Source of the DNA: Ulota crispa
Taxonomy: Eukaryota; Streptophyta; Bryopsida; Orthotrichales; Orthotrichaceae
NCBI GenBank assembly: GCA_963920765.1
Contig: OY987242.1
Coordinates: 8,396,789-8,460,788 of the forward strand
Reading direction: 5' to 3'
DNA: 64,000 nucleotides
This document shows, in pieces, positions 1 to 64,000 of this stretch. Under the pieces are notes generated by a model that was not told the DNA's origin, ran no database searches, and saw only the letters and a list, made by a program, of their open reading frames with translations. Position 1 is the first letter of the stretch; each line of letters begins with the position of its first letter. A program made the translations under genes and the position numbers.

Positions 1-1311
1 ATGCTTGCCATGAGCGATTTACGGAATGAGGCTCATAGAGTTTATGTTGGTTGATTTGGACGGAGTGTCGATCATGCAATTGTTGAACCTTGACAACTTA
101 TCAAGAAAAGTAGAGGATAAAGTTCACTACACTTGGGATGAATAGTGCTGAATAGTGGCTTGGAGGGCCCTTACCAAACACTAGCTAGAGATGGTAGGAT
201 ATAGTGTCAAGAGAGGGTTTTGAGAGGTCTTGTGGTACTTTTCATCTAATTTGAACATGTTGGAGTCACTAGTGGAGACGCTCTAAGTTTCACACTTTCA
301 TAGTGAAGCTTCAACCTCACCTACAGCAATATTCTCATAGTTGTTTGTCATTAAAGTAGGTAGCTCAAAACATAACAATTTAAGGGTTGATCTGCTTTTC
401 TTGGCCTTTCCAAGACTTGAAGATTTTTTTGTTTAATTTCAAGACAAAGAGAACTAGAAGCCAAATGTAACACATATTTTTCATGTTTTTTAAAGCATTA
501 TTGAATTTTTGATGAACTTTCAAAGTCTTCAAAAGTAGGCACCTATTTGTGATTCTAGGTCTCTTGTAAATAGCTCCCTTACAACTAATGAAAAGAAGAG
601 GTGAAATCAAGGAGTGTGATTAGCTCTTGCAATAAAAAAAACACCTTTTCTTTTAAATCTAAGAAGAGTCCATTCAAAAATCACCTCAAATCCATTCTTG
701 AACTACCTATGGGATGCTTTATCTAACAAGAGATGCAATTTGAACTACCCACCTTACTTATAAATTGAATGGGCATCACCTGAAGTAGCACACATATTTA
801 TGGAAATTGCATCAAAATAAAGAAGTTTGCTAATAGAGAGCACTGAAATTCATGCTGGTCCTAATTGTGCTAGCGACCTTTTGTGTGGTGACTTGGGGCC
901 ATGGTGAAAAAGCTTTGCTTTTTCACATGCTAGAAAATATAAGATTTCAAAATTACCATCACAAGATTGGATTTGAGAATTTTGAATTTATATTTTAATT
1001 GAAGACCTTGATTTAATGGGAACTTTGGGGAGTAATGAAAATTTTTAACTCCAAAATAGGGGTAGATTCTTACATAATTGTTGCTTGAGCAAAATCCTTT
1101 ACATAATTGGTTGCCTTATGAACATAATTGAATATTGTGGAGTGCTATCACATTGTGTAATGTCACTTTTGTATAAAATTGCTTTTATCAATTGAAAGGA
1201 CATGTGGCAATAATTTTATCAAACAACATGTATACAAGCTAAGGACCTCAAGCAAGGATAATCTTTTGTTTGTGCCATTCATTACTTAAGCTTTGCCTTT
1301 GTTCCAATAAC
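1..1311. other. Intergenic, nothing recognised
   Basis: AT-rich sequence. No reading frame has recognisable homology or codon structure, and I saw no inverted-repeat pair with target duplication. Confidence 0.6.
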
Positions 1312-1392
1312 TTAACCCCTCAACGTCTTGGATATTCCATAATACAATAAAAGTTGGCTACATTTTTACCCCCGTTGAGGTTGAGGGGTTAA
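1312..1392. mobile_element. 81-bp TTAA-bounded micro-element
   Basis: The stretch starts TTAACCCCTCAACGTC and ends GTTGAGGTTGAGGGGTTAA, so the outer 13 or so bases are inverted repeats with TTAA on both sides. Its ends belong to the TTAA-CCC class seen at many other places in this window. It is too small to encode anything and would be a deletion derivative. A chance palindrome is the alternative, made less likely by the many larger relatives. Confidence 0.55.
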
Positions 1393-1509
1393 ATGTGAAA
1401 ATGACCTTGCGTGAGACCCTTATCCTACATTTTTACTTCATAAAATATAGGAGCATTCTCACCCTTGCCCTAGAAAGAGGTTGTTAGAGCAATTAAGACT
1501 AGCATGAGT

Positions 1510-1787
1510 TGTTAAAAAATTGTGATATAAGTGATCCTCAAGCACTTATTCACTACTTAGCCTTGTAGTAACTTATGTCATAGAAAATGCCGCCCATAAG
1601 TTGTTAGCTTGCATGATGAGTCTGTTAAGATTGGTAGCTCATCAGTATTCATGAGACCTAAAGTACCACTCTTGGTATGTGTGATGTATCTGCTTGAAGT
1701 AACGTGAATACAAAACTCCTGTATGTGGCAGATCACGTGTATGAGTCAATGTGTTTGCAAACTTGCTATTCTTGCATATTTTCATCA
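1510..1787 (+). repeat. Copia 5' LTR
   Basis: Starts TG and ends CA. Matches 6340-6618 along its full length. The left flank TGAGT repeats immediately after the 3' LTR. Confidence 0.93.
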
Positions 1788-2054
1788 AGTTATAGGCCCA
1801 CATGTAGATCATTTCAAAAACTCTCTGTTATATGCATTATAGCTTACACCTTGTTTTAAAGTTTGCAATTCATTTTTCTAGCTAGAAGTTGAACAGGCTC
1901 AATGGAGTATGAAAGTCCATCAAGAGACCCAGACGTCACAAACGTTGCCTCAGTTCCTGCTGAGCGATCCAGTGTAAAAAGTGGAGAAAATTCCGGTACT
2001 CAAAGTGCCCACTAGACTACAATTCTTACACATAATAGCTCTCACTTAGTTAAC

Positions 2055-2794
2055 ATCCCCAGTATTGGAAAGTTCACGGGCAAGATTATCTCTTTGTGGA
2101 AAATTCAGATTAGTGTTATGCTCAAAGCTAGAAAGCTCATGAGTATTGTTGATGGCTCTCTAACACAGCAGATGTGTGAGAATCAGGGAGAGTGGATTGA
2201 CAAAGATGCAACTTGCCAATCTATAATCATCTTTGCAATGGATGTGAAGCACATACGTTGTTTAATGACTTGCAAGACGGCTAACCAAATGTGGCGTAAG
2301 CTCACCACAATCCATGAACTGAATGCACAGGAGAGTGTTCAGTTGTTACAACAAAAGTTTTATGGGTTGCGCATGCAGTCCAACTTTGATGTGATTGACT
2401 ACATTACCATGGTGGAGCAAATGGTAGAGCAGCTCACGGATCTTAGAGAGCCCGTCTCCGAGCGTGCTGTCATGACAAAAATCTTATGCACCTTGCCGAC
2501 AAGATTCCACCACCTTGTATCAGCCTGGGACAGCATTCCAGTAAACCGACAAACAAAAGAAGCCCTGACTTTATGATTTTTGAAGGAGGAGAGCATCAGC
2601 AACATGTACGGGGAGAATGATGACGAGGGCAGTGACAAGGCCTTCTTCACAAGCAGCCATGGACACAAAGGTGCCCACAGTCACAAGACCCTCTTGCTCA
2701 ATGAGAAGAAGAAACGAGCAATTCACTTTGCTAAACTAAAAAACGAGCGCATTGCCACAAGTGCGGAAAAAAAGGCCATTGGGCTGATGAGTGC
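2055..2794 (+). pseudogene. gag: Copia gag with CCHC zinc knuckle, frameshifted
   Basis: The frame through 2094-2576 encodes a copia-type gag (UBN2/gag-polypeptide family), recognisable from its helical body, including the segments MWRKLTTIHELNAQESVQLL and MTKILCTLPTRFHHLV. The open frame extends upstream of 2094 into FTGKIISLWKIQI-like residues, so the true start is lost or lies further 5'. After a stop at 2574 the frame shifts. A perfect C-X2-C-X4-H-X4-C nucleocapsid knuckle (CHKCGKKGHWADEC) is at 2753-2794 in the protease frame. Gag would package element RNA; this copy cannot make a continuous product. Confidence 0.85.
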
Positions 2795-3220
2795 CTTGAC
2801 AGCAAGAAAGATGGTAATTCTTCAGATCGATCATTGAGATCAGCAAGCGGCAGCTTAGGAGGTGCTTGCAGCGGAGCTAATATCGTGTCCATCGAAGAAG
2901 TTGACAGTGATAGCTCAGCCTTTATGGCCTTCATTGGTGACGAGAGCGAGAAGCGTGGTGATGATGGCCGGTATCTCAATGGAGGAGCCACCGACCACAT
3001 GAGCGACAGAATTGAATGGTTTTGTAACTTTGAAGTTGTGCCGAAAGGAAGATGGCTTGTCATGATTGCTAACAATAGAAAGCTATGGGTGCATGGCATT
3101 GGAGACATTCAAGTACACTGTACTATTGATTCAGTTTTGGAAATACGCACCTTGAAAAAAATCTTGTTCATTCTAGAACTTTGCAAAAAATTTATTTTCT
3201 GTGGGACAAGCTGCCAATAG
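2795..3220 (+). pseudogene. pol: Copia protease, active-site Asp replaced
   Basis: Continues in the zinc-knuckle frame. The retropepsin motif is present as YLNGGATDHM, where copia elements normally have YLDSGATDHM, followed by the usual hydrophobic segment VHGIGDIQVHC. The catalytic Asp is Asn and the next Ser is Gly. An Asp-to-Asn change is a single G-to-A transition. The frame stops at 3220, before the GAG-pre-integrase segment. The aspartic protease that cleaves Gag-Pol would be inactive here. Confidence 0.8.
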
Positions 3221-3287
3221 TGGTTATGTCACGACACATGCCAAATACTCTTGTCATCTCACAAAATAGGGAGAGCCAACAAAGAAA

Positions 3288-4293
3288 GTGTTGGTGGGCG
3301 TTCGTATAAATAAGCTCTACAAACGTCATATGACAGTTGTGACCAACCTCCAAAGCCAGGCAAATGTTGCCACACAAGGTAAACTCACATCAGCGGACCT
3401 TGTTTCTAGACAATTACTAATTGTTGCTCAGCCTTTTCAAGAAGATTGCTGCAAACGGGAAATTGGTCAAAATTTAAACCTTTGGCATCAAAGGTACGGT
3501 CATGTCCACAATGCAATGATTGTCCACTTGCACAATCCTGACACCATGAGTGATCTCAGTTTACAGAATCATGAGCTCCTTATTCACCCATGTGAAGATT
3601 GCGCGCTTGGCAAAAATTCTTGCATACCATTTCCCAAGCGATCAACCATGCCAAGAGCTAAGAAACCTAGTGAGTTCTTTTTTGTTGATGTTTGCGGCCC
3701 AATGAGCCAAGACACTTATGGAGGATCTCATTTTTTTGTCTTGTTCAAAGACAACTACTTAGGCTATAGATTTGTGTATTGTATCAAACACAATACCGAT
3801 GTGTTCTTAAAGTTTAAAGAACTGCAAGCAGTTTGCCTTGAGAGACACAAAAAATGCTATTTCAAAGCTTTGCAGTGATTGGGGAGGGGAGTACCTTAGC
3901 AACAAATTCTCACAGTACCTTTTACAACAAGGTATAACTCATGAGACTACGTGCTCCTACATGCCTGAGCAAAACGACAACGCTGAACAAGAAAATCGAA
4001 CTCTTGTAGAATGTGTTTATAGTATGATTCACGAGAAACAATTAAGTATACAACTGTGGGGTGAGGCTGTGCAAATAGCAGCTTACCTTTTAAATCAAAC
4101 AGCTTCTAGAACACGCAGCTACATCACTCTGTTTGAGTTGTGGCACGGTGAGAAGCCCTCTGTCCAAAATTTGAGAATTTTTGGTTGCGTTGCTCATGTC
4201 CATATCCCACAAGTGCAGCTCAGAAAATTGGACGTAAAAAGCACAAAGGCTATTCTTATTGGCCACTGCAAAAAATCAAAGGGTGCATATTAA
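3288..4293 (+). pseudogene. pol: Copia integrase, two frames
   Basis: The frame 3288-3878 holds the GAG-pre-integrase zinc-binding segment (LWHQRYGHVHN ... CEDCALGK) and the first catalytic Asp (FFVDVCGPM). A frameshift near 3840 moves to the frame of 3838-4293, which has the second catalytic region (SDWGGEYLSNKF) and the third (EQNDNAEQENRTLVE), so the D,D,E triad is still visible. The C-terminal part ends at 4293 and is followed by an unconserved linker up to the RT. Confidence 0.88.
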
Positions 4294-4817
4294 CTCTAGG
4301 ATCCCAAGACATAGCGCATCTTGATAAGCCGCAAAATCATCTTTGACAAATATGCCATTCCCAGAGAGGCTCCAAGCAGGTATGTTTCAAGCCTTTTCCA
4401 AGCATTCCCTAATGATCATACCCCATCTCACTCAGCTGCACCTCCAACCAAATTTTCTCCTCTAGCACCTGCCAGCAATGCTTATTCACGTGCTGTAACA
4501 CCCGTGGAAGTAGCCGAAAGAACACAACCGCCAACTTGGCCAAACTTGCCTTCGAAAGGTACACGCAACTTCAACTCTAGTGATTGCAGTAATCACGTTG
4601 ATCATGATTTGAACTTGTGCCTACCTCCACTGCCACAACCCTAGCATATTCGTGGAATACCAGAGCGCTTTACGGACTTCTACATTCCTCATTCCTATGC
4701 TAACATGGTTTCCAGCATATCAATCTTAGTTGAGCTTGAAACTTATTTTGATGCTATGAATAGCCCAGATGCTACCAATGGCATGAAGCTATGAAATAGG
4801 AAATAGATTCTTTATTA

Positions 4818-6285
4818 TTGAACAAAACTTGGAAGCTTGTTATGCTACTTTTTGGCCGAAAGACCATCCAATGTAGATGGGTTTACCGCATCAAAACCAA
4901 TTCTGACGGTAGCAGTGCTCAATACAAGGCGAGGTTAGTGGCTCAAGGCTGCACTCAAACATATGGTATTGACTACACTAAGACGTTCAGCCTAGTGGTA
5001 CGTCACAAATCCATTCACACCATATTGGGAATAGTAGCTCAACAAGACATGCACATTCTTCAATTTGATATTTGCACAGCTTTTCTGCACAGTACCATAG
5101 ATACTGAACTTTATATGTGCCAGCTAGTTGGTTTTGAAAGCCCTAACAACAAAGACCTTGTTTGTCTTATTTTGAAAAGCTTATATGGTTTCAAACAATC
5201 CAGACAATTATGGAACCAGACATCTAATGATTTCTTAATCAGCTTTGGCCTCTACCCAACTCCTGCCAATGCTTGTGTATACGTCACCAAATTTGAACCA
5301 AAACTAATTGTCACTTTGTTTGTTGACGATGGTTTAGCCTGCTGCACATCGATGCCTAAGCTGGAACAGTTCTTTGCTCATATGGAAAAATCATTTGCAG
5401 TCACAAGGTCAAGTGGCGATCTCTATGTTGGATTTCACATCCAAAGGAATCAAGAATCTTGACAACTCTATATAGACCAATCTCTTCATCTCAAACGCAT
5501 GCTCGTTAAATTTGGAATGCACGCTTGTGCCCCAATCTCTACACCTGCTGACTTCAACGTCAAGTTTGATCATTCTTCTGTTTTTATGCCAAATCCACCT
5601 TTTCTGTACATGAGTGCCGTGGGATCTCTTATGTTTGCCCAGACCTTAAGTTGCCTAGATATTTCATATGCAGTGAACATCTTAGCTCAATTTGGCTCCA
5701 AACCACAGCAATCTCATTATCATGGAGTTATCCAAGTTTTTCAATATTTGGCAGGTACCCTCAACCTTGTGTTATGCTATGATGGAAATTTTGATACTAA
5801 TTTACTCAAAGCCTATGCCGATGCCAACTATGCAAGTGATCTCAGCAATCGCAAATCACATTTAGGCTCTTTGCTTCTACTAAACGGCTCACCAATCGGC
5901 TGGTGCAGTTGCAAGCAGCAGTGTGTTGCAACATCAACAACAGAATCTCAGTATAAGCTGCTAGCTCAACTACCAAAGACATTATTTGGTTTTGACAGCT
6001 CCTCGGTGATATGGGTTTTCCTCAACTTTCTCCTACGCGCCTTCTTTCCGACAATCAAAGAGCCATTCAATTGGTGCATAATCCCGAGTTTCATAGGCAT
6101 ACTAAGCATATTGATATAATGTATCATTTTATTTGAGAGCACCGGTTGCTTTGTAATACAAATGTGCTCTATGTCTCCACTGTTGATCAGTTGGCTAATT
6201 TGTTTACAAAACCCTTACCTGCAGATTGCTTTCAGCTTTTACAATTTGGTCTCAGCCTCCTTTGTCTTTCCGAATCACCTACGTC
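4818..6285 (+). pseudogene. pol: Copia reverse transcriptase and RNase H
   Basis: 4818-5462 is a copia RT (RVT_2): CRWVYRIKTNSDGS near the start, KARLVAQGCTQ, then the polymerase motif FVDDG where YVDD is usual. An in-frame TGA at 5460, probably CGA or CAA decayed, separates it from QLYIDQSLHLKRML, and 5499 onward is open to 6119. RNase H is recognised by AYADANYASD, WCSCKQQCVATSTTESQY and, after a further shift near 5970, by NQRAIQLVHNPEFHRHTKHI and LANLFTKPLP up to about 6230. This is the most complete domain block of the element. Confidence 0.9.
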
Positions 6286-6330
6286 AGCACAATAGATAGA
6301 CAGCCTATATGTCTCATGACATACTAGAAT

Positions 6331-6339
6331 GAGGGAGAG
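6331..6339 (+). promoter_or_regulatory. Copia polypurine tract
   Basis: GAGGGAGAG lies directly before the TG of the 3' LTR. Plus-strand DNA synthesis of LTR elements is primed from such a purine run. Confidence 0.7.
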
Positions 6340-6618
6340 TGCTAAAAAAATAGTGACGTAAGTGATCCTCAAGCACTTGTTCACTACTTAGCCTTGTAGT
6401 AACTTACGTCATAGAAAATGCCGCCCACAGGTTGTTAGCTTGCATGATGAGTTTGTTAAGACTAGTAGCTCATCAATATTCATGAGACCTTAAGTACCAC
6501 TCTTGGTATGTGTGATGTATCTGCTTGAAGTAACGTGAATACAAAACTCCTGTATGTGGCAGATCACGTGTATGAGTCAGTGTGTTTGCAAACTTGCTAT
6601 TATTGCATATTTTCATCA
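6340..6618 (+). repeat. Copia 3' LTR
   Basis: Second copy of the LTR. TGAGT follows at 6619-6623, matching the left target site. Confidence 0.93.
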
Positions 6619-6623
6619 TGAGT

Positions 6624-7110
6624 TTGAATGAGATTCTTGCTGATCTTGTGGCGGTATGTGGATTGCCAAATCTGCAATTACAGAATGTCGTTGGTCCGCT
6701 GAAGACTTGCTTGGCAAAGACGACCGAAGTTTCTGTGCAACAAACTTCCTTGGATTTTCTGAGATGAAAAGGATGGACCAATGTCTTTTGTTTTTGTTTT
6801 TCTCAGGGTGACTTGCACCCCAAAATGCACGCAAGTAAGGAAAAATTGGCTAAAATCGGAATGAAGGAATGATTTAGACATGTTCAACATCCAATAAGGT
6901 TACTAAAATAAGTTATTTTCATCCAAAATATGGCGAACATGGTGTTTGAGTCAGAAGGAACATGGCGATTTCATCCACTTTTTCTCACAAATTTCTTTGT
7001 GCATTGGTTGCCAAAACCAATTTAAGGTACAAATTAGGCAAATATTTGCTAAATAAAAAGAACTCTACAATGGACAAGTGTGCAGATTTTTAAGATCCCT
7101 AGAATTGGTC
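6624..7110. other. Intergenic, nothing recognised
   Basis: Short frames here overlap the LTR or lack any recognisable domain. No repeat structure was noted. Confidence 0.5.
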
Positions 7111-7113
7111 TTA

Positions 7114-7264
7114 GGGTATGTTCCCACTTAATGTTAAGAGTGGTAATAGCAAAGGAAAATTATATACTCCGTACATTTGAACACACATACTCCGTACATT
7201 TGAACATATATATATTGAATTCATATTGCTAATACCCCTCCTAACACCAAGTGTGAACATACCT
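7114..7264. mobile_element. Tourist-like MITE (PIF/Harbinger type)
   Basis: The ends are imperfect inverted repeats of about 40 bp (left GGGTATGTTCCCACTTAATG; right, reverse-complemented, AGGTATGTTCACACTTGGTG). TTA flanks both ends (7111-7113 and 7265-7267), the target duplication typical of PIF/Harbinger elements. The interior has a short direct repeat of ACATACTCCGTACATTTGAA. No coding capacity. Confidence 0.7.
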
Positions 7265-7436
7265 TTAGCCACAAATGCTAAAAGTTCAAACTTGAAAGCA
7301 GGATTATGAAGATTTCACTTGTTTTAGAGAGTCTTGACCAAGAAGCAAGTACAGGAGTCGAAGGTAATTGCAAAGGGCAAAGTTAGGACCTGGCTGCTGG
7401 CCCTCACCTCCGGATTGTTTCCAGTGTGCGGCTAAA

Positions 7437-7443
7437 TAAATAT
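7437..7443 (+). promoter_or_regulatory. Possible TATA box of the VOC gene
   Basis: AAATATA lies about 315 bp upstream of the start codon at 7757, which would give a 5' leader of roughly 285 nt. There is no independent evidence of a transcription start, and AT-rich matches are common here. Confidence 0.25.
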
Positions 7444-7489
7444 ACATCTGCACATCCACCACAGATGGCGGCGCGTTCGCAGTGCGAGC

Positions 7490-8960
7490 AACAATAGATA
7501 ATACTCTACTAGTCTACTACTGTAGTGATCTAAGAATAGTCGAGGCACAAGCTTCACTGGGAAGTTTTCCAGTTCAATAAATGTTGATCCACTGCCGATT
7601 GCTCAACATTCCATCCCCTGTTTTCTAGCAAGCTTGAGAGCACAGAATTCGCCTGAGTCCAAGTTAGAGAATTTGCTTTTAGCACCGATCAATTGACTGA
7701 TCGAGGTACGTATCATACCCAGTCCGAGCTGCCAGCTTGCTTTCACTCGATCAGCGATGGCGAAGACCATGGCGACGAGCTGGCAGAGAGACACCCACAC
7801 CACAGTGACGTCCTTCCTGGTCTCCGCCGGCGCCCAGAAGGTGGTCGACTTCGCGACGGAGGTGCTCAATGCCACGATCATGTGGAACATTCCCAACGAG
7901 GGCAAACCAGGCGTGAAGAACGCCAGCATCCGCATCGGGGACACGGTGGTGATGGTGCAGGACGCGGACGAGAAGCATTCGGCGGCGCCGGTGTGGCTGT
8001 TCGTGTATGTGGAGGACGTGGACAAGACGTACGAGGTGGCGTTGCAGAAGGGCGCGGAGTCGGTGGAGGCGCCCAAGGACGAGTGGTACGGGGATCGCAC
8101 GAGCGCTGTCAAGGATTCCGCGGGCAACACTTGGTGGCTTGCGACGCACAAGTTCGTGCCCGAATGTCCCAACGCCTGATTCCAATGAACATTCTAAGCT
8201 TCCAACGTACACTCGTGCGTCGCGTCGGTCACAGGGGTGCACTGCAGATCTGTAGCAATATGTGATAGATTCTGGAGCAGCAGTAGAGCCTAGAAATAGC
8301 TAGACGAGTAAAAAATCCGAGCTTCTTGCTGGAGTCTTCGTTTAATGGATGTGTGATGTTGTACTCTGTTGTCATTTGCGATGCCATTTGAATATGACAC
8401 GTAATGGAACAAGCCTTTCTTTTGCGGTATAATTTGAGCAGTACCCACTTGATTTGCTTCGGTCCCCAGGTGGCTCAACCGAGTCTCGTTTCCCAAAGAT
8501 GGATGTCGTTGAAACCATGTGAGTCCAGTCCTTGGTGGATTGCAAAAGCCTTTGCTCGTTGCAGAAGAGTTCCAGGTAAGGTTCGGTGCTCCGGCAGTTG
8601 GGAACGGGTGAATAATCGTGCCATGGTCGTATGGGTGTGGTTAATAATACAGGAGTACCGTAGTAATTTCAGGATTGACTGGGACGCTGCAGAAGAAGAG
8701 AGGTGACGATCGGAAGGTGCTGCTAGGCTTTTGTTTGGACGAAATTAATGCGAGTCGTTGCTTGGCGTTGGTGATGTGCTGTGCGAGAAGAATTGGAATA
8801 CTGCTGTGCATTAGTTGAAACTTTGGATTGAGAGATCGATGGCTAGACGTTCACTTTCAAAATGGCGGAGCTCCAGGTTATATCCTGTTTTGAAATCGAT
8901 CGGGAATGGTGTCGTACATTTGAAGTTTTGAGTCTCCGGTCTGCTTCAGCATGATCCTAC
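7490..8960 (+). repeat. Tandem duplicate segment A (VOC gene and flanks)
   Basis: This 1.4-kb block, including 5' leader, gene and 3' flank, is paralogous to about 11570-12900. Shared islands include GAATAGTCGAGGCAC upstream, CCATCCCCTGTTTTC before the gene, GAGCTTCTTGCTGGA after it, and TGACGATC further 3'. The duplicates are direct and separated by transposon-derived DNA, so repeat insertions have probably pushed a tandem pair apart. Confidence 0.8.
7757..8179 (+). CDS. VOC/glyoxalase-like (PhnB-type) protein
   Basis: An intronless 140-aa frame of high GC in AT-rich surroundings. It has one vicinal-oxygen-chelate module: an N-terminal beta strand and helix (SAGAQKVVDFATEVLNAT), a central strand pair (ASIRIGDTVVMVQDADEKHS), then VYVEDVDKTYEVALQKGAES and the PhnB-like tail WYGDRTSAVKDSAGNTWWLATHK. 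Plant relatives (Arabidopsis At5g48480) are annotated as glyoxalase I family, but a true lactoylglutathione lyase activity is not shown by this sequence. Metal ligands cannot be assigned with confidence. The start at 7757 (MAKTMATS) is the first ATG in frame; a second lies five codons later. No targeting peptide is evident, so it is probably cytosolic. A damaged tandem copy lies at 11783. Confidence 0.88.
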   Translation: MAKTMATSWQRDTHTTVTSFLVSAGAQKVVDFATEVLNATIMWNIPNEGKPGVKNASIRIGDTVVMVQDADEKHSAAPVWLFVYVEDVDKTYEVALQKGAESVEAPKDEWYGDRTSAVKDSAGNTWWLATHKFVPECPNA

Positions 8961-9541
8961 TTTGATATTTCGCTGAAAGGACCAAGCCCTAAACCCTCAA
9001 CGGTCGTCCTTGCTTTTGGTTTTTTGAATGCAGTACGACTGTTTAGGTTGGCGTTTCTTTCGGGAGGACCGGAGGAGCAGCTCAAGGCCATTCCACATAT
9101 GAACAAGCAGGCTTTTCGTAAAGAACAATTGGTAGCATTTACGTCTTTGTATGAAAGTTAGTTTTTTGGATTTTTACAATGAATTTTTGTTCTATCTCAA
9201 ATTGACAATTTTGAGTTTTCACAAATTGCTATCTTCAAGCTTTTGCTTTTGAACTGTGCAAATTTTGTAATCAGTAAAACAACGCGTGGAACCTTGAGTA
9301 AGGTAGGAACACCCATAAGCGTTTGTGTCCCCATAACCATCACCTATGAAATCTTGGAAAATCTGTGGAAATGAATAGATGTAATTACAAGGATGTATAG
9401 CATGTGAACATGATACCTTCGTGTCAGTCATGGGTGCAATGGCAATTTGGTCTTTACAAATTCAAAACTTTATCTCACAGTAAGCTTTAAATAATTGTTC
9501 CTCAATTTTCAAAAATATAGTTAATTTTTTCAATTGATTAA
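8961..9541. other. Intergenic, nothing recognised
   Basis: Beyond the 3' end of the duplicated VOC block. No gene or element ends seen. Confidence 0.5.
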
Positions 9542-9690
9542 GGCAATTGATATATGCACACCGGGGGTTGAAATTTGCACACCCCTAGGATAAATTTTAG
9601 ATTTCTACCATCATGAGAATTTTGAATTCAGATTTGGACTTAGAGACCATAATTTTGTTTAGAACCATAAAAATAGTTGCACGTTAAACC
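9542..9690. mobile_element. Left half of Mutator-like foldback family
   Basis: Starts GGCAATTGATATATGCACACC and shares a long stretch with the complete element at 56043-56476, including GATTTGGACTTAGAGACCAT. The matching right end was not found, so this copy is truncated; an AACACCATATT-family element adjoins it. Confidence 0.55.
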
Positions 9691-9822
9691 GGGAAAAAGT
9701 GTCATTTTGGTACTTTTGAATTATATGTTTTTTAAAGAGTATTTAGTGAATACTCTTTAAAGAACATAAAATCCAAAAATGTTAAAGTGTCACATTTTCC
9801 CAATTTAATGTATAATGTGTTT
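9666..9822. mobile_element. AACACCATATT-family short palindrome
   Basis: A near-perfect hairpin. The left arm GTTAAACCGGGAAAAAGTGT pairs with the right arm ACATTTTCCCAATTTAATG, and the centre around AGTATTTAGTGAATACT is palindromic. The arms match the ends of the elements at 40734 and 41593 (GTTAAATTGGGAAAAA). Left boundary approximate. Confidence 0.5.
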
Positions 9823-10721
9823 TAAGCTCTCTTTTTTTGCAAAGATTACAAAAAAATGCCACTTCTAGGGCAATGTGTAGAAAGGTTGAAAAAGTAATTT
9901 ATTTTTTGAAAATTCTTCTATAGGATCTTGCCCTATATTACAAGAGGTACCTATTGGAGAAAAGTCAGCTCATTTCAAATGGAGAGGAATGAGATATTGA
10001 CATTTGAAGTGAAAGGAAAAGCTTTTTTCTTCCTATCCAAAAGTTTCAAAAGTCTTTGACCACTCCTATACCAAAATAATTGCTTTGCACAAAGTTTAAC
10101 TTTAATTTCTCCATCAAAAAAGCCAAGGTAGGCTTGTGTGAGAGAATTTTTAAATGAATTGGAAGTGTACAATTTACTCCAAAAAATCTTTGAATGCTTG
10201 AAGGTTCTAAAATTTGCCAATATAGTAGGCAAAATTGGAGGATTTATGTAAAATTCAGAAATTTGAATTACACTATTCTAAACTGTGTAAAATAAGGACT
10301 CTTAGCCCACTATAACATGGAATTATTTGTCAAAAAAAAGTACACAAATTGCTCAAAAACTTAAAGTACCAAATTTTACGAGGGGCAAAGTAATGGGAGA
10401 TTGGGAGTCCCCTAAGATGGGCACCTTCCACTCCACTCCTCTTTGCCCAAGTGTCCACACTTTGTGCCCATAAGAGTCAACACCAACTTTCAAATGAGAG
10501 ACTTTGCCTGAATTACACTCTCTTTCCTAGTTTTGATAAATTCTTGCATAAATCTTTTTATTGAATGTTAGAATGACAAAAAAATTAGATGCCCGCACAG
10601 ATTTTTGAAATCCCTACCTTCAATAGAAGTTTCAAAAAATTCCACAAAGTAGTTTAGTCACAGGTACTTGCCCAAAAAATCCCATTTGTCCTTGAGGGGA
10701 CAACAATCCTTTAGGGGTTAA
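9822..10721. mobile_element. TTAA element, long family (left end eroded)
   Basis: The right end is intact (AATCCTTTAGGGGTTAA, TTAA at 10718-10721). The left end retains a TTAA at 9822-9825 but lacks the CCCCTAAAGG block. The interior aligns by eye with 16577-17318 (for example GATATTGACATTTGAAGTGA against GATATTGACATTTAAAGTGA) and, inverted, with 23005-23928. No transposase frame. Confidence 0.7.
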
Positions 10722-11177
10722 AACTGATTGTTTTGACTTGTGTGACCTTGGCATCATAAATCAAGTCAATTCTAATATATATTTCTACCCTTAGGAAAAA
10801 AATAGTAAAAGCTGGTAATCCAATTATTTTACTTTAAGTGTAAACACTCAATTTTTGTTTGGCTATCAACTAGCCTATCGATAACAAATATTCTAAACTA
10901 AAATAGACACACCTTATTTTGACCGTGTCAAAATTCCAACCCCTCTATATCCAGTATGTTCATTTCAGAAATGAAATGAACATCCCGGTACACATGATCA
11001 AAATTCTTAAAGGGTCGAGTATGGATGTGTCTACCTTTCCTCAGCATTTGTGCACCCCATATTGTTGTATGGAACGCAGGATTCCCAGTAAATTACCTAC
11101 TCCACAATCGAGTCCTTCCACACATGTTATTGCACCATTCGGCAGGAAGTCCGCCAACTGGCTGATTATTTAAAAAT
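10722..11177. other. Intergenic, nothing recognised
   Basis: AT-rich DNA. The short frame at 10919-11173 shows no recognisable domain. Confidence 0.5.
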
Positions 11178-11511
11178 AGGGAAAATTTATGGATACCCCT
11201 GAAGTGTCGGCAGTATTTACATAGATACCCCGGCTTTTTCAGAAACTGCACAAATACCCGTTGGACCACAATTTGTAAGTACTTATTTGTTGTGCTTGTA
11301 CTTTCTTTATGACCAATGTTGAAGTAGGGAATGCAATGAAACAAAATAGAAACAATGTGCGCATAAAAGAAGAAGGGAAAGTGGCATGCACAATAGAACA
11401 AATGCCTCAAAATTTTGGTCCAACTATATTTGTGCAATTTCTGAAAAACCAGCCTGGACATCTAGTAATACAAATATGGCAAACTTCAGGGTTATCCATA
11501 AAACTTTCCCT
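11178..11511. mobile_element. MITE with long inverted ends (AGGGAAAATTTATGG)
   Basis: The left end AGGGAAAATTTATGGATACC and the right end (inverted AGGGAAAGTTTTATGGATAA) pair imperfectly for about 100 bp, with TTTTTCAGAAACTGCACAAA on the left matching TTTTTCAGAAATTGCACAAA in the inverted right arm. A related copy is at about 25118-25425. Target duplication not resolved. Non-coding. Confidence 0.6.
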
Positions 11512-11782
11512 TCAAAAAAACTGGGGTAACCTCAGGTAGGCTGCGATCGCAGTAAGAACAAGCGGTAAACATTCTCAGGAATCTATGAATAGTCGAGGCA
11601 CTAGCGTCTCCGTGAAGCTGTCGGGGTACATCTATCTTGATCCCAGTCGATCACCAAACAGTCCATCCCCTGTTTTCGTGCAAGCTTGTGACGAGAGAAT
11701 TTGCTGATCGCTGCGAGTTAGCCTTTCTTGTCTCCAAGCTCGTTGCATTCGATAACTTAGTTCGATCAGGAGCTGCAAAGCA

Positions 11783-12195
11783 ATGGCGAGTAATGCCGGG
11801 GTGTCATGGAAGAGGGAGGGCCACTCGACGGTGTCGGCCCACCTGGTCTGCTCCGACGCTCAGAAGGTGATCGACTTCATGACGGACGTGCTGAATGGCA
11901 CCGTCTTGTTCAACGTGCCGCACTCTGGCAAGGCTGGCGTTATGCACGCGTCCATCCGCATTGACGACACGACAGTGATGATCATGGACGCCGACCAGGA
12001 GCACGCGGCTGTCCCCGTGAGGATGCACGTTTACGTGGAGAATGTGGACAAGACCTACGAGCTGGCTTTGCAGAAGGGCGCGGCGTCGGTGCAGGCGCCC
12101 CCAATGACGAGTTTTACGGAGATCGCATGAGTGCCGTCAAGGATTCCGCGGGCAACACTTGGTGGCTTTCGACGCATAAGGTCGCTGTCAATTAA
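11783..12195 (+). pseudogene. Second VOC/PhnB-like copy, frameshifted in a C run
   Basis: Paralogue of the gene at 7757, with the same order of segments (SDAQKVIDFMTDVLNGTVLF, RIDDTTVMIMDADQEH, VENVDKTYELALQKGAAS). At 12098-12102 a run of five Cs replaces three in the intact copy. The reading frame therefore diverts to MTSFTEIA and stops at 12130, while the proper C-terminus (EFYGDRMSAVKDSAGNTWW ... HKVAVN) continues in another frame to TAA at 12193-12195. Substitutions are otherwise mild and codon structure is preserved, so this is either a very young pseudogene or an assembly error in a homopolymer. If the C run is an error, the protein would be about 137 aa. Confidence 0.8.
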
Positions 12196-13430
12196 ATGTA
12201 GCAAGACTTGATTTTTTTCTTTCGACATTCCTGCGAGTTTGTGCGCCCTCGTCCATTGTTCATATGAATTTAGGTCGGTTGCAACATAAGCCTCTTTTTC
12301 TGAATTGGCGAAAAGTGGTGACGAGCAGAGCTTCTTGCTGGAATCTCGGGGTTTTGTCTCGAGGAAATGTGTGATCTTCAGATTTCAAAGCCGGTATCAT
12401 TTGTGATTCACTATTTGTGAAAAAGCAGAATGAACCGAATTGCCCTTAGTCTTTGGATTGATTGACAGCTGCGTGCTCGTTTCTCAGTGACGGAACTCAA
12501 GGCCATGTCCAGATCTCGGGGGATTGCCAGCACTACTTGATTCCAAAATGTTTTGATGCAAGATTCGGTGTTCTGGTCGTGCCGGTATTTAGTACGGCTT
12601 GTGTAATGGTCGCATGGGTATAAGGTTTGAAATTTGAGTATTGTAGTTTTTTGGATTGACTGTGGAGCTGCTGAAGAAGTGGAGTGACGATCCAAGTCAT
12701 TTGCTGAATTTTGTTTCGATAAAATGTTTGATGTTGTTTGAATTTCTAGCAAGACTGTAACTAGCTAGTGCCGCTTTTGTGTAAGAAGAAGCAGAATTGG
12801 GCATTGCTTAGTACTGGAGAATAGAAACTTGGAATGTTAGACATTGTTCCGAATCGATTTCAAAGTGGACATGGCGTTGAGATCCGCCATTGGAAAGCGA
12901 AAATCTAGCTGTCAATAAATCCAGGGTCTAACATCTTTTGGTGCGAAGCTTGAGCACGTTTCTCACGTTCAGCTCAACTGTTTTTAGTGGTACAAGCAAA
13001 ACAGATTTGAGACCTCTCCCCGGAACCATCTTTCTAGCTGTAAGTTTGGAATGCGAGTACGGTTCGAAACCACCAGCATACTCCCGAGATCGGCATGAGC
13101 TAGCAATTTTTCTTAGTATGACAGATTACAACAGCGCTACATGAATATTTTCGACGTATCACGGACAGGTCAGAACTTATGGACGATCCTGCTAGAGCTA
13201 CAATTATAGAACAAAAGAATAATCTAGAACTGCTTGTGACTCCCTTCCTAGTACACCCTTGTGCGATCGCTGTGCTGGCTAGTAAGGATATCTGTGGCGT
13301 TAGGATCAACCTCAATTTCTTATTCAAGCCCTCTTGCATCCACAGCTCCCTCCAGAATGGAAACAAATGATAAATAATGATTTCTTACTCGGGCTCTGCA
13401 ATTAATTAAACCAGGCCTCGCTCAAAAATT
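12196..13430. other. 3' flank of duplicated VOC block, then intergenic
   Basis: The part up to about 12900 is the downstream half of the duplicated segment. From 12900 to 13430 nothing is recognised; the pectinesterase 3' end lies at 13431. Confidence 0.5.
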
Positions 13431-15548
13431 TCATGCCTCCGTCACCCATAATCCACCGTCGATGTAACCCAGGCTCATAAAAGGGGTGGCCTGAGCAGCA
13501 GTCAGTTCGTGAGACCAAGCAGCTCTGTTGGGATTGTAGGCACCAGGACCGGAGCACTTGTACATCCCATAGAAGACGGTGCTGCAGGAAACACACATTC
13601 ATCAAGATTGAGAATTTTTCCATAACAAATGTGAACTAAAGCATGGAATGTCAATAAAAATTGACGTGGAGCACTTAGAGACAGGATTGTTGAACTGTAG
13701 TACTCTTGATGCCTTTTCAGAGGCGGACTCTAAATCACTGACTGTAATCCAGAAACCATAAAATGGCTAGCAAAAAACTTGACCAGTTTTTAAATCCAAG
13801 TTGGGGAAGAGCTTTCTCACCCTTCTCTGGCAGGATCGCCCCAATTGTACCACCCAACGGGGTTGATGATGTTGGAGAACTCCGTAAAAGCAAACACAAC
13901 ACGGGAATAGGGACCCCACGCGCGTCCAAGGTACACGGTTGCAGGCCCGTTGCCTGTCACTTTGCAATTCACGAAAGAGTACCCCGTATCTTCACTCGAA
14001 CTCTGCCTCTTTTGCGCAGTAAGGGAACCACCAGCTGACGGAATCACTCTCAGCTCACAGTTCTGCAAAAATTTCAACATCCAGAAATAGAGCAGTCATC
14101 GATCCGAACTTCAACCCTAAAACTAGATGACGAAGAAAATCAAAAGACTCTGGTCCAAAGACCACCCATGAATACAGAGTTTCTCGGGATAGACTACTGC
14201 ACGAGGATGCTCGTGGATGCAAATAGTACGAACAACAACTTGGTGTGACCAGCGTGTGCAAGGTCTGTTGGAGGCAGTTCTATCAACAATACTACGCACG
14301 GACAGTTCAAATCCAGGTATGTTTTTTTTATAAATCTGGGTTAGTGGCAAAATAGAAGCTTTTTTTTTATCGTAGAAGCTGTTAAATGGGAGCTGCGAGC
14401 TGATTACCATGTACAACGACTTCCCATCGCCAAAGATGAAATCAACCGACCCCACAATGAGAGAGTCTTTGAAGTAATGGCGTCCTCGGTCGTCGTACAG
14501 AGTGTCTTGCTGCCCATAGAAAGCGCAGCCATAAAATGCGTTGAAATCGCCCGTGGTTCGCAGCGCCACAGCTTGCTGCTGCCCTCCTCCGTTTGGTGGC
14601 GGCGACGCGTTCTGGAAGCCAGCACTGAGAATGTAAGGAAAAAGATCGCAAACCATAGCCGTCTACACTTAAGAGATAACGAATCTAACAAAAGTGACAC
14701 CATTCTAGGGCAATGTGGCACTTTGCTATAGATGCCCACGCTCTAGCTTTCAAAAAAGCCCTAAACTCTGATTGCAACCGTGGTATTGATGGCAAGTGCA
14801 AAATGTTTTAATGATCTGGTCAATGACTCTACGGAGCTCTCTTCATGAGATGGAGACACCGCCATGTCGGCATCAACCTACAGTAGTGTTGACGAGGGTT
14901 AGCTCCTGTACTTCACCTCAAACGAGATGTTTTTCGCTGTGAAGTAAGTAGCGCTGACGCCAAACGTGGATGTGGTGTACGTGGTTCCCGTATCTCCGGC
15001 CGCGTTTTTGGAAGTGATTTTGGTCACATCTCGACCTGCTCCTTGCAATGTGATATGCCACATGCTCTTGGGTACCACAACCCTTTCACTGCGCATTCAA
15101 CAGCACGTTAAATCCAGCTGGGGTCCTCTTTATACCCCCTCCACTTGCACTTGGAGATGAATAGTTATTATATATGATCAGAAATCCTTCGAAGTGAGGC
15201 TACTTACTTGTATGTTCCGGCGTTCACTCGGATGGTAACAGGATCCTTGTTGTGAAGAGGCACAGCGCTGAAGGCTTCATTGATGGTCTTGTAATTCCCA
15301 GCGCCGCTCTGGTCCACCACAATCACTGTCTCTCCGACCTTGCTGGCGTGGCCGCTCACTGTTTTTGCAGCATTCTCTAAAGCAGCTTGCTTGGTGCCCA
15401 CACTGTCGACCCAGCTGTGGAAGCTGGCAATCACTTCCTCTCTACTGGACGGCACTTTGGACGCTGCTGAGTGGGCACTCTGCACGAAGGAAACCATAGA
15501 TACCACCAGAAATACCAACCTCAATAAACCTGCCATTGCGAAAAACAC
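13431..15548 (-). CDS. Pectinesterase, secreted, no pro-domain
   Basis: Five exons read on the minus strand: 15548-15208, 15088-14917, 14611-14408, 14062-13821, 13581-13431, with GT-AG at every junction and a total of 369 codons plus stop. The protein de-esterifies cell-wall homogalacturonan. The N-terminus [20 protein letters not shown] is a signal peptide; an upstream in-frame ATG four codons earlier is the longest choice. There is no PMEI pro-domain, so it is the short type. Family motifs in order: [42 protein letters not shown] (catalytic Asp), [13 protein letters not shown] (Arg and Trp of the substrate site), and a canonical C-terminus [16 protein letters not shown]. Introns are 120-345 bp, phases 2,0,0,2, identical in position to the gene at 57134. 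No defect is seen, so it is probably functional. Confidence 0.93.
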
Positions 15549-16576
15549 AGCGTTGCAGCAAAAATGACCAAAGTCCGTTCAAACGGGCCCACTCAACAAC
15601 TATTCTTGAGCGTTCAACACATCCCTCAACTGGAGCCGTTACCTTGACAGAACACCCACTCTTGGCAACTCATAAACTGTATTTATTGGTGCTTCTCATA
15701 AACTAGTAGCATGCACCCACACGAGCATATTTGTGAAATTGCACGCTAAACTAACGGTACCGCTAGATGGCTCTAGTGCTCCAGCATGTACTTTTCCTTG
15801 CTGGCCTCTTGGCAGGGGCAGAACTTTGTCACCTCGGCATAAACTGATCTGCCACGGTTTTAAAGAGAACCAGCTTAGTTGCCTGTGCCTCATGATGGGG
15901 CACCGTGTGCAATCTCAGCCTCCGTCTGCTCTTTTGGGTTTTTCCACCGGGGTTTTTAATCTCATGACGTTTGAGAGCTGGATGTTTTCCATTGTGCCCT
16001 TCGCTAAAACACGGAAATAAATAAAAAAATCCTAAGTATCGTTTTGTGTACACACCAATTCTTCGGTTAATCTTTACTAGGAGATTTCTCTCCAAGGCTG
16101 GCTCACGTTTACATTATACTCTCGAGGAAATTATACCTCTTGAAGCGTTTCTGTGATGCTTTTCACCATGGCTTTTTTAGGAGTGATGACACTCACTTAG
16201 GCATCTGTGGTGTGTTAAAGCAAAGCTTGCTTTTATGTTTACAGAAACTCTCCTTGACAGAAATGAACCGCCATGGGTAAACAGCAGGTTTGCCATAGAA
16301 ACAGGTGGTGAAAGTACTGGAAAACTAATTTTACATGGGGAAACAATAGGGTTCACTAAATCATCAAAGTGGGGGACTGGGTGTTTTGAAATATATTACT
16401 TATTCATTTTAGATTAGATTTTAAGCTATTGCTCAATTGCATTATGTATCATGAAAGCATAGACATGTTGCTATGAGATTCTGAGTTACAATAATGGTCA
16501 TGAATGTTGCTTGCTCTTTTCTTACTTAATTAACCAGACATAATCTTAGTAGTTAGATCCTACTCAAACCACAGTC
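15549..16576. other. Pectinesterase upstream region, otherwise empty
   Basis: Contains the presumed promoter of the minus-strand pectinesterase. Short frames such as 15733-16020 overlap each other on both strands and show no recognisable domain. Confidence 0.45.
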
Positions 16577-17318
16577 TTAACCCCTAAAGGCCGAAGCCCT
16601 TTTTTTGTGTGAAAATCACTCAAAAATGTCACTTTTGGGGGAATAAGTAGAAAGGTACAAAAAAATATTATTTTTGGAGATCCAACCATAAGATTTTGCC
16701 CTAGACTATGAAAGGTACTTGTTTAAAAAAACTTAGCTCATTCTAGATGTAGAAAAGTGCGATATTGACATTTAAAGTGAAAAAAAAGTTTTTTTTTGTG
16801 CTGCCCAAATATTTCAGAAGTCTTTAATAGTTTCTAAATCAAAAAAAAAAAAATTGCTCTATGCAAAGTTGAGGTTTTTTTTTCCCATGTAGAAAACCAA
16901 GTTAGGTATGCATGGGAGAATTTTCAAATGAATTGGAGGTGTCAATCAAACTTTGTAAAATCTTGTAGTGCCATAAGGTCATGAAATTTGCATATACACT
17001 AGGCAAAGTTGGAGGATTTATATAAAATTCAGAAATTTGAATTACTTTGATCCAAATGGTGCAAGGAAATTTCAAATTTTTATTTTAAAAAAATGCAATT
17101 TTTTTTTTGGAGTTGCCCAATTCTTCCATGTTTTCAGTTATTCATGCATTAACATCTTCAATAAATTTCATAATGAAGAAAAATAGATGCCCACGCAATT
17201 CTTTGAATTCCCTATCTTCCATAATAATTTCAAAAAAGCACACAAAATAAGTTAGCTGTCAGTACATGCCCAAAACTCCACTTGGCCCCCGAGGCACCAC
17301 TTGGGACTTTAGGGTTCA
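16577..17318. mobile_element. TTAA element, long family
   Basis: The left end TTAACCCCTAAAGGCCGAAG is intact (TTAA 16577-16580). The right end GGGACTTTAGGGTTCA is decayed (TTCA in place of TTAA). The interior is shared with 9822-10721 and 23005-23928. Non-coding. Confidence 0.75.
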
Positions 17319-18561
17319 GAAGACATTACAAGACTGTAGAAGGCCAAGATCATGCAACACATCAATGTCGTTGTGTCCAATGCTCTGCCGCCACCTCTAC
17401 ACAGCAGCTACAACAATATAAAAATTTGACTGTCTTTATTTCTGAGGTAAGAGAAACCATCTCCCATGCAAACGAATGTGCGAAATCCGGACAGTGATGT
17501 AACTTATGTGTTTGGGATTCTACAAGCAACCTCATAAGAGACAATATACATCCAGCCAGTACTGAGTGGTTTACAAGAATGCTGGGCTGGCACATGAACA
17601 TGGTGTGTACCAATGAATTGGCATCATATCTATTTCATGGATAATTGTATGACATGCTTGACGGCTATGGTGTAGAGACAAGGATCTCAAAGCTATCCAT
17701 ACTAAGAGAAGAGATTCATGAGTAACATTTTGATGAGGCTGAATACGTCCAAGTATCAGTCTAATTAAATTCGTAGAGTCCCATAAAATTCTCAAACTCT
17801 GATTGGTTGAGGGGTTTGAAAATCGAGATAAATCTATACTAATAATAGGCTTGGTTTCATTAGTTGGGTATTTGGGTGTTAAAATAATAGATTGTAAGGC
17901 GGCTGAGAAACTCATTAATAACTGCATTTGTTGCAGTCAAATTTTCTACCTTACTAATTGGCATTGGATGGGGGGCATGGGCATGTGATGGGTCATGGGC
18001 ATGGAATGGGATGGAATTCTTTGGTGAAACTTATTGAATCTTTTTCTAACTTGAATTTGGAATTCACATATAAAGGGGTGGGGAGGAAGATGAAGAGTCA
18101 AATTGATTTGAATTTAAAATTGAATTTGAGTTTATATTATCCCATGGAATATTTTTTATAAGCATGGGGTGGCCCGATAGCCTTCTGCCAGAACGGCGGG
18201 TGCACAAGTCCACCAATAACTTCATATTACATTTCAAGTTTAAGCTCACTTAGAAAGACCTCTATACCAATACCTTTGGTGATTTTGGCTTTTAAAAGAG
18301 ATATGTGGCTCCAAGAGTTAGGTGTTGCAAAACTAAATACCTCTCTCAAGGGCTCAATTCCAAAAATCTATTTTTTGCATAAAGAGTCTCATTACATTTT
18401 TTATATGTACAGAGTATTATTTTCCCTTTTACATCCCAACAGAGTTGAAGTTAAACTAGAACTTTTAGAGTTGAAAATAGGACATAGTGTGATTGCCCTT
18501 ACTTGGTGAGGTAGTAGCTCAATACAATAACAATTGATTTTCTCTACTCTAATTAATCCCC
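17319..18561. other. Intergenic, nothing recognised
   Basis: Contains a short GGCATGGGCATG-type simple repeat near 17970-18000. No gene seen. Confidence 0.5.
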
Positions 18562-19495
18562 TTAACCTCTAAAGGACCAATTGTCTGTTCAATGGTTAAA
18601 TGAGATTTTGGGCATGTACCTGTGGTCAAACTATTTTGCATGATTTTTTGAAACTTTTGTTGAAGATGGGGAATTCAAAGATCTATTTGGGCATCTAATT
18701 TTTATTCTAATTGATGCCAGGGAGCAAAAGTTATGCCCAAATAAACACAAATTTGGGGACTAGGGGCAGCAAAAAAAATTCTTATAAAAACTTCAAATTT
18801 TTTTTTTTTTTTTTTTTTTTCTCATAGATTATGTCTTTGTCTACATCTAAAGCTTTGATTCATTCCATTTGGACTAGTTATGAGAAAGTTATGGACAATC
18901 TTGTTTTTTGGGCAATTCAAGCATCTTCTTGAAAAAATAACTTATAAACTTCATTTTTGAATGCAATTTTAACACTTTTTCAAAAAAAGTTGTTGGAGAG
19001 CGTGAAGTTTGCTTTTTAGAACAATCTCACTATTGGGATCATTGCATTTCAATTCCATTTCAAGGTTATTATCAATTTAAGTTTTTGTTCAATCTCATAC
19101 CTTCTTCTACCTAATGTTTTTTTAAAGAATGAAAATGAAGTATTCTTTTTTTTTTTAAATTCCCAAGATTACCAACTCAACTTCCCACCATGCAAAAAAT
19201 AGAATTCCAAACTTTGTGGTGCAAATTTTTAAATGAAAAAAGTTCAAAGTTAAATAATCTAGTGAGGCAAGGTGCAAAAAAAGCTATTTTTTACTTTTTA
19301 AATGCAATCATCTTCCAACCTGTAAGGTCAAAGTTCTTGAGTTTTGTATGACACATTCTTATAGTAGTATAGTACAAGATCCTATGGTCAGATATGCAAA
19401 AAGACCGATTTTCAAACTTTTTTACTCTTTGCCATAGAGGTGACAGTTTTGCTTGTCTTTTGACAAAATAAAGGCCATGGTTCTTTAGGGGTTAA
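18562..19495. mobile_element. TTAA element, 934 bp, inverted partner of 20375
   Basis: Ends TTAACCTCTAAAGGACCAAT and, on the other side, CCATGGTTCTTTAGGGGTTAA, inverted with one or two mismatches. Its reverse complement matches 20375-21303 over the full length at an estimated 85-90% by eye. It contains a long T run (18797-18820) and no usable frame. Confidence 0.85.
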
Positions 19496-20374
19496 GAATC
19501 ACTCTGTAGATTGTAATTTTTTAAACAATTAGGTTTCATTGTATTTCTGAAAATGATCATTTTTTCTCTTACTTCAGAATCTGAGTCAAAAGTTTTATAT
19601 GGAGTATAAACCAAAGGATGGAATTCTCTACGCGTATACTTTCCAGTTGCATATATAGTTTATAATGTAAATCTCATCCCTTATGTTGAAGTTTTGTTGG
19701 CCTTTTGTTTTGGCCCTTTTTCTGTGGACCTTGACGGGAAGTGTTACTAATGAGTACATAAAGTGCACACATAAAGCTGACAATTTTTGTTGAGCTGTAA
19801 GTTACCATATGTGTTAAGAATGTGTGCTGGTTATTTCTTGTTGTCAATCTGTCTTTGAATTCACAATCATATGAAACAGTAAACGTACGTTAGGGTCATT
19901 GTCATTCAAACTTGTATTTATAGGTTATCTGTGTAATTTGTATAATTTTTATTTTAAAAAGTATTATAAAGTTGTTGGTTAACAACAAAGAGCAAATTCT
20001 TAACCCACACGTAGTAAAGATATCAATCTATCGGGATTAGGGAGTTAAGTGAAGGTGTAAGCAAGGTAGTAAGTTAAACTTTTTCAGTACCGATGAAATC
20101 AAGATGGAGTACTGAACCGTCTGAACATATTTTCCTCACACTTTCACATTTTGGTTACCCTCAACTAGGGAATGCAGCGGATTTTTTTTTGGCAATTTTT
20201 CGCCAGTTGGCAAAAAAATCTAGCGAATAATACATCATCCTGTCATTTATAGAACAATGGGTTGACGCCATTGCGAATTTGGCAAAAATAGATCTGCCCT
20301 AAAAAATGCCCTGATCGTAAGAGGGAAATGCTAACGTAGTGTCTAGTGGACATATCAATGTTTCTTTTAACCCT
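19496..20374. other. Spacer between inverted TTAA elements
   Basis: About 880 bp of AT-rich DNA. No gene seen. Confidence 0.5.
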
Positions 20375-21303
20375 TTAACCCCTAAAGGACCATGGTCTTT
20401 ATTTTGTCAAAAGACACTCAAAACTACTACCTCAATGGTAAAGTGTAAAAAGTTTGAAAATCAAGCATTTTGCATATCTGACCATAGGATCTTGTGCTAG
20501 ACTACTATGAGAATGTGTCATACAAAACTCAAGAACTTTGACTGCACAAATTGGAAGATATATGCATTTAAGGTGTAAAAAATAACTTTTTTGCACCTTG
20601 CTTGACTAGATTATTTAACTTTGAACTTTTTTAACTTAAAATTTTTGCACCACAAAGTTTGGAATTCTATTTTTGCATGGTGGGAAGTTGAGTTGGTAAT
20701 CTTGGGAATTTAAAAAAAAAAAAGAGTACTTCATTTTCATTCTTTAAAAAAACATTAGGTAGAAGAAGGTATGAGATTGAACAAAAACTTAAATTGATAA
20801 TAATCTTGCAATGGAATGGAAATGCAATAATCCCAATGGTGAGGTTGTTCTAGAAAGCAAACTTCACCCTCACCAACAACTTTTTTTGAAAAAATGTTAA
20901 ACCTGCATTCAAAAATGAAGTTTATAAGGTATTTTTTCAAGAAGATGCTTGAGTTGCCCAAAAAACAAGATTGTCCATAACTTTCTCATAACTAGTCCAA
21001 ATGGAATGAATCAAAGCTTTAGATGTAGACAAAGATATAACCTATAAGGAAAAATAAATAAATTTTTTTTTCAAGTTTTTATAAGAATTTTTTTTGCTAC
21101 CCCTAGTCCCCAAATTTGTGCTTATTTGGGCATGACTTTTGCTCCCTAGCATCAATTGGAATAAAAATTAGATTCTCCAAAAGCTAATGTGTTTTTCTAT
21201 TTTCAAAAAAAGTTTCAAAAAATTAGGACAAAAATTGAGGGTGTAGGTATTTGCCCAAAATCCTATTTGTCCCTCGTAGGGACAATGGTCCTTTAGGGGT
21301 TAA
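20375..21303. mobile_element. TTAA element, 929 bp, best preserved ends
   Basis: Starts TTAACCCCTAAAGGACCATG and ends ATGGTCCTTTAGGGGTTAA: nearly perfect inverted ends of about 18 bp, TTAA on both sides. The short reverse frame 20755-20961 is the only one of note and has no transposase features. This copy defines the family ends best. Confidence 0.88.
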
Positions 21304-23004
21304 AGATCAAGAGACCATATTTTGGTCGCTAGGAGTGGTTTTTGGCCTGTAGGTTGAAATCATTCAATAATTTGGAATTTGGTCTTGAATCACGCATGTG
21401 ATCACAAGAATTTTGTATCCATCTAAAAAGATAACCATGCAATTGGGTATGTGAGTTGACAAATAATGGTGATTATACAATATGACTTCAAAATACGTAT
21501 CCGTTTTTTGTCAAAGATGGATCAAAGCAACAACACAATACATCAAGTATGCAAGAAGAATGTCAAATTTCAATTGCACAATTCTAAAAAAACTCAATTT
21601 GCTTAAGAAATATGCTTGTATTGTTTTCCTATTTGGTAGTAGTATAATTGTAGTATTTGAAGATCTACTAAAATGGTGTTGTCATTTTGGCTTTAAAATA
21701 TGTCATCCTACATTTAAGGCCAATTCTTGATTGCTTTTACCAATCGGATTTTCCATAACAATTATCAAATTTCTTGTAGAATTGTTTTAGGGTAGCAAAG
21801 AAAATGGGATTTTACCCTTTTTGTCCACTTAGCTACACCTTGTGATTGCTATTTTTATTCATTTTGTGTGAAACTAGTCTTGTTGGAAAGGTAGGAAACC
21901 CTTCTTTCTAGAAATGTAAGGCTCTTCTCTATCAAAGCATGCATGAAGTGGTAACATTCAAAACCACACAAGCATGAAACAAAAGAGACTTTCTGCACAC
22001 GGCTCGCTCAATCATTATAATATTTCACCTCCAATAGTAGATCTAGCTAAAATTTTGGTGCTTTAAAGTGAACAAGGTGTACTTCCCATTTGTACGGTTG
22101 GATTACTAAAAATGGGTCCATATTTGAGTTAATTGCACATCTAAACTTACAGCCCCTATTTTTAGTGGATTTTGTGAAAATGGGTGTGGTCCTTAAAGGG
22201 ATAATTGACACATTTTTTGCCAAATTTGTCAATTCAACTAGTAACTTTTCTTCCCTTGAAAAATCATCTTATGATAAGTGGACACAAAGTCATGCTTCAC
22301 CCTCTGTTTTAGTTAAAAGAAACCTTGGGATATACCCATTCCCAAACATTCAAGGGTTTAGGAAAATTTAGGAAAGAAATCCGTAGGGTTAATCTTTCAG
22401 TAAGCTATAATGGAGCATCATTTTTGTGGAAAAATTTATTTTCTAATATTTTATATTAAAAAGAAAAAGTTGCAACTCATAAAGTCCTTAAAAGCAAGTC
22501 TAGACTAATCTTAAAACAATTTGATTGTGTTCTTATAATAACACTTGACAATTCCAGTCCCAACCCTCCCAAATTAGCTTAGTAGCTGACATGTGGCAAT
22601 ATTTGCTTGTGCAAGTAGTGTTCATTGCTCCACTTTGGGTTCAATATTGTATGGTAAAACCCTCAAATCTAAGGTGTGGAATTGGGAGCCGCTTGGGAAT
22701 GGGTGTGTCTACTTTATATTGTGAGAGGGAAATGCTCTATCATGAGAGGGAAATGCTCTATCGTGAGAGGGATCCATGAGCAAGGAGCCTAAATTCTTTT
22801 ACAAAATATCAAATTTCATCTATAATTGTATATATAGGGTCTTGAAACTATACATTTAAAACTTTCATCTCTTGAAAGACTTGCTATTTTTTTAGTTCTT
22901 CAATTGATTTTGAGCTCAAATCTAGTTCCCACTCATAGAATCTTTGTTCAGTGCTCATGGCTCACCATTTTAAGCTCCCAAAATAGCTTTGACCATGATA
23001 ATTG
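21304..23004. other. Intergenic, nothing recognised apart from a short tandem
   Basis: No recognisable coding region. A 21-bp tandem at 22717-22775 is listed separately. Confidence 0.5.
22717..22775. repeat. 21-bp tandem repeat, about 2.8 units
   Basis: Units TATTGTGAGAGGGAAATG(CTC), TATCATGAGAGGGAAATG(CTC) and TATCGTGAGAGGGATCC follow each other directly. Confidence 0.85.
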
Positions 23005-23928
23005 TTAACCCCTAAAGGCCCGTTGTCCCTTCAGGGACCGTTTGGGGTTTGGTCATGTACCTATGAGTAAACTACTTCATGTAATTTTCTGAAACTTTTA
23101 CGGGAGATGGGGAATTCAAAGATTTACGTGGGCATCAAAAAATTTCTTCAATTTGACATTTATTGAAGAAGTTATGCATGTTTTTTTGAAATTTTGGGGA
23201 GGGCTGCCCATCCGGGCAGCCTAAAAACTTCTTTAAAAATTATATATTTTAAAATAAAATTTTGAATTGGTTCTTTAGTTTTTTTCATACATGAGAAGCT
23301 TTGAATCATTCAATTTCAATCAATGACATGAAAGTTATAAGGAGTTTTTGTTTGCAAGTTGTTATGGATTCTCTACTCTAAAATAAACTTTGAAGTCCTT
23401 TGTTTTACTCAATTTTCATTATTTTGGAAAAAAAAACTAAACTAAAGGAAGTACATTGTTTAATACAACATTATCACCATTGGGATTTGCATTTTTCATT
23501 TCAATAATTAAATTCTTAACAATTTAGTATTTTGACCCATTCTCTCTTCTTTTTACTTATTGATTTTTCTTATGTGTTGTATAGTTCCAATTGATTTGAA
23601 AATTCTCCCAAACATACCTAACTTGGTCTTCTACATGGGAAAAAAAACCTCAACTTTGCGTAGAGCAAATTTTTTGATAAAGGAGTGGTTAACAATTTCT
23701 GAAATTTTTGGGCAGTATGAAAAAACAAATTTCCTTCACTTTGCATGTATATATCTCACTCCTTTTCATTTGAAATAAGCTCAATTTTTTTTCCCAAGTA
23801 CCTCATATTGTCTAGAGCAAGATCTTACAATTGGATTAGAAAAAAAAAAAAAAAAAAACTTTCATCCCCAAAAGTGGCAGCTTTCATTGTTTTTCACGGA
23901 AAAAATAGCCTGGGCCTTTAGGGGTTAA
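23005..23928. mobile_element. TTAA element, long family, 924 bp
   Basis: Ends TTAACCCCTAAAGGCCCGTT and GCCTGGGCCTTTAGGGGTTAA. The interior in inverse orientation matches 16577-17318 and 9822-10721, and also shares a block with 61247-62457 (ATGGATTCTCTACTCTAAAA and its inverse). Non-coding. Confidence 0.85.
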
Positions 23929-24389
23929 AGTCAGAGCATGTATGAGACGAGTGCGCAATACGTAGTGCATTATTAGAGATGCTGAAGTGTCTTAACTTAC
24001 CTCATAAAATGCAGACAAATTCACTTAGAATTCTAAAGTTTCTGAAGAGTACGAACTTCTAATTCCAACCTGGTGATTATGGAGCCTGTACCAAGCAAGC
24101 CAATGTCAACTGTATCTTGGAGTTCCTGCTCAATGGGAGTAAGCTTAGCAGCTTCCAAACCACTCCAATGCTTTTTTGGAATGGTTTTCACAAGTCTACG
24201 TTCTTCCATTTTTTCTCAATTTGGATTCATATACGCGGCATTAAATTACCAAAAGCTCCTGAAAGTACTCACAGGAACACATTAATGTCACATGAATTAA
24301 CACGTGCGTAAAAAAAACATCATTCTCTAGCAGATTTCCTTCAAACTTTCCACATGGAATTTGATATCGGTCAATGAAAGTGAACTCAT

Positions 24390-24633
24390 TTAACCCCTAA
24401 GCGTCAGAGTGGATGTTTTCCACAGGATTCGACAAACAGCCTAGTAATCAAACTTTATAGTTTTTGCATCTCTACGGTGGATTTTCACAAAAATTATAGA
24501 TTTATAGTTTTTATAAAGTTGCCAACATATTTCTATGCTAAATTTTTGATTATGGCTTACACTCAAAGTTATTATTGAAATGTTCTCCCAAACTGTTTAG
24601 ATCCCTATTTTGTTTGTGATGCTCAAGGGTTAA
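24390..24633. mobile_element. TTAA element, 244 bp, first of a joined pair
   Basis: Starts TTAACCCCTAAGCGTCAGAG and ends TGATGCTCAAGGGTTAA, an inverted pair of about 17 bp with three mismatches. The interior is unrelated to the long family. The right TTAA (24630-24633) is also the left TTAA of the next element. Confidence 0.78.
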
Positions 24634-24863
24634 CCCCTAAAGGACTAAGCGTGTCATTGCGGCCAATACAATATAGTGTATTTTTCTTGTATTTGGAATG
24701 GATTCACACCTTTATTACATTTGAGATCAACAAAGAAGTTGGAGAATAGATTAAAGCAATTCTAGTGAGCTACTTGAGATCCCAAATGAAAACTTCTTAC
24801 TGATAGCAAATATCGATTATACAGTAGCGTATATACTATGCCCTATGGTCCTTTAAGGGTTAA
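24630..24863. mobile_element. TTAA element, 234 bp, second of a joined pair
   Basis: Starts TTAACCCCTAAAGGACTAAG and ends TATGGTCCTTTAAGGGTTAA. The interior matches 30612-30846 (TACATTTGAGATCAACAAAG against TACATTTGAGATCAAAAAAG), so this is a repeated 234-bp subfamily. Confidence 0.82.
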
Positions 24864-25117
24864 AGATATGTCCTGGATCTTAGGAACGTTAGGTACCTCT
24901 TTGGACATTCTTCACGTTGCTGAGTCCCTTGTATTTGTCATTATTTGTTAATTCCGCCACAATTTGTTATATTTAGCCATCTGAACAGTCCTCAAGTTGC
25001 AATAAAGGCGTTATAATCTATTACATGTGCTCATATAAATTTGATTCAGGCCACGGGCACTGGGCAGTGTTCCAAATCACCAAATGTGGCTGATTTTAGT
25101 TAAACGCATAACCATTG

Positions 25118-25425
25118 TTTTTGGAAACTTGATGGCCTTAAGTTTGCTACTCCGTATATTTGTACAGATGCCCTTGGTTTTTCAGAAATTGCATAAATAC
25201 CCTAAAACCCTAATTTTTAGATGTTTGTTAAGTTATTTATGCCAATTCCTTTTCCCTTTGTGCGCACATTGTTTCTTTCATGTTTAATATGCACACACGA
25301 GGAGAAGGAAATAGCATGCACAACAAAACAAATGCCTGAAAATTACAATCCAAAGATATTTGTGCAATTTAAACCAATTTTTTTTAACACCTAAAGAAAT
25401 GCAAATGCAAATACCAGAGTGAAGA
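25118..25425. mobile_element. Second copy of the 11178 MITE family
   Basis: Shares GGTTTTTCAGAAATTGCATA, GTGCGCACATTGTTTCTTTC and GCATGCACAACAAAACAAAT with 11178-11511. The outer ends are worn, so limits are approximate. Confidence 0.5.
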
Positions 25426-25772
25426 ATTAGAGTTTTTAGCACTTTTAGCAGCGTCCTTAGCCAGTTAGGTTAATTATGAAAATCATAGTTGGGGTTGCTA
25501 ATGATGGGAATGAAAGTGCGCTGTACAGCACAAGGTTTGCATGGCGTCAGCGTGATTAGTGCTGGTGCATTACCCCAGCCTTTATTTCTGCACAGCTGAT
25601 TGATTTCTATGTACTATTCATTTACCTGGCTCTGCTCATTCCATATCAAATCACAAACATTCACTGAAAGTTGTACTAATCCCGGTTGAAAGTACAATGC
25701 CTTTCCAGCACGAGAAATTTCACAAATTTACAAATTTCTTATTGGAACACAACTCTGGTCCTCCTAACTCCT

Positions 25773-26062
25773 AAGGCACCAAGCTACAGTGTTAAAACTT
25801 GGTGCCCCAAGCTCATATTTTCCCTGGTTCAAATAAAACATATAAAGGTATTTTTCGTTTTCGGGTGTATAACTTGCTTTAGATATCAACTAGGGTTAAA
25901 ATCTAAATTTTGTGATTCCCAATTCTTTATTATGAGAACCACTGGCTATAGAAGTAAGGTAAAAGGTCGGAAAATATTTTGGGTGGCAAAAACGTTCACT
26001 AACATACGTTAGTATAAATATGGGCTTAGGGCATCCAGCTCTAATGCTGTAACTTGGTGTTC
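25773..26062. mobile_element. MITE with 40-bp inverted ends (GGCACCAAGCTACAG)
   Basis: Left GGCACCAAGCTACAGTGTTA and right (inverted) GAACACCAAGTTACAGCATT pair for about 40 bp at roughly 70%. No duplication confirmed. Confidence 0.4.
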
Positions 26063-26069
26063 AACATAG

Positions 26070-26300
26070 TGCATTGACCAAGGTCCGGGAAGAACCGACT
26101 GCTAGTTCAATGCTAGTCGATTGAAATGAGTAAAAATCGTTTGTAATTTGTAAACTTTGGCTAAAAACAAGTCAAAAATTTTTAATTTTTTAAATTTATA
26201 GTATGAAATAGAGAAAATAACCAATATAACTCCTCAATAAACCAGTTCAATATAGGAATTGAAGGAAATCTACCAAAAAATCTTAAATATTTCTTGGACC
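26070..26300. repeat. Repeat segment, empty-site paralogue of 55930-56600
   Basis: Aligns with 55930-56600 on both sides of the 434-bp insertion there (GGGAAGAACCGA upstream, AGTATGAAATAGAGAAA downstream). It lacks that insertion, so it shows the uninterrupted state. Confidence 0.75.
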
Positions 26301-26459
26301 CTAGCATTGACTATGTTCTTTTAGAACTTTTACCATTTCAATTTTGAAAACTCATAACTTGTTTTACAAGAGTTCAAAAAATATAAAAATAGCTGGTGTT
26401 GGAAATTATTTTTGTCTATTTTTTGAAGAAAATTTACCGGGACATTTAATTTTCAAGTG

Positions 26460-26720
26460 TCTAAGGTAGTGTGCTTGTAAACCATCCATCTAAGGGTTGA
26501 AATTGAATTTTGGGAGGTGAAACTTCTTGAAACATTTTTCAATAAATTTCCCTTAAAAGATAAGAGGAATTGACATCTATCCCAAGTTTTTTCATGTTTT
26601 TTGGAGTTTTGTGAAATTGGTTATGAAATTTTGAAGTGGAAAGGTCATACGGCTCTAAAAGTGCTCACCTTCTTAAATATACATCACATATACATTGTTG
26701 AAAGGCTATGAATAATAATA
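26460..26720 (-). repeat. Inverted copy of the 55-kb dimer repeat
   Basis: Its reverse complement matches both units at 54947-55550 (for example CAAGAAGTTTCACCTCCC and CTTCAAAATTTCAT). Confidence 0.65.
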
Positions 26721-26847
26721 TGTAATTATCAACAGAATACATTTGGGGAGGTGAGCAATTTTAATGCGTGGGCGGAATTTGAGCACACTACCTGAGCTCT
26801 CCAAAAGTGCAAATCAGCTTGTAAAAGGTCACCTTGAAGACCTCCTA

Positions 26848-27262
26848 CCTTAGAGCTTCTCCAGCCTTTCGTGTCACACGTTGCACGCCAAGACTTGCTT
26901 GGAGAGCGCTTTTTGTTTTGAAGAGAGCAGCTTCGGTTTGGAGAGCTAGCCTTCCTCTTCAAACACGCACGCCAAGCCTCAAAAGCAAGATAAAAATAAG
27001 CACTTGTGATGACCTTCCTGCTTTTTTTGGAATTGCAAACAAATCAGATTGAGCCACAACTTGCAAACCTGCAAAAATCAAGCACTCTAAGAATTACAGA
27101 AGACACTAGAAATTATAATTTCAAAAAAGAAGTTTGAGAAACCTGAACTTCATTTCACGTGTGACACGTCCGCGCTGGACCCAGATTCCGGCTTCTCGCT
27201 AGCCTGAGCCCGCTACTTTGCGGTGTGGCGAGAAAGGCTGGAGGTGCTCTTCCCTCAGTCGA
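26848..27262. mobile_element. MITE with ends AGAGCTTCTCCAGCC
   Basis: Left GAGCTTCTCCAGCCTTTCGT pairs with inverted right GAGCACCTCCAGCCTTTCTC. Interior non-coding. Boundaries approximate, duplication not resolved. Confidence 0.45.
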
Positions 27263-27627
27263 GGGCAAAGATACCTGGACTGCATCTTTGTCCATGTTTG
27301 CAGAGTTTTGACATTTGTACCCCCAGCATTTCCAGCTGTATGGACACCAGGGGAGTTTTGAACATCCAATCTCAAAAGCAGGATGAATATACTTCGAGCT
27401 GTCTTCAGGTTATCAGGTATGAACCCTTGTACATAATTTTGTCGCCAATTGGCAGATTCAGCTGAGCGTTATATTTGGTTATTTCTTTTGAATTATTTTG
27501 CATTGAAACATAGCATATACTCAGAAACAGGTTTTCAGATATTGTAGTTCAATAATTCCAGTGACGTGCAATGAAACGATTGGTGCAGGAATGAGTCCAG
27601 TAGCTCACTAGCTCCTAATCACATGTT

Positions 27628-28275
27628 TTAACCCCAAAGTGACATTGCATTTCCAGGGCTTCTAGGAATTTTCTCTAATTTGAACTAATAGTCAATATTT
27701 TGATAAGTTGTATCAACTTTTTTGAATTGTAACCGTATAAAATCAAATTAGACACGTTAGAGATCACATTAAAAAAGAAAACACAACAATATCTCTTATG
27801 GATTGAAATATTATAATGTTTGATCATGAGCGTGTTAAAATTGTGAAAGTGATTTGAAGTCTTCCAATTTTCTTTTCACATGTCAAATCAAGAAAGTTGA
27901 TCACCAAAAAAATATGAGGTTAAAGAGCCTAACATGTATAACCCCAATCAATTTATGACTTCTCAAAATCTACTTTACAATTTTTTTAGATTTTAATGTG
28001 ACTTTTTCCCAAAGACCTAGTGTATTTGAGGCTCATTCCCAAGAGCCCTCAACACTAAATAAAGTTAAGATTGCGATGAACAATTATGCACAAAATCTTG
28101 AATAAAAAAATCATAATTAATCATTTGCAAAATCAAATTGTTGGAACTAAATCTAAACTTCAGAAAGAACTTTTCAAAAATATAATCTACTAAAAATAGT
28201 AATATGGTCGGGTTTAATTTAACCTCAAAAATTGATTGAGGACAGTTTTTGTCTCCAATGACGCTTTGGGGTTAA
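27628..28275. mobile_element. TTAA element, 648 bp, own subfamily
   Basis: Starts TTAACCCCAAAGTGACATTG and ends CAATGACGCTTTGGGGTTAA: inverted over about 20 bp with two mismatches. The interior is not shared with the other TTAA elements here. Non-coding. Confidence 0.8.
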
Positions 28276-30108
28276 AGATAGTAAAATTACTAAGTTTTGC
28301 AAGATTTTGGGCCACACTATCATTCAAAATTTAAGTATGTAAGAGGGGTTTCAATAAAGCCTCCATCAAGCACTCGTCCTTTTTGGGTGTGTTGACCCCT
28401 TGGATTATCACTTTTGTATATTCTACTTAGTTTACAACTAAGCTTAGATGTCATATTTACCCCAAGTTGTTTCATCTTCATTAAGTCTTGGTTCCTATCG
28501 GTCAAGAGTATCTAGAATAGTTACTAAGTTAACGTAGCCCATTCACAAATGATACTGATTTTTGAAGGTTTAATTTTAGCTCTGCTGCTTGATGTTATGT
28601 GTAGTTTTTGTTTCATTAGGATTATTTTTTGTTAAGATTCCACTTTAGGAGAGGGGAATGCGATTCTTTTGTCCACCAACTTTAGGCATAAATGAGTATA
28701 CTTTTTAAAATCACCCTAGCTCTATTGAACGGGGTTTGTGTACTTTACGACGTCCCATTTTTAGGAGAAGACTAATGTTTGATTCCAAAGATTCCTACCA
28801 AGTTCTTTTAATAAGTTTGGGTCCTATGTGACATAATTTAGACTTTCACATTCAAAACTTGGCTTCCAAATCAATGGGTTTATGTATTTATAATTTGGAA
28901 TAGATTGATACTTGGAAAGTGCATCTACAATATGACTCAAAAAACAAGCGTCCAGAGGTCTTAGGAAGGCCTTGGTTTGCATGGGTGGGGATTCTCCATA
29001 AGATTTGGCATTCAATATTTTTTGGCTGTAAAGAACCCATCCACACAAAGTCCATGCACATTGTAAGGTCCTCATTGATGTGTTTCATTAATTTTGGATT
29101 GTTCAAATAAATTTGGAGAGGTTTGGATGTTTTGCTAATATCTTTTAAGCACTTTTTTTTGGTATGATTATTATTATTATACTTTGGATTATTTAGAGCT
29201 AATTAAATATGGCATCTAACTCTCTTTGGATCCAAGTTTGACCAAGAGTTGATCCTCATCAATAGACTTTGAGTACCTCCATTGGAAACTCTTCAACATC
29301 TCAAATTTAGGGGAGAGATTATGAGGCACATGCAAGTTGTATCATGCTACAGAACCTGCCACTTTGAAAGCTCTTTTGGGCATGCTCACAATGTGTTGAT
29401 TTTGCACCTTAGGTACAATACACATGTCATAAGTCAATATAAGTGGAAAAACTATATATGTTAATAAGTGTGTGCTCTAAGTTGGTACCAAACCAATTAT
29501 GATTACAAGGAGGCTGTTTGACATGTCTCACCTTTTGTTTGACAATTTCTATTTACTATACAATTTATATTCAACATTTGTGTCTTGCTGCTTAACTTTG
29601 AGTCTCAAGCAATGATCAAGATGGATGTCATCTGATACATTATTAACAAACTTTCAACACACACCAAACACCTATTTTTTTTGTACCACAAAAATTGGTA
29701 CTCTTCAATCTTTACTAGTGCTCACCAATTCACTTCAATAGCATTGATATGCAAGTTTGCATCTACTTGTTGCATTGATCCATTTCATGCTCACAAAGTT
29801 ACAATTATCCAACAATGATAACAATTGCTTTGAGAAGCGCAAACTTCATAATTTAGATTACACCATTAACCATACAACACATAATTCCCTCCTCTTCTTC
29901 TTGCATATATTCTAGAACACAATTGTAAACCTCTAAACCATAGGGGGTGGTGGGATTAGCAAATGGGATAGCACTAGCCAGTAGGTCTATCAACTTGATA
30001 ACAATTTGCAATAAATTGACCAAGTCTTGAACTCTTGAGTTTATAGAGAACCAATTAGTGAAAATTTGTTTCAAACTTTATACGGAACAATTGTGAAATT
30101 TCATCAAG
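28276..30108. other. Intergenic, nothing recognised
   Basis: 1.8 kb of AT-rich DNA. Frames of 60-83 codons overlap on both strands without recognisable domains. Confidence 0.5.
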
Positions 30109-30429
30109 AACACAATATTCATCAAAATGAGAGTTCTCCAGTGAAATGAGAGATTTTGGTACCTCCTTTTCATTTTTTTGAGAGATTCCCATGAATTTGA
30201 GAGGAAATTTGATTGAAATGTAAAGGGCATACTACCTAAAATTGAAAGGTATTAGGTCAATTTGACCTAAAATTGAAAATTTTTAGGTCAATTCAGCTTG
30301 ATTTGAGCTAAATAGTCATATTCATATTCTCATTTTAATGAAAATTGGTGCTTTCAATTGAGCTTCAACCTAAATCAATATGGTTATTTTGTGAGGTCTA
30401 GAATCTCTCAATTTAATGAATATTGTGTT
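30109..30429. mobile_element. AACACCATATT-family MITE, 321 bp
   Basis: Starts AACACAATATTCATCAAAAT and ends CAATTTAATGAATATTGTGTT, inverted to each other. The interior contains repeated AAATTGAAAGG/TTAGGTCAATTT modules also found at 42510 and 43292. Confidence 0.65.
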
Positions 30430-30611
30430 TAAGGTTTATTTACACTATCTCCAATGGTTGGATGTTTATGCAAACCAAAGCATAAAATAGAAAAAATTCC
30501 AAAACACAAACTAATCCACAAAATACAATCTATTTAGAAAACTAGATTTTTTTTCCTTTGCAATGATCTTGTTTTCCCCCGATTTTCCTTTTCTAGACTA
30601 TTGCCCATAAT

Positions 30612-30846
30612 TTAAACCCTTAAATGTCTAAAGTACCTCTGTGGCCTCTAACCAATATAATACAAGGTATTCTTTTTGTATTTGAAATGGATCCACACCT
30701 TTACTACATTTGAGATCAAAAAAGAAATGGAATATAGATAAATGCAATTTCTAGACTCTAGTGAGCTAACTTAAACTTCTTGTGGATAGCAAATGCCAAC
30801 TTTATGACAACGTCTCTACTATGCCCATGGGACGTTTAAAGGTTAA
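30612..30846. mobile_element. TTAA element, 234-bp subfamily, first of three joined
   Basis: Second copy of the 24630-24863 subfamily. Left end TTAAACCCTTAAATGTC is worn; right end GACGTTTAAAGGTTAA. The right TTAA is shared with the next element. Confidence 0.72.
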
Positions 30847-31619
30847 CCCTTTAGGGCCAAGGGCACCATCGACTCAGGGTAGCTATGAGCACTTTGATTT
30901 TTAAATTGGCTAAGCTAGCAGATTGCTATCAACAAAATTATGAAGTTCATTTTTTCTAGAAACTTTACAATGTTAAATTTGAAAATTTTAGCTTTTTAGT
31001 AGTATTTTTAGCCACTTGAGGTAAAATTGAAAATCATATTTGAGATCACTGGTTAGTAGCATTTTTTCATCTTTTATCAATAAATGGCCAGCTTTTGTCG
31101 AGATCTATCCATATAAATGGAATACATACTACTAGATCTATTACTTGGTCATATCTTGCAAGCTTAGCCCGAATGACCATAAATATTATAACACATCCAT
31201 GCTAGGTTGAGGGTGTCATTATTTCTAAAATCATATACAGTGTTGTGAGGTCAAATTTGTGTCTTTTTAGAGCCCAAATGTGAATTTGAAAAAACCGCAA
31301 TCTAGTAGATGACCTTCATACCAAGCATGTGAAAATTATTTCAAATGAATCTGAGTTTGAACAAGAATTTCAAGCATTACAAAGTGAGGGGGTCTTTGTA
31401 CAGTTTTTACTCACAATTCCTGAGCTTGACTCACTTCAATCCAAGCTTCTGGATTCATTATAAATCTAATAACAATGTACATGGGCTTGTTTGATCCAAA
31501 ATTCCCTTGCCCTCCTACTTTGTTCACATGTCACTTGTAACCGCAACATGCTTAAAAAGCTATTTCAAAAATAGTGGTTCAATTAACCAAAACTGGCTCT
31601 CTTGGCCCTAAAGGGTTAA
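30843..31619. mobile_element. TTAA element, 777 bp, middle of three joined
   Basis: Starts TTAACCCTTTAGGGCCAAGG and ends CTTGGCCCTAAAGGGTTAA: about 19 perfect inverted bases. Non-coding interior not seen elsewhere in the window. Confidence 0.85.
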
Positions 31620-31848
31620 CCCTTGAATGCCTATGGGGCTCTTGGATACCTATGGGGCTCTTGGATACGGCACCGTATTCTAACAATTTCCCAGCATTCT
31701 TTTTGGTATTTTGGACTGCTAAAGGTTGATCTGAAGGCACCTTTGCAACAAAGATCACTTCCTTTTACATTGTCATGTCTAATTCCACCCCAAACACCCT
31801 TGAATACGTCATATACAAAAATAGAGATACCCGGCCCTAAAGGGTTAA
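31616..31848. mobile_element. TTAA element, 233 bp, third of three joined
   Basis: Starts TTAACCCTTGAATGCCTATG and ends CCCGGCCCTAAAGGGTTAA. It includes an internal direct repeat of ATGGGGCTCTTGGATAC at 31632-31668. Confidence 0.75.
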
Positions 31849-33809
31849 GGTTCAAAGGGAGTTGAGGGAGAAAGGGAGCAATGGAGCACACCCTGCAGTC
31901 CTATCCTGCAGTCCTATCAACAGGCAAAGGGGGTCACATGCTCCAATGACAAAATTCAGGGAGGTCCTTGCCTTGGCCCTCGGAGGTCCAGACCATGTGC
32001 TTGCCATCAAGGCCAGCCCATGTGTGAGATGGATCCTTCAGCTTGCAGAGGTTTCCTCCTCCCTCAAGGACACTCATTGCAGTTGGTCAAAACCATTTCA
32101 CTCTTGTGTTCGATGGAACCCCAAAACACGTCTATTTTTTAGAAATTGCAGGATACGAAATGAAATTGAAAGACTTGCAAAAACGGACCATTCCCTTTAA
32201 AAATGGACTAATTCTTTTAAAAATGGAGCATCAAGTTTGCTTTTCATCTGCAAAATCCAAACTCCACTTTCCTTAAGAAATAAAACAAAGTATTCACACT
32301 CCATTTTCATGGGGTAAACTTAGTATTTTTTCTTTTTCTTTTTCTTTGTTTTTTTGGTTTTGGAGAAAGGACTAGAGGGTTGAGGAGAATGTGCACTAGT
32401 GTTCTTTAAACTGGCTAATTTGCGCTCGATAAATACCAAAAACTTATGTACACTAAATGTACATTGTGAAAATCTAAGATTTATAGGAGAAAAGAGCAGA
32501 AACCCTTACTTGCATGATTACAAAATTGCAGAAGGCAATCTTCATGTTGTGTTGATGTAGCAGAAAAGCCCTCCTTCAATGATGTTGTTATTGCCATCTT
32601 GCGCCCTACACCATTGGATTTTAGCACCGGCGCCGACATCCTAGCCGTTGGTTTTCCCAGACCTGCTGGGCATACCTGCACACAAGTAGCAAGGGGGCAC
32701 GTTAGCATTGTTCATAAACCCTTGCTTAGGGTTGCTTACCTAGCATACTTGCTTTTTTCCCTGGGATTTGCAATTTGTTGCTCAGACAATGTGCAACGCC
32801 GTTGTGTTACTGCTGTTGTTGATTCTTGCGCTTCTAGAGTAACTTAGTGCCGCCATTTTGGAGGAGTTTGAGATGCGCATTGAGGTGCTTCACATTGTTT
32901 GTAGATTCTATGTTTAGTCTATTTCTGGTTGCGCGTACATTGCGCTTGGCAAATGTGCATTTTATGCTCATTTTGTCATACTTCAATGGGATGTGTTCTG
33001 GAATTGGTAGAGTTTGCGTGGAATTTTGAGCGGGGTGGAAATTGGCGCAACTGTGGTGACGGCGTCTCGTCATTTGTAATTTTGAAATTTGAATCTGTGT
33101 TCATGCGTTGCCGTTGATGATTTCACGCGTCCTTTTGCTCCTTCATTAGAGGGGTCCTAGTTTTATAATCTCCTACGCTGAAGCTTTGCATTACTTGATC
33201 TCGCTAATTGCATTCGACTTTGCGCTCTCTGAAATTTGATTGATTTTGCAATCTCTTGTTATTAGGTCCTTGTTTGGCCATTGCCCTTGTATTTGTGGGT
33301 GTTTGGCGATTGCAGTGTTCTTGTGACTTTGTGATGATTGCAGTATCTGTCTTGGCTCTTCTGTGATTGCTTGCTCTCAATGCTTGCATTAGATCTGCAT
33401 ATTTCTGGAGGAGCCTTTGCAAGTGCGACGGGCGTTGGCTTTGCCAAACTCGGATTTGGTTGCGCACTTCTGCAATCCTGTCATTCCTATGCTTCTAAAC
33501 CCTAAACTATTGAAGGTGACTCAGGTGTGCTTTCCTAACAAATGAATTCCTTGTTGTCTGTGGATTTGGTATTGTCGTGGGGTTTAGGGTTTTGAATTTA
33601 GGGTGTTCTCAGTGAAGAATGTGTAAGTTCTTCTTTTCTGCATAATAGGACGCTGTAATTTAGGGTTTGATGATCACATTAGGTTGGTGTCCTCTATTTG
33701 GTGATCTGGTCTATAAGCGGGATTTGCTTCAAGAGGATTAGGGTTTCACAAATTTTGCAATTGTTTTCACTGATTCAAGAGGAATTTGTGGGCGCATGGA
33801 CAGATTCCA
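31849..33809. other. Upstream region of the hAT gene, telo-boxes near its end
   Basis: Less AT-rich than the flanks and without recognisable repeats or domains. The last 320 bp contain four telo-box motifs (AAACCCTA or its complement TAGGGTTT) at about 33497, 33585, 33661 and 33739. Telo-boxes are frequent near start sites of plant housekeeping genes, so this may be a promoter or leader. Confidence 0.4.
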
Positions 33810-36800
33810 TGGCGCCTCGGCTATCTTTGCCAAACAATTTCCGCATCCAGGCTTTTGGTTTGGGGAGGAACAACAATGGGTGGGGAAAGTGTGTGATGCC
33901 GGCTGTAGATGTAACTGAGAAGCCAGATATGGAGGGGCCGGCACTCCTAGCTGTGGATGTCAAGGTGCTGCAAGTATCGGAGACTCGCATCTGCGACTCA
34001 ATTCAGCAACCTACTACGCGAGAGTATGCTTCAGATGATACTATCATGTCCCCTAAGGTTTCTAAAGGTGCAGAGAATGCACCATGCAAGGTCCAGCTTT
34101 TTGGGAAAGAACAAGAAGCAGCCAGCTTTGGCCTCTTCTAGGAAGAGAAGGAAAATTTTGGCCACCACCCTCACGCGGAGGTGGCAAGAGGTCTGGGCAT
34201 GCAAATTCTCTAAGGCTGATGGGGAGTTCAACAATGAGGGTCTCCTAACCAGTGTAGTATGCCGGAGTTGCACCATCATTAGCGGCTGGCGGAAGGTGCT
34301 GGTATCCAAGCTCAACAACCTTGAGAAACATGAAGGTAAGCGGGTCTATTGCGAAGAGGGCGTGCTGTTCAAGAACCTGAAGAAGGGCAACATTTACACA
34401 AACTTGGAGTGCAAGCACCTCCAAATGTGTAAAATTTGGATAGGTCGCAAGCAATCTTTGACCATAGCTGACTTGCTGGTTGTCAGATTGGAAGGGGAGG
34501 CAAAGAGGAAGGGGGTTCAGTTTGCCATGTTTTTCAAGTATTGTGCAGTGGGTGTCTGATGTGCAAGTATGAGCGCCTAGAGGAGCTCCTGCGGCACTTG
34601 AAGGTAAACCACCTCCCTTGCAAGCACTGGTCAAAGATGTTGGGATGGGAAATGGCTGAGCACATTCATGGTTGTATACTGTCTTCCTTGAAATCTATTA
34701 TGCAGTCAGCTACTGTGATCTCTATCAGCGCTTATGAGGTAACAGCAATAGACAATACCTCATGGATTGGGATATATGTCTATGTGATGGATGGTTGGGA
34801 AAGAGTCCTCCACTTGTTACATTTGTCTTGCGTTGGTGAGAGTGGCACCGCAAATCATTTGACTAATGTTATCATGAATGCATTAGTCTCTGAAGGTGGA
34901 CTAACTGTGGAGGAAATTGCTAGTAAGCTAGTTTGCTTTGGTGCAGATGGAGTAAGTACTTTTTAGGGGTCGAAGAATGGTGTGACAACACAAATCCGTG
35001 AGAGGTGGGCCCCCTTTACGATTGAGGCCAACTGTGCTTTCCACATAGTCAACCTTGTGGTTGAGACACTCTCCAAGTATCCTTTGGTTTCTCGCCTAGA
35101 GGGCTTGTTCCAACATGTGTATTCATATTTTTGCCGTTCTAATAAGCAATATCTAAAGCTGCAGAAGCTTGCAAATGTCATGGAAACTAAGGGCAATAAG
35201 ATGGTGAGGAATGTTGAAACTTGATGGATCTGAATGTGGGGTCCAACCTTGAGGATTATGGAGGAGTACATGACCATTTTGGTCAAGATCAGCCAAGACT
35301 TGACTGCTGGGTCTGGTTAGCGGCTAGTAGGCGGGGTTGATGACATTTTCAACTACTTATCCGACATTGAGGTTCTTCTTTCCTTGTCGTGTTTTGTTCC
35401 CTTGCTTAATTCAGTTCACTACCTATTCAAATTGTCCCAGTCTGGTGATGTTTTTGTCTATGACTTCATGCAAGCGGTTAAGCAATGCCAAAACGAGTTG
35501 GCGAGGCTGTTTATTGATACGACCATAGCTTTCGAGAGCAGAGACTTTAAGGTCTACAATGCTCTTGTGAAGTTGGAGTCTGAAGACTATCCTTTGGAGT
35601 GGAGGGAGTTACCTGAGAGAAGTAGAATTTCCTATTTGGTTTTCAATTTCACATTTACCCAAGCCTTTGTGCGCTGCCATGACAAGTAGACTGGGCAGAA
35701 TATTTTCGTCATAGAGGCTAAGTTCAAGTGCATCCAGGACAATATAGAGCGCCAATTCTAAGGTAAGATATGAACATCTGGTTTTCAATTTCTTTCTTCT
35801 TTGAATGTTTAGGGAAAAGTAGATCTAATTTAGCTTTTCAATCTCGTTCTTCTTGGAATGTTAAGGAATTCTTTTTTCCAGTTTAGCTTTTTGATATCTT
35901 TCTTCTTTGAACGTTTAGGAAATTTTTAATCCAGTTCAGCTTTTCAATCTCTTTCTTCTTTGAATGTTTAGGGAGAACTTGATTGAATTCAACTTTTCAA
36001 TCTCTTTCTTCTTTGAATGTTTAGGAAAACTTTTATCCATTTCAGCTTTTTGATCTCTTTCTTCTTATGATGTTGAAATGTACCTTGTTCTGTTTCTTAT
36101 TTTCAATCTCTTTCTTCTTAGACTTACAAAGTTCTTAGTTCATATTTTCCATGTACTTCTTACTGTGTTTATGAATTGGCTGGTTGTTATTTAGTCTTCA
36201 ATCTCATCGGACTTGAATGGTTTAAAACCAGCCTAATTTGTGCCCCTAAAGCCACCCAAATCTGAAATTGTGAGCTGCTTGTCTTCTCTCAGCTGTATAT
36301 GTTGCTTTTTCTAGTAACGGTTTTCAGGCTTCTGTGGTAGTCCTAAGTTCTTAACCCTAAATTGTGCCATTCCCTTAGGCTCTTCCTTGGTCTCTATTTT
36401 GAAATGTATAAGTGCTGGGGTCTTGGCCTTCAGGCATCACATTGCTTCCTTGCGCAGACGCAGATTGAGACTTCCTTTGCAATTTTTTGGGTCAGGTTTT
36501 CTTGGCCTTCTTTTGTACAAATGCAATCTCCGTCTAACATATATGGTGGTTTCCAATGCTTCTAAACATTGCCCAGAACTTGTCAGCTGAGTTTGACAGA
36601 CAATTCCCTCAGCAAGATTTGTTGGATGCCTTTGATATAATATACCCGTAGTATTGGAGGCAACAAGGGGCAAAATAGTCTTTTTTGGTGCACTTGGCAA
36701 TCTTGAAGAAGTTTTACTCAAACTACACTTCATTGAAGGGGAGTTCTTATACCGCCTTGCCAATGTTATGTGCCACAAATCTGGACAACCAGCAGGGCTT

Positions 36801-37159
36801 GTTCAAGGCTTCTAAAGGCCCATGCAGATGCAGCTTGTGGTCCGCCATTCCAAGTAAACCTTGTCATCAAAGTCTGGAGGCACCTGACACAATCTTGCCA
36901 TCTTAAGAAACTAATCTCAGAATACTTCAAATTGGCAGAGATCGGTTGTTGTTTGGTTCTAGGGTCTGTGGAGGATGAAAGGTGTTTCTCAACACTAAAG
37001 TTCCTTAAGTCTTGTCAAAGGAACAGGCTTGGGAAGCACTTGCCTCTTGCAGTCCGTATGTTTGGGCAAAAGTTCTATACGCTTGAGACTTTTCCTTATT
37101 ATAAGGCTGTGGACTCCTGGAAAACTGTTGTCAAAGTAGGGTGGCATGGAGATCTTTGA
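33810..37159 (+). pseudogene. hAT-type transposase-like gene, broken
   Basis: Begins at ATG 33810 (MAPRLSLPNNFRIQAFGLGR). A basic, NLS-like stretch (KKQPALASSRKRRK) and a zinc-finger-like segment (WACKFSKADG ... VVCRSCTIISG) follow in a second frame from 34100. After a shift near 34545 comes the RNase-H-like core: EVTAIDNTSWIGIYVYVMDG, CFGADGVSTF (stop where Gln is expected) and the hAT C-X2-H signature (ANCAFHIVNLV). 35000-35690 continues with scattered stops. After a probable intron (donor near 35761) the C-terminal hAT dimerisation region follows at 36565-37159 (SVEDERCFSTLKFLKSCQRN, FGQKFYTLETFPYY). At least two frameshifts and several C-to-T stops make it non-functional. It resembles the ZNF862/C17orf113-like hAT group rather than Ac/Tam3. 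No terminal inverted repeats or 8-bp duplication were found, so it may derive from a host-adopted gene. Confidence 0.8.
35763..36125 (+). repeat. Minisatellite, unit about 60 bp
   Basis: About six degenerate units built on CAATCTCTTTCTTCTTTGAA plus TGTTTAGG, separated by variable TTTAGCTTTT stretches. It starts just after a good splice donor (AAGGTAAGAT), so it would lie in an intron of the hAT gene. Confidence 0.8.
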
Positions 37160-37306
37160 TGGACTGAAACAGTAGTATCCTCATCCATCACCAACTCACC
37201 CCTTACTCTTTCCCTCTTAGTTTTCATGACATCACGCAGGCTTTGCAGCTCTCACAGTGTACCTTAACTTTGAAGGTGTGCTCTTTGTTGAACTTGGTAA
37301 AAGCGG

Positions 37307-37372
37307 GAGGAAGGAGGGACGCAGCTGGAGGAAAGAGGGACGCGGCTAGAGGAAGGAGGGACACGGCTGGAG
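37307..37372. repeat. 21-bp GA-rich tandem repeat, three units
   Basis: Three units of GAGGAAGGAGGGACGCAGCT(G) with few changes, 150 bp after the hAT stop. Confidence 0.85.
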
Positions 37373-37728
37373 GGGCACTTATTGTAATTGTTTGGAAATT
37401 GTTACTTCTTCTTGGGGCCAGGCCATCGCGACTGCAAGTGTTTGGAAAGTGTTACTTGTAAATCCTAAATACAAAGTTACCGACTGGTACTACGGGGAGG
37501 GGGGGGGGGTGTTTGTTGGGTGCAAGGACATTAACACTGCAATATGGGCGGTCTTGCGTTTTGCAAGTAGGGTTCAATTCCCTAGTTAATGACAGTAATT
37601 CTAGAACAACAATCACAAGACTCACAACACTAGTCCACAATGCACATTGGAATATTTTTAACATTTTCCACAAAGACATTGCCAATTGCCAATATTTCAC
37701 ATTCTTCTCTAAGACTTAGCAATTGCAA

Positions 37729-37870
37729 CACTAGAAGAAATCTTGTCCTAAATGACTGGTTCACTATGATTGCAAATGTCCTAAACAACTATAATTGAGT
37801 CATTGTATAGTCGTTTAGGACATTTGAGTCGTTGTGAACTAGTCGTTTAGGATAGTTTTTTCTTCTAGTG
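37729..37870. mobile_element. CACTA miniature element, 142 bp
   Basis: Starts CACTAGAAGAAA and ends TTTCTTCTAGTG. A 3-bp target duplication CAA lies at 37726-37728 and 37871-37873. The interior is largely palindromic around GTCCTAAA/TTTAGGAC. End sequence and duplication length are those of En/Spm-CACTA transposons. Confidence 0.88.
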
Positions 37871-38530
37871 CAAGTCATGTAATAAACAAAAGTAGCTACT
37901 TTGCAGGTACTAAAATTTCTCCATATAGCACTTTTGCACTAATAAATATACTCCCACTCGCAGCATGTACTCTACTTTAAATTTTTTTGTATCTAAAATA
38001 ATACAGTTTCCGCACCCACATAGCACTTTGGTTTTACCTTTCATGCTAAAAAATTGTGGTTATAGCTCCTGCAAGGGCACAATAATAGCCATCTGGCGCA
38101 AACCCAATATTGGGCTCCAAGAACGCTGATGCGCACCCATTCAACGCAGTGTCAGTTAGTGTTCAATTGGGTCAAATGAGAAGTTGAAGACATGGATTGC
38201 CTATCTTGCTTGCTTGATATTTTGACAAATTGGGGTGACCTTGACATTTGGTTGCAGGGGTTGTGGTTTGGCAGCTTATCATCAACCTGTGGATGTGCAG
38301 CAGGTGCGCTAATATTGGTTTCAAGAGCAGCACCAATGATGTCAGAACCAGCACTAAATTGGAGTAAAACGTCATTTTTAAAAAAATTGGCAAATCTTCA
38401 TGACTAGTAAGCTTACGATGGCCGTATTCTAGCTTAAACCCTAAACCTGCACATGAATGTTTCAATTATGGCGCTCTAAATTGTACCAACATAAAGAGTT
38501 GCAGTTGTTGTTTATTATCTAGATACGGTC
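37871..38530. other. Intergenic, nothing recognised
   Basis: No gene or clear element. The frame at 38192-38407 has no recognisable domain. Confidence 0.45.
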
Positions 38531-38935
38531 TAAGGTGGAAGCACCCATTGTTACCAATGCTCCATACCCAACGAGGAAGGTGTGCTATTTCCACCATGAG
38601 CAAGGATAGGTGCTTTGGAATGCATTTTTCTATCCTTTTCAAGGTCGGGGCCACATGTCCCAAAGTGAGGTAGGAAGTAATGAGTTGAAAGTAGTTTCGC
38701 TATTGGTAGAATTATATACATCTAATCATTGACCATGAGCCTGGAACACTTTTTGACTCTCAAAATTGACAATTATTTCAATTTTACACATAAAATCATG
38801 AAAATTTTGCAATCTCAATATTTCTTATCTACCTACAAGGGAAAAATATTTTTCACCCCAAACTCTTTGTAGGCTGTAGCAAAATCTCTTAAATTATCGG
38901 CCCAATATCGGGTATGAGACGGTGCTTCCACCTTA
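38531..38935. mobile_element. MITE with ends TAAGGTGGAAGCACC, 405 bp
   Basis: Left TAAGGTGGAAGCACC and right GGTGCTTCCACCTTA are perfect inverted repeats of 15 bp. The right 170 bp, inverted, match the left part of 42359-43691 (CATACCCGATA, CAAAGAGTTTG). Duplication not resolved. Confidence 0.75.
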
Positions 38936-38999
38936 CTGATAAATCTTCTGAGTGCCTTCTTTGAAAGAAGGGAGAAATCCCGTTTGCTTCTCCTAAATC

Positions 39000-39320
39000 T
39001 TAACCCTTAATCGTCAGCTCAGGCCCTGGTGGGGGCAGTCAAAAGGATCACATAAAAAAATACGCAGCAATTACTTTGGCCGGGTATGGATACATAATCA
39101 ATCACAATAAAGAAACAGGCACACAAGGAATCAATTTGACACTTAGGCAAAAATTAAATAATCTTTCAAACCTCTGATGGACACATTGCAAGCAAGTATC
39201 AAAACAATCGATATCGCAAGTATGTGCAGTAGATGAGTTGCATAGAGCGGCTACCACAACTTATTTGCAAGTAAAAAAAGTTTTTGTGAAAACCAGGCCC
39301 CTCAGCACGATTAGGGTTAA
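39000..39320. mobile_element. TTAA element, 321 bp, own subfamily
   Basis: Starts TTAACCCTTAATCGTCAGCT and ends CTCAGCACGATTAGGGTTAA, inverted with a short indel. Non-coding. Confidence 0.78.
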
Positions 39321-40733
39321 AGTGTTATCAATAAATGTAGGATTGTGATCTTTGGGACACCTCTGTAGAGAATTAGAGAGACGTAGCTGGGGACGAGAGC
39401 CACATCTGTGGAGGTCATTTTCTTACCAACATGTGTTTATTTCTATGCAACTTCAAAGTGAGATGATGCCCACCTCTGTAGGTGATAATTGAAAGGTTCT
39501 AAGCTCATTCTTCTATTAGTTCAAGCTTTACTTCGTTTTGTTCTGCACCCCCTCATGAGCTGTTCAAAAGACACCAACGTTATTGAGTGCAGCTAAGACT
39601 GTCACCTGTTTCACAAGTCGGAAAAACAGTTTCTTCAAACTATGATCCACAAAACATTTTAAGTAATGTATGTTGATAACCACATGAATATTGAGTAATT
39701 ACTCATCTCACAAACTCAGAAAGTTTGAAGAAAGCAGCCAAGATGGATTTCGTCTGTAAGTTCAGACATTCACACCTAAACCAACACAAGCCAGTTGCCA
39801 AGCTCTTTGATCTCCTTTTGCACTGTAATAAAAAATGTCAAACTTATAGAAAAGGATTTGACCAATGGATGTAGCTGAGAGCTGATATGGTACATTTTAA
39901 ACAATCTATGTTGGCATGACTTCAAACGTTCAAATCTAAACAAAAAAAATCTGAAATACAACCAGATTCACTTGTCCAGGCCTAGGCCTCCTTTTCTTTT
40001 TTTAAAATTCCATGTGTCATTTCAAGAATTCTTCACAATTTCCCTATGAGTTGTTAAACATTTTTGTCTATTACTTCCGTAAATTTTCCCTGTCTCACAC
40101 TTCCCTGTTAAACACAGGGAATTCAAATGCAAATCCCTTGACGAGAGTTTGCGGCGGGCCTCGAATATTACGATTCTGGTGTTTCTGAAAAATGACATTT
40201 TAGCAGACTATTCCAAACTCATGGTCGCATTCAGGGCAAGGGACCACCTGACAAGAGAAGCCTGTGAGACATGATAGTCGCCTTCACCATCCAGTGTGCC
40301 ACGCTGGGGGCATGTGCTGCATCCAAGGATATGTTTCATTGCCTCTTCAGTCTTCAGGTCTTACAGCGTCATGAAATTGACAACTGGGTAGAACCTGCTG
40401 AAAAGTGCTTTCACTGCAGCTGAACCGGGCTGATTCCGTCGTTGGCAGTAGTTTTCTCAGTGAGGATGCAATGATTTCGCTCCCAGAGACACACAAGCTG
40501 ATTGCAAGCAATGTCAGTGTACTTCGTCGATCCTGAGTAATTTGACTGCTTCTTCTCGGACCACCAAAAGTTTAAAAAAATCTAGATCACAAGGCTATTA
40601 GTAATCACTCTTCAGTTGGTGGACAACACGGTTGGCAAGATTTGGTCAAAGGATAAGAGAGGCAGGTGGGCGGTCCGGCCAGCAAGCATGTCTATCCCAT
40701 GTCGAGTTATAGGATTTTTTTACCTAAACAGGA
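39321..40733. other. Intergenic; possible gene remnant on minus strand near 40140-40570
   Basis: From 40570 back to 40140 on the minus strand, stretches such as KHILGCSTCPQRGTLDGEGD and VVPCPECDHEFGIVC (after a plausible CAG acceptor) look coding but are broken by stops and frame changes. I do not recognise the family. The rest is empty. Confidence 0.3.
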
Positions 40734-40990
40734 AACGCCATATTCGTTAGAAAGGGAAAAATCTTACAAAGTGGGACTTTTGAAGGAATAAGCTGGTCAC
40801 CTTAATCCGAGCTCCAGCGTTTTCTTTTGTACATGTGGCCTCACTTGAGAGGAGGAATTTGCGAGGGAAAAAATCTTAGTGGCTTAGATTAAATCTGATA
40901 CTTTTGAATTTGGTTTAGGGTGGCTTAAATGGATTCAGGTGAAATACAAAATGGTACACATGTTTTTCTCATTTTAATGAATACCGTGTT
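40734..40990. mobile_element. AACACCATATT-family MITE, 257 bp
   Basis: Starts AACGCCATATTCGTTAGAAA and ends ATTTTAATGAATACCGTGTT. AGGA flanks both ends (40730-40733, 40991-40994). The interior matches 41593-41848 (CCTCACTTGAGAGGAGGAAT). Confidence 0.75.
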
Positions 40991-41592
40991 AGGAAGAACC
41001 AAATTACCATTTTTTATTTTTATTACATGACATGGTTTTAAATCCATGTCTTGACTTTAAGTTAGCAATCATGTATACAACCAACATGTATGAGATAATC
41101 CTTTTATCCATTTTTTGAAGTCACCTATGAGTTCACTGCATTGAACGGACAAGAGCTCAATTGGGCGTACGGGACGAACGGGCAATTTGTCCAGTGTTAT
41201 ATACAACCATGGTGGACAGAGACTTGGTTAACAGTTCTACAGAGCTAGAGAATGAGAATGGTCTATTCTACCACTCAAATAATTCGACATGTGTTATCCT
41301 TCCACTTATGGTTTCAATTGACAATTTAACTCAAGGTAATATTAAGATGCCAGTCACCCAGCAGCTCTACGTTACTCTTGGAAATGTGATGCAGTACAAG
41401 TCCTGAAGTCAGGTAAGTAGACAAAAATTCTTTTCAATCGTGTCTGAATCTTTTATCCCGAACCGTTACTAACAGGAAAAGTTGCCCTGATTGTTCTTGT
41501 AGGAAAAAAGCAGGCATCCCTTTGTAGTTCTAGAACGTGGCTCTTCCAATGAAACCAAAACATTCAGGACGAGGACTCTGTATCAACCAATT

Positions 41593-41848
41593 AACACCAT
41601 ATTCGTTAAATTGGGAAAAAGAGTACATTTTGGGATTTTTGAAGGTTTTAGGTGATCACCTAAGACTGAGCTCAGTGTTTTTTTTGGGTACATGTGTCCT
41701 CACTTGAGAGGAGGAATTTGCAAAGGAAAAAATCTTAGCCGCTCAAATTGAATCTAATACCTTTGAATCTGGTTTAAAGTACTTTTTTGGGTTTAAGGTG
41801 AAGTACAAATGGTACCTCCGTTTTTCCCAATTTAACTAATATGGTGTT
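41593..41848. mobile_element. AACACCATATT-family MITE, 256 bp
   Basis: Starts AACACCATATTCGTTAAATT and ends AATTTAACTAATATGGTGTT, about 25 bp of inverted repeat. Flanked by TT..AA on both sides, so the target-site length is ambiguous. Closest relative is 40734-40990. Confidence 0.82.
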
Positions 41849-42358
41849 AATATGGACACGAAGTTTATCACATGCTACAGATTGAGAGCGTTCCTGTCAA
41901 GGTGGCACCTGCCTGCAGAAGACAGCCAGGAAGTTGGCACCGTAAGCAGCTCCATGAGGATGAAATAAAAGCTGAATCATTTGAAACCTAGAAAGAATCA
42001 TACGAATACACAATTGTTTGCTGCGAAACCCTTAATGGTAAATATGGTTTTGAAAAGCCGGCAAGGTTGCATTCCCCAGTCAAAGTATATTATTACCTCC
42101 ACCACATTGTAAACGGCTCCGTGACTCGCCTGTCGCTCTCCGATGACTGTTACCAATGCATTTCGCCATCGCTGAATGATTTCCTGCCCATTGAATGTGA
42201 ATCATCCAAGATTCACGTGATCGTGCTTACATGATAGGAACCTCAGCTCAGAGCGGAGTTGACAGCAGTGACTGAGAGCACGCTAGCAATCAGTATCTCT
42301 CTGTACAAACCTTCAAAATGGGAAGTCGTTGGCTTTTGTTAATTATAAAAATAGCAAC
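41849..42358 (-). other. Possible exon remnant (unrecognised)
   Basis: On the minus strand, 42220-42090 reads FNGQEIIQRWRNALVTVIGE and continues about 14 codons before stop-rich DNA. A similar-looking peptide (CFQGENVMKWRSKLRHAN) occurs at about 44020-43960. I cannot name the family, and neither has a full gene structure. Confidence 0.25.
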
Positions 42359-42509
42359 TAAGGTGGAAGCACCATACCCGATAACTTAAGCGATTCTGCA
42401 ACAAACTTCAAAGAGTTTGAGGCAACAAATATTTTTGCCGTGTAAGAAGTTTTGAAATATTGGGATTGCAAATTTTTCATAATTTTATTTGTAAGACGGA
42501 AATCATTGT

Positions 42510-42801
42510 AATTTCATATTCATTAAAATGGGAGATTTTCATGGAATTGAGAGGTAGTTGAAAGGAAATTTGATGAAAGGTTTTATTGCAATTTAGCTCA
42601 ACTCAAGCTAAATTGCAATAAAACCTTTATGAAACTAACCTAAAGGTGTTATGTAAAACCTTTCAAAACTAACCTAAATTAGAAGGTTTTATGTCAATTT
42701 AATTGAAAACTCTACTTTTAATGGAAATTGCCCATTCAAGTTGAGATCAACATGGTTATTTTGAGAGGTGCCCAATCTCCCATTTTAATGAACATGGTGT
42801 T
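42510..42801. mobile_element. AACACCATATT-family MITE, nested
   Basis: Left AATTTCATATTCATTAAAAT and right CATTTTAATGAACATGGTGTT are inverted, with the family GGGAGATT motif next to the left end. Confidence 0.65.
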
Positions 42802-43291
42802 CTGTGTCATTTTGGAATCAAAAATTGCTTTGCACTCATTGCCAACCTCTAGAATCATGCAATTCTAGTAATAGCCAAACTACTTTGCATTCATTATTTC
42901 TTATTTCATTTTGGAACACTTGACATGACTTAATTGATACCATCCTAGAAAAAGATAGAAGAACGCATTTTAAAGCATCTATCCCTACTTAGATTGAAAA
43001 TAGCACACCCTATTGGTTGGGTACATGAAGTTTTAGAGGCGTTAGCTTGGGCTAATCCTTCAAAGGTTAGCCCCCACTTTAGGCCTCTCTTACACAACAC
43101 TCGAAAAACCTTCGGTGAATAGTGTACACTAAGTTTAGTCCCCAAAAATGTTCACCTTGCCCATGCTAAAGTCCATTAGCTGGAACTAATCCTTTGAGGG
43201 TTAGCCCCCAAACAAACTTTAGCCCCTAGGACTAATCCCACAAGATCTCCATGTATGGCTTGTATGGCTTGTATGGGGTGATGTTGGATGG

Positions 43292-43672
43292 AACATCATA
43301 TTTGTTATAATGAGAGAATGAAGACCTCTCAGAATAAATTTGTTACATTTTGACCAAAATCACCAATTTCCATCCAAAATCACCGATTTCCATTAAAATG
43401 AGAGATTTTAGTTTGAATCGAGCTAAATTGACATAAAACCTTTCAATTTTAGGTAAAAATTGAAAAATTTAAGTCAATTTAGCTCAATATGAGCTGAATT
43501 GACCTAAAGCCTTTCAATTTTAGGTCATATCTGAAAGATTTAATGTCAATTTAACTCGATTCAAGTTGGATTGACTTAAAACCTTTCATTGAATTGACAT
43601 AATATTTTTTGAATTTCAAGTATTTTACCTCTCATTTCATTGGAATACTCTCATAATAACAAATATGGTGTT
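43292..43672. mobile_element. AACACCATATT-family MITE, nested
   Basis: Left AACATCATATTTGTTATAAT and right ATAATAACAAATATGGTGTT are inverted. The interior has repeated AATTGACCTAAAACCTTTCA-like modules. Confidence 0.68.
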
Positions 43673-43691
43673 AATGGGTGCTTCCACCTTA

Positions 43692-45182
43692 TACTGGCCG
43701 TCGCAAAAACAAATGCGTACTTAGCGAGGAGCAAGAGCCAATGTTGTCAGTTAATTACCAACTTTTTGTTTTCTGTCCAATATGGTACGATGACACTAGT
43801 GAACCTGCACACTGACGTTGACATTGAATATACAGCAAGCAGAATCTTTTGATGCAAACCCATTCAACAGAGATTAAATCAAAGGAAGGCAATCATATTA
43901 TGAAGAATTGTTGTGTGTAAGGACGTTCTGAGTGGCGAGAGGTGCTCACATAATGTTGATTAGCATGACGTAGCTTGCTTCTCCATTTCATAACGTTTTC
44001 TCCCTGGAAGCAAGTGTGAGCATCTTGAAGATCTCAATATACTCGCACAGCAAACAACAAAATCTCAGCTTTTTCTTAGTAATGTTTTTCTATGCATATT
44101 GGATTCTTTTAGACACATTATTAACTGGTTCTTGTCAGAATCAGTCCTTGTCAACTCATTTTTGGTGGCCACAACATTGAAACTTGCTTGTGTTGATATT
44201 ATAAGCAAAATCATGCCAAAGGCCAAGATGATGAGATACAACCATGGGTTGGCCCTTACAATCAACGCTTAGGTTGGCTCCTGCAATAAAAATCCATTCA
44301 GGTTATGACGTGGCAACTCTATCATTCTAATAAAAATAAAAGATAAGAAAATGTTTTGTCATCCAACTATAGAAATGAGACGTTGAGTACTAGGATAGTC
44401 AATTTTATCTACTTCATCCATTAAGTCTTGTTATAAAATATATAAGAACACTAAGTATATTGTACATTGTATAGTGTGCAATGTGAACCTTGCTAGTAGT
44501 GTAAACTTTTGGTCTTTTGGCTATCAATTATTGACTACCAATATCTTTATGTTTTGGCTACCAATGCCATACAATATTTTGGCTATCTTAAAGTTAGTAC
44601 ATAACGTGTTATTCAATAATTTGGGAAAATGATGGGTACCATTTTTTACCTCACCTTAGTCCAAAATTGCCACCTTGCTTCAAATTAAGGAGGCCACCTG
44701 AAACTTAGTTAATGACTTCTGTCCAAAATTTCAAAAGTTAATGAACTTTCTGTCCAAAAAGAGCATATTTTTGGATGACATATATCTCATTTCATTGGAA
44801 AACATTCAAAAAAATGAACAAATTCCCAATTCAATGAGTACAGCATTTTGTGGAAAAAAAAGCCTAAAATCCCATTGTATGCTTTTTCCTAAATTAAAAA
44901 ATAACATGTTACATAGACTTTAAGCTAATCAAATTACCATAAATTGATTTAATTCCAACATAACATGCAAATATTTGTACATTTTCCAATTTATTAAGGT
45001 GTAACATAAATCTTTTGCTTATGAATTGGAAATCATACAATCTTAATTATTAAATGCAAAATCATAAATTTTTAGCAAAATTTGTCTAATTACTATTAGA
45101 AACTATCTAATGGCACAAGGTTTTTTTGGCTCTACAATGATAGTTTGGTTTGGTTAGTCTAGGTTTGAATTTGAATCTAACA
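43692..45182. other. Intergenic; weak minus-strand coding hints at its start
   Basis: Between 44290 and 43930 on the minus strand, a hydrophobic segment (NPWLYLIILAFGMILLIIST) follows a possible acceptor, and CFQGENVMKWRSKLRHAN lies downstream. Not enough for a gene call. From 44300 to 45182 nothing is seen. Confidence 0.3.
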
Positions 45183-45440
45183 AATACCATATTTATTAAA
45201 ATGGGAGATTGGGCACCTCTCAAAATAACCATCTTAATCTCGACATGAACCGGCAATTTCTATTAAAAGTAGAGTTTTTAGCTAAATTGACAAAAAACCT
45301 TCTAATTTTAGGTTAATGACAAAAGATTTTATTGCAATTTAGCTCAAGTTGAGGTAAGTTGCAATAAAACCTTTTGTCAAATTTCCTTTCAATTACCTCT
45401 CAATTTAGTGGAAATCTCCCATTTTAATGAATATGGTGAT
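45183..45440. mobile_element. AACACCATATT-family MITE, 258 bp
   Basis: Left AATACCATATTTATTAAAATG and right CATTTTAATGAATATGGTGAT are inverted. The interior has AATTGCAATAAAACCTTT in two orientations, as at 42510. Confidence 0.7.
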
Positions 45441-45917
45441 AACATTAGGAATGAAAACTATTTTTGAATGATTGCAGGCACTCTTGGTAATTAAGGTACC
45501 TTTTAATTCTATTGCAAGTGCCATTTACCCATGTAATCAATCTCTCTAATTTGTTTTTGTAGTTTAAAGTCCTCATAGGCATAGTGAAGTAGAACTGACA
45601 CTCTACGGTTTGGAATTACTTGTTGCTCACTGACCAAGGTTCCAATCAGTGTCTATTGTCTCAGATTGTGGCTATTGAATAATCAACTTAGTGACCTTCA
45701 TTGCCAAAGTATGATAAAAAAAAAGGCAAGAACAATCTTCAATATTGTCAACAACAGGAAGCTACAATTTTTTTCTTTTTTTGTCCATGATACACTTTTC
45801 TTTTTTTGATATTGTGTTGACCAAATGTATCTTTGAATGCTTTGCTATTCAATATTCTATCACACAAAAAAAGATCACTTACTACAATGTCAAGGTTTTT
45901 TTTCCTTGGAAGCTTAT

Positions 45918-46141
45918 TGTTACAATACAAGATCAAGAGTCGACATTCCTTTCCTATTTTGAGATCATAACCTAATGTAGAAACAAACACTAAGAGACGC
46001 AAAGGTGATATTGAAAGTATTCTATTGTATTAATCAAAATGTCAAGTGAGGAACAAACTTCTGCACTTGGTTTAAAAAGGAAAAAAGAAGGGTAACCAAT
46101 CTCTAACCAACGTAACCGTCATTACAAACTAGTTCGTAACA
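45918..46141 (-). repeat. Chromovirus 3' LTR
   Basis: Starts TGTTACAATAC and ends GTAACA. Its first 105 bp are identical to the other LTR. Confidence 0.93.
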
Positions 46142-46164
46142 TTATCACCCTTCTTAGGTAGAGT

Positions 46165-46610
46165 TTTCTTACAGTTTGGTGCCGGCGCCCCAGGATGCTT
46201 CTTATGAAACTTTGCCACCGCTAGTGGTACATTCTCTAAATTCGCCGCCGGCTCCCAAGAATTCACTTCTGGTCCGTAGCCCTCCCAAGAGACTAGATAT
46301 TGCAATTTTTTTCCCTAACCAAAAATCCGTGAATTAAGAACTTCGTAGACTTCCCATTCAACATCTCCATCAGGAGTGGTAATCGGTGGAGGTGGTAATT
46401 GGCGTCGTTTCGGAATGGAATCATGACAATATCTTTCAAGCAAGGAGACATGGAACACATCATGAATCTGCAATGTTTTTGGTAATTATAAGCGATAAAC
46501 AACATCGGAGAGTTTAGCAATTACTGTAAATGATCCTAAAAACTTTGGAGCCAGTTTCTGAGACGGCTCCGTTGTCAAGTTGAGAGGAGCGCGCCTTGGA
46601 AACACGCAGG
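46165..46610 (-). pseudogene. pol: Integrase C-terminal tail and chromodomain
   Basis: Minus-strand reading from about 46600: PSQKLAPKFLGSFTVIAKLS, LPKTLQIHDVFHVSLLERY, then a proline-rich linker, VLNSRIFG, an in-frame TAG at 46316-46318, and the chromodomain KLQYLVSWEGYGPEVNSWEP followed by ANLENVPLAVAKFHKKHP. In chromoviruses this domain binds methylated histone H3 and directs integration to heterochromatin. The aromatic residues of the methyl-lysine cage region (Y, W) are retained, although the protein is interrupted. Confidence 0.88.
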
Positions 46611-47269
46611 GTGTCTTGTTACGATTGTGCGTTGCTGATTAAAATCGTCTTTAATTTTGATCTTCTTTTCAAATCTTCAGTCTTCAGTCTTCCGTTGACC
46701 TATCTTGTGGCTGGCTCTAAGGGTATAAGGGTCAAGATAGAGATAAGAGTCCACTGGATACGGAACGGGTAGATTGGGACAGCAGACACAAGCTGCCGGC
46801 CTTATGACGGGATCCTAAAATCAAATTCACAATCTGCTGGCCAAAACTCCAGATCGTGAGAACAGAGCAAGTCTCGACCATGTGGGTGATCAATCCCACT
46901 TTGTCACCACGACAATAAATGGGGTTAAGTTTGGTTTAACCCAAACTGCTTGCAACAAGGTTTACAAAACAAAATGGAAATGAATTGACAAACGAGCTTC
47001 CAAAACCGGCTAGGAATAACAAAGTCATATCCCACACATACATAAAAAATAAACCCAAGACATTCCTCTTGAAATCTTCATATCTTCAGATCTTCAAGTT
47101 TTCATGTCTTCATGTTTTAATAAAAACAATGGAGAAAATTACAAATAACAACTCCTAGAAAAGCAGCGACCTTCTATCTAGTGCCACAGATGGCTCAAAG
47201 ATTCAAATGCTAAGTATAATAGCAATTTGAAAAGCTCTTCTAACCCTCTAACATTTCTTCAAATTTCAA

Positions 47270-48110
47270 TTCAATCTAAAATACTGTCCAAAAGTTATGT
47301 GGGTTCAAAGTAGAGGCTCTTCTTCCTCCTTACAAACTAAACACTGCCTCTATAAACCTCTATAACTTTTGTTCTATACATTATCCATAGAAGCGTGATA
47401 TCAATTTAGAAAGATGATATCACTAGCTACAACCCATAAAATTTTCACTTCAAAATAAACTCTGTCCAAAAGCTCTAGTCAATCAAAGTGTGGGTCTCAA
47501 TTTTTTAGAGAGCACCCACACCCCCAACTTCTACCTACTATAACTTTTTTAATAAAATTCCAAATGAAATGATTAAAGACAATTTGAAAAGCTATGACAA
47601 CAAACTATCACTTCTAAAAATCTGAAAAGAAAATTTCATACTGCCCAAAAGTTGTAGCTCTTCAAAGTCTCGGCCTTCTCCTAATAAAAGGGCAACCACC
47701 TCCAAACCTTCACACTTCCATAACTTTTTGGTCCAAGCTTCAAATCTCAAATTTAAGGACTTTCTAAAAAGCCAATACTAAGATAAACACTCCCTCTAAA
47801 TCTTGTTGCAAAATGATATACAGATCATAAGTTATGGCTTGTCAAAGTCTCAGCCTTTCTTCATAGTTTGGCTTTTTGACTCCAAAATTCAAACACTCAT
47901 AACTTTTGTATCACAACTCCAAATCAAACTTGCAAACTCATTTTGGAAAGATAATCACACAAAAAACAATTTCCTCAAATTTCAATTCAAAATCATGTAT
48001 ACACAGAAAAAATCTCACATCAAAGTTTCGGGATTTTTCTCATTCTTCCCACCAACATTCATACACTAACTTCCAACAACTAAAGAATCCTTTTTTTCAT
48101 AATTTTGATT
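47270..48110. repeat. 179-bp degenerate tandem array, five units
   Basis: The anchor TCAAAG recurs at 47305, 47483, 47662, 47842 and 48020 (steps 178, 179, 180, 178). A second anchor TATAAC/CATAAC recurs at 47361, 47539, 47719 and 47898 (steps 178, 180, 179). Units otherwise diverge strongly, so this is an old array. The unit is close to the length of plant centromeric and other nucleosome-sized satellites. Confidence 0.82.
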
Positions 48111-48369
48111 CTATCTAAGATAGGGAGGTGGGGCACATCAGCCCATGCTCCTCTTTATCCTAACCCCACCATAGATGCCAAAACCTTTTTCCTTTCACAC
48201 CTTTCCCATTGACTTCTAAATCCTTAGTATTTTTATTCAAACAAAGGCAAAATATATGAGCCTTCCAAAATATCTAGATAAACATATGAAAATGATTAAA
48301 TTACAAAATAAACACCATCGTAAAGTGGCCACGTGCCTTTGCGAGCATATAATAGCGTTAAACGCTTGT

Positions 48370-48660
48370 CTTCAGTTGCCAAGTCGTGGACTTGGTTGGC
48401 TGGAGAAGGGGTTGTCTCTGGCCGCCCGCCGGTCCGGGTTCGAATTCCATCGAACTCGTCGAGCGGTGATGGCGGCTCACGGCTTGGCAACTAGTGAGGC
48501 AGGAAATTGGCCTAGCCAACCCGCTACCTACCCCCTGAGCTGTGTATGTGACAACACGGCGCAGCGCATTGAAATCTATGGCCGCTGCGCTGTCACCAAA
48601 CCGTGGTCTTCACCACAATCATCCATTTTGCTTCAACTGTTGATTTATTGAAATCAATAC
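48370..48660 (+). mobile_element. Possible tRNA-derived SINE
   Basis: Box-B-like GGTTCGAATTCC at 48437-48448 and a box-A-like TTGCCAAGTCGTGG about 60 bp upstream, in a GC-rich island unlike the AT-rich surroundings, ending in a short A/T-rich tail (AAACATAAATAAATAAC at 48661). A functional tRNA fold is not present. No second copy in the window, so this rests on promoter-like motifs only. Confidence 0.4.
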
Positions 48661-48739
48661 AAACATAAATAAATAACAAGTATTTACATAATAGAGGAAT
48701 CTTGATTAGAACACTGTTATTGTTATATTATTACGCCGA

Positions 48740-49700
48740 AAAAAAACCTTGTCGCCTATTTGAAATGTTGGTTGTAATTGTACTCTGCGATCATAGTTGC
48801 GTTTGACGTCCTCCCTTGCAATTTTTATCATGACCTTAAGTTATTTGTGGACTTATTGTAAATGTTGCACCTGGTCTTCCGCCGCAATCACTGTAAATGT
48901 AGTTGGTGTAGAAATCAAATATGCCAAATGATAACCATAAGTGGCATAGAAATGAGAGAACCCTGTTGCATGATGACTCGCGTTGTTATACGCAAATTCC
49001 GCTATTAGAAAGAGATTGGCTCAATCATCTTGCCGGGTTATAGTGAAAATTTGAAGAAATTGCTCAAGCATTTGATTTACCCTTTCGATTTGTCTGTTTG
49101 CCTGAGGATGAAAAGCCGTGGTTGAAGATGGCCAAATCCTAAGGAGTTCGCAAAGTCTTCTCATGAACTTAGAGACAAAAACTAGCCCACGATTCAAAAT
49201 TATCTCCTCTGGTATGCTATGAAGCCTCCAAATATTATGTAGATATAATGAAGCGGTCTTGTTGGAAGTAACCATTTTCTTTGTAGGAATAAAGTGGCCT
49301 AGTTTTGTGTTTTTATTGACCACCACCATGATAGAGTCATGTCCACTGTTATTTGGTAATTTTACTATGAAATCGATAGAAATTCTTTTCCACGGTACAT
49401 GACCGGCCGGAATGAGTTGCATTAGTCCATATCTAGGATGGTGAGTTGATTTTGACCGTTGATACAAGTCATATCTCTCAACGTACCGGTGAACATAGCG
49501 GCGTAACGTGGGCCAATAAAAAATTTGGCTAACCAAATCCAAAGTTTTAGCTCTCCCTTGGTGTCTCGCGGCTAGTGCATCATACTGAGATTGCAAAATT
49601 TGCCGCTTGAGTTTCTCATTGTCTGGTACACATATCAAATCTTTAAAGCAAAGGATTCCATCATCCGACGTGTATCCTTGAAGTCGTCAGCGTATATCTT
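48740..49700 (-). pseudogene. pol: Chromovirus integrase core
   Basis: The main open part is 49638-49021. It shows the N-terminal zinc-binding region with its histidines (AARHQGRAKTLDLV) but both cysteines replaced by Tyr (ERYDLYQRSK). The first catalytic Asp is present (ISIDFIVKLP). The second is Asn (LNRGLVF in place of the usual SDRGPQF-type motif), and the Glu motif is HPQANRQIERVNQMLEQ. The replacements are single G-to-A changes. Beyond a TGA at 49019 the frame continues to FQIGDKVFFRRN, where the insertion starts. Confidence 0.9.
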
Positions 49701-49859
49701 GGGGAGGTTGCTTGGAATTGTCTTTGAAAAATGACAATAGTGGTTGTACTATGGCATCCTCTTGCAACGCTGTCTTAAGTTGTTCTATAATTTGTACATC
49801 CGCCCATACCGGTTCATGAGACTCAAGCGCAGCCAATCGCAGTAAGGGTCAATTCTCTT

Positions 49860-51130
49860 TATTTTGTCCCTCGGTGACATTCACTCGTCTAGAAAGAGTG
49901 TCTGCCTTTCCATTTAGCGATCTCGTCCGGTGGTGAATTTCAAAGTTAAAAGCAAATATGAATTCAGATCATCGAGCTTGGCGTTGGTTTAATTGTTTCG
50001 TAATAAGAAAATACTCCAAATTTTTGTGGTCCAAGAATACCCGGGTTTAATGCGGTGAACCTTTCAAATATACCCGCCAGTCTTGAAACGCCAAAATTAT
50101 GTTTAAAAGCTCTTTATCATAGATATCATAGTTTTGTTCTGTTGGAGACATTTTTGAACTACGGAATGTACAAAGGTGGAGATGTCCATCGTCCCCGTGT
50201 TACAAAAAAATAGCTCCTGTTGCCACATTGGATGCGTCCGCCTCTACAATGAAGGGTCGTTCAAAATTATGGTGGAGCAATACCGGTGCTTGGAAAAATT
50301 TTGATCAAAGTTCCATGAAAGTCCGATCCACTTCTATGGTCCATTCAAATTTGTTATTCTTTTTTGTCAGCATGATAAGGGGAACAACAATCCTAGAATA
50401 ATTACATATAAAACGCCCATAAAAATTAGCAAAGCCAAAGAATGCTTGCGCTTCCTTCACGATTTTTGGTGTGGGCCAATCTTTAATGGTTTGAACCTTG
50501 TTTTAGCACATTCCAACCTTTTAGCAGACACCACCATTCCTAAAAATTCAACGGATTGATAATGAAACTGACATTTTGATTCCTTGACATAAAATCCATG
50601 TTTCTTCAATCGTTGAAGAACTTCTCGCATGAATCGTACATGTTCTTCCAGATCTTTTGAAAAAATGAGGATATCGTCCAAATAAATTACTACGAAAATG
50701 TCCAATAGATTTTCAAAGATCTTCTGCATGTAAGATTGAAATTGGTCAGGCGCATTAGTTAATCCAAAAGGCATCATTAAATACTCAAACAATCCATACC
50801 GCGTTTTGAATGCCGTTTTGAACTCATGTCCCAATGCCATCCGCACTCGGTGGTACGCCTGTCTTATATCTAGCTTAGTGAAAATCTTTGCTCCCACCAA
50901 TCAGTCTGTGAGCTCCGAAATAAGGAGTAACGAGTAGCGATTTTGGATTGTGACTTTATTCAAATTTTGATAATCCACGCAAACTCTGATGGAACCATCT
51001 TTCTTTTTGGCAAATACAATTGGTGCCGATACCGGGGATTTAGACTGTCAAATCCATCTTTTCCCCAAATTTTCCTCTAAATACTTGCGAAGCTCTTCTA
51101 ATTCCGCCGGTGACACAAGTCGGAGACCAG
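49860..51130 (-). pseudogene. pol: Chromovirus reverse transcriptase and RNase H
   Basis: RT begins near 51060 with [20 protein letters not shown] and continues through FTKLDIRQAYHRVRM, MPFGLTNAPDQFQSYM and the catalytic IYLDDILIF (YLDD codons about 50683-50672). RNase H follows downstream in minus orientation (EADASNVATGAIF, YDIYDKELLNIILAFQDWR, LNGKADTLSRR). In-frame TGA and TAG codons occur at the positions of Arg, Gln or Trp in relatives (for instance after RWI and after SELTD). Polymerase motifs are intact but the frame is not. Confidence 0.9.
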
Positions 51131-51142
51131 TATTTGTGGCTC

Positions 51143-51455
51143 CTAGCCCTGCTTGAATTTAATCCTCATGTCCGCCACTCGGTGTTTTGGCAACTCATTT
51201 GATGCCTGCTCACTAAAAGCTCCATTCAAGTTGCGGTATTCCTTTGAAATTGAAGAATTCTTTGTACTAGAAAGACTCATCTTGAAAATATCTAGTGCAT
51301 GAATCTCCGCATCCTTTGCCAAAAAACGAAAAGCAGCCGCTGACACAAAAGAATGCATTGAGGCAATTAAGTTTCTTGTAACGAGCCCGGTACTTTTCAT
51401 TGGCTTACCGAGCCCTGTACCCCTAAGCCCCTTACCGGCCCCTGTACCCGGTATT
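51143..51455 (-). pseudogene. pol: Protease-RT linker fragment beside the gap
   Basis: Open minus-strand frame between the N gap and the RT (LIASMHSFVSAAAFRFLAKD ...). Next to the gap it has a low-complexity GTGAGKGLRGTGLG stretch, which probably caused the assembly break. The sequence fits the variable linker of chromovirus polyproteins. Confidence 0.6.
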
Positions 51456-51655
51456 NNNNNNNNNNNNNNNNNNNNNNNNNNNNNNNNNNNNNNNNNNNNN
51501 NNNNNNNNNNNNNNNNNNNNNNNNNNNNNNNNNNNNNNNNNNNNNNNNNNNNNNNNNNNNNNNNNNNNNNNNNNNNNNNNNNNNNNNNNNNNNNNNNNNN
51601 NNNNNNNNNNNNNNNNNNNNNNNNNNNNNNNNNNNNNNNNNNNNNNNNNNNNNNN
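51456..51655. other. Assembly gap, exactly 200 N
   Basis: 200 undetermined bases inside the chromovirus. The round length suggests a placeholder rather than a measured size. Confidence 0.99.
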
Positions 51656-51905
51656 AGGGATGCCCAAAATAAATGAGTATCTTTTTGTGTTGGTGATATC
51701 CGCCACCAACTTCTCATGATGACTTCCAATTACAAGTTCAACCACCGCTTCGTGTGTAATAAGTCCGGAATTAATCATTTGGCCATCAATCACTTGGACT
51801 TCTCTTGGTGCTCCTTCGAGTTTTAGGATTGCATTGCACTCCTCTGCAAACCTAGGATGCATGAAGATTCATGTGGCTCCTGAGTCCACTAGGATGGAGG
51901 CCGCC
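51656..51905 (-). pseudogene. pol: Chromovirus protease
   Basis: The retropepsin motif SILVDSGAT is intact, with the Asp codon at 51886-51884, and a stop directly after DSGAT. HPRFAEECN, VIDGQMINSGLITHEAVVEL and YSFILGIP follow before the gap. The catalytic residue is retained although the frame is interrupted. Confidence 0.85.
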
Positions 51906-52221
51906 ATAGAGTTGATTGTGGCATCTAACGTTACATGGGCCTCTGGATCCAAGGTAGCCCGTAGAGACAATGGAGTCAATACATTTTCCGAATCCTTGTG
52001 GATCACTAGAGGTTCCTTCCATTGCAAACCTTGCTCATGATCAAGCTCATCATTCTCCCGTTTTGTACTCGTGCTTTGCTTCGGGATTGTAGCCGCCGCT
52101 GTCTGGACAACGCCCGGGTATTGAATCCTCCCACTCAGTCCCGGACTTCCTTTTTTCCCGAGGCTGTTTCTTCTATCTTCATGGTAGCCAAAATTGAAAG
52201 TGGCCTAGAGGGATTTGTGAG

Positions 52222-53220
52222 GCACTTAACTCTGATATGTCCTAGTTTGTCACAATTCTAACATTGCCCTTGGCGTTGATATTTTAGCCGTTCCGCTGCC
52301 GTTTTTGTCAAAACTTGCGTGGCCCGAGTCGCGCCAAGCTCTATAGGCACTGGGCCCAAATTTGCTTGAGACCTCGTACTTAAATCACGGATAGGAGCGG
52401 TTGGAACTTTAATATTTTAGGAATTGGATTGTACCCGCCGATTTTGCCGTCGGCTGTATAGCCTCTCATCAATCTGGGACACCATTGCCATCAAATCTTG
52501 AAATCTTTGTGGTTGGATCTCTGCGGTGGCTATGGAATCTAAGATCTCATCTTTGAGTTCTCCTCGAAACCAAGCCACCAAGCTAGCTTCATTTCATTTG
52601 ACTTGAACAGCATATTCATTAAATGTAGAAATATATGATGCCGCCAAACCGGTTTGCCTAAGCTGACCTAAACGGTCTTTTGCATTATCTTGTATATCCA
52701 AGTCACCGTAAATTCCAATAATGGATTTCCGGAAAGCATCATAGTCCATCAACAATTCATGATCACGTCCTTCATCAAGGGTTTGCAAAAGTGGCATCGC
52801 CTAATTTTGTGCAGCCCCTGTCATATATAAAAGAGCATAAGCGACTTTATCGGCATCAGAATTATAAGTGCGTGGCTTACTTCGGAATACCAAACGCAAT
52901 TGTGCAAGCCACCAATACACCTCGTTACCTTTTTTTGTAGAAAACTTATCCAATTCCGCTACTTTTGATTCCTTGATATGAAATCTATCACCTCGAGGCT
53001 CTTCCATTCTTCTTGGTACTCACCCTTCTTCCTCGGATGTAGATAATGCTACCAGTCCTAACCCCAACGTCGCACGCTTTGAAAATTCTTGCACCAAGTG
53101 GGAAATCATCGCTTGAAACACATTTTGAATTTGTTGTTGTATAAATGAGGCCAGCTCTGACCCCACCCCTTCCGGCATTGTAAGCCCTCGCGGATCTCTG
53201 GCTACGTACTCACGATCCAT
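52222..53220 (-). pseudogene. gag: Chromovirus gag with zinc knuckle
   Basis: ATG at 53220 (MDREYVARDPRGLTMPEGVG). One frame runs through the Retrotrans_gag body (VYWWLAQLRLVFRSK, YGDLDIQDNAKDRLGQLRQT, AASYISTFNEYAVQ) to the CCHC knuckle C-X-N-C-DKLG-H-IRVK-C at 52263-52222. It is interrupted only by stops (TGA, TAG and TAA at five or more sites) that fit C-to-T or G-to-A changes from Arg, Gln or Trp codons. The frame shifts only later, in an A-run near 52160. Confidence 0.88.
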
Positions 53221-53710
53221 GGTAGCTTAATCTAACTTCACAACATGATTTCTCCAACCTTCTTCACCCACCACAATCTTGCCATTGTAAACAAGCATTG
53301 TTGAAACTTGCAACATGATTTACTTGATGCAAGTATTTCCTAACCTTAACCTTATTTCATTTATGCCTCTACTCTTCTTTCCTTCCTAATTACTACCAAT
53401 TAATTGGTCGTTATCCTACCTACCAACCACGGTGAATGCATCAAAATCTAAAATCACTTCCTTGATAGAACCAACAAACAACTCCAAGAACGCATTGAAA
53501 CGTTGAGTAGAACATGCCAGAATTTTGGAAAAAGAAAACCGCACAAATTGTTTGCTACTCCTACCACCATAGAAAATTTGCAAAAACTCTCGAGTCTATT
53601 TACTTCACAATAATTTTCCGAAAGGCAACATCCCACATTTGTCAAAATCAAACACATCCCTATCCGGTTGCCTCCTCATCCGAATGTGGACTTTTAAGGA
53701 CTTGACATTA

Positions 53711-53934
53711 TGTTACAATACAAGATCAAGAGTCGACATTCCTTTCCTATTTTGAGATCATAACCTAATGTAGAAACAAACACTAAGAGACGCAAAGGTG
53801 ATATTGAAAGTATTCCATTGTATTAACCAAAATGTCAAGTGAAGAACAAACCTCCTCACTTGGTTTAAGAAGAAAAGAGGAAGGGTAACCAACCTCTAAC
53901 CAACGTAACCATCATTATGAATTAGTTTGTAACA
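53711..53934 (-). repeat. Chromovirus 5' LTR
   Basis: Same 224-bp LTR. CTTAT follows at 53935-53939. Confidence 0.93.
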
Positions 53935-53969
53935 CTTATGGATATTTTACATTGGATCCTACATCTTGT

Positions 53970-54600
53970 TTTTACAAGTTCCATCTCAAAGCAAGATCCT
54001 AGCTTTCAATGGGTTATTAAGAGTAGTAATGGAATAGCATAGAAAACTATGAATATTTTATATAAAAAAATTGATGGGACTTGGGCCAAAAGTTGAGTTT
54101 AGCAAAACAATTAACTCAAACCTTAAGTAAAGTCCTACCCTCTTTGGGGCCCAAACCTCTAAATTGAAGTACTATCATGTAAGAAAAAGGCAACAAATTG
54201 TAATATGGAACTTGGAATGTAGTGTGAAGTGTCCCTTACTATCTAGGAGAGGAAGGGACGCTTCACATTGCATTCCATGTTCCACATTGCATGTTTTAAT
54301 AAAATTTGAGAATGTGATTGGTGTAAAGCCAAAAGTTGGAACTTGACACTTCAAACTACCTCCCAAGATTCACGTCCCAAACTCCACATTGGCCAATTCA
54401 TCGCATTTTGCTTACACAATGTTTTGGAGCCAAAAAGGGTCGGACATAACTCAAGGTTTGAGTTAATCATTTTGCTAAACTCAATTTTTGACCCAAGTTC
54501 CATCAATATTTTTGTATAGAATATTTATGGCTTTTTTTTTACTACTCCTTTACTCCATTACTGCATTACTCCATTACTCCATTACAAAGTTGGGATCTTG
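53970..54600. mobile_element. Foldback element, about 630 bp
   Basis: The arms pair over more than 200 bp: TTGATGGGACTTGGGCCAAA on the left against TTGATGGAACTTGGGTCAAA in the inverted right arm, with further pairing outward (AGCAAGATCCTAGCTTT / CGCAAGATCCCAACTTT). The right arm has expanded a TACTCCAT-type microsatellite at 54541-54584. A related arm lies at 62630-62790. Non-coding, exact ends uncertain. Confidence 0.65.
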
Positions 54601-54678
54601 CGTTGATGTGGGATTTGCACATATGGGACGTGGGACTCAATGTGAACCACCCCTAACTCTCACGAATCCTCCACTGAA

Positions 54679-54760
54679 TTAACCCCTAAATGTCATGAAA
54701 GCCCTGTACGGTTGTACGTATGGCTGTTTGTATAGACGTATTTGAGTTGCTCTAAGGGCT
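54679..54760. mobile_element. Solo left end of a TTAA element
   Basis: TTAACCCCTAAATGTCATGA looks like a family end, but I found no matching right end in the next 1.5 kb. A truncated element or chance match. Confidence 0.35.
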
Positions 54761-54946
54761 TTCCAAATTTTTTTATGCACCCACCATCATACAACCCTTC
54801 AATATGTATGGTTGTAACATTGAATTTCTAGTTGATTCAAATTCCTGAATATTAGTTGCGACTGTATTTGGTATTGTAGCTCCAGAGTCCAAGGGCTCTT
54901 CAAGGATAAGAGACTCTAACTTGGCTCAGACTCTAAATTGGATCAC

Positions 54947-55550
54947 CTTTTCAAATGTACTATTATTGTACATGTTGTTTTTCGTAAGCTTCAACAATGT
55001 ACAGATAATATATATTTGAGGAAGTGATCCATTTTAAAGCCCTATGCCATTTCAACTTCAAAATTTCATGACTAATTCCACAAAAATCCAAAAAATATGA
55101 AACAACTTGGATCAAATGCTAATTCTTCTTGTCTTTGAAGGAGAATTTACTAAAAAGTATTTCAAGAAGTTTCACCTCCCCAAAATTCAATTGCAACTCT
55201 TAAGGTAGTCGGCTCATAAACCATGCACCGTCTTAAACCGTGCACCTTCTTAAATGTACCTTACACATACATGTTATTTTTTTACAGTTTTTAGTAATGT
55301 ATAGGCAGTGTACATTTAAAAAGGTGCACGATTTTAGAGCCCCTATGACTTTCCACTTCAAAATTTCATAATTAATTTCACAAAGCTCCAAAAAGTTTGA
55401 AACAAGATGAGTTAGATGTCAATTCCTCTAGTCTTTTGAAAAATATTTACTGAAAAATATTTACTGTCAAGAAGTTTCATCTCCCAAAATTCAGTTTCAG
55501 CCCTTAGATGCCCGGTTCTTGAGCCTCCTACCTTAGATGATCCATTTATG
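54947..55550. repeat. Tandem dimer, unit about 300 bp
   Basis: Two consecutive units share TGTACATTT/GTACAGATAAT, CTTCAAAATTTCATGACTAA-type and CAAGAAGTTTCA blocks. A third copy in inverse orientation is at 26460-26720. Confidence 0.65.
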
Positions 55551-55929
55551 AGCCTCCTACCTTATCCCTCCGGTTCTGCTCCAGGCTCGGGAAGTCAGAC
55601 TGACTTGTCGTCTTTTCCTTTGTCTTTTAAAGTGCACGGTTTTTCAAAGAAAGCTAGAATTCATATCAAGAATTGCCGCCCCGGACGGCACTTAAGTTCT
55701 GTAATGAAGTTTGAAGATACGTATCTGGCAAAACCAGTTTGCCACGCTCAGACTGACAAGTCGAAGTGCAACGGACGCCACCGAACCTGCCATTAACAAT
55801 TTCACACCAGCTCCCCTTTCTTTCAAAGTTGTCTATTTTCAAAAACGAAAAATTTAGTTTAGGTGCAGATGAAAGGAATTCAATGCAGCTTCCACAACTC
55901 CACTTGCACTGCACATCTCACACGGTGCG

Positions 55930-56600
55930 AGGGAAGAACCGAACCGCTTGTTCAAAGCTAGCCGATCAAAATGAGAAGAAACAGCTTGGAATTTATAAAC
56001 TTCGGCTAAAAATCGACTAAAAATCTATAATTTTTTTTTATAGGGAATTGATATGTGTACCACACCTTTTGAACTACTGTACCACACTTTTTGAACTACT
56101 GTACCACACCCCAGGGTAAACTTTAGATTTCTACCATCAAAATGTAAAGTTGAGAATTTGGAATTCAGATTTGGACTTAGAGACCATGATTTATTTAGTC
56201 TAGAATCATACCAAAGTTGTAATTCAACAATAGCCAATGAAAAAGTTTATTTTTTTTACAAACAAAAGTAACAGTAACACTTTTCTCCCTAGCTAGACTT
56301 TTTCATTGGATGTTGTTGAATTACAACTTTTTGTATGGTTCTAGACTACATCATGGTCTCTAAGTCCAAATCTGAATTCCAATTTCTCAAATGCAGGTTT
56401 TTGATGGTAAACATCTAAAATTTACCCCAGGGTGTGGTACAGTAGTTCAAAGGATGTGGTACACCTATCAATTCCCTTTTTTATATATAGTATGAAATAG
56501 AGAAAGTAACCGAAACAATTTCTTGAGTAACCGGTTCAGGAAATCAACCGAAAAATCTCAAATATTTCCAGGACCCTGGTCGCACCAATCTACAGGTCTC
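55930..56600. repeat. Repeat segment interrupted by a foldback element
   Basis: Paralogous to 26070-26300 on both sides of the element at 56043-56476. Confidence 0.72.
56043..56476. mobile_element. Mutator-like foldback element, 434 bp, 9-bp duplication
   Basis: The ends GGGAATTGATATGTGTACCA and (inverted right) GGGAATTGATAGGTGTACCA continue as inverted repeats for about 200 bp, so it is nearly all arm. A perfect 9-bp target duplication TTTTTTATA flanks it (56034-56042 and 56477-56485). A 9-bp duplication with long terminal inverted repeats is characteristic of Mutator-like elements. The left arm contains a local duplication of TTTTTGAACTACTGTACCAC. Non-coding; a truncated relative is at 9542. 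Confidence 0.85.
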
Positions 56601-57133
56601 CCCTGACAGTCCACAATCCTACCTCACGACAGCTTTTCTGCGCACCCTCAGCCCCCTGCCAGCTGCTGCTCACCCGATTGATTGCAACGCTCATCACTTG
56701 ACTCTGCGCCTACTTGCACCAGTGCACCAAGGATGTGGACTTATTTGACCCTCCTCTGTCCCCTACCGGATGCACACCCGGAGAAACCTTACAACTCTAA
56801 GCAGGCATTCGACCAACGTCGATGCAGTCACGTTCAGTGTCAGCTCTCGATGCAGCTTGAGTCGAGGCATCAATCTCATCAAACTCGGTCGAGGCATTCG
56901 ATCTCATCCGGCCATCCAGCCATCCGGGACACTACTCGACAGTTGAGCCCTAAAGCAAGCTATGAGAGTGCCAATGCCATCATAGAATGTAGTACTCTTC
57001 GGTACTCAATTCTCTGACATGTTTTGGAACCATCTCTTCAGAAACTCGCAGCTCGACCTGCAACGTTTTTGTTTTCTGATCTCTTGGAGGAAGCAGATGT
57101 GGTTGAGATAGGGTAGAAAGCTAGAAATCAGTC
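56601..57133. other. Pectinesterase upstream region
   Basis: Higher GC than average. The 111-codon frame 56682-57017 has no recognisable domain; some GTCGAGGCATC-like short repeats occur near 56860-56900. It probably contains the promoter and 5' leader of the next gene. Confidence 0.4.
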
Positions 57134-60100
57134 ATGTTTCGGTCGATTTTGATCATCCTAGGATTAGGAGTAGTTTTTATGTTGCATTCTGTGAGCTGCA
57201 CGAGACATGATCTTCGGAATCAGTATCAAAAACCACCACGATTAGGATCTGGTCCTCATTCAAACAGTGCAACTGAATTTGCAAAATGGATAGAGAGAGT
57301 GGGGAAGAAACACAGGCTGAAGCAGGAATTTGCAAGCAGCAGGAGTGAGCTGATTGGGGAATGGGATCCCTCCATAGCCCAACCAGACCTGTCGGGAAGC
57401 TTTCCAGGGTTGAAGCAGTACTCGGACTGGGAGAGTGTGGTGACGCCTGCGACGTATCTTGTTGTGGACCAAAACGGATTCGGTAACTTTAGAGCTGTTT
57501 GGGAAGCTATCAACTCCATACCAAATGATATCAATCGCCGCTACCGCATCACTATTCAAGTCAATGCCGGCACTTACTGGTAAGCTTTTACCGCAAGTTG
57601 CTTTACTTAAATGAGCTTGCTCTTTTTACTGTTGAATCTTGAATTTTTGTACTTCAAAAAAGAGGTTACTTTTTATAGACATAGTGAATTGTTCGCTTCG
57701 TTGTACTAGCATTCTCATCTTTATGATTTTTGCCTGAGCAAGAGTTGATGTGGTGAACATGAATACAAACAATCAACGAAATTTTGCAGAAGCTAGATGT
57801 TTCGTATCTTGTGTCACGCAAAACCAAAGTTTCCTTAGAAATTCTACAACAGTGTGTATGGAGATTTCTAGTAATTGGAGTGGTAATCTTTAGACTTTAG
57901 AGTAGGCCAGAGTGTACTCTGATTGTCATTCCAAGAGTGCTGATTCTGATGCCAGTACTTGATTTAAACGGCAGGGAAAAACTGTACATTGGGAAGGACA
58001 AGCCGTTCATTACCATGGTGGGGATAGGAGACCCTGTGATCGTGTGGAATGACACTAAGGCTGACGCCGGGAATCGAACGTTTGAAAGTGCTTCTTTTGG
58101 AGTCGGAGGTGATTTCTTCATGGCCATCAACATGACGTTTCAGGTTCGTGAACATTCACAAACAAGGCTATACCACGGCTACACTTCCGTTTTCTTCAAA
58201 CCTGTAAATTTTATATGATGTTGTCATGCTCTTATTGTCTAATTTCAAAATTGTATGAAGCATGTATATATCATGCATAACTAATTTTAGGCTGTGAATG
58301 GCAATTTTGGACTGTACAATGCTATCCTAATAAGGAGAGCCTTATGATATCTTAAAAATCCTCTGGAACTGAACACTTACTACTTGAAGCAAGTACTTGC
58401 CCCTAAGGAATCTTCCTATATTAGCAAATCCTTTCCATCTCTCATTACCTTATGGCAAGGTTTTTGGACTTTGGGTTGAGTAAAATTAGTAAATCATATG
58501 CATATGTACTATGCAATTACTCTACCAAATAATCGTAAAAGATGTTGAAAAAAGGTAGTTTCTAGCCACATGTTCCTTGGAGCTGTTGTTACCGTTTAGA
58601 AACACAATTGGAGGCTATGTAGATGGAAATGGGAATTATAGGTTAATTCTGTGCTTATCGATTCGTGCAACTTGTATGAATTTGAAGTTATTATGTGTTC
58701 TAAGGAAATAATGTTTCTGGTGCTGCAAAAATAATGACGTGGCAGAACTCTGCACCAGCGCCGCCACCCGGGGCAGTTGGCATGCAAGCTGTGGCCCTTC
58801 GTGTTACATCAGATGTTGCGGTCTTCTACGGCTGCAAAATCCTGGGCAACCAAGACTCCTTGTATGACCACAATGGTCGTCACTACTTCAAGGATTGCTT
58901 CATCCAAGGCAGCATCGACTTTGTCTTTGGGGACGCTCTTTCAATTTATTATGTAACGTCTTGAAACTTTTCTCACTTCATATCAAGCCATTCATAGATT
59001 CTGATATGGGCACATCCGTCTCATTGTGATTTAAATTGTATCAATCTGCTTGATAATAGTGTGCAACAAACTTGTTACTTTTTCTTCCTCACAAGTGTCA
59101 ATTTTTGTAGTTACTATTAGGAAGCTGTAAAAGTGATTGAAATTATGGCCTTTCTTCTTCAAAACTAATATACAAGAGAGCAAGTTTTTAGGAAGGAAAA
59201 TAATAATCAAAGAATAGGAGCATCCTGTGCTCCTAGTTTCTTCTTTTTTTTGTTGAATTTAAGAGATAGGCTCTACTCTAGAATGTTATGTTAGTTCAAA
59301 CGGAAAATGTGATTGTAGTTCTTCTGGAGAAATAAGATTATTACCATAACCTAACAGCAAGTTTGCCAACAAGCCTTTCTGGAGGGTGGTGAAAGTTTTT
59401 CGTGTGAAACAAAACTCTTTTAAATTTAACTCATTTAAGGAAAACCACTGATCATATATACTTTTCAAAGAGACTGAACTATCTTATTTTGAGAATATCA
59501 AATATAAATCTGCGGTATGGGGAAGCTGCTATCAGGCTACGGTAGTGTCTCAGTTTTGTAGACTGAGTGCTCAAGTCTCCGAAGGAGAGTCAATGGACTG
59601 ATCATAGCTTCGGCTGCTGATGGCATGGTGGACATGGTGGGCATGGTGTGCAGGGGTGTGAGCTCAACGTTGTGGCGACGACATTTGGGGCCGTAACGGC
59701 GCAGAAGAGGCAGAATGCAACGGATGATTCTGGGTTTTCATTCCAATTGTGCTGGATCACGGGTGGAGTGGGGCAGGTGTATTTGGGGCGTGCCTGGGGA
59801 CCTTTCTCCAGAGTGGTCTATTCCTACACTTGGATGAACGATGTCATTTATGCTCCCGGCTGGATGGACTGGGGCAATTACACCAGACAAGCGTAAGCTC
59901 GCTTACTAGCTAGCTCCCCCACCCTCCTTGCACTCTAAATTCTGTTTTTACTCTCATGGTATGTTTTACAGTTTATGAGCATCAAAAGTATCATGTTCAA
60001 CTAGGATTGGCATAGAATGCACCAATGCTGTCAAGCTCATTCACTTGATAAAAAGTTAAAGAAGGCACCCACGAGAGTACTAGACACCCTTTGCTTAATA

Positions 60101-60740
60101 GGATCAATGACACATTGACTTTCGCTAAGTTACCCTACATGAACCACTTTGAGGGAATTTTAAGTCTTTAGCTGTCTCGCAACTATCAATTAGCATTTCC
60201 TAAGACACATTTGTCTCTTAAAAAAAGATGTGCAACTGTGTTTGGATGAGTATTGATTTGGAATTTGGCTTTAAGTTTAGAGTGTAGGACCTTAACTTGA
60301 CATCTTGCCTACTACAATAGTAGATTTCTAACACTAAATGCAATGTTAAGTTAGAAAGAGGTCTCTAAGATGACAACCTAGATATGAAACAGGTTTTAGA
60401 TGAGGAACGAATTTATGTTGCGTACTCGAATTCACTGAAATGTGTTGTACTCTTAAGGTTAGCAGCTTAGTGAAACCACTACCTATCTAGTTGTTTTGCG
60501 TTTGTTTGTTATTGCGTTATTTTTGGTTTGCTGCACATGGTGACGCTGTAGGAACGGTTTTGCAGGACGGTGTACTACGGACAATACAAATGCACCGGAC
60601 CCGGTTCCAATCAGGTCGGTAGAGTGCCGTGGTCCCATGAGCTCACTGATTTGGAGGTTGCGCCATTTCTATCTCTCGGCTTTGTGGATGGCGAGGCTTG
60701 GATCCCGCAACATTTGAGACCTGTTGAACCTGCAGTATAA
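57134..60740 (+). CDS. Pectinesterase, secreted, no pro-domain
   Basis: Five exons: 57134-57579, 57975-58143, 58746-58952, 59654-59892, 60566-60740, GT-AG throughout, total 411 codons plus stop. The N-terminus [20 protein letters not shown] is a signal peptide, followed by about 110 residues of a unique linker (no PMEI fold recognised). The catalytic domain follows with [42 protein letters not shown] (catalytic Asp), [18 protein letters not shown] and a [21 protein letters not shown]-terminus. QDSLY has Ser where QDTLY is usual. Function is cell-wall pectin demethylesterification. Intron positions and phases (2,0,0,2) match the gene at 13431; introns are longer here (395-701 bp). No defect seen. 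Confidence 0.93.
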
Positions 60741-61246
60741 ATCCATTTTTCACCTTCAAACTTTTCAATTGAAACTAGTAAACTCTGATCTACTCCAGCC
60801 ACGCTAGCATAGTTTCGAAGCCACAAATGTGGTCCTCTGGAGATACTTATAGTATAGTGGGCAATCTATTTCAGGGAGATGGTTTTTTTGGCTGTGACGT
60901 TACTCGCTAGTCACGACGAATGGAAGAGAGATATATGACAAATAGTTTTAGATCATAAGTGCTTCGTATAAACTAGAGAGGCCTTTCCAAAATGCCTCGA
61001 TATTAGTTGTTGAATTTATATTATTCATTTGACGGGCCATAAAATTGGTCTGTGTGCAATACAGACTTTATCCACCCAAACCTGCAATTTTTCTTTGGCT
61101 ACTGTGCAATGTGCATATATTAATGATTTGCATTATTTCATGACCACATCAAAAAAACTTGTTCAATTGTAGCTCAGATGACGCTTATGCAACTATTCTC
61201 TTCCATTTTGTCTTTCTTTTCAAATAAGACACCTCCTCAAACTTTT
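60741..61246. other. Pectinesterase 3' flank, nothing else recognised
   Basis: No element ends or frames of note. Confidence 0.5.
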
Positions 61247-62457
61247 TTAACCCCTAATGGACCAAGCAAAGTTTTCATCAAAAACTCTTCAAAACTGCTA
61301 TTTTTAGAGCATCAACCAAATTTGAAAAAAAAAACATTTTTATTTGTATGTCATAACATTCAATAGCCTAAAGAGAGGTTGCCTTTCTCTCTCTTCAGGT
61401 ATCATCCACAAACTTCATCTTGACAATTATTTATTTATTTATTTATTTATTATTTATTTTTATTTTAAATTTTTTTTGACACATCTGGTCCCCTCGACGT
61501 TTGTGCATTGAACTAAACCTCCCTTTCATAAACTTTGAAAAATTTAGTTAAGTGTCCCCATAGTTAAAGAAGGGTGTGAAATATTTCACACCATTCTCTT
61601 GGAGGGAGGGCAACCTTTACTAGTGCTATTGAATGTTATGGTGACCGTAGGATCTTGTAAAAGAATGATTATAGACGACGTGGAAAAAATTTCCGAGCTT
61701 TCCACCACATGGATTGGAAGTTAGAATTGTTTGAAGATTCAAAAATGTCTTGTGAAAAACCAGGCAGCTACCCTTCAAAAGGTGAAATTCCTAAGGAAAA
61801 AAGACCATGTGGGTGGTGCTTCTCTAAATTCCTTATTCCACCTCAATAAAGTACATATCAAAAAGTTTCAAATCATTTGGAGTTATATAACATATGGAAA
61901 AAAATTAGTAAGTAAAAAGAAGTAGAGAATGATTCAAAACACTAAATTGTTAAGAATATAATCATGGAAATGAAAAATGCCAATCCCAATGGTCATAATG
62001 TTGTCATAAACAATCTTCATCCTTTGGTTTTGTTTTTTTCCAAAATGTTGAAAATGGAGTAAAATAAAGGACTTCAAAGTTTATTTTGGAGTAGAGAATC
62101 CATAATTGCCTGCAAACAAAAAAATCCTCATAACTTTCATCTTGTTGATCCAAACGGAATGATCTAGAGCTTCCTACATTCACATAAATCTCCTAAACCA
62201 ACTCAAAATTTTTTTTTTTGAAAAAAGTGATTTTTAAAAATCTGCCCAAGCTGCCCAACAAACGTAAAAAACAACATACTAGGCCATAACTTTTTACTCA
62301 TAATTCAAAATGTTATGAAATTTAGTACATATGAAAGATAAACCTTGTCTCTACATTTTAGTAAAATTTCAGCCTAAAATATGAAAAGCTCCAATCAGAG
62401 GTACCTGCCCAAAATTGCTAGATTTCTAAAAAAGGGGTCTGGTCCTTTAGGGGTTAA
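61247..62457. mobile_element. TTAA element, longest copy, 1211 bp
   Basis: Starts TTAACCCCTAATGGACCAAG and ends TCTGGTCCTTTAGGGGTTAA. It shares internal blocks with 23005-23928 (TTTATTTTGGAGTAGAGAAT and its inverse). An ATTT microsatellite lies at 61430-61460. Frames are short, so no transposase is encoded. Confidence 0.8.
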
Positions 62458-63199
62458 ATAACAACTCTTCATGCAAAGTCTCTTCCCTCTTGTCCAAAGC
62501 CCTAATATGTTTGGGGTGCTTAGAGCCACAAACCCCCTTGAATATAAATCTTACCAAGAGTATCCACCCTCTAAGGTTTGCTACTTCACTGAGACAAAGG
62601 GGCTATTCACACTACGTCACATGTCCCATCTCTACAAGTCCCACCTCAATGAATTGGGTTATCAAGAGCAAAAAGGATTACTAAACAAAGCCACACATGT
62701 TTCATGCAAAATTCTTAGTGGAACTTGGGTTGAAAGTTGGTCTAGCAAAATGGTCAACCCAAACCTTTAGTAAAGTCCTCCTTTCTTTGGCATCAAATTC
62801 CAAAAAGAGTTGTCAAGTCAACATGATGTAATGAACCTAGAGGTAGGACTTTGGGTGTAGTGTGAAGCACCAAGTTCCAACTTTTGGTTTTACCAAAACT
62901 AAAATTTTGAACCCTCCAAGAGGCCCTTAATTTTTGACTCTCCTAAAATTTATTGGGCCTAGGTCGAGTACATCAATAATGTGTGTGAAGCGTCTCTACC
63001 TTGAGTATGGCTCTTTGATTGTACGTCACAAAAAGCATGTATAAAAAATGATAATCTAGTCCTTGTAAGAAGGATCTTAGCCACATGCATAATTCAAAAC
63101 AATACAAAAGAGATTGCACTCATAAAATATGTATATGTACTCACTAGCCATTATCCAAGTACTTCATTCATGTATACAAATAGAGTAAAATAGAGTTTA
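62458..63199. repeat. Partial copy of the 53970 foldback family
   Basis: 62630-62900 matches the left arm of 53970-54600 (TTGGGTTATCAAGAG, AACTTGGGTTGAAAGTTGG, CCTTTAGTAAAGTCCT). The rest of the interval shows nothing. Confidence 0.5.
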
Positions 63200-63633
63200 G
63201 GGAAAATTACAAATAGTGGCATGAAAATGTAAATATTATAGATAGAGTTGCAGTTTCAAAATAATTATAAATAGAGGCACAATTTCAAAAAAATTGTGAT
63301 TTTTTATAAATCTTTTTTGGTTTGGACATTGGTTGATTTTGATACTTCACATTAGATGTTAGCTAATTTCCAAAAATTTAAACATTTCCAAAAATTGCCA
63401 TCCCTTTTACTAAAATTTATTTATTTAGGCTTGATTTGGAGAGACCTAACTTTAAGTTTCTTAGAAATTAGCTAACATTTAATGTGATGTCTCTAAATCA
63501 ATCAATGTCCAAAAAAAACAAAAATTACAAAAATTACATTTTTTTAAAATTGTGCCCATATTTGTAATTATTTTGAAACTGCGCCCCCATCTATAATATT
63601 TTCTATTTTCATGCCCCTACTTGTAATTTCTCC
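63200..63633. mobile_element. Foldback element, 434 bp, TA-flanked
   Basis: Left GGGAAAATTACAAATAGTGG and right (inverted) GGAGAAATTACAAGTAGGGG pair for about 200 bp with mismatches. TA lies on both sides (63198-63199, 63634-63635), which would fit a Tc1/mariner-type duplication but is too short to prove. Non-coding. Confidence 0.6.
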
Positions 63634-63954
63634 TAGAAGTTATGATTTTAATGTATCCACATCTTTGTTTAATTGGGATGGCATAACAATATAACTTTCA
63701 TGATTGCATTGCACTCAAAGGGTGGGCAAAAATAGGAGATTAGTAAATTGTTTATTGTATCTTGGGATCCTTTTTGAGACTTTGGAGGAGCTTCTTTGAG
63801 GGCTCAATTTTGCTAATGCACCAATTAGATTCTCAAATTTCAAGGGGATATGGAACATGAAACATAGTGAGAACCACTCCTTAGATGCAACATGAAAAAA
63901 TCTCAGTGCTTTAGTGCTATTCTTGTTAGTGCCCTGTACTTTGGTATATTCAAA

Positions 63955-64000
63955 CACTAGAAGAAAAACGTGTCCTAAACAACTAATTCACAACAATTAC
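63955..64000. mobile_element. CACTA miniature element, cut by window end
   Basis: Starts CACTAGAAGAAAAACGTGTC and continues with CCTAAACAACTAATTCACAA, matching the CACTA element at 37729-37870. The right end is outside the window. Confidence 0.75.

Follow-up and report, generated by a model that had tools for sequence, protein, structure and literature searches.

TTAA-flanked non-autonomous transposons of the piggyBac type and their transposase-bearing relatives in a moss nuclear genome

The window analysed here, a stretch of 64,000 nucleotides from the 275-Mb genome of the moss Ulota crispa, carries fourteen intervals (A to N) that are almost certainly non-autonomous piggyBac transposons of the nuclear genome, most of them MITEs. 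Among named genes, the nearest are those of Ceratodon. What we observed are the ends of these elements, empty sites with a single TTAA, many transposase genes in the same genome, and ends that window elements and transposase-bearing elements have in common; movement of the window elements by these transposases, via cut and paste, is the probable route. The earlier note on this DNA had proposed that the elements are non-autonomous, duplicate TTAA and belong to piggyBac, and in all of this it proved correct, given the single-TTAA empty sites and the PF13843 domain encoded by partner elements. The intervals are listed below (strand. for each).

1312..1392: A, an 81-bp TTAA interval with ends CCCCTCAACGTC/CCCCTCAACCTC.
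9822..10721: B, a long-family copy that starts TTAAGCTC, its left TIR missing (~15 bases) and its right end intact.
16577..17318: C, a long-family copy with an interior shorter than in the others and an intact left end.
18562..19495: D, a long-family copy, inverted relative to E at 87.5% identity, with left end TTAACCT.
20375..21303: E, a long-family copy with 19 perfect terminal bases including TTAA.
23005..23928: F, a long-family copy whose two ends match an 8.5-kb transposase-bearing element.
24390..24633: G, a 244-bp MITE, its TTAA at 24630-24633 in common with H.
24630..24863: H, a 234-bp MITE with 4000 first-look genome candidates.
27628..28275: I, a 648-bp MITE with ends CCCCAAAGTGAC/CCCCAAAGCGTC, its left end like that of transposase-bearing L025 1475-6998.
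30612..30846: J, a 235-bp relative of H (73%) with left end TTAAACCC and right end AGGTTAA.
30843..31619: K, a 777-bp element with ends CCCTTTAGGGCCA, its TTAA at 31616-31619 in common with L.
31616..31848: L, a rearranged copy whose left end has a 19-bp tandem duplication.
39000..39320: M, a 321-bp TTAA interval with ends CCCTTAATCGTC/CCCTAATCGTGC and weakly supported boundaries.
61247..62457: N, a long-family copy with ~290 additional bases near its left end.

When TTAA-anchored ends in the window were scored against TTAACCCCTAAAGGNCC, 27 reached at least 13/17 (mean 1.9, maximum 5, in 30 Markov controls) and 16 reached at least 14/17 (0.13 in the controls); at a threshold of at least 11/17 the signal vanishes into background (49 vs 40.6). 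When the window was scanned with the inner 13 bases alone, TTAA being disregarded, this tetranucleotide stood before 20 of the 24 top matches. The remaining four are internal copies in B (one) and F (two) plus a degenerate end, with TTAT, at 22188-22204, which was considered as a relative of I and dropped because the resemblance is too weak. For a lone end at 54679 (TTAACCCCTAAATGTC) a partner end was looked for and none was found. All fourteen intervals had been described as running from TTAA-CCC to GGG-TTAA, a description that holds strictly on both sides for ten (A, E, F, G, H, I, K, L, M and N) and fails for B, C, D and J, which deviate through mutation or loss, the right TTAA of C (17315-17318) being mutated to TTCA. 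A TIR start of CCC or CC[C/T]T is given as a piggyBac hallmark in the available parts of two papers (PMC2872659, PMC10813416), and the window ends begin in this way, with an additional A in the left end of J.

The long copies B, C, D, E, F and N form a single family and H and J a 73% pair, as had already been stated. Some neighbours have one TTAA in common (G/H and J/K/L; for J and K it lies at 30843-30846), and the source family of L has CCCTTGAACGCC-type ends, the right end of L being K-like in place of that family's own. B adjoins a palindromic repeat at 9668-9824. Palindromes also occur in the right ends of the long family, for example TTGTCCCTACGAGGGACAA; subterminal palindromes were set aside as candidate transposase sites, the effect being weak (Mann-Whitney p = 0.009, 26 ends vs 277 interior windows).

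Genome-wide, TTAACCCCTAAAGGNCC has 10,998 exact matches (5515+5483), as against 0+0 for the reversed-pattern control. Searches of the genome with window elements, in which the best 40 candidates were scored each time and the window copy was counted among them, supported the boundaries of E (span 1-929 in 34 of the 40), I (1-648 in 39), H (1-234 in 33), K (1-777 in 29) and G (1-244 in 19). E has 39 other scored places at 90-92% identity, and among 20 long-family copies, E included, TTAA stands at 19 left and 19 right ends. Outside the window, the match coordinates of two I pairs and of one H pair have exactly 4 bases in common. M is less well delimited, with a start at base 1 in 5 of 41 matches (M included) and base 321 reached by M alone. 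A search with A returned only A itself, which is no proof of rarity; since A is without a second copy in the genome, only its form suggests an element. Apart from A, the elements are short and multicopy, with TIR and TSD, as MITEs are, and devoid of coding capacity as assessed with Pfam (C to L in six frames, N in four).

The window itself yielded no piggyBac transposase, either with an HMM built from 90 database proteins and run over all six frames of its whole length (best E 0.15) or by tblastn (best E 0.084). No Pfam family at E 0.05 or better appeared in the six frames of 16.5-32.5 kb, and no Pfam transposase relic in the three plus frames of 32.5-40.5 kb, the scan elsewhere taking in single frames only; within D, in all six frames, and within N, in four of its six, the Pfam matches all fell below the curated cut-offs. 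Scanning the window for tRNAs and, at the gathering threshold, for Rfam families gave no matches.

The host genome contains 120 PF13843 matches at 116 scored places, with a best E of 1.3e-73; 110 of the 120 contain stops, so that we make no claim of present activity. At 24 of these places the catalytic aspartates were scored: D1 is present in 23, D2 in 18 and D3 in 20, and the complete DDD triad in 15. Candidate cysteine clusters can be seen by eye at many of the C-termini.

The earlier note had called for a genome search for an autonomous partner, and elements with homologous ends that encode PF13843 were found. In the L059+L010 element (bases 1563-9595, 8.0 kb) the left end resembles F 1-191 (67%) and the right end C 1-362 (60%). 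In the L018+L063+L064 element (bases 1245-9774, 8.5 kb) the left end resembles C 1-499 (70%) and the right end F 1-215, at 81% over 215 bp (E 7e-51), and F matches both ends of this element with its bases 1-215 and 443-924. In a quick tree the transposases of the L010 and L018 elements group as sisters with support 1.0, and the 3' end of each gene faces the same end type. A different set of ends is found on L025 1475-6998, with 13-bp perfect CCCCAAAGTGACA termini; over the left 26 bases it has 96% identity with I, and at the right end the agreement with I is confined to the terminal motif (10/12). None of the 24 places, out of 116, that were viewed with their flanks supplied a PF13843 partner for G, H/J, K, L, M or A.

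These partners bear on the proposal of the earlier note that one end recognition system, and thus a single transposase, mobilised all of the different interiors. A CCC(C/T)TNAANGNC-like pattern is indeed common to the ends of different families, and the coral CMITE paper, in its available part, suggests that a CC[C/T]T motif could permit cross-mobilisation (PMC2872659). Against this, in the two families that can be linked to a transposase each end class goes with a different lineage, CCCCTAAAGGNCC with the L010/L018 transposases and CCCCAAAGTGACA with L025, and the moss transposases are diverse, with a mean identity among themselves of 36% (27-83%) over 24 places. A single transposase is thus improbable, and the proposal was not borne out; the sequences point to at least two end classes tied to different transposase lineages. 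At the transposase loci, a locus's own left and right TTAA ends agree at 9/12 or better in 6 of 20 pairs, as compared with 59 of 380 cross-locus pairs, an excess kept moderate by the similarity of ends between lineages.

Under a piggyBac origin with several end classes, a PF13843 (DDE_Tnp_1_7) transposase supplied by full-length elements at other loci of the genome would bind CCC(C/T)-type ends, excise the element and paste it into TTAA, which would then flank it on either side. The long family, with its six window copies, is kin to a ~8-kb transposase-bearing element; the copies have kept both ends and lack the middle with the transposase gene. Element I uses ends belonging to a second transposase lineage, and the small families G, H/J, K and L probably rely on further lineages.

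Empty sites had likewise been named as a check, and the clean ones carry a single TTAA. Joined flanks of the inserted copies L034, L045 and L042 match uninterrupted sites with one TTAA and well-supported homology on both sides; the L035 and L048 sites are weaker, gapless with a single TTAA and only ~16-21 matched bases on one side. L034 is nested in another copy of its own family, and its joined flanks match 21 distinct copies, counting the inserted one, at 82-86%. At the L038 site TTAA is present and a gap of 10 bases lies 17 bases from it, and distant relatives of one empty site read CTAA and TCAA. No spanning match was present among the sequences compared for 8 of the 18 joined flanks tested; those of L029 and L031 match mainly themselves or other element ends, and no clean TTAA site emerged from the joined-flank comparison for L040, for L033 or for L042 against L018.

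Where the target is strictly TTAA, a duplication of 2 bp leaves the same sequence as one of 4 bp; empty sites alone thus cannot tell a TA-duplicating element from a TTAA-duplicating one. Kolobok transposons, a TTAA-duplicating superfamily with a different DDD/E transposase that includes MITEs (Kolobok/T2-MITE; PMC6004289, PMC9587614) and occurs in chlorophytes (PMC9587614), have termini given as 5'-RR...YY-3' in the available part of that account (PMC9587614), whereas the ends here read CC...GG; ten full-length Xenopus copies begin AG... in what is accessible of another (PMC6004289). As partners with window-type ends also encode PF13843, Kolobok carries almost no weight as an explanation. The target of Sola3 is likewise TTAA, and Sola3 has next to no chance either, the elements with homologous ends bearing a piggyBac transposase; the part of a 2022 plant TE review available to us does enter Sola1 for Physcomitrella. 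A Tc1/mariner-type element with a TA duplication lying by chance within TTAA and a terminal base pair A/T would look identical at a strict TTAA target and is equally far-fetched, given TTAA at 19/20 left and 19/20 right long-family ends and PF13843 in the matching full-length elements.

The piggyBac transposon is the workhorse of animal genetics and has been described mostly from animals; 116 scored places and 10,998 copies of a single end motif show that a land plant can be a thriving host for it. About eight transposase groups are present in the sample of 24 places. We regard as evenly balanced the wider reading that piggyBac in this moss has undergone a long-lived and diversified radiation from which thousands of non-autonomous copies arose, making piggyBac a main DNA-transposon group of a land-plant genome, and that it is likely common to other mosses and was overlooked because MITEs carry no genes. 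If true, piggyBac fills a niche that plant reviews assign to other superfamilies, and bryophyte repeat annotation may, as these data suggest, overlook a whole superfamily. The moss, with its native ends, its empty sites and its lineages of transposase, offers a place to ask how piggyBac entered plants or persisted there and in what way transposases evolve together with their end classes. It also lets one ask whether piggyBac native to plants could be put to use in genetics.

Compared with the plant literature, the opinion that such elements are not established in land plants stands only in part: the 2022 review lists, in its available part, six TIR superfamilies with piggyBac absent, but an angiosperm MITE review includes PiggyBac in the section at hand. 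Repeat tables seen in excerpt give 1230 PiggyBac copies for C-fern (PMC6890710) and one for Stipa (PMC8319324); unlike the moss data, these are table counts, with no ends, transposases or MITE families described in those excerpts. For mosses, the literature search gave no report of piggyBac among the matches listed (the word matched in Niphotrichum was 'piggybacking', and that candidate was discarded), and a word search for piggyBac in the papers on the Pleurozium, Fontinalis and Sphagnum genomes had no match in their main texts. The 24 moss transposases have 29-36% identity to the best among 120 listed database proteins (the best 120 of 3217 matches), which bear animal names wherever an organism is named; the search, made with a piggyBac consensus and scoring only candidates with most words in common, named no plant among these 120 and is uninformative about plants. 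Coral CMITEs of Acropora (PMC2872659) are, in the part available, piggyBac-type MITEs with TTAA for which tandem arrays are described, and the family III TIR CCCCTCAGTGTCCG resembles CCCCTCAACGTC of A. The CMITEs are ~100 bp with a common interior and variable ends, whereas the interiors of the moss elements differ and the moss long family retains large end regions of its full-length relative. The moss elements and their partners resemble the piggyBac superfamily in targeting and duplicating TTAA, in their CCC(C/T) termini, in the DDD transposase of the partners and, as judged by eye, in its candidate C-terminal cysteine clusters, and depart from it in their host, a moss; piggyBac in plants has been mentioned in print, and the expansion seen here is large for a land plant.

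The TTAA-bounded elements are a real set, and their earlier placement in piggyBac is correct, as elements with homologous ends encode PF13843, the piggyBac transposase domain. The fourteen intervals, by start position, are:

A, 1312, own interior
B, 9822, long family
C, 16577, long family
D, 18562, long family
E, 20375, long family
F, 23005, long family
G, 24390, own interior
H, 24630, paired with J
I, 27628, own interior
J, 30612, paired with H
K, 30843, own interior
L, 31616-31848, own interior
M, 39000, own interior
N, 61247, long family

The window holds 360 TTAA sites, and ends matching TTAACCCCTAAAGGNCC at at least 13 of 17 positions number 27, versus a mean of 1.9 (maximum 5) in 30 Markov-resampled control sequences; at at least 14 of 17 there are 16 versus 0.13, and at at least 11 of 17 there is no excess (49 versus 40.6). 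Requiring TTAA pairs 60-1500 bp apart to have at least 9 of 12 inner bases complementary, at least 5 of these G/C, left 16 pairs, 11 of the CCC/CCT type; with eight other 4-mers the yield ranged from 1 to 14, highest for AATT (14), for which about four times as many pairs were available to try. When the window was scanned with the inner 13 bases of the end only, TTAA preceded 20 of the 24 best matches. The strict TTAACCC...GGGTTAA ends described by the earlier note are present in all the intervals (10 of 14) except B, C, D and J.

B, C, D, E, F and N constitute a single family of 742 to 1211 bp, alignable in both orientations, with no direct match between B and N at the cut-off used; H and J are 73% identical. 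The long copies of the window (59-87.5% identity in local alignments) are more diverged from each other than a set of 20 E-type copies, which came from the highest-scoring matches and hence stand for the E-like part of the family. Among these 20 the mean difference is 7.3% (range 1.3-9.0%) and the divergence from their majority sequence 4.4%, the most frequent changes being C>T and G>A. Abutting copies have a single TTAA in common (G/H and J/K/L). On host contigs C3 and C5, neighbouring matches overlap by exactly four bases (I, C5:25543414-25544065 / 25544062-25544706 and C5:18877774-18878427 / 18877197-18877777; H, C3:6643707-6643940 / 6643484-6643710), and another H pair elsewhere in the genome overlaps by three; read from match coordinates, a four-base overlap of neighbouring I or H copies is what insertion into another copy's TTAA would give.

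The host assembly (275 Mb, 157 contigs) contains 5515 forward and 5483 reverse occurrences of TTAACCCCTAAAGGNCC and, as a control, none on either strand of the pattern read backwards; the listed places include seven forward/reverse neighbours at a spacing of 925-963 bp. If both ends were exact and all elements of the long kind, we estimate about 5,500 elements, 5 Mb or near 2% of the genome. Element searches, whose scoring covers only the best 40 first-look candidates, recovered E (best 40 of 3390; 39 besides E at 90-92%, 34 of 40 spanning 1-929), I (best 40 of 4780; 39 spanning 1-648), H (best 40 of 4000; 33 spanning 1-234), K (best 40 of 964; 29 spanning 1-777) and G (best 40 of 130; 19 spanning 1-244, at 73-79% besides G itself). 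Exact copies of the I end motif TTAACCCCAAAGYGWCA number 97+112 (0+0 in the control), a far smaller figure than that of the I candidates, so that either most copies have altered ends or the first look was generous. For M (best 40 of 124), base 1 is the start in 5 of 41 matches, M included, and base 321 is reached by M alone; the genome search for A returned one candidate, A itself, and no second copy. Among the best 40 of 46 for L, matches besides L itself and one at 1-200 run from 24-48 to 185-229, short of the window copy's TTAA ends. In three fetched relatives of L the ends are CCCTTGAACGCC-like, the right one mutated in one of them. In the window copy the left end carries a 19-bp tandem duplication and the right end is K-like; this right end, unlike those of its relatives, may stem from a deletion that fused two piggyBac families or from an exchange of ends between them.

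We took 20 long-family copies with 1.5 kb flanks (fetched loci carry L and three digits), 18 of which have TTAA on both sides, joined the flanks of these 18 with one TTAA, and compared them with the window and fetched loci, where eight of the 18 had no spanning match. Empty sites with the single TTAA expected from the earlier note were found for L034, L045 and L042. L034 is an insertion within another copy of its own long family, and its joined site aligns to E over 400 bp. Counting the inserted one, 21 distinct copies match this site at 82-86%; the alignments inspected have one TTAA and a gapless junction. L045 (against window 41622-41848 and L009, 86%) and L042 (against L052, 83% over 282 bp) likewise have a single TTAA, a gapless junction and homology on both sides; two more distant relatives of the L045 site read CTAA and TCAA. 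TTAA is also present for L035 (against L038 and L009) and L048 (against L016, 68%), with one side matched over only about 16 and 21 bases, respectively, and L038 has TTAA and a 10-base gap 17 bases away. No clean site was obtained from L040, L033, or L042 against L018; L029 and L031 were left uncounted, their spanning matches being themselves or other element ends. The target of L045, a piggyBac MITE, and perhaps of others, is a copy of a repeat with AACACCATATTCGTTAAATTGGGAAAAA-like ends (window 40734-40991 and 41593-41849; also L009 and L058). By themselves, the empty sites fit a 4-bp duplication and a TA duplication confined to TTAA targets equally well, and the identity of the transposase settles the matter.

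A whole-genome search with PF13843 (528 first-look candidates) yielded 120 matches at 116 scored places in the host (best E 1.3e-73), many covering almost the full 349-position model, and no signal in 14 control genomes; 110 of the 120 contain stops and 10 are stop-free over the matched part. A second HMM, built from 90 of 120 listed database piggyBac proteins, matched 28 of 28 fetched loci (24 distinct places), many to the model's C-terminal end. The catalytic Asp residues are kept at 23, 18 and 20 of the 24 places, respectively, and all three at 15; identity among these transposases averages 36% (27-83%), and the best database match of each lies at 29-36%. In a quick FastTree that included four reference proteins, about eight groups can be made out by eye, an approximate number for an unrooted tree of partly decayed sequences.

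PF13843-type elements with ends homologous to those of the long family, candidates for the autonomous partners envisaged earlier, were found at two places. In contiguous L059+L010 the element occupies 1563-9595 and is bounded by TTAACCCCTAAAAGCCCA and TTAACCCCTAAAGGCCCA; F 1-191 resembles its left end (67%), and C 1-362 (60%) and F 562-924 (62%) resemble its right end. A long-family copy seems to be nested at 3575-4500, with the left boundary placed by a TTAA end; over the 280 bases at its right, this copy is 59-60% identical to D and E. In contiguous L018+L063+L064 the element spans 1245-9774 with ends TTAACCCCTAAAGGATT and TTAACCCCTAAAGGACC, the left end resembling C 1-499 (70%) and F 443-924 (71%) and the right end F 1-215 (81%, E 7e-51), so that about 700 of the 924 F bases have a counterpart there. 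The L010 and L018 transposases are sisters in the FastTree (support 1.0), and their 3' ends face the same kind of element end. The L025 element (1475-6998) is bounded by CCCCAAAGTGACA ends that are perfect over 13 bp; across the leftmost 26 bases it shares 96% identity with the left end of I, whose right end has only the terminal motif in common with it. Further CCC end pairs occur at transposase loci L009, L011, L012 and L027, and 14 of 20 transposase loci did not reach an own end pair at at least 9 of 12 within 3 kb on each side. Own left/right pairs matched at this threshold at 6 of 20 loci versus 59 of 380 cross pairs; since ends are thus alike between lineages, the argument is carried by several hundred homologous subterminal bases rather than by the short motif alone.

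Cut-and-paste by a trans-acting piggyBac transposase is the best-supported mechanism for the short derivatives: the transposase would act in trans on derivatives that kept both ends and move them by cut-and-paste transposition. The earlier proposal that one end recognition system mobilised many interiors has the likeness of ends between lineages in its favour but is the less likely one, since two families go with different transposase lineages. More probably, the interiors belong to several MITE families that depend on several related transposase lineages, a link made for two of them.

Other repeats share the window. A repeat (55931-56577) is split by a palindromic foldback element (about 56044-56476); in its uninterrupted copy (26087-26302) the two flanking matches share 14 bases, and a target duplication of at most that length may have occurred. 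Two elements with TTAAAATGGGAGATT at both ends (42523-42788 and 45196-45427) form a non-CCC inverted-repeat family, and a lone TTAACCCCTAAATGTC end at 54679, without a recognisable partner end, directly adjoins a 741-bp inverted repeat (53926-54666). A Copia element (1506-6618) has LTR pieces (1506-1787 / 6337-6618) 94% identical and interrupted frames. Frames at 33683-37159 resemble a decayed hAT-type transposase by eye; no Pfam family was reported for two pieces of them, nor any at E 0.05 in the three plus frames of 32.5-40.5 kb. At 49021-51868 there are an integrase zinc-binding domain and a frame that by eye resembles a Gypsy reverse transcriptase, next to an N stretch (200 N in the window). 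The gene neighbourhood looks conserved with the moss Ceratodon purpureus, because the best named matches of the glyoxalase-like gene (7697-8176; M758_1G183900, 61%) and the pectinesterase gene (57125 onward; M758_1G184100, 73%; next named matches Physcomitrium and Sphagnum) are numbered almost consecutively.

Sources differ on piggyBac in plants: a 2022 plant review lists Tc1-Mariner, hAT, Sola, MULE, PIF-Harbinger and CACTA, an angiosperm MITE review counts PiggyBac among seven MITE superfamilies, a PiggyMac paper credits fungi, plants and metazoans alike with piggyBac-like elements, and tables give 1230 PiggyBac copies for C-fern (PMC6890710) and one for Stipa (PMC8319324). The word piggyBac was not found in the main text of the Pleurozium, Fontinalis and Sphagnum genome papers, and our literature search, which covered few subscription papers, found no moss report; as far as these searches go, piggyBac in mosses is apparently unreported. 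Kolobok was rejected, as the ends here do not follow the RR...YY rule given for its termini in PMC6004289 and PMC9587614. In an animal survey (PMC10813416), CCCTT is the most conserved piggyBac start, with CCCTC among others, and the coral CMITE paper (PMC2872659) names CC[C/T]T together with TTAA as the hallmark of piggyBac, describes TTAA MITEs and tandem arrays, and reports a TIR, CCCCTCAGTGTCCG, that closely resembles the one in A. The mechanism is ordinary; the expansion of piggyBac is striking for a land plant.
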